NCBI GenBank assembly: GCA_937877295.1
Contig: CALFIV010000061.1
Coordinates: 1 to 12,082, forward strand
DNA length: 12,082 nt
Source of the DNA: an uncultured Clostridia bacterium
Lineage (GTDB): Bacteria > Bacillota_A > Clostridia > Christensenellales > CAG-138
Reading direction: 5' to 3'
This document shows positions 1-12,082 of the stretch, piece by piece; position 1 is the first letter of the stretch; each line of letters begins with the position of its first letter. The notes beneath the pieces are model-generated. The model was not told where the DNA came from. It searched no databases and saw only the letters and a list, made by a program, of their open reading frames with translations. Position numbers and translations under genes: made by a program.

Positions 1-26
1 TTCCCTACACGACGCTCTTCCGATCT
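1..26 (+). other. Illumina TruSeq adapter remnant (not genomic)
   Basis: The first 26 bases are identical to the 3' end of the Illumina TruSeq read-1 adapter (ending GACGCTCTTCCGATCT). Biological sequence starts at base 27, where the rhamnose isomerase frame runs exactly to the junction. The contig end is therefore an untrimmed read end, and apparent open frames that run into bases 1-26 are artefacts. Confidence 0.97.
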
Positions 27-608
27 GGTATAGTCCTTATAGCCGTCCGGAATCCAGTGGTTGTCGATGCAGACCTGCCCGAGCTGCCGTCCGAGATAAT
101 CGCTGATGCGGCGGCAGCGCTTTCCGTGCTCGATCCAGAATGCACGGATCGAAGGATCAAAGCTCGAAAGCGTAAAGTTCGTATCGGCGTTCTTATGGCT
201 GAAATAGGTCGGATTGAAATCCAGCCCGAGTCCATACTCCTTTGCGTAGTCGACCCAGAATGCAAAATGCTTCGGTTCGATGGCGTCGCGGTCCACAAAG
301 GCGCCGAGATTGTCGAGATAGATTGCATGCAGCGCAAGCTTTTTCTTTCCCGGAACAAGCGAGAGCGCTTTCGTGAGATTCCGCATAAATTCATCTTTGT
401 TTTTGGCCTTGCTCGGATCGCTTCCGGTCGCCTGAATGCCGCCGGAAAGCCCTCTTTCGGGGGCTTCGAAACCGGACAGATCGTCGATCTGCCAGCAGTG
501 GATGCTGACGGGAATGCTGTCCAACAGGTCCATGGCGGCGTCTGTATCCACGCCGACTTCCGCAAACACATCCTTTGCGACCTGATATCGTAATTCTGTC
601 TTGCTCAC
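27..608 (-). CDS. rhaA: L-rhamnose isomerase, N-terminal 194 residues (C-terminus cut by contig end)
   Basis: Recognised as L-rhamnose isomerase, the cytoplasmic metal-dependent enzyme converting L-rhamnose to L-rhamnulose; some members also accept other aldoses. The 194 visible residues follow the family almost colinearly from the start: PVSIHCWQ at 33-40, GGIQATG at 56-62, LHAIYL at 93-98, GLDFNPTYFSH at 128-138, and WIPDGYKD at 185-192. The family is about 420 residues, so slightly over half is missing; the metal-binding residues of E. coli RhaA lie in the lost part and cannot be checked. Translation starts at GTG: an in-frame TAA lies three codons upstream, and AAGGTGAT (612-619) gives a well-placed ribosome binding site. 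One visible difference is Ile41 where E. coli has Gly (HCWQGDD). It is the last visible gene of the leftward series, 57 bases after the SDR gene, and probably continues into further rhamnose genes beyond the window. Confidence 0.93.
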
Positions 609-636
609 TTGATCACCTTATCCCTTCATTTTATTA

Positions 637-656
637 TATAGGTATCTATAGGTATC
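637..656 (-). repeat. Perfect 10-bp tandem repeat upstream of rhaA
   Basis: The unit TATAGGTATC (plus strand) occurs twice back to back, at 637-646 and 647-656, in the short gap between the SDR stop and the rhaA start. On the transcribed strand it ends in a TATAAT hexamer (638-633) that lacks a recognisable -35 box at 16-18 bases. Two direct repeats one helical turn apart next to a -10-like element could be an activator site for a rhaA-proximal promoter, or simply a slippage duplication. The repeat itself is certain; the function is not. Confidence 0.6.
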
Positions 657-665
657 GGGCGGTTC

Positions 666-1466
666 CTACCGGGTCAACGGAAATGCTGCGCCGATGCGCG
701 TCCAGGGCCAATCGGTGTTCTGAGCGGCGAACTTGCCGCCGGTGATCTCCACGTCGAATCCGGACATGTAGGAAGCGGCATCCGAGGCCAGAAAGACGAT
801 GGGCTTTGCCAGATCCTCCGGCAGGCCGAGCCGTTTCATCGCGATGTCGCGAACGTATTTCGCGCCGTTCTCTTCGATGCTCTTTCTGGCGATCTCGCTC
901 TGGATCATCCCGGGGATGACGCCGAGAACGCGGATATGATAGGGGGCCAAATCGGCAGCAAGACTCTTGGTAAGGCTGGATACGGCCGCCTTCGAAGCGG
1001 CATAGACAGCGCCCTCGGCATGGGGAATCTTGGCGGCATAGCTGGAGATGTTGATGAACACGCCGCTCTTTTGCTCCATCATGTAGGGGGCGGCGATCCG
1101 GCAGCAGTTCCAAAGCCCTTTGAGGTTGGTTCCCATGACCCTGTCCCAATCCTCTTCGGTGAAATCGAGGAAGTATTTATTTACGGCGTTTCCGGCGTTG
1201 TTGATCCAGATGTCGATCCTTCCGAACCGTTCAACGACGTGCGCGGCAAACGCGCGCATGTCCGCCTCGCAGGAAACGTCGGCGCGCTCGGTGTAAACGA
1301 CGCCTTTCTCCTGCAATTCGTTCTGATACGCCGCGAGCTTTTCTTCGTTTCTTCCGCAGACGGCGATCGATGCGCCTTCGGATAGGAGTTCCCGTCCGAC
1401 GGCAGCGCCGATTCCGCTTGCGCCTCCGGTGATGACCGCAATTTTTCCTTTCAGATTCAGATCCAT
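666..1466 (-). CDS. Short-chain dehydrogenase/reductase (classical SDR)
   Basis: A 266-residue classical SDR, a single Rossmann-fold NAD(P)-dependent oxidoreductase of usual length. Visible motifs are the cofactor loop TGGASGIG at 13-20, NNAG at 89-92, the active-site Asn114 (TNLKG), Ser142, Tyr155 and Lys159 (YAASK), and PGMIQSEIA after the fifth strand, so the catalytic tetrad is complete. The ATG at 1466 is chosen because AAAGGA stands just before it and the TGxxxGIG loop then falls at the normal position. An in-frame ATG at 1502, overlapping the upstream stop as TAATG, would add 12 residues but lacks a ribosome binding site. The gene follows the hydroxyacid dehydrogenase by 35 bases and precedes rhaA by 57. 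Relatives are often labelled 3-oxoacyl-ACP reductase or gluconate 5-dehydrogenase; here a role on a sugar or hydroxyacid intermediate is more likely, but the substrate cannot be read from the sequence. Confidence 0.9.
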   Translation of the reverse strand: MDLNLKGKIAVITGGASGIGAAVGRELLSEGASIAVCGRNEEKLAAYQNELQEKGVVYTERADVSCEADMRAFAAHVVERFGRIDIWINNAGNAVNKYFLDFTEEDWDRVMGTNLKGLWNCCRIAAPYMMEQKSGVFINISSYAAKIPHAEGAVYAASKAAVSSLTKSLAADLAPYHIRVLGVIPGMIQSEIARKSIEENGAKYVRDIAMKRLGLPEDLAKPIVFLASDAASYMSGFDVEITGGKFAAQNTDWPWTRIGAAFPLTR

Positions 1467-1501
1467 ACTACATTCCTTTCTTCCGACAGCGATCTTCCGC
1501 A

Positions 1502-2464
1502 TTACGGATTCAGCCAGTTCTGCGGATCGCGGCCTTCCAGCACGTCGATCACTTCCTGCGCGGTGAAAAGCGCCACGTTGCGGTAAACGTCATAGGTTTC
1601 CGCGCCGGTGTGCGGCGTCGTGACGATGTTCGGGATGCGAAGTATGCGGGCGTCCATCTGCAGCGGTTCCTGCTCGTACACGTCGGTTGCCGCACCGGAT
1701 AGGTGTCCGGACTCGACCGCATCGCACAGCGCTTCGGTATCGACAAGCCTGCCGCGCGCGGTATTGATGAAGTACGCGCCCTCCTTCATGGCGGCAAACG
1801 CTTCGGCGTTCATCGCATGATGGGTTTCGGGCATATCGGGGATGTGGATGCTTACGATATCGCTTTGTCCCAGAACGGTTTCCCAGTCGGTCAGCGTGAC
1901 GTGATAGGCCTCCGCCGCCTGCCGATCGGGATAGAGATCGCAGGCGATGACGTTGAGGTCGAAGCCCATGAGCTTTTTGGCGACCCGTTTTGCGATATCG
2001 CCGAAGCCGTACAGGCCGACCGTCATTCCCGCAAGCTCGCGGCCGACGAACCGTCGCCACTGCCCTTGCTTCAGATCCGCGTTCAGCTGGGGGATCTGTC
2101 GCGCCGCGCTCAGCATAAAGCCGACCGCCAGCTCCGCGACGGCATTCGCGTTCTTGCCCTTGGCGTTCGCGACTTTGATTCCGTACTTTTTGGCGGCTTT
2201 CAAATCGATGTTGTCGACGCCTACGCCGAAGCGGCCGATGGCCTTCAGCTTGGGGGAGATTTTGAAAACCTCCTCGTTCCAATCGTCCAGGCCCGCGATC
2301 ACACCGTCGATATCGCCCATGACCTCCTTGAGTTCCTCAAACGAGAACGCCGGAAAATCCTTATGGTTGATCACCAGCTCACAATCGTTTGCATGGAACA
2401 GCTCCACAGCTTCCCGACAGAGATCCTCGTAGTGGGAAGCGGTAACCAGTATTTTTTTGCTCAT
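1502..2464 (-). CDS. D-isomer-specific 2-hydroxyacid dehydrogenase (phosphoglycerate dehydrogenase-like), copy A
   Basis: A 320-residue NAD-dependent D-2-hydroxyacid dehydrogenase, catalysing 2-oxo acid to D-2-hydroxyacid or the reverse in the cytoplasm. It has the split catalytic domain and the inserted NAD-binding domain: RFGVGVDN at 78-85, nucleotide loop GLYGFG at 150-155 with the acidic Asp176 that favours NAD, Arg237 (NTARG), Glu266 (EQEP) and His285 (TPHTGAE), the usual Arg-Glu-His triad. There is no C-terminal ACT or ASB domain, so it is a short PGDH-like enzyme and not the regulated SerA type. Start is ATG with GAGG nine bases upstream. It lies 29 bases after the transporter ATPase and is a clear paralogue of the enzyme at 6892-7848 (shared CEL.IN, VGDID-like and VIAG blocks), so the two flank the aminotransferase and transporter genes. 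Substrate unknown. Confidence 0.92.
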   Translation of the reverse strand: MSKKILVTASHYEDLCREAVELFHANDCELVINHKDFPAFSFEELKEVMGDIDGVIAGLDDWNEEVFKISPKLKAIGRFGVGVDNIDLKAAKKYGIKVANAKGKNANAVAELAVGFMLSAARQIPQLNADLKQGQWRRFVGRELAGMTVGLYGFGDIAKRVAKKLMGFDLNVIACDLYPDRQAAEAYHVTLTDWETVLGQSDIVSIHIPDMPETHHAMNAEAFAAMKEGAYFINTARGRLVDTEALCDAVESGHLSGAATDVYEQEPLQMDARILRIPNIVTTPHTGAETYDVYRNVALFTAQEVIDVLEGRDPQNWLNP

Positions 2465-2493
2465 ACTGTCACGCCTCTTTCGTTATGCTGAAA

Positions 2494-3240
2494 TCAGAAT
2501 GTTTGAATCTGCTTGATGAATTTCGCAACCGATTCGTTTTTGGGATGGTTGAAAAACTCGTCCGGCGTATTCGTTTCGATAAAGTGTCCGCTTTCCAGGA
2601 AGGAAATGCGGTGGGCTGCTTCTCTTGCAAACCCCATTTCGTGTGTGACGACAATCATGCTGCGCTTTTCGTTCGCCAGCTCCTCCATGATGTCGATGAC
2701 CTCGCCGACCATTTCCGGATCGAGCGCGCTCGTCGGCTCATCGAAGAGGATCATATCGGGGAACATGTTCAGTGCGCGCGCGATCGCAACGCGCTGCTGC
2801 TGCCCGCCGGAGAGCATGCTCGGCTTTGCATTCATGCGGTCGCCCAATCCGACCTTTTCGAGGAACTGCTTGCCGGTTTCCTCCGATTCCTTCTTGCTCT
2901 TGTGCAGGGATTGGATCGGCCCGAAGGTGACGTTCTCGAGCGCGGTCATGTTGGGGAACAGGTTGAAGTTCTGAAAAACCATCGCGATCCGCTGCCGGAC
3001 GCGCTTGATGTTGTGCTTCGTGACTTCGTTTCCTTCAAACAGAATTTTGCCGCTGTCGATATGCTCCAGACGGTTGATGCAGCGGATCAGCGTGCTCTTG
3101 CCGGCGCCGCTTCTGCCGCAGATCACGTGCGTCTCGCCCTGGAAAAAACTGAAATTGAAGTGATCCAGAACAACGATTTTGCCGTTGTTGAAGGACTTGC
3201 AGGCGTCTTGAAACTCGACTAATACTTTTTGTTCTTCCAT
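2494..3240 (-). CDS. Polar amino-acid-type ABC transporter ATPase
   Basis: A 248-residue ATPase of the GlnQ/HisP family, which energises uptake of polar amino acids and related solutes at the inner face of the membrane. All nucleotide-binding motifs are intact: Walker A GRSGAGKST at 42-50, Q-loop Gln90 (MVFQNFNLFPNMTALEN context, typical of this family), signature LSGGQQQR at 143-150, Walker B MILFDEP at 163-169, and switch His200 (VVTHEM). Length is normal and no extra C-terminal regulatory domain is present. The ribosome binding site GAGG precedes the ATG. The gene sits 22 bases after the second permease and 29 before the dehydrogenase, completing a binding protein, permease, permease, ATPase set. 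Family membership is sure; the transported compound is not. Confidence 0.96.
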   Translation of the reverse strand: MEEQKVLVEFQDACKSFNNGKIVVLDHFNFSFFQGETHVICGRSGAGKSTLIRCINRLEHIDSGKILFEGNEVTKHNIKRVRQRIAMVFQNFNLFPNMTALENVTFGPIQSLHKSKKESEETGKQFLEKVGLGDRMNAKPSMLSGGQQQRVAIARALNMFPDMILFDEPTSALDPEMVGEVIDIMEELANEKRSMIVVTHEMGFAREAAHRISFLESGHFIETNTPDEFFNHPKNESVAKFIKQIQTF

Positions 3241-3262
3241 ATTATCCTCACCTGACGATTGT

Positions 3263-3919
3263 TTAATAATAACTGCTTAAACTACGGATCGGGCCTTTGT
3301 GGTCGTTCTTCTTTTCGACGCGACGGCCGATGAGCTCGATCAGTGCGCACAACACGTAGTAGAATATGCCGATCAGCAGATAGCCCACGATCGGATTGAA
3401 CGTCAATGCCATCAGCTGACGGCCCATCCACATGATATCCATAACGCCCACGACGTAGACGATCGTCGTATCCTTGACGAGCAGAACGTACTGCCCGCAA
3501 AGCATCGGCACCATCGGTTTGATGATCTGCGGAATATAGACTTTCCGCATGATCGTCCAGTAACCGACGCCGAGCGATTCGCCGGCCATCATCTGGCCCT
3601 TGGGGATCGCCTCAAAACAGCCGCGCACGATGTCGCCCACATAGGCGGCGTGGTACAGGGAAAGGCCTAAAAATGCCGTGAAGAAGGCTGAGCTGAGATT
3701 GATGTTGTAATACAGAAGCCGCAGGATAACGATCGCCGGGATGCCGCGCATAAAGGTTTTGTATACAAACAGAATGATGTTCAATCCCGGAATCTTTTTA
3801 TACATCAGAATACCGAGTATCAGGCCCGCAACGAGCGTTGTCAGAACGCAGAGCGGAACGAGCTCGGCGGTGATGACAAGGCCGGAGGACATGAATTTGA
3901 TCATTTGAATCAGTGACAT
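3263..3919 (-). CDS. Polar amino-acid-type ABC transporter permease 2 (divergent EAA loop)
   Basis: A 218-residue membrane protein of the HisM/GlnP family, with several hydrophobic segments (about 13-38, 44-70, 78-95, 138-163, 178-198) and a charged C-terminal tail. FMRGIPAIVIL at 57-67 matches the family's FRGTPLLVQL block, and SLYHAAYVGDIVRG at 87-100 matches the conserved region before the coupling loop. The coupling loop GQMMAGESLG at 108-117 departs from the usual GQxEAAxSLG: Met111 stands where Glu is expected. It starts three bases after the stop of permease 1, with AAGGAG seven bases before the ATG, so the two are translated as a tight pair and probably form a heterodimeric channel. 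Family call is firm; the substrate is unknown. Confidence 0.93.
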   Translation of the reverse strand: MSLIQMIKFMSSGLVITAELVPLCVLTTLVAGLILGILMYKKIPGLNIILFVYKTFMRGIPAIVILRLLYYNINLSSAFFTAFLGLSLYHAAYVGDIVRGCFEAIPKGQMMAGESLGVGYWTIMRKVYIPQIIKPMVPMLCGQYVLLVKDTTIVYVVGVMDIMWMGRQLMALTFNPIVGYLLIGIFYYVLCALIELIGRRVEKKNDHKGPIRSLSSYY

Positions 3920-3922
3920 TGC

Positions 3923-4570
3923 TTATCTCCTTACCATTGCTTTCTTTTCCAATACTCTGCCGATCTGCGTGATCAGCAGGAAGATGGCGATGTAGATAAA
4001 GGCAATCACCCATATAGATACGGAATTGAGATACTTCTCATAGAACGCGCTGCCCGCACGCATGAGGTCCAGGACCATGATGAGGGAAAACAGCGAGGTG
4101 TCCTTTATGATTACGGAAGATTGCCCCGTAAGGATCGGGATCGAATTGCGAAACGCGAGAGGGAAGATCAGCCTGTTCACGACCTGCGTCTTGCTGAGCC
4201 CAAGGCTGACGGCGGCTTCCACCTCTCCGATCGGAACATTTTTGATGGAACCTCGAATGATTTCCGCGACAAAGGCGCTTTCGTTCAACGTGATCGCGAC
4301 CACGCCGCAAACCAGCGGCGGCAGGACGACCTTGATCATCGGAAGTCCGTAGAACAGAAAGAACAGGATGACCAGCAGCGGCGTGTTTCGGAAAACAGAG
4401 ATATAGACCCGCATCACTGCGGAAAGAAACTTGTTGTTATAGGCCACCAGGATTGCAACCAGTGAGCCGACCAATACGGAGGTCACGATCGCGATCAGCG
4501 ATGAGAGCAGCGTTACTTTCAAGCCCTCCAGAAGGGTCGGCAACCAACTCAGAAACTGTATTTGACTCAT
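3923..4570 (-). CDS. Polar amino-acid-type ABC transporter permease 1
   Basis: A 215-residue inner-membrane permease of the HisM/GlnP family. RNTPLLVILFFLFYGLP at 61-77 is the family hallmark, followed by NESAFVAEIIRG at 96-107 and a canonical ATPase-coupling loop GEVEAAVSLGLS at 115-126 (Glu118, Ala119, Ala120, Gly124). Hydrophobic segments lie near 18-43, 55-77, 83-102, 144-170 and 185-205. Translation is set to the ATG at 4570, which GGGAGG (4580-4575) precedes by four bases; an upstream in-frame TTG at 4582 would overlap that binding site and add only four residues. It is separated from its binding-protein gene by 188 bases containing strong hairpins, and nearly touches permease 2 downstream. 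Confidence 0.95.
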   Translation of the reverse strand: MSQIQFLSWLPTLLEGLKVTLLSSLIAIVTSVLVGSLVAILVAYNNKFLSAVMRVYISVFRNTPLLVILFFLFYGLPMIKVVLPPLVCGVVAITLNESAFVAEIIRGSIKNVPIGEVEAAVSLGLSKTQVVNRLIFPLAFRNSIPILTGQSSVIIKDTSLFSLIMVLDLMRAGSAFYEKYLNSVSIWVIAFIYIAIFLLITQIGRVLEKKAMVRR

Positions 4571-4654
4571 AGTACCTCCCAAAGAGTCCTGTACCGGCTT
4601 GAAGTGTTTTGCTCGTTTCCGAGGATTCGGTTCAGTTCAGACTCAATCAAGATT

Positions 4655-4670
4655 TGTTCCGTTCGGAACA
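4655..4670. repeat. 16-bp inverted repeat between binding protein and permease genes
   Basis: TGTTCCG and CGGAACA flank a 2-base centre, giving a near-perfect 16-bp dyad in the 188-base gap 4571-4758. It could be a protein-binding dyad or a weak hairpin in the message. A further small hairpin (4612-4623, minus strand CTCG-GAAA-CGAG with a GNRA loop) lies closer to the permease. No promoter or known riboswitch was recognised in this gap. Confidence 0.5.
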
Positions 4671-4687
4671 TGAAACAGTAGGTGTTG

Positions 4688-4731
4688 AAAACGGGCGGCC
4701 ACAGACGTCTTCATCTGCAGCCGTCCGTTTT
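4688..4731 (-). terminator. Strong intercistronic hairpin after the binding-protein gene (partial terminator or mRNA stabiliser)
   Basis: Two 18-base arms (4714-4731 and 4688-4705) pair around an 8-base loop with one A-C mismatch and two G-T wobbles, so a GC-rich core is flanked by AAAA and TTTT. On the minus strand it follows the binding-protein stop by 27 bases. The U run after the stem is only the four bases in the arm itself, so full termination is doubtful. Such hairpins commonly keep binding-protein mRNA more abundant than permease mRNA. The structure is read directly; its role is inferred. Confidence 0.65.
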
Positions 4732-4758
4732 TCCTTGCGTTACGCGGGAAAGCAGAGC

Positions 4759-5601
4759 TTACGCACCGTATTCGCCCATGAACGGGGTCCAGGGAGCGCC
4801 GTACCACTTTTCACAGATGTCGCTGTAGGTGCCGTCCATCTTGATGATCTTCAGGTAGTTGTTGAACGCATCGCGGAGCGTGTAGGAGCCGAGGTCCATC
4901 TTGAAACCGAACGCAACGGTGTCGACGGAGAGGGGCTCTGGGAGGATCGTCAGGGTGTCGTCATCCTTCATCATGACAGAGGAAGTGTTGGTGTCGGTGA
5001 GGTAAGCATCCACACGACCGGCCTTCAGAGCTGCGATTGCGTCTGCGGAGGAACCGATCTCTTCAACCTTGGCGTCGGGCCAAAGCTCTCTTGCGATCTC
5101 AACATACACGCCGCCGGACGGTCCGCAGACGGTGCGGGACGGATCGTTGAGCTCGTCGATGCTGGTCAGGCCGCTGCTCTTCAGAACCAATGCGATACCG
5201 TTGGAATGCGTGACCGGCTCGCTGAAGAGGACGGTTGCAGAACGCTTCGCGGTTCTGGAGATGTTGGCGCTTGCCATGTCGGCTTTGCCGTTGTTGACGG
5301 CTTCAAAGAGCTCGGAGAACTCCATAGGCGCGAGCTCGAGCTTGACGCCGATCGACTCGCAGAAACCGTTCATGATGTCGATGTTGAAGCCGATGTATTC
5401 GCCGGTGGCCGGATCGGCAAAGGTGAAGGGCTCGGAACCGACTTCGATCGCTGCGACGAGCTTGCCCTTGGCAAGAACATCTGCGAGTCGATCGGTCGTT
5501 CCGGCGGCAGTAGAGGTCCCGCCCGAGCAGGCGATAACCGTCAGAGCCAGCATTGCCAGCGTCAGTGACAGCGCAACGATTTTCTTCAGACTGAGTTTCA
5601 T
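4759..5601 (-). CDS. Extracellular solute-binding lipoprotein, family 3 (polar amino-acid type)
   Basis: A 280-residue substrate-binding protein of the polar amino-acid ABC family. It opens with MKLSLKK, a hydrophobic stretch, and a lipobox VIAC with Cys25 as the lipid-anchored residue, so the mature protein is tethered outside the membrane. The mature part carries the family-3 landmarks: GKLVAAIEVGSEPF near 46-59, GFNIDIMNGFCESIG near 71-85 (usual GFDVD), MANISRT-like ASANISRTAKRS near 110-121, FSEPV, and GRVDAYLTD near 195-203. The family-3 arginine expected to grip the carboxylate is represented by Arg115 or Arg119. AAGGAGG lies ten bases before the ATG. It follows the aminotransferase by 73 bases and leads the transporter genes. 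Family 3 proteins usually bind amino acids or small opine-like compounds; the exact ligand cannot be predicted here. Confidence 0.95.
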   Translation of the reverse strand: MKLSLKKIVALSLTLAMLALTVIACSGGTSTAAGTTDRLADVLAKGKLVAAIEVGSEPFTFADPATGEYIGFNIDIMNGFCESIGVKLELAPMEFSELFEAVNNGKADMASANISRTAKRSATVLFSEPVTHSNGIALVLKSSGLTSIDELNDPSRTVCGPSGGVYVEIARELWPDAKVEEIGSSADAIAALKAGRVDAYLTDTNTSSVMMKDDDTLTILPEPLSVDTVAFGFKMDLGSYTLRDAFNNYLKIIKMDGTYSDICEKWYGAPWTPFMGEYGA

Positions 5602-5674
5602 TGGTAGGGTTCCTCCTTATATAATGTCTTTTTGTATTTACAATCCAAGTTTCCCGGATTATAAAACGATTGGA

Positions 5675-6835
5675 TTAAAGCGCCGAAACATAATCGCGGA
5701 TTCTGCCGATGCCTTCCGTGATCGCTTCATCGGAAGCTGCATAGGTCAATCGGAGCAGGCCGTCGCCGCCGGGGCCGAAGCCGGAGCACGGAACGGTGAT
5801 TACATGCTTCTTCTGCAGGATGTCCATGGCGAGATCCTCCGTGTTCATGCTCGTTTGCTTCATCAGCTCTTTGATGTTCATCATCACGTAGAATGCGCCT
5901 TGCGGAGTCCTGCACGACAAGCCGGGAATATCGTTGATCAGCTTGCAGATCAGGTTGCGTCTGCGGAGATACTGGAGGCGCATGTTCTCGATCTCCTTCT
6001 GACAGTAGCGCAGCGCATACGCAGCCGAGCGCTGGAGCGGTTCGGACAGGCAAGAAACGCCGTTTTCATGCATTTTCTTCATGCCGATAAAAATCTCCGG
6101 TGTGGTGATCGCGTAGCCCAATCGCCAGCCCGGCATGGCCAGCATCTTGGAGAAGCCGTTGATATAAACCGTCCGTTCCCGCATCCCTTCAAACTCGGTA
6201 ATGCTGGTGTACGGCTCATCCGTGTAAATCAGGCGGCTATAGATCTCATCGCTGATGACGAACAGATCATGTTTGCGGATGATCTCAGCGAGCCTCTTCA
6301 TGGTCTCACGATCGATCACCGCACCGGTTGGATTGGAGGGCGAATTGATGATGATGCAGCGGGTCTTTTCGGTGATGGCCGCTTCAACGTCCTTGGGGTC
6401 GACGACAAAATTGTTTTCTTCCTTCGCGATGACGGGCTTGCAGATTGCGCCGCACATCTGGATCTGGCAGAAATATGGCTGCCATGCCGGGGAAACAAGG
6501 ATGACCTCCTCGCCGGGGTTCACAAGGGTGAACAGCGCAAGCTCGATTGCTTCGGTCGCGCCGCAGGTAATCAGGATCTCCTTGTCCGGGTCCGCATGCA
6601 GGTTTTTGTGATATTCCGCAACGGCGTCGCGCAGGTCTTTTACGCCGGCATTGTCCGTATAATGTGTTTTGCCTTCCTTGAGCCACTTGACCGCATCCTC
6701 AATGACCGGTTTCGGCGCGATGAAGTTCGGTTCGCCGATCGAAAAGCTGATGACGTCTTCCATTCCCGCCGCCGCGTTGAAGAACTTGCGGATGATCGAT
6801 CCGCTTGTTGCCTGAACCAGTTTAGACAATTCCAT
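5675..6835 (-). CDS. Pyridoxal-phosphate aminotransferase, class I (fold type I)
   Basis: A 386-residue aminotransferase of the aspartate aminotransferase/PatA group, moving an amino group between an amino acid and a 2-oxo acid in the cytoplasm. The expected cofactor residues are present: SIGEPNF at 32-38, GATEAIELAL at 92-101, Asn168 (NSPSNPTG), Asp196 and Tyr199 (SDEIYS), Schiff-base Lys230 in GFSKMLAMPGWRLGY, and the carboxylate-binding Arg362 (LRLTYA). Length is normal for the class. AAGGAG seven bases before the ATG fixes the start. It lies between a 2-hydroxyacid dehydrogenase (56 bases before) and the amino-acid-type binding protein (73 bases after), which suggests that it acts on the imported compound or on its oxo acid. 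Substrate range in this family is broad, so no gene symbol is given. Confidence 0.94.
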   Translation of the reverse strand: MELSKLVQATSGSIIRKFFNAAAGMEDVISFSIGEPNFIAPKPVIEDAVKWLKEGKTHYTDNAGVKDLRDAVAEYHKNLHADPDKEILITCGATEAIELALFTLVNPGEEVILVSPAWQPYFCQIQMCGAICKPVIAKEENNFVVDPKDVEAAITEKTRCIIINSPSNPTGAVIDRETMKRLAEIIRKHDLFVISDEIYSRLIYTDEPYTSITEFEGMRERTVYINGFSKMLAMPGWRLGYAITTPEIFIGMKKMHENGVSCLSEPLQRSAAYALRYCQKEIENMRLQYLRRRNLICKLINDIPGLSCRTPQGAFYVMMNIKELMKQTSMNTEDLAMDILQKKHVITVPCSGFGPGGDGLLRLTYAASDEAITEGIGRIRDYVSAL

Positions 6836-6891
6836 ATTGATTCTCCTTTTTCTTCCGTCAATCTTTTTTCAAACCGAAGCTCGTCCGGCGG

Positions 6892-7848
6892 TCACACCAG
6901 AACGTTCTTCGGCGTTTCGCCTTTGAGCATGGTCACAATCGACTCCGCAGTATGGATACCCATCTCACGATAGTTTTCGTAGGTTTCGGCTGCCGTATGC
7001 GGCGTGCAGATGTATTGATCGAGCGTGAACAGCGGATTGTTGGGATCCACCGGTTCCGTTTCGAAGACGTCCGTTCCGTAGCCTGCGACCTTGCCCGAAA
7101 CCAGCGCGTCGTACATGTCGCTTTCCTTGACGATGGGGCCGCGCGCGGTATTGACGATATAGACGCCGTCCTTCATCTTGGCAAAGAGATCACGGTTGAA
7201 CATGCCGCGCGTTTCCGGCGTGCAGGGCACATGGATCGAGAGGATGCTGCTGTTAGCAATGACCTCTTCGAACGAGCAGAGCGTGACGCCGAGCCGTTCC
7301 GCTTCGCTCCTGTTCGGCGCCAGATCGTATGCGAGCAGCTTTGCCCCGAACGGGATCAGCTTTTCGGCGACAAGACGCGCCACCGCGCCGAACCCGACAA
7401 GACCCACTGTTTGTCCCTTGATCTCATGCGTGACATAGCGGACCCAGCCGCCCTGCTTGGTCGAGCGGTCCAGGGATGGAATGTTGCGCAGCAGGCTCAG
7501 CAGCAGACCGATTGCCTGTTCCGAAACGGCGTTGCTGTTGATCCCGGGCGAATAATTCGCGCGAATCCCGAACTGGCGGATATCGTCGAGATTCAGCGTG
7601 TCGATGCCGACGCCGAAGCGGGAGATATACTTCAGCTTCTTCGCGTACGGGAAGATCCGGGCGTCCCAGAGATCGGATCCGGCAATCACCGCGTCGATAT
7701 CGCCGACAATTTCCTTCTGCTCCTCAAAGGTCAGCGGACGTCCGCGGCGATTGATGATCAGCTCACATCCGTACGCCTCAAGGATCCTGAGCCCTTCCGT
7801 GCACCGGTCTTCGTAACACGGAGCCGTAATCAATACTTTCGGTTTCAT
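6892..7848 (-). CDS. D-isomer-specific 2-hydroxyacid dehydrogenase (phosphoglycerate dehydrogenase-like), copy B
   Basis: A 318-residue NAD-dependent D-2-hydroxyacid dehydrogenase with the full catalytic set: RFGVGID at 77-83, nucleotide loop GLVGFG at 149-154, Asp175 at the end of the second NAD strand, Arg236 (NTARG), Glu265 (ETEP) and His284 (TPHTAAE). Like its paralogue at 1502-2464 it lacks regulatory C-terminal domains. GGAG eight bases upstream supports the ATG. The gene lies 25 bases after the aldolase and 56 before the aminotransferase, so the three may act in sequence: oxidation of a D-2-hydroxyacid to an oxo acid followed by transamination, or the reverse. The two copies are clearly related but well diverged across their length, arguing for separate substrates or opposite steps and against recent duplication. 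Confidence 0.92.
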   Translation of the reverse strand: MKPKVLITAPCYEDRCTEGLRILEAYGCELIINRRGRPLTFEEQKEIVGDIDAVIAGSDLWDARIFPYAKKLKYISRFGVGIDTLNLDDIRQFGIRANYSPGINSNAVSEQAIGLLLSLLRNIPSLDRSTKQGGWVRYVTHEIKGQTVGLVGFGAVARLVAEKLIPFGAKLLAYDLAPNRSEAERLGVTLCSFEEVIANSSILSIHVPCTPETRGMFNRDLFAKMKDGVYIVNTARGPIVKESDMYDALVSGKVAGYGTDVFETEPVDPNNPLFTLDQYICTPHTAAETYENYREMGIHTAESIVTMLKGETPKNVLV

Positions 7849-7873
7849 AAGCAGTTCTCCGGTTTCCGTCCTG

Positions 7874-8779
7874 TCAGATCAAAACGTTCTTATAATCCAG
7901 CTCATCGAGCTGCCGAAGCAGGGAAGCCTCCTCCTCGGGAGCAAGCTTTTCCATCGGCTTGCGCATGTTCGTGCAGGAGAGCACTCCCTCGCGCTGCAAA
8001 ATGACCTTGTACGCCGCGATGTTGTTGATCGCGCACATAACCGCATTGACGACGTTCGTTCTGCGCTGGATTTGGGTTGCCAGTTCGAAATCCCTCGCGT
8101 CGATCGCTTCCCGCAGCGCCTTATAGTGCTCTCTTGCGCACATGGCATTGCCGGAGACGGTGCCTTTGCCGCCGACCGCGGAGAAAGCCGCATACAGATG
8201 GTCCGGACCGGCGAGCACGTCGAAGCGGCCGTCGTTTACCAGCATCAGCTCCTGCATGCGCGTCATGTCCGCGAAGCTGTATTTGACGCCGACCACGTTC
8301 GGGCACTTTTTGGCAACTTCCTCGCAGACATACCGGTTCAGGTCGTTGACGGCATTCTGCTTGATCGCGTACATATACACCGGAAAATCGGCGGGCACGC
8401 TGTTCGCGACAGCGACATAGAAATCGATCAGACCCTTATCGCTCAGCTTGTAAAACGCAGGGGTGACCACGCCGATCCCGTCCGCGCCGATCTGAACGGC
8501 GTGCCGGGCAAGCTCGATGGTATCCGCCTGACTCCACGCGCCCACATGGACGAAGACGGGGATCCGATCGTGCGCATAGGCGACGACCGTTTCCGCGATC
8601 AGCTTCCGCTCTTCCAATGACAGATACATCATTTCACCGGTTGTTCCGCAGGGATAGAGGCAATCCATGCCGCCGTCGATGCAGTAATCGCAAAGACGCT
8701 TCAGGGATTCCAGATCGATTTCATCCTCTTCCGTGAACGGAGTAACCATCGGGATGACAATACCATGCATTCGTTTCAT
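7874..8779 (-). CDS. Dihydrodipicolinate synthase/N-acetylneuraminate lyase family aldolase
   Basis: A 301-residue TIM-barrel class I aldolase. The pyruvate-binding GTTGE motif is at 45-49, a catalytic Tyr at 135 or 137 in PVYMYA, and the Schiff-base Lys166 in GVKYSF; VLAGPDHLYAA near 188-198 replaces the usual SGDD block, and GGKGTVSGNA near 203-212 matches the family. The family condenses pyruvate with, or splits it from, aldehydes: dihydrodipicolinate synthase, N-acetylneuraminate lyase, 2-keto-3-deoxy-sugar-acid aldolases. Its place in a catabolic cluster and away from lysine genes argues against a lysine-biosynthesis role; I favour cleavage of a 4-hydroxy-2-oxo acid. AGGAGG six bases before the ATG fixes the start. 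It follows lacI by 54 bases. Substrate remains open, so it is not called dapA or nanA. Confidence 0.9.
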   Translation of the reverse strand: MKRMHGIVIPMVTPFTEEDEIDLESLKRLCDYCIDGGMDCLYPCGTTGEMMYLSLEERKLIAETVVAYAHDRIPVFVHVGAWSQADTIELARHAVQIGADGIGVVTPAFYKLSDKGLIDFYVAVANSVPADFPVYMYAIKQNAVNDLNRYVCEEVAKKCPNVVGVKYSFADMTRMQELMLVNDGRFDVLAGPDHLYAAFSAVGGKGTVSGNAMCAREHYKALREAIDARDFELATQIQRRTNVVNAVMCAINNIAAYKVILQREGVLSCTNMRKPMEKLAPEEEASLLRQLDELDYKNVLI

Positions 8780-8813
8780 AAAAAACCTCCTGTTATTGAT
8801 TGATGTCCGTTAT

Positions 8814-8831
8814 GAGAACCGGTCGGTTTTC
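8814..8831. repeat. Imperfect 18-bp dyad between lacI and the aldolase gene
   Basis: On the minus strand GAAAACCG and CGGTTCTC flank a 2-base centre, with seven of eight pairs matching. It starts just past the lacI stop. It could be an extra operator or a minor hairpin; no promoter is evident beside it and it does not share the AAAAACGTTTTT core. Confidence 0.35.
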
Positions 8832-8833
8832 AA

Positions 8834-9904
8834 TCACCAATCGGTCAGAATCCAATCCTCCTGTGCAGAGGCAACGGTGGATTGCCGGACGACCAGACGT
8901 CCCTCCATCAGAATCTGCTGCGGTTCCTCAGCGACATTTTCGTTTTCGATACGCTTGATCAAAAGCCTTGCCGCCTCGATTCCGGCATGCCGCTTTTTGA
9001 TATGAATGGAGGAAAGCGGCGGATCGATGATGCTCGAAACAAAGACGTCGTCATAGCCGATAATCCTGATATCGTCCGGGATGACCTTCCCCAGTTCCTT
9101 TGCTGCCTTTACGGCGCCGACGGCCATCTGATCGTTCCCGCAGAAAATGCCGTCCAGATCCGGGAAGCGGCGCATCAGCTCTTTCATGGCAAGATAGCCG
9201 CCCTGATGGGAGTAGTTGCCGCTGACGATCATGTCGTCGGTAACTTCGATGCCCGCAGACTCCATCTCGTCGCGGTATCCCTTGATTCGCTCGCCGACGA
9301 TCCCAATGATATCGCTCGGTCCGGAGATGTGGCAGATCTTTCTGCATCCGCAATCCAGCAGATGCTTCATGGCGAGACGGGCGTTCTCGTATCCGTTGAA
9401 ATACACGGAATCGATCCCGTGCGCCGCGAAATTGCGCTCGATGCTGACGATCGGCGTCCGCTTGAACTTGTTGGCGATCTTTAAGAGCCTTTCGCAGTGT
9501 TCGCCGCTCTTTTCATTGCTGATCGCCGAGACGAAGATGATGCCGTCCACGCGGTTGTTCACAAACTGGTTGAACAGCTCCAGTTCATAGTCGGCATTCA
9601 CGAACGAATCCTTCCCGCCGGAAGTGATGATCGTATAGCCCATCGGGGAGGCGATCTCATCAATGCCCTTGATGACGAACGGATAAAAGACGCCGTACAT
9701 GTCGCCGACGATCACGCCGATGATCTTTGAGTTCGGCGCTTTCATGTTTCTGGCGACGGGATCGGGCTCATATGCCAGCTCTTTTGCGACCTTCAGAACC
9801 TTCTGCCGCAGCTCTTCGCTGACCGGACGGCGATTGTTGAGTACGTTCGAAACCGTTGAGATTGAAACGCCCGCTTTGGATGCAACTTCTTTGATACCAA
9901 TCAT
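8834..9904 (-). CDS. LacI-family transcriptional regulator
   Basis: A 356-residue LacI/GalR repressor. Residues 1-60 form the DNA-binding domain: IKEVASKAGVSISTVSNVLN at 4-23 is the helix-turn-helix, followed by the hinge helix DPVARNM, where Met replaces the usual leucine after AR-x. From about residue 60 a periplasmic-binding-protein-like domain (IIGVIVGD, DGIIFVSA, DGIFCGNDQMAVGA, IIGYDD) should bind a small effector, normally a sugar or sugar phosphate. AGG seven bases before the ATG fits as binding site. It is the second gene of the leftward operon, 19 bases after the PMI-like gene, so it is most likely autoregulated through the two AAAAACGTTTTT palindromes at 11290-11333. The assignment of those sites to this protein is inference from location and from the family's CG-centred palindromic operators. 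Confidence 0.96.
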   Translation of the reverse strand: MIGIKEVASKAGVSISTVSNVLNNRRPVSEELRQKVLKVAKELAYEPDPVARNMKAPNSKIIGVIVGDMYGVFYPFVIKGIDEIASPMGYTIITSGGKDSFVNADYELELFNQFVNNRVDGIIFVSAISNEKSGEHCERLLKIANKFKRTPIVSIERNFAAHGIDSVYFNGYENARLAMKHLLDCGCRKICHISGPSDIIGIVGERIKGYRDEMESAGIEVTDDMIVSGNYSHQGGYLAMKELMRRFPDLDGIFCGNDQMAVGAVKAAKELGKVIPDDIRIIGYDDVFVSSIIDPPLSSIHIKKRHAGIEAARLLIKRIENENVAEEPQQILMEGRLVVRQSTVASAQEDWILTDW

Positions 9905-9923
9905 ACTTTGACCTGTTCCTCAC

Positions 9924-11231
9924 TTAAAAATCTTCTTTCTGTCCGGGGATTCCGGGACAGTTCGGACCGAAATGCTTCAAAAGTACCAGCGGCTCCACCT
10001 TGCTGAGATTCTTGATCACGACGCCCTCGGTCGCGCGCTTTTCCGATACGAAAAACTCGTCGGAGCTCTGCTGCCCGAAACGAAGGAGCGTGGGCGCTTC
10101 GGCGTCAAACACGCCGAACATTCCGTGACCCTGCACAAAGATGCAGCCGTAAGCTGCGCCGTCGCGGATGCATACGGTCTGTCCCGGCTGTACGGTCAGC
10201 TCCTTTGCAGCGATATACGGGTTGCCGTAGCAGATCCATTTCTGCGTGTACGCGTCGTTCCGTTCCTCGACGATCGGCTCACGGAAATAATGCTTCTTGT
10301 AATGCGGATCGATGTTCTTTTCCCAATCCAGAAGGCTGAACACATAGTCGATATCGTTTTTGTGATCGGGAGGACATTCCTCGTCGAGCATTTCCGGCGG
10401 ATAGATTTCGCCGGACACGATGTTTTCGAAAACGGAATTGACGTCGGAGTTCCACTGCGGCTCATAGGTCAGCACCGATGCGGGCGCGTGGATCACTCCG
10501 GCGGGGGTATACCAGCCCGTTCCGAGCTGCACGCGGTAAGCCCTTGACAATTCGGTGATCCGCGTATCGTCGTCCGCAAACCGGCGGATCCGCGCTTTGA
10601 TCTCCTCCGGATCCACATCCGGGTCAAAGCCGAAGTACGTATAGTCCGCTTCGCCGAAATGATTGTTCAGCTGCTTCGGGAAATAGTAGTTCTCGGGTTT
10701 TCCGAGCTTCCCGACGCGCGCCGCCGCTTCAAAGGTCAGGTGGAGATGATGGAAAAGGGGATTCAGGTTGTCAAAAAACTTGGAGTAGATCGGCCAGCCG
10801 TTATACCGTTCCATCAGCTCGCTGCCGACCAGCTCTGCGCCGAGCGTCTTTACGGCGTCCCGCAGCGTGAACTTGAGATCGGAGTCGTAATCCGTACACA
10901 CATAGCTCAGACCTTCGTCGGCCTTCGCCGTCGGGCCGTTCTGTGCGGCGATCGTGGAAGCAAACCAGCGTTCGGTAATCGAGCCGCGCTCCATGCCGAA
11001 TGCAAAGTAATCGTCCGGATGAAGCTTCAGCCGATGACCGGCCTTGCCGAACCGTCTGGGAACAAAGGCAGGGAACAATCTGAAAATGCCGTCCCCCTTT
11101 TCAAAGGTGCTGCGGATCACGGTCCGATCGGAGGTGGCGTCTTTTACGACAAGGTTGCCGCTCTCTTTCGCATCCGATAGGGCCTTGTCCAACCGTTCGC
11201 CGGCAAGCAGGATGATCTCTTTTTCCGTCAT
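9924..11231 (-). CDS. Class I mannose-6-phosphate-isomerase-like cupin protein
   Basis: A 435-residue protein with the pattern of type I phosphomannose isomerases, zinc cupins that interconvert aldose and ketose phosphates. Visible marks are ITERWFASTIAAQNG near 85-98, the metal-binding HHLH at 161-164 with GKPENYYF near 177-184 supplying Glu180, PAGVIHA at 243-249 with His248, and EPQWNSD at 257-263, the counterpart of the E-x-QQNSD block. It is longer than typical short PMIs (about 315 residues) and diverges strongly outside these motifs, so mannose-6-phosphate is not assured and another sugar may be the substrate. Start is placed at the ATG at 11231, where GGAGGTG (11244-11238) is correctly spaced; an in-frame GTG at 11240 lies inside that binding site. 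It is the first gene after the leftward promoter, 19 bases before lacI. Confidence 0.78.
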   Translation of the reverse strand: MTEKEIILLAGERLDKALSDAKESGNLVVKDATSDRTVIRSTFEKGDGIFRLFPAFVPRRFGKAGHRLKLHPDDYFAFGMERGSITERWFASTIAAQNGPTAKADEGLSYVCTDYDSDLKFTLRDAVKTLGAELVGSELMERYNGWPIYSKFFDNLNPLFHHLHLTFEAAARVGKLGKPENYYFPKQLNNHFGEADYTYFGFDPDVDPEEIKARIRRFADDDTRITELSRAYRVQLGTGWYTPAGVIHAPASVLTYEPQWNSDVNSVFENIVSGEIYPPEMLDEECPPDHKNDIDYVFSLLDWEKNIDPHYKKHYFREPIVEERNDAYTQKWICYGNPYIAAKELTVQPGQTVCIRDGAAYGCIFVQGHGMFGVFDAEAPTLLRFGQQSSDEFFVSEKRATEGVVIKNLSKVEPLVLLKHFGPNCPGIPGQKEDF

Positions 11232-11289
11232 GTATGACACCTCCGTTATTTATTCGATTTTTGAACCGATCAAACCGTCTTTTTGGCAG

Positions 11290-11301
11290 AAAAACGTTTT
11301 T
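11290..11301. promoter_or_regulatory. LacI-type operator, promoter-distal copy (start-site proximal)
   Basis: A perfect 12-bp palindrome AAAAACGTTTTT with the central CG typical of LacI-family operators. It begins about one base after the predicted transcription start of the leftward operon, a position expected to block initiation. It is part of a 15-base direct repeat (CAGAAAAACGTTTTT) shared with the copy at 11322-11333. Confidence 0.82.
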
Positions 11302-11309
11302 ACAAGAAG

Positions 11310-11338
11310 AATATATACCAGAAAAACGTTTTTGTCAA
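11310..11338 (-). promoter_or_regulatory. Sigma-A-type promoter of the leftward operon
   Basis: On the minus strand TTGACA (11338-11333) and TATATT (11315-11310) are separated by exactly 17 bases, a near-consensus housekeeping promoter. An A/T-rich block upstream (11341-11370) resembles an UP element. Initiation is predicted near 11303, giving a leader of about 72 bases before the PMI-like ATG. Confidence 0.9.
11322..11333. promoter_or_regulatory. LacI-type operator, copy in the promoter spacer
   Basis: The second AAAAACGTTTTT palindrome lies between the -35 and -10 boxes and shares one base with the -35. Its centre is 32 bp from the other copy, about three helical turns, so both face the same side of the DNA and two repressor dimers could bind cooperatively. 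Occupancy would exclude RNA polymerase. Confidence 0.82.
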
Positions 11339-11406
11339 GGATAATCATAAATTATTTTTTAATTTTTATTCACTCGCTCGGCGCGCCGCCTTTTGCATAA
11401 CCGAAT

Positions 11407-11425
11407 CGCCGGACGCGATCCGGTG
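11407..11425. repeat. Inverted repeat in the GC-rich part of the divergent region
   Basis: CGCCGGA and TCCGGTG pair (one G-T) around a 5-base loop. It is one of several CCGG-centred dyads between the two promoters. There is no T run, so it is not an obvious terminator. Confidence 0.4.
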
Positions 11426-11462
11426 TTCAAAACCCTGTAAACCCGCTGCGGCGTACGTGCAT

Positions 11463-11489
11463 CCGGACACATGCGCGCGAGCTGTCCGG
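11463..11489. repeat. Inverted repeat CCGGACA/TGTCCGG upstream of the rightward promoter
   Basis: Two perfect 7-base arms enclose a 13-base loop. The right arm overlaps CTGTCCGGGCAG (11482-11493), which resembles TTGTCGGGACAG (11524-11535) inside the rightward promoter spacer at 9 of 12 positions, 42 bp away. The pair could be binding sites for a second regulator. Confidence 0.4.
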
Positions 11490-11516
11490 GCAGGGGATGA
11501 ACCTGAAAAAACGCTA

Positions 11517-11545
11517 TTGTAATTTGTCGGGACAGAAGCTATAAT
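11517..11545 (+). promoter_or_regulatory. Promoter of the rightward epimerase gene
   Basis: TTGTAA (11517-11522) and TATAAT (11540-11545) stand 17 bases apart on the plus strand: a perfect -10 and a 4-of-6 -35. Initiation is predicted near 11552, leaving a leader of about 70 bases. A small dyad TGTC-GG-GACA (11525-11534) lies in the spacer. Confidence 0.8.
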
Positions 11546-11562
11546 GAATAAAACGCTGCCGA

Positions 11563-11581
11563 CCGGGAACGTGTTTCCCGG
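11563..11581 (+). promoter_or_regulatory. Leader hairpin or operator dyad before the epimerase gene
   Basis: CCGGGAA and TTCCCGG form a perfect 7-bp stem with a 5-base loop, about 11 bases after the predicted start and 20 bases before the ribosome binding site. With no T run it is not a terminator. It may stabilise the message or be an operator. Confidence 0.5.
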
Positions 11582-11620
11582 AGACGCACACACTGCTGCG
11601 GGAAGGAGTCGGATATCGGA

Positions 11621-12082
11621 ATGGCACATCAATCGGCGACGGCAGGCTATCGGTTGGGCCTGTATGAAAAGGCGATGCCGGAGATCGGCTGGAAGGCGAA
11701 GCTCTCCATGGCGCGCGACGCGGGATATGATTTCGTGGAGATCAGCATCGACGCCAGCGAGGAAAAGATCTCTCGGGTATACGCGAATCCGGCGGAGCGC
11801 AGGGCGCTGGCGGATCTTTGCCGTGAACAGCGAATGCCGATCCGTACGCTCAATGCGTCGGCGCTGACGAAATACGCGCTCGGCGATCCCGACCGGGAGA
11901 TCAGCGGACGCGGACTCGAGATCGCGCTGCGTGCAGTGGAGTTCGCCGACGATCTCGGCATACGGCTTGTGATGATCCCCGGCTACGACGTCTATTTCAA
12001 ACCGCATTCGGAGGGAACGGAAGCGCTGTTTCTCGAGAACATCCGCATTCTGACCGATCACGCGGCAAAAGTGGGTGTACAG
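11621..12082 (+). CDS. L-ribulose/L-xylulose-5-phosphate 3-epimerase (UlaE/SgbU family), N-terminal 154 residues
   Basis: The frame is open to the right edge and matches the UlaE/SgbU family of TIM-barrel sugar-phosphate 3-epimerases, cytoplasmic enzymes that link L-xylulose-5-phosphate and L-ribulose-5-phosphate. Aligned landmarks are LGLYEKAMP at 12-20, GYDFVEISIDAS at 35-46, GRGLEIALRAVEFADDLGIR at 97-115, and GYDVYF at 121-126. The family is about 285 residues, so nearly half is missing, including the metal-binding acidic and histidine residues of the C-terminal half. The ATG has GGAAGGAG upstream at a somewhat long 12-base spacing. It is transcribed away from the leftward operon from its own promoter. 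The substrate could be another ketose (phosphate); the missing half prevents a test. Confidence 0.85.
   Translation, partial: MAHQSATAGYRLGLYEKAMPEIGWKAKLSMARDAGYDFVEISIDASEEKISRVYANPAERRALADLCREQRMPIRTLNASALTKYALGDPDREISGRGLEIALRAVEFADDLGIRLVMIPGYDVYFKPHSEGTEALFLENIRILTDHAAKVGVQ

What the first reader, a model, noticed from the sequence alone, without database searches (positions are those of the whole stretch)
27..12082. A LacI-controlled locus joining sugar isomerases to an amino-acid importer, aminotransferase and aldolase
One leftward gene series contains a PMI-like isomerase, LacI repressor, DHDPS-family aldolase, two D-2-hydroxyacid dehydrogenases, a class I aminotransferase, a full polar-amino-acid-type ABC importer, an SDR and rhamnose isomerase, with a UlaE-type epimerase divergent. 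I know of no standard pathway with this composition. LacI proteins usually sense sugars, family-3 binding proteins usually bind amino acids. One reading: a hydroxy-amino acid or a sugar-amino acid conjugate is imported, transaminated, cleaved to pyruvate plus an aldehyde, and the aldehyde or sugar part is handled by the isomerases and dehydrogenases. The alternative is two unrelated modules placed side by side.
Basis: partly seen in the sequence, partly recalled or inferred. Interest (0 to 1): 0.75.

Follow-up and report, generated by a model that had tools for sequence, protein, structure and literature searches.

The report
Predicted operon degrading sugar-like amino acids
In an uncultured gut bacterium, one stretch of genes under a sugar-type repressor appears to import an unusual amino acid, turn it into pyruvate and a sugar, and feed that sugar into ordinary metabolism; the substrate itself is still unknown.

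Summary
In detail: eleven complete genes plus a cut rhaA lie on the minus strand, with a cut ulaE divergent. A sister MAG (L001, 92-99% protein identity) repeats the order and adds araD, an ASRT-family gene and an FGGY kinase, completing a possible pentose route. Two perfect LacI-type operators overlap the one strong promoter.

Comparison favours one pathway over two unrelated modules. Close relatives of the rare importer were found in three other genomes; in all three an aminotransferase and a DHDPS-family aldolase are linked to it, and two also carry sugar kinase genes. Orthologues of the aldolase are linked to at least three distinct aminotransferase lineages, to D-2-hydroxyacid dehydrogenases and to sugar isomerases. 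The aldolase lacks the DapA arginine. Best reading: a gamma-hydroxy alpha-amino acid is imported, transaminated, and cleaved to pyruvate plus an aldose.

Against this: in 4 of 4 other PMI-orthologue loci the sugar genes stand without these genes, and the aldolase shares two residues with 4-hydroxy-2-oxoglutarate aldolase, so a hydroxyglutamate/glyoxylate route is a real rival. Substrate and product (L-lyxose?) are inference; no activity was tested.

The parts
3..608 (-). rhaA, L-rhamnose-isomerase family, 3' end cut
   Evidence: PF06134 3.7e-79; complete 407 aa copy in L001 16640-17863
666..1466 (-). SDR oxidoreductase; TGGASGIG, NISS and YAASK motifs
   Evidence: PF00106 2e-58; motifs; relatives near the DHDPS orthologue in L002, L003, L025, L026, L056
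1502..2464 (-). D-2-hydroxyacid dehydrogenase b (HADHb), catalytic R/E/H motifs kept
   Evidence: PF02826 1.6e-60; motifs
2494..3240 (-). ABC importer ATPase, polar amino acid type
   Evidence: PF00005; best NCBIfam GlnQ, below cut-off
3263..3919 (-). ABC importer permease B
   Evidence: PF00528; TIGR01726 over cut-off
3923..4582 (-). ABC importer permease A
   Evidence: PF00528; TIGR01726 over cut-off
4759..5601 (-). family-3 substrate-binding lipoprotein of a rare subfamily; S115, R120 and D203 kept at amino-acid-binding positions
   Evidence: PF00497; 30 relatives at E<=1e-20; alignments
5675..6835 (-). class I aminotransferase
   Evidence: PF00155 2.6e-67; no cut-off reached among the 25 NCBIfam matches shown
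6892..7848 (-). D-2-hydroxyacid dehydrogenase a (HADHa), 45% identical to HADHb
   Evidence: PF02826 2.3e-57; identity and motifs
7874..8779 (-). DHDPS/NAL-family class I pyruvate aldolase: Y137, K166, N142 in place of DapA Arg138, GPDH block
   Evidence: PF00701, below the dapA cut-off; residues
8834..9904 (-). LacI-family repressor
   Evidence: PF00356, PF13377; orthologues 47-57% identical in three other PMI loci
9924..11240 (-). PMI-like cupin, putative sugar isomerase without Pfam or NCBIfam family
   Evidence: cupin-type fold matches, model only moderate; orthologues next to an FGGY kinase in 4 genomes
11310..11338 (-). strong sigma-70-like promoter (TTGACA-17-TATATT, 11 of 12) before PMI
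11290..11301 (.). LacI-type operator AAAAACGTTTTT, downstream copy
   Evidence: conserved in L001
11322..11333 (.). LacI-type operator AAAAACGTTTTT inside the promoter spacer
   Evidence: conserved in L001
11507..11518 (.). degenerate operator-like AAAAACGCTATT overlapping the divergent promoter
   Evidence: 2 mismatches; inference
11517..11545 (+). promoter-like site before the UlaE-type gene (TTGTAA-17-TATAAT)
   Evidence: 10 of 12
11621..12082 (+). UlaE-type L-ribulose-5-phosphate 3-epimerase, cut; followed by araD in L001
   Evidence: PF01261, NF009689 5.6e-40; AraD over cut-off in L001

Best explanation
One LacI-controlled catabolic operon. The importer takes up an alpha-amino acid that carries a gamma-hydroxyl and a sugar-like tail. 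The aminotransferase (for a 2-hydroxy analogue, the HADHs) turns it into a 4-hydroxy-2-oxo acid. The DHDPS-family enzyme cleaves this to pyruvate plus an aldose. RhaA and/or the PMI-like isomerase convert the aldose to a ketose, the downstream FGGY kinase phosphorylates it, and UlaE plus AraD bring it to D-xylulose 5-phosphate. The best guess for the aldose is a pentose such as L-lyxose. The sugar, not the amino acid, is probably the LacI inducer. Shown by computation: gene content, order, conserved neighbourhoods, operators, catalytic and binding residues. Inferred: every reaction, the substrate, the sugar, and the roles of SDR and HADHs.
For: (1) Close relatives of the importer in three further genomes (L094, L123, L124) are each linked to an aminotransferase and a DHDPS-family aldolase; L124 adds a ribokinase-type kinase, and L094 a PfkB kinase, a KdsD-like SIS isomerase and an RbsD/FucU protein. 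(2) Among 59 aldolase-orthologue loci (L001 included), 6 have the amino-acid ABC set and an AT within 7 kb, 23 a HADH, 15 a same-strand sugar isomerase or kinase. (3) ATs linked to aldolases form at least three class I lineages 31-41% apart (L049's AT not compared), plus a class V enzyme in L094, so the link was made repeatedly. (4) 5 of 28 full-length FucI genes in 59 genomes lie within 7 kb of the aldolase; about 0.15 expected by my estimate; about three independent events on the tree. (5) Not DapA: R138 is N142, while Y137 and K166 are kept. (6) The same operator core in four PMI-orthologue loci, and identical recognition-helix letters in the three LacI orthologues there; in MAG G001 a 15-base operator pattern with up to 1 mismatch gives 5 sites, of which only these two keep the CG centre. 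(7) In L001 the aldolase-importer genes sit between PMI/LacI and RhaA/FGGY on one strand, and G001 holds one weak relative (35%) of the sugar permease of those operons against 16-47 relatives in four other genomes. (8) The binding protein keeps the Arg and Asp of amino-acid binders (role recalled).
Against: In 4 of 4 other PMI-orthologue loci the sugar genes stand without aldolase, AT or amino-acid importer in the 18-20 kb fetched. None of the fetched stretches of L123, L124 and L094 (10-20 kb) has PMI, RhaA or UlaE. L123 and L094 carry two DHDPS-family genes each, and one of each scores over the dapA cut-off. In L094 an opposite-strand gene separates the aldolases from the importer. N142 and S168 match human HOG aldolase. 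No natural 2-amino-3-deoxy-octonic acid is known to me. Operon structure is inferred from spacing. In an even draw of genomes only 2 of 5 SIS-orthologue loci had a DHDPS-family gene nearby. RhaA's next best match, 73%, lies near an FGGY-type gene that looks like a rhamnulokinase by eye, not a pentose set.
Confidence: 0.5

Rival explanations
1. Hydroxyglutamate route: the importer brings in 4-hydroxyglutamate, the aminotransferase makes 4-hydroxy-2-oxoglutarate, the aldolase gives pyruvate and glyoxylate, and the HADHs reduce glyoxylate. The pentose genes only share the promoter.
For: Human HOG aldolase has Asn in place of DapA Arg138 and Ser two after the lysine (PMC3188589 passages); the window aldolase has N142 and S168. 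HADHs score with PGDH and glyoxylate reductase models, below cut-offs. L094 has a class V aminotransferase related, below cut-offs, to an aspartate-glyoxylate aminotransferase model among others.
Against: HOG aldolase Asn78 is T47 here. D193 (60 of 60 rows) and H194 (55 of 60) lie where NAL binds sugar hydroxyls. It does not explain the recurrent FucI, PfkB, SIS, RbsD and RhaA neighbours or LacI control.
Confidence: 0.2
2. Two unrelated modules side by side: a LacI/PMI/FGGY/UlaE/AraD pentose set and an amino-acid set that happened to be inserted into it.
For: The sugar set stands with a ribose-type ABC importer in L086, L087 and L088, and without an adjacent one in L089. HADH, SDR and aldolase form their own set with TRAP importers in L002, L003 and L056.
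Against: The amino-acid set lies inside the sugar set on one strand with short gaps and behind LacI operators. Other importer and aldolase loci have other sugar genes.
Confidence: 0.17
3. A sugar acid of KDO type is imported directly by the family-3 protein and cleaved to pyruvate and a pentose; aminotransferase and HADHs merely turn pyruvate into alanine and D-lactate.
For: NAL enzymes can make KDO from D-arabinose (PMC4016182 passages). FucI and a BNR_2 sialidase-like gene lie near the aldolase in L045 and L055 (BNR_2 scanned in L045 only). An alanine racemase family gene lies between importer and AT in L049 and L052.
Against: The binding protein keeps amino-acid-binding Arg and Asp, and 4 of 4 loci found with a window-type importer (L001, L094, L123, L124) have an aminotransferase.
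Confidence: 0.1

Closest known systems
N-acetylneuraminate lyase / KDO-type pyruvate aldolase of the DHDPS superfamily
   Same: Schiff-base lysine, catalytic tyrosine, GxxGE block, GPD sugar block as in group 3 NAL
   Different: GPDH instead of GPDE, below the NAL cut-offs; found with aminotransferases and HADHs rather than ManNAc genes
Hydroxyproline/4-hydroxyglutamate degradation (AspAT plus HOG aldolase plus glyoxylate reductase)
   Same: aminotransferase feeding a DHDPS-family aldolase, with a 2-hydroxyacid dehydrogenase nearby; N and S at two HOG aldolase positions
   Different: no hydroxyproline genes in the window; sugar isomerases, pentose epimerases and LacI control
L-lyxose/L-xylulose route (RhaA, xylulokinase, UlaE, UlaF/AraD), recalled from E. 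coli
   Same: RhaA, FGGY kinase, UlaE and AraD families present in L001
   Different: no pentose or ascorbate importer or UlaD seen in the locus; kinase specificity untested
LacI-RbsABC-FucU-PMI-FGGY operons of Lachnospiraceae and kin (L086-L088)
   Same: identical operator core, PMI and FGGY; orthologous LacI in L086 and L088; UlaE and AraD too in L087
   Different: they have a ribose-type ABC importer; here an amino-acid-type importer, AT and aldolase take that place

Membership tests
DapA (4-hydroxy-tetrahydrodipicolinate synthase) | Arg138 for aspartate semialdehyde | tested here: not met
   N142 in the window; N in 57 of 60 rows, C in 2 and H in 1
DapA (4-hydroxy-tetrahydrodipicolinate synthase) | NCBIfam dapA cut-off 206.15 bits | tested here: not met
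   173.7 bits
N-acetylneuraminate lyase | catalytic Tyr and Lys | tested here: met
   Y137 and K166 in 60 of 60 rows
N-acetylneuraminate lyase | Glu after GPD or GYD that binds O8/O9 of Neu5Ac | tested here: not met
   H194 (H in 55 of 60 rows, Q 2, Y 1, E 1, D 1); role from passages of PMC4016182
4-hydroxy-2-oxoglutarate aldolase | Asn at the Arg138 position and Ser at Lys+2 | tested here: met
   N142 and S168 against passages of PMC3188589
4-hydroxy-2-oxoglutarate aldolase | Asn78 beside the proton-relay Ser | tested here: not met
   T47 in 60 of 60 rows; position mapped by me through E. coli DHDPS Thr44/Thr45
Polar amino acid uptake (family 3) ABC importer | SBP_bac_3, two permeases, ATPase, and Arg and Asp for the amino acid | tested here: met
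   roles of R120 and D203 recalled from LAO-type proteins
L-lyxose/L-xylulose catabolism | RhaA, FGGY kinase, UlaE and AraD together | tested here: met
   families met in the window or L001; the window is cut at both ends
L-lyxose/L-xylulose catabolism | enzyme activity on L-lyxose and L-xylulose | not testable with these tools
   no assay possible
Amadori (fructosyl-amino acid) utilisation | fructosamine kinase and SIS deglycase in the locus | tested here: not met
   none among the window proteins and the L001 AraD, ASRT and FGGY proteins scanned; L001 genes at 614-4005 and the rest of G001 were not scanned

The most novel reading that the evidence does not exclude
Gut Clostridia possess an undescribed pathway for sugar-tailed alpha-amino acids (2-amino-2,3-dideoxy-aldonic acids, C8 if the product is a pentose): amino-acid import, transamination, NAL-like retro-aldol cleavage to pyruvate and a free aldose, and use of the aldose under a sugar-sensing LacI. 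This implies an unrecognised class of natural substrate in the gut or rumen.
Probability: 0.3. Interest if true: 0.82.

Novelty: new variant of a known kind. Interest (0 to 1): 0.6.

Why it matters
If true, it joins amino-acid and sugar catabolism through one aldolase and points to substrates in the gut or rumen that are not being looked for, as far as I know. It gives testable functions to a rare binding-protein family, to a large cupin isomerase family without Pfam or NCBIfam match, and to a recurring set of genes whose named relatives are called 'dihydrodipicolinate synthase family protein'.

Tried and rejected
DapA function: rejected for the window enzyme by the missing Arg138 and the sub-cut-off score. 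Reversal of lysine biosynthesis (diaminopimelate in, DAP aminotransferase, DHDPS backwards) was considered and set aside: wrong aldolase residue, and it would not need the sugar genes. Amadori or other conjugates: no deglycase or hydrolase among the proteins scanned. KduD/KDG-type route: KduD was not among the 25 of 232 NCBIfam hits shown for the SDR. AlphaFold model of the PMI-like protein: mean pLDDT 69.9, residues 62-89 and 244-285 poorly modelled; fold hits are generic cupins with a small PMI on top, so it is used only as a hint. Order-level and class-level searches for the binding protein found no further genome (396 and 391 genomes); in the rows shown at most 6 candidates per genome were scored, so these negatives are weak. 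Equal 'longest contig' lengths of some PMI, aldolase and binding-protein homologues (6910 and 19743) were noticed as hints of linkage but not used, because chance matches are likely. Literature searches for this pathway gave nothing direct; the library lacks most subscription papers.

Rows dropped: of 71 loci, the counts use 59 (L001-L060 without L058). L058, L061, L062 and L071 are partial matches; L063-L070 are distant (31-33%). L062, with SDR, HADH and TRAP genes, is among those dropped. The tree has 22 of 60 inner branches with starred support. The first gene lists came from a crude longest-ORF caller that missed or mis-stranded genes; later lists use a codon-usage caller (on) or tblastn.
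Full report
WHAT IS THERE. The window looks like a metagenome contig; no whole genome is held for it. Its minus strand carries, in transcription order, a PMI-like gene, lacI, a DHDPS-family gene, D-2-hydroxyacid dehydrogenase a, a class I aminotransferase, a family-3 binding protein, two permeases, an ATPase, D-2-hydroxyacid dehydrogenase b, an SDR and a cut rhaA; a UlaE-type gene diverges. Gaps are 19, 54, 25, 56, 73, 176, 3, 22, 29, 35 and 57 bp (the SDR start at 1466 is my choice). The best promoter-like site (11 of 12) lies just before the PMI-like gene; over the whole window 8 sites were found against 6.3 expected, so weaker internal sites are chance-level.

THE SISTER LOCUS. A scan of species genomes with an alignment of the aldolase gave 71 loci. 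L001, a reindeer MAG, repeats the whole window in order at 92-99% protein identity and shows what the window cuts off: araD beyond ulaE (over the NCBIfam cut-off), and after rhaA an ASRT-family gene (PF07100) and an FGGY kinase, itself cut. RhaA, FGGY, UlaE and AraD together fit a route from an aldopentose such as L-lyxose to D-xylulose 5-phosphate (family functions recalled).

THE SUGAR HALF. PMI-like orthologues (at least 78% identical) were found in four of the other 33 genomes searched. Around them (L086-L089) stand an FGGY kinase (4 of 4), a LacI gene (3 of 4, not L087), a ribose-type ABC importer (3 of 4; L089 has only another RbsA-like set several genes away), an RbsD/FucU-type gene (3 of 4; L086 confirmed by Pfam, the others by eye) and, in Blautia schinkii (L087), UlaE and AraD. 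None of the four has the aldolase, aminotransferase or amino-acid importer in the 18-20 kb fetched. So the sugar half is a known sort of sugar operon, usually with its own sugar importer. MAG G001 holds only one relative of that permease (35% identical) against 16-47 in the four comparison genomes; the MAG is small (1.8 Mb) and may be incomplete.

THE OPERATORS. Two copies of AAAAACGTTTTT lie at 11290-11301 and 11322-11333, the second inside the promoter spacer; both are conserved in L001. The same 12-mer lies in the regulatory regions of L086-L089. The LacI proteins there (L086, L088, L089) are 47-57% identical and share the recognition-helix letters SISTVSNVLN. In G001 a 15-base operator pattern with up to one mismatch gives 5 sites, of which only these two keep the CG centre. 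A degenerate site (2 mismatches) overlaps the divergent promoter. L049 and L048 also carry one such site near LacI genes; the L049 LacI has a different helix, so that match may be coincidental. Most characterised LacI regulators sense sugars (start of the abstract of PMC4052901 in the listing).

THE AMINO-ACID HALF. The binding protein is rare: 30 proteins at E<=1e-20, from 3612 word-sharing candidates in 5.8 billion. It keeps Arg and Asp at the positions aligned with amino-acid binders (their role is recalled). Close relatives of the whole importer were found in three genomes: L094 (1 of the 4 genomes that matched among 103 of the family of G001; the others were G001 itself and two of another lineage, L049 and L095), L123 (1 of 296 of the family of G029) and L124 (1 of 299 of the family of G003). 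In each, the importer is linked to an aminotransferase and a DHDPS-family gene. L123: aldolase, AT (45%), second aldolase, SBP (48%), permeases (61-65%), and an ATPase cut by the contig end. L124: aldolase, SBP (35%), permeases (52-60%), ATPase (67%), AT (41%), ribokinase-type kinase. L094: two DHDPS-family genes, an opposite-strand gene, then the importer, then a class V aminotransferase; a PfkB kinase, a KdsD-like SIS isomerase, an RbsD/FucU protein, an ADH (by eye) and HADHs are close by. The aldolases are 21-31% identical to the window's in L123 and L124 and under 35% in L094, so the roles are kept while the proteins change. L095 shows AT, a family-3 importer of another lineage, alanine racemase and a DHDPS-family gene.

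THE ALDOLASE. In 59 full-length orthologue loci, L001 included, neighbours within 7 kb include: HADH 23 (18 on the same strand); aminotransferase 9 (one of them, L038, weak); complete amino-acid ABC set 6; FucI 5; PfkB 8; SIS 2; DhaK 6; TRAP DctM 16. A tree (22 of 60 inner branches starred) puts aminotransferase loci in several separate places and the window and L001 in a starred group of 8 rows, where 5 of the other 6 have a HADH nearby. The linked class I aminotransferases compared form at least three lineages 31-41% apart. FucI control: 59 genomes hold 28 full-length FucI genes (over 230 bits); 5 lie within 7 kb of the aldolase, about 0.15 expected by my estimate; three of the five belong to one clade of the tree, so about three independent events. 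SIS control: in an even draw of 391 genomes of the class, 5 had the SIS orthologue, and 2 of the 5 had a DHDPS-family gene nearby.

RESIDUES. Aligned to solved structures, the aldolase keeps Tyr137 and Lys166, but Asn142 stands at DapA Arg138. PMC3188589 and PMC5380162 (passages only) state that Arg138 binds the second substrate of DHDPS, that human HOG aldolase has Asn there, and that its Ser198, two after the lysine, and Asn78 help bind substrate. The window has the Asn and the Ser but Thr47 in place of Asn78. Group 3 NALs have a GPDE sugar block whose Glu binds O8/O9 of Neu5Ac, and one of them makes KDO from D-arabinose (PMC4016182, passages); the window has GPDH. A smaller sugar-like acid therefore fits, but hydroxy-oxoglutarate is not excluded.

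MECHANISM AND DOUBT. I favour one pathway: import, transamination, retro-aldol cleavage to pyruvate and aldose, isomerisation, phosphorylation, epimerisation. The HADHs may serve a 2-hydroxy analogue or reduce pyruvate or glyoxylate; the SDR's role is unknown. The substrate, the sugar and all activities are inferred. The strongest points against are the stand-alone sugar operons elsewhere and the HOG-aldolase-like residues.

Noticed in passing
window 1-26 and RhaA C-terminus: Contig end reads RSEERRVG / PYTTLFRS, which I recall as translated sequencing-adapter peptide; RhaA homology stops there and L001 diverges at the same point.
   Followed up: partly
window 9924-11240: The PMI-like cupin has 6577 homologues at E<=1e-10 among the 7998 candidates scored yet the window copy matches no Pfam or NCBIfam model; a large unnamed sugar-isomerase-like family, with two paralogues in one cluster in L086 and L087.
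   Followed up: partly
L001 17920-18285 and L113 5354-5701: An ASRT-family (PF07100 in L001) gene sits directly beside rhaA in two genomes; its role in sugar operons is unexplained.
   Followed up: no
L045 14645-16015 and L055 10464-11810: A BNR_2 sialidase-like protein near FucI, the aldolase and a sugar ABC importer: a candidate KDO-type release and degradation locus.
   Followed up: no
L002, L004, L008, L028, L034, L053: DhaK-type kinase genes near the aldolase, including a Pasteurellaceae genome (L028), suggesting triose or tetrose products in some relatives.
   Followed up: partly
L049 7613-8764 and L052 7601-8743: Alanine racemase family gene between importer and aminotransferase; it may racemise a D-amino-acid substrate.
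   Followed up: no
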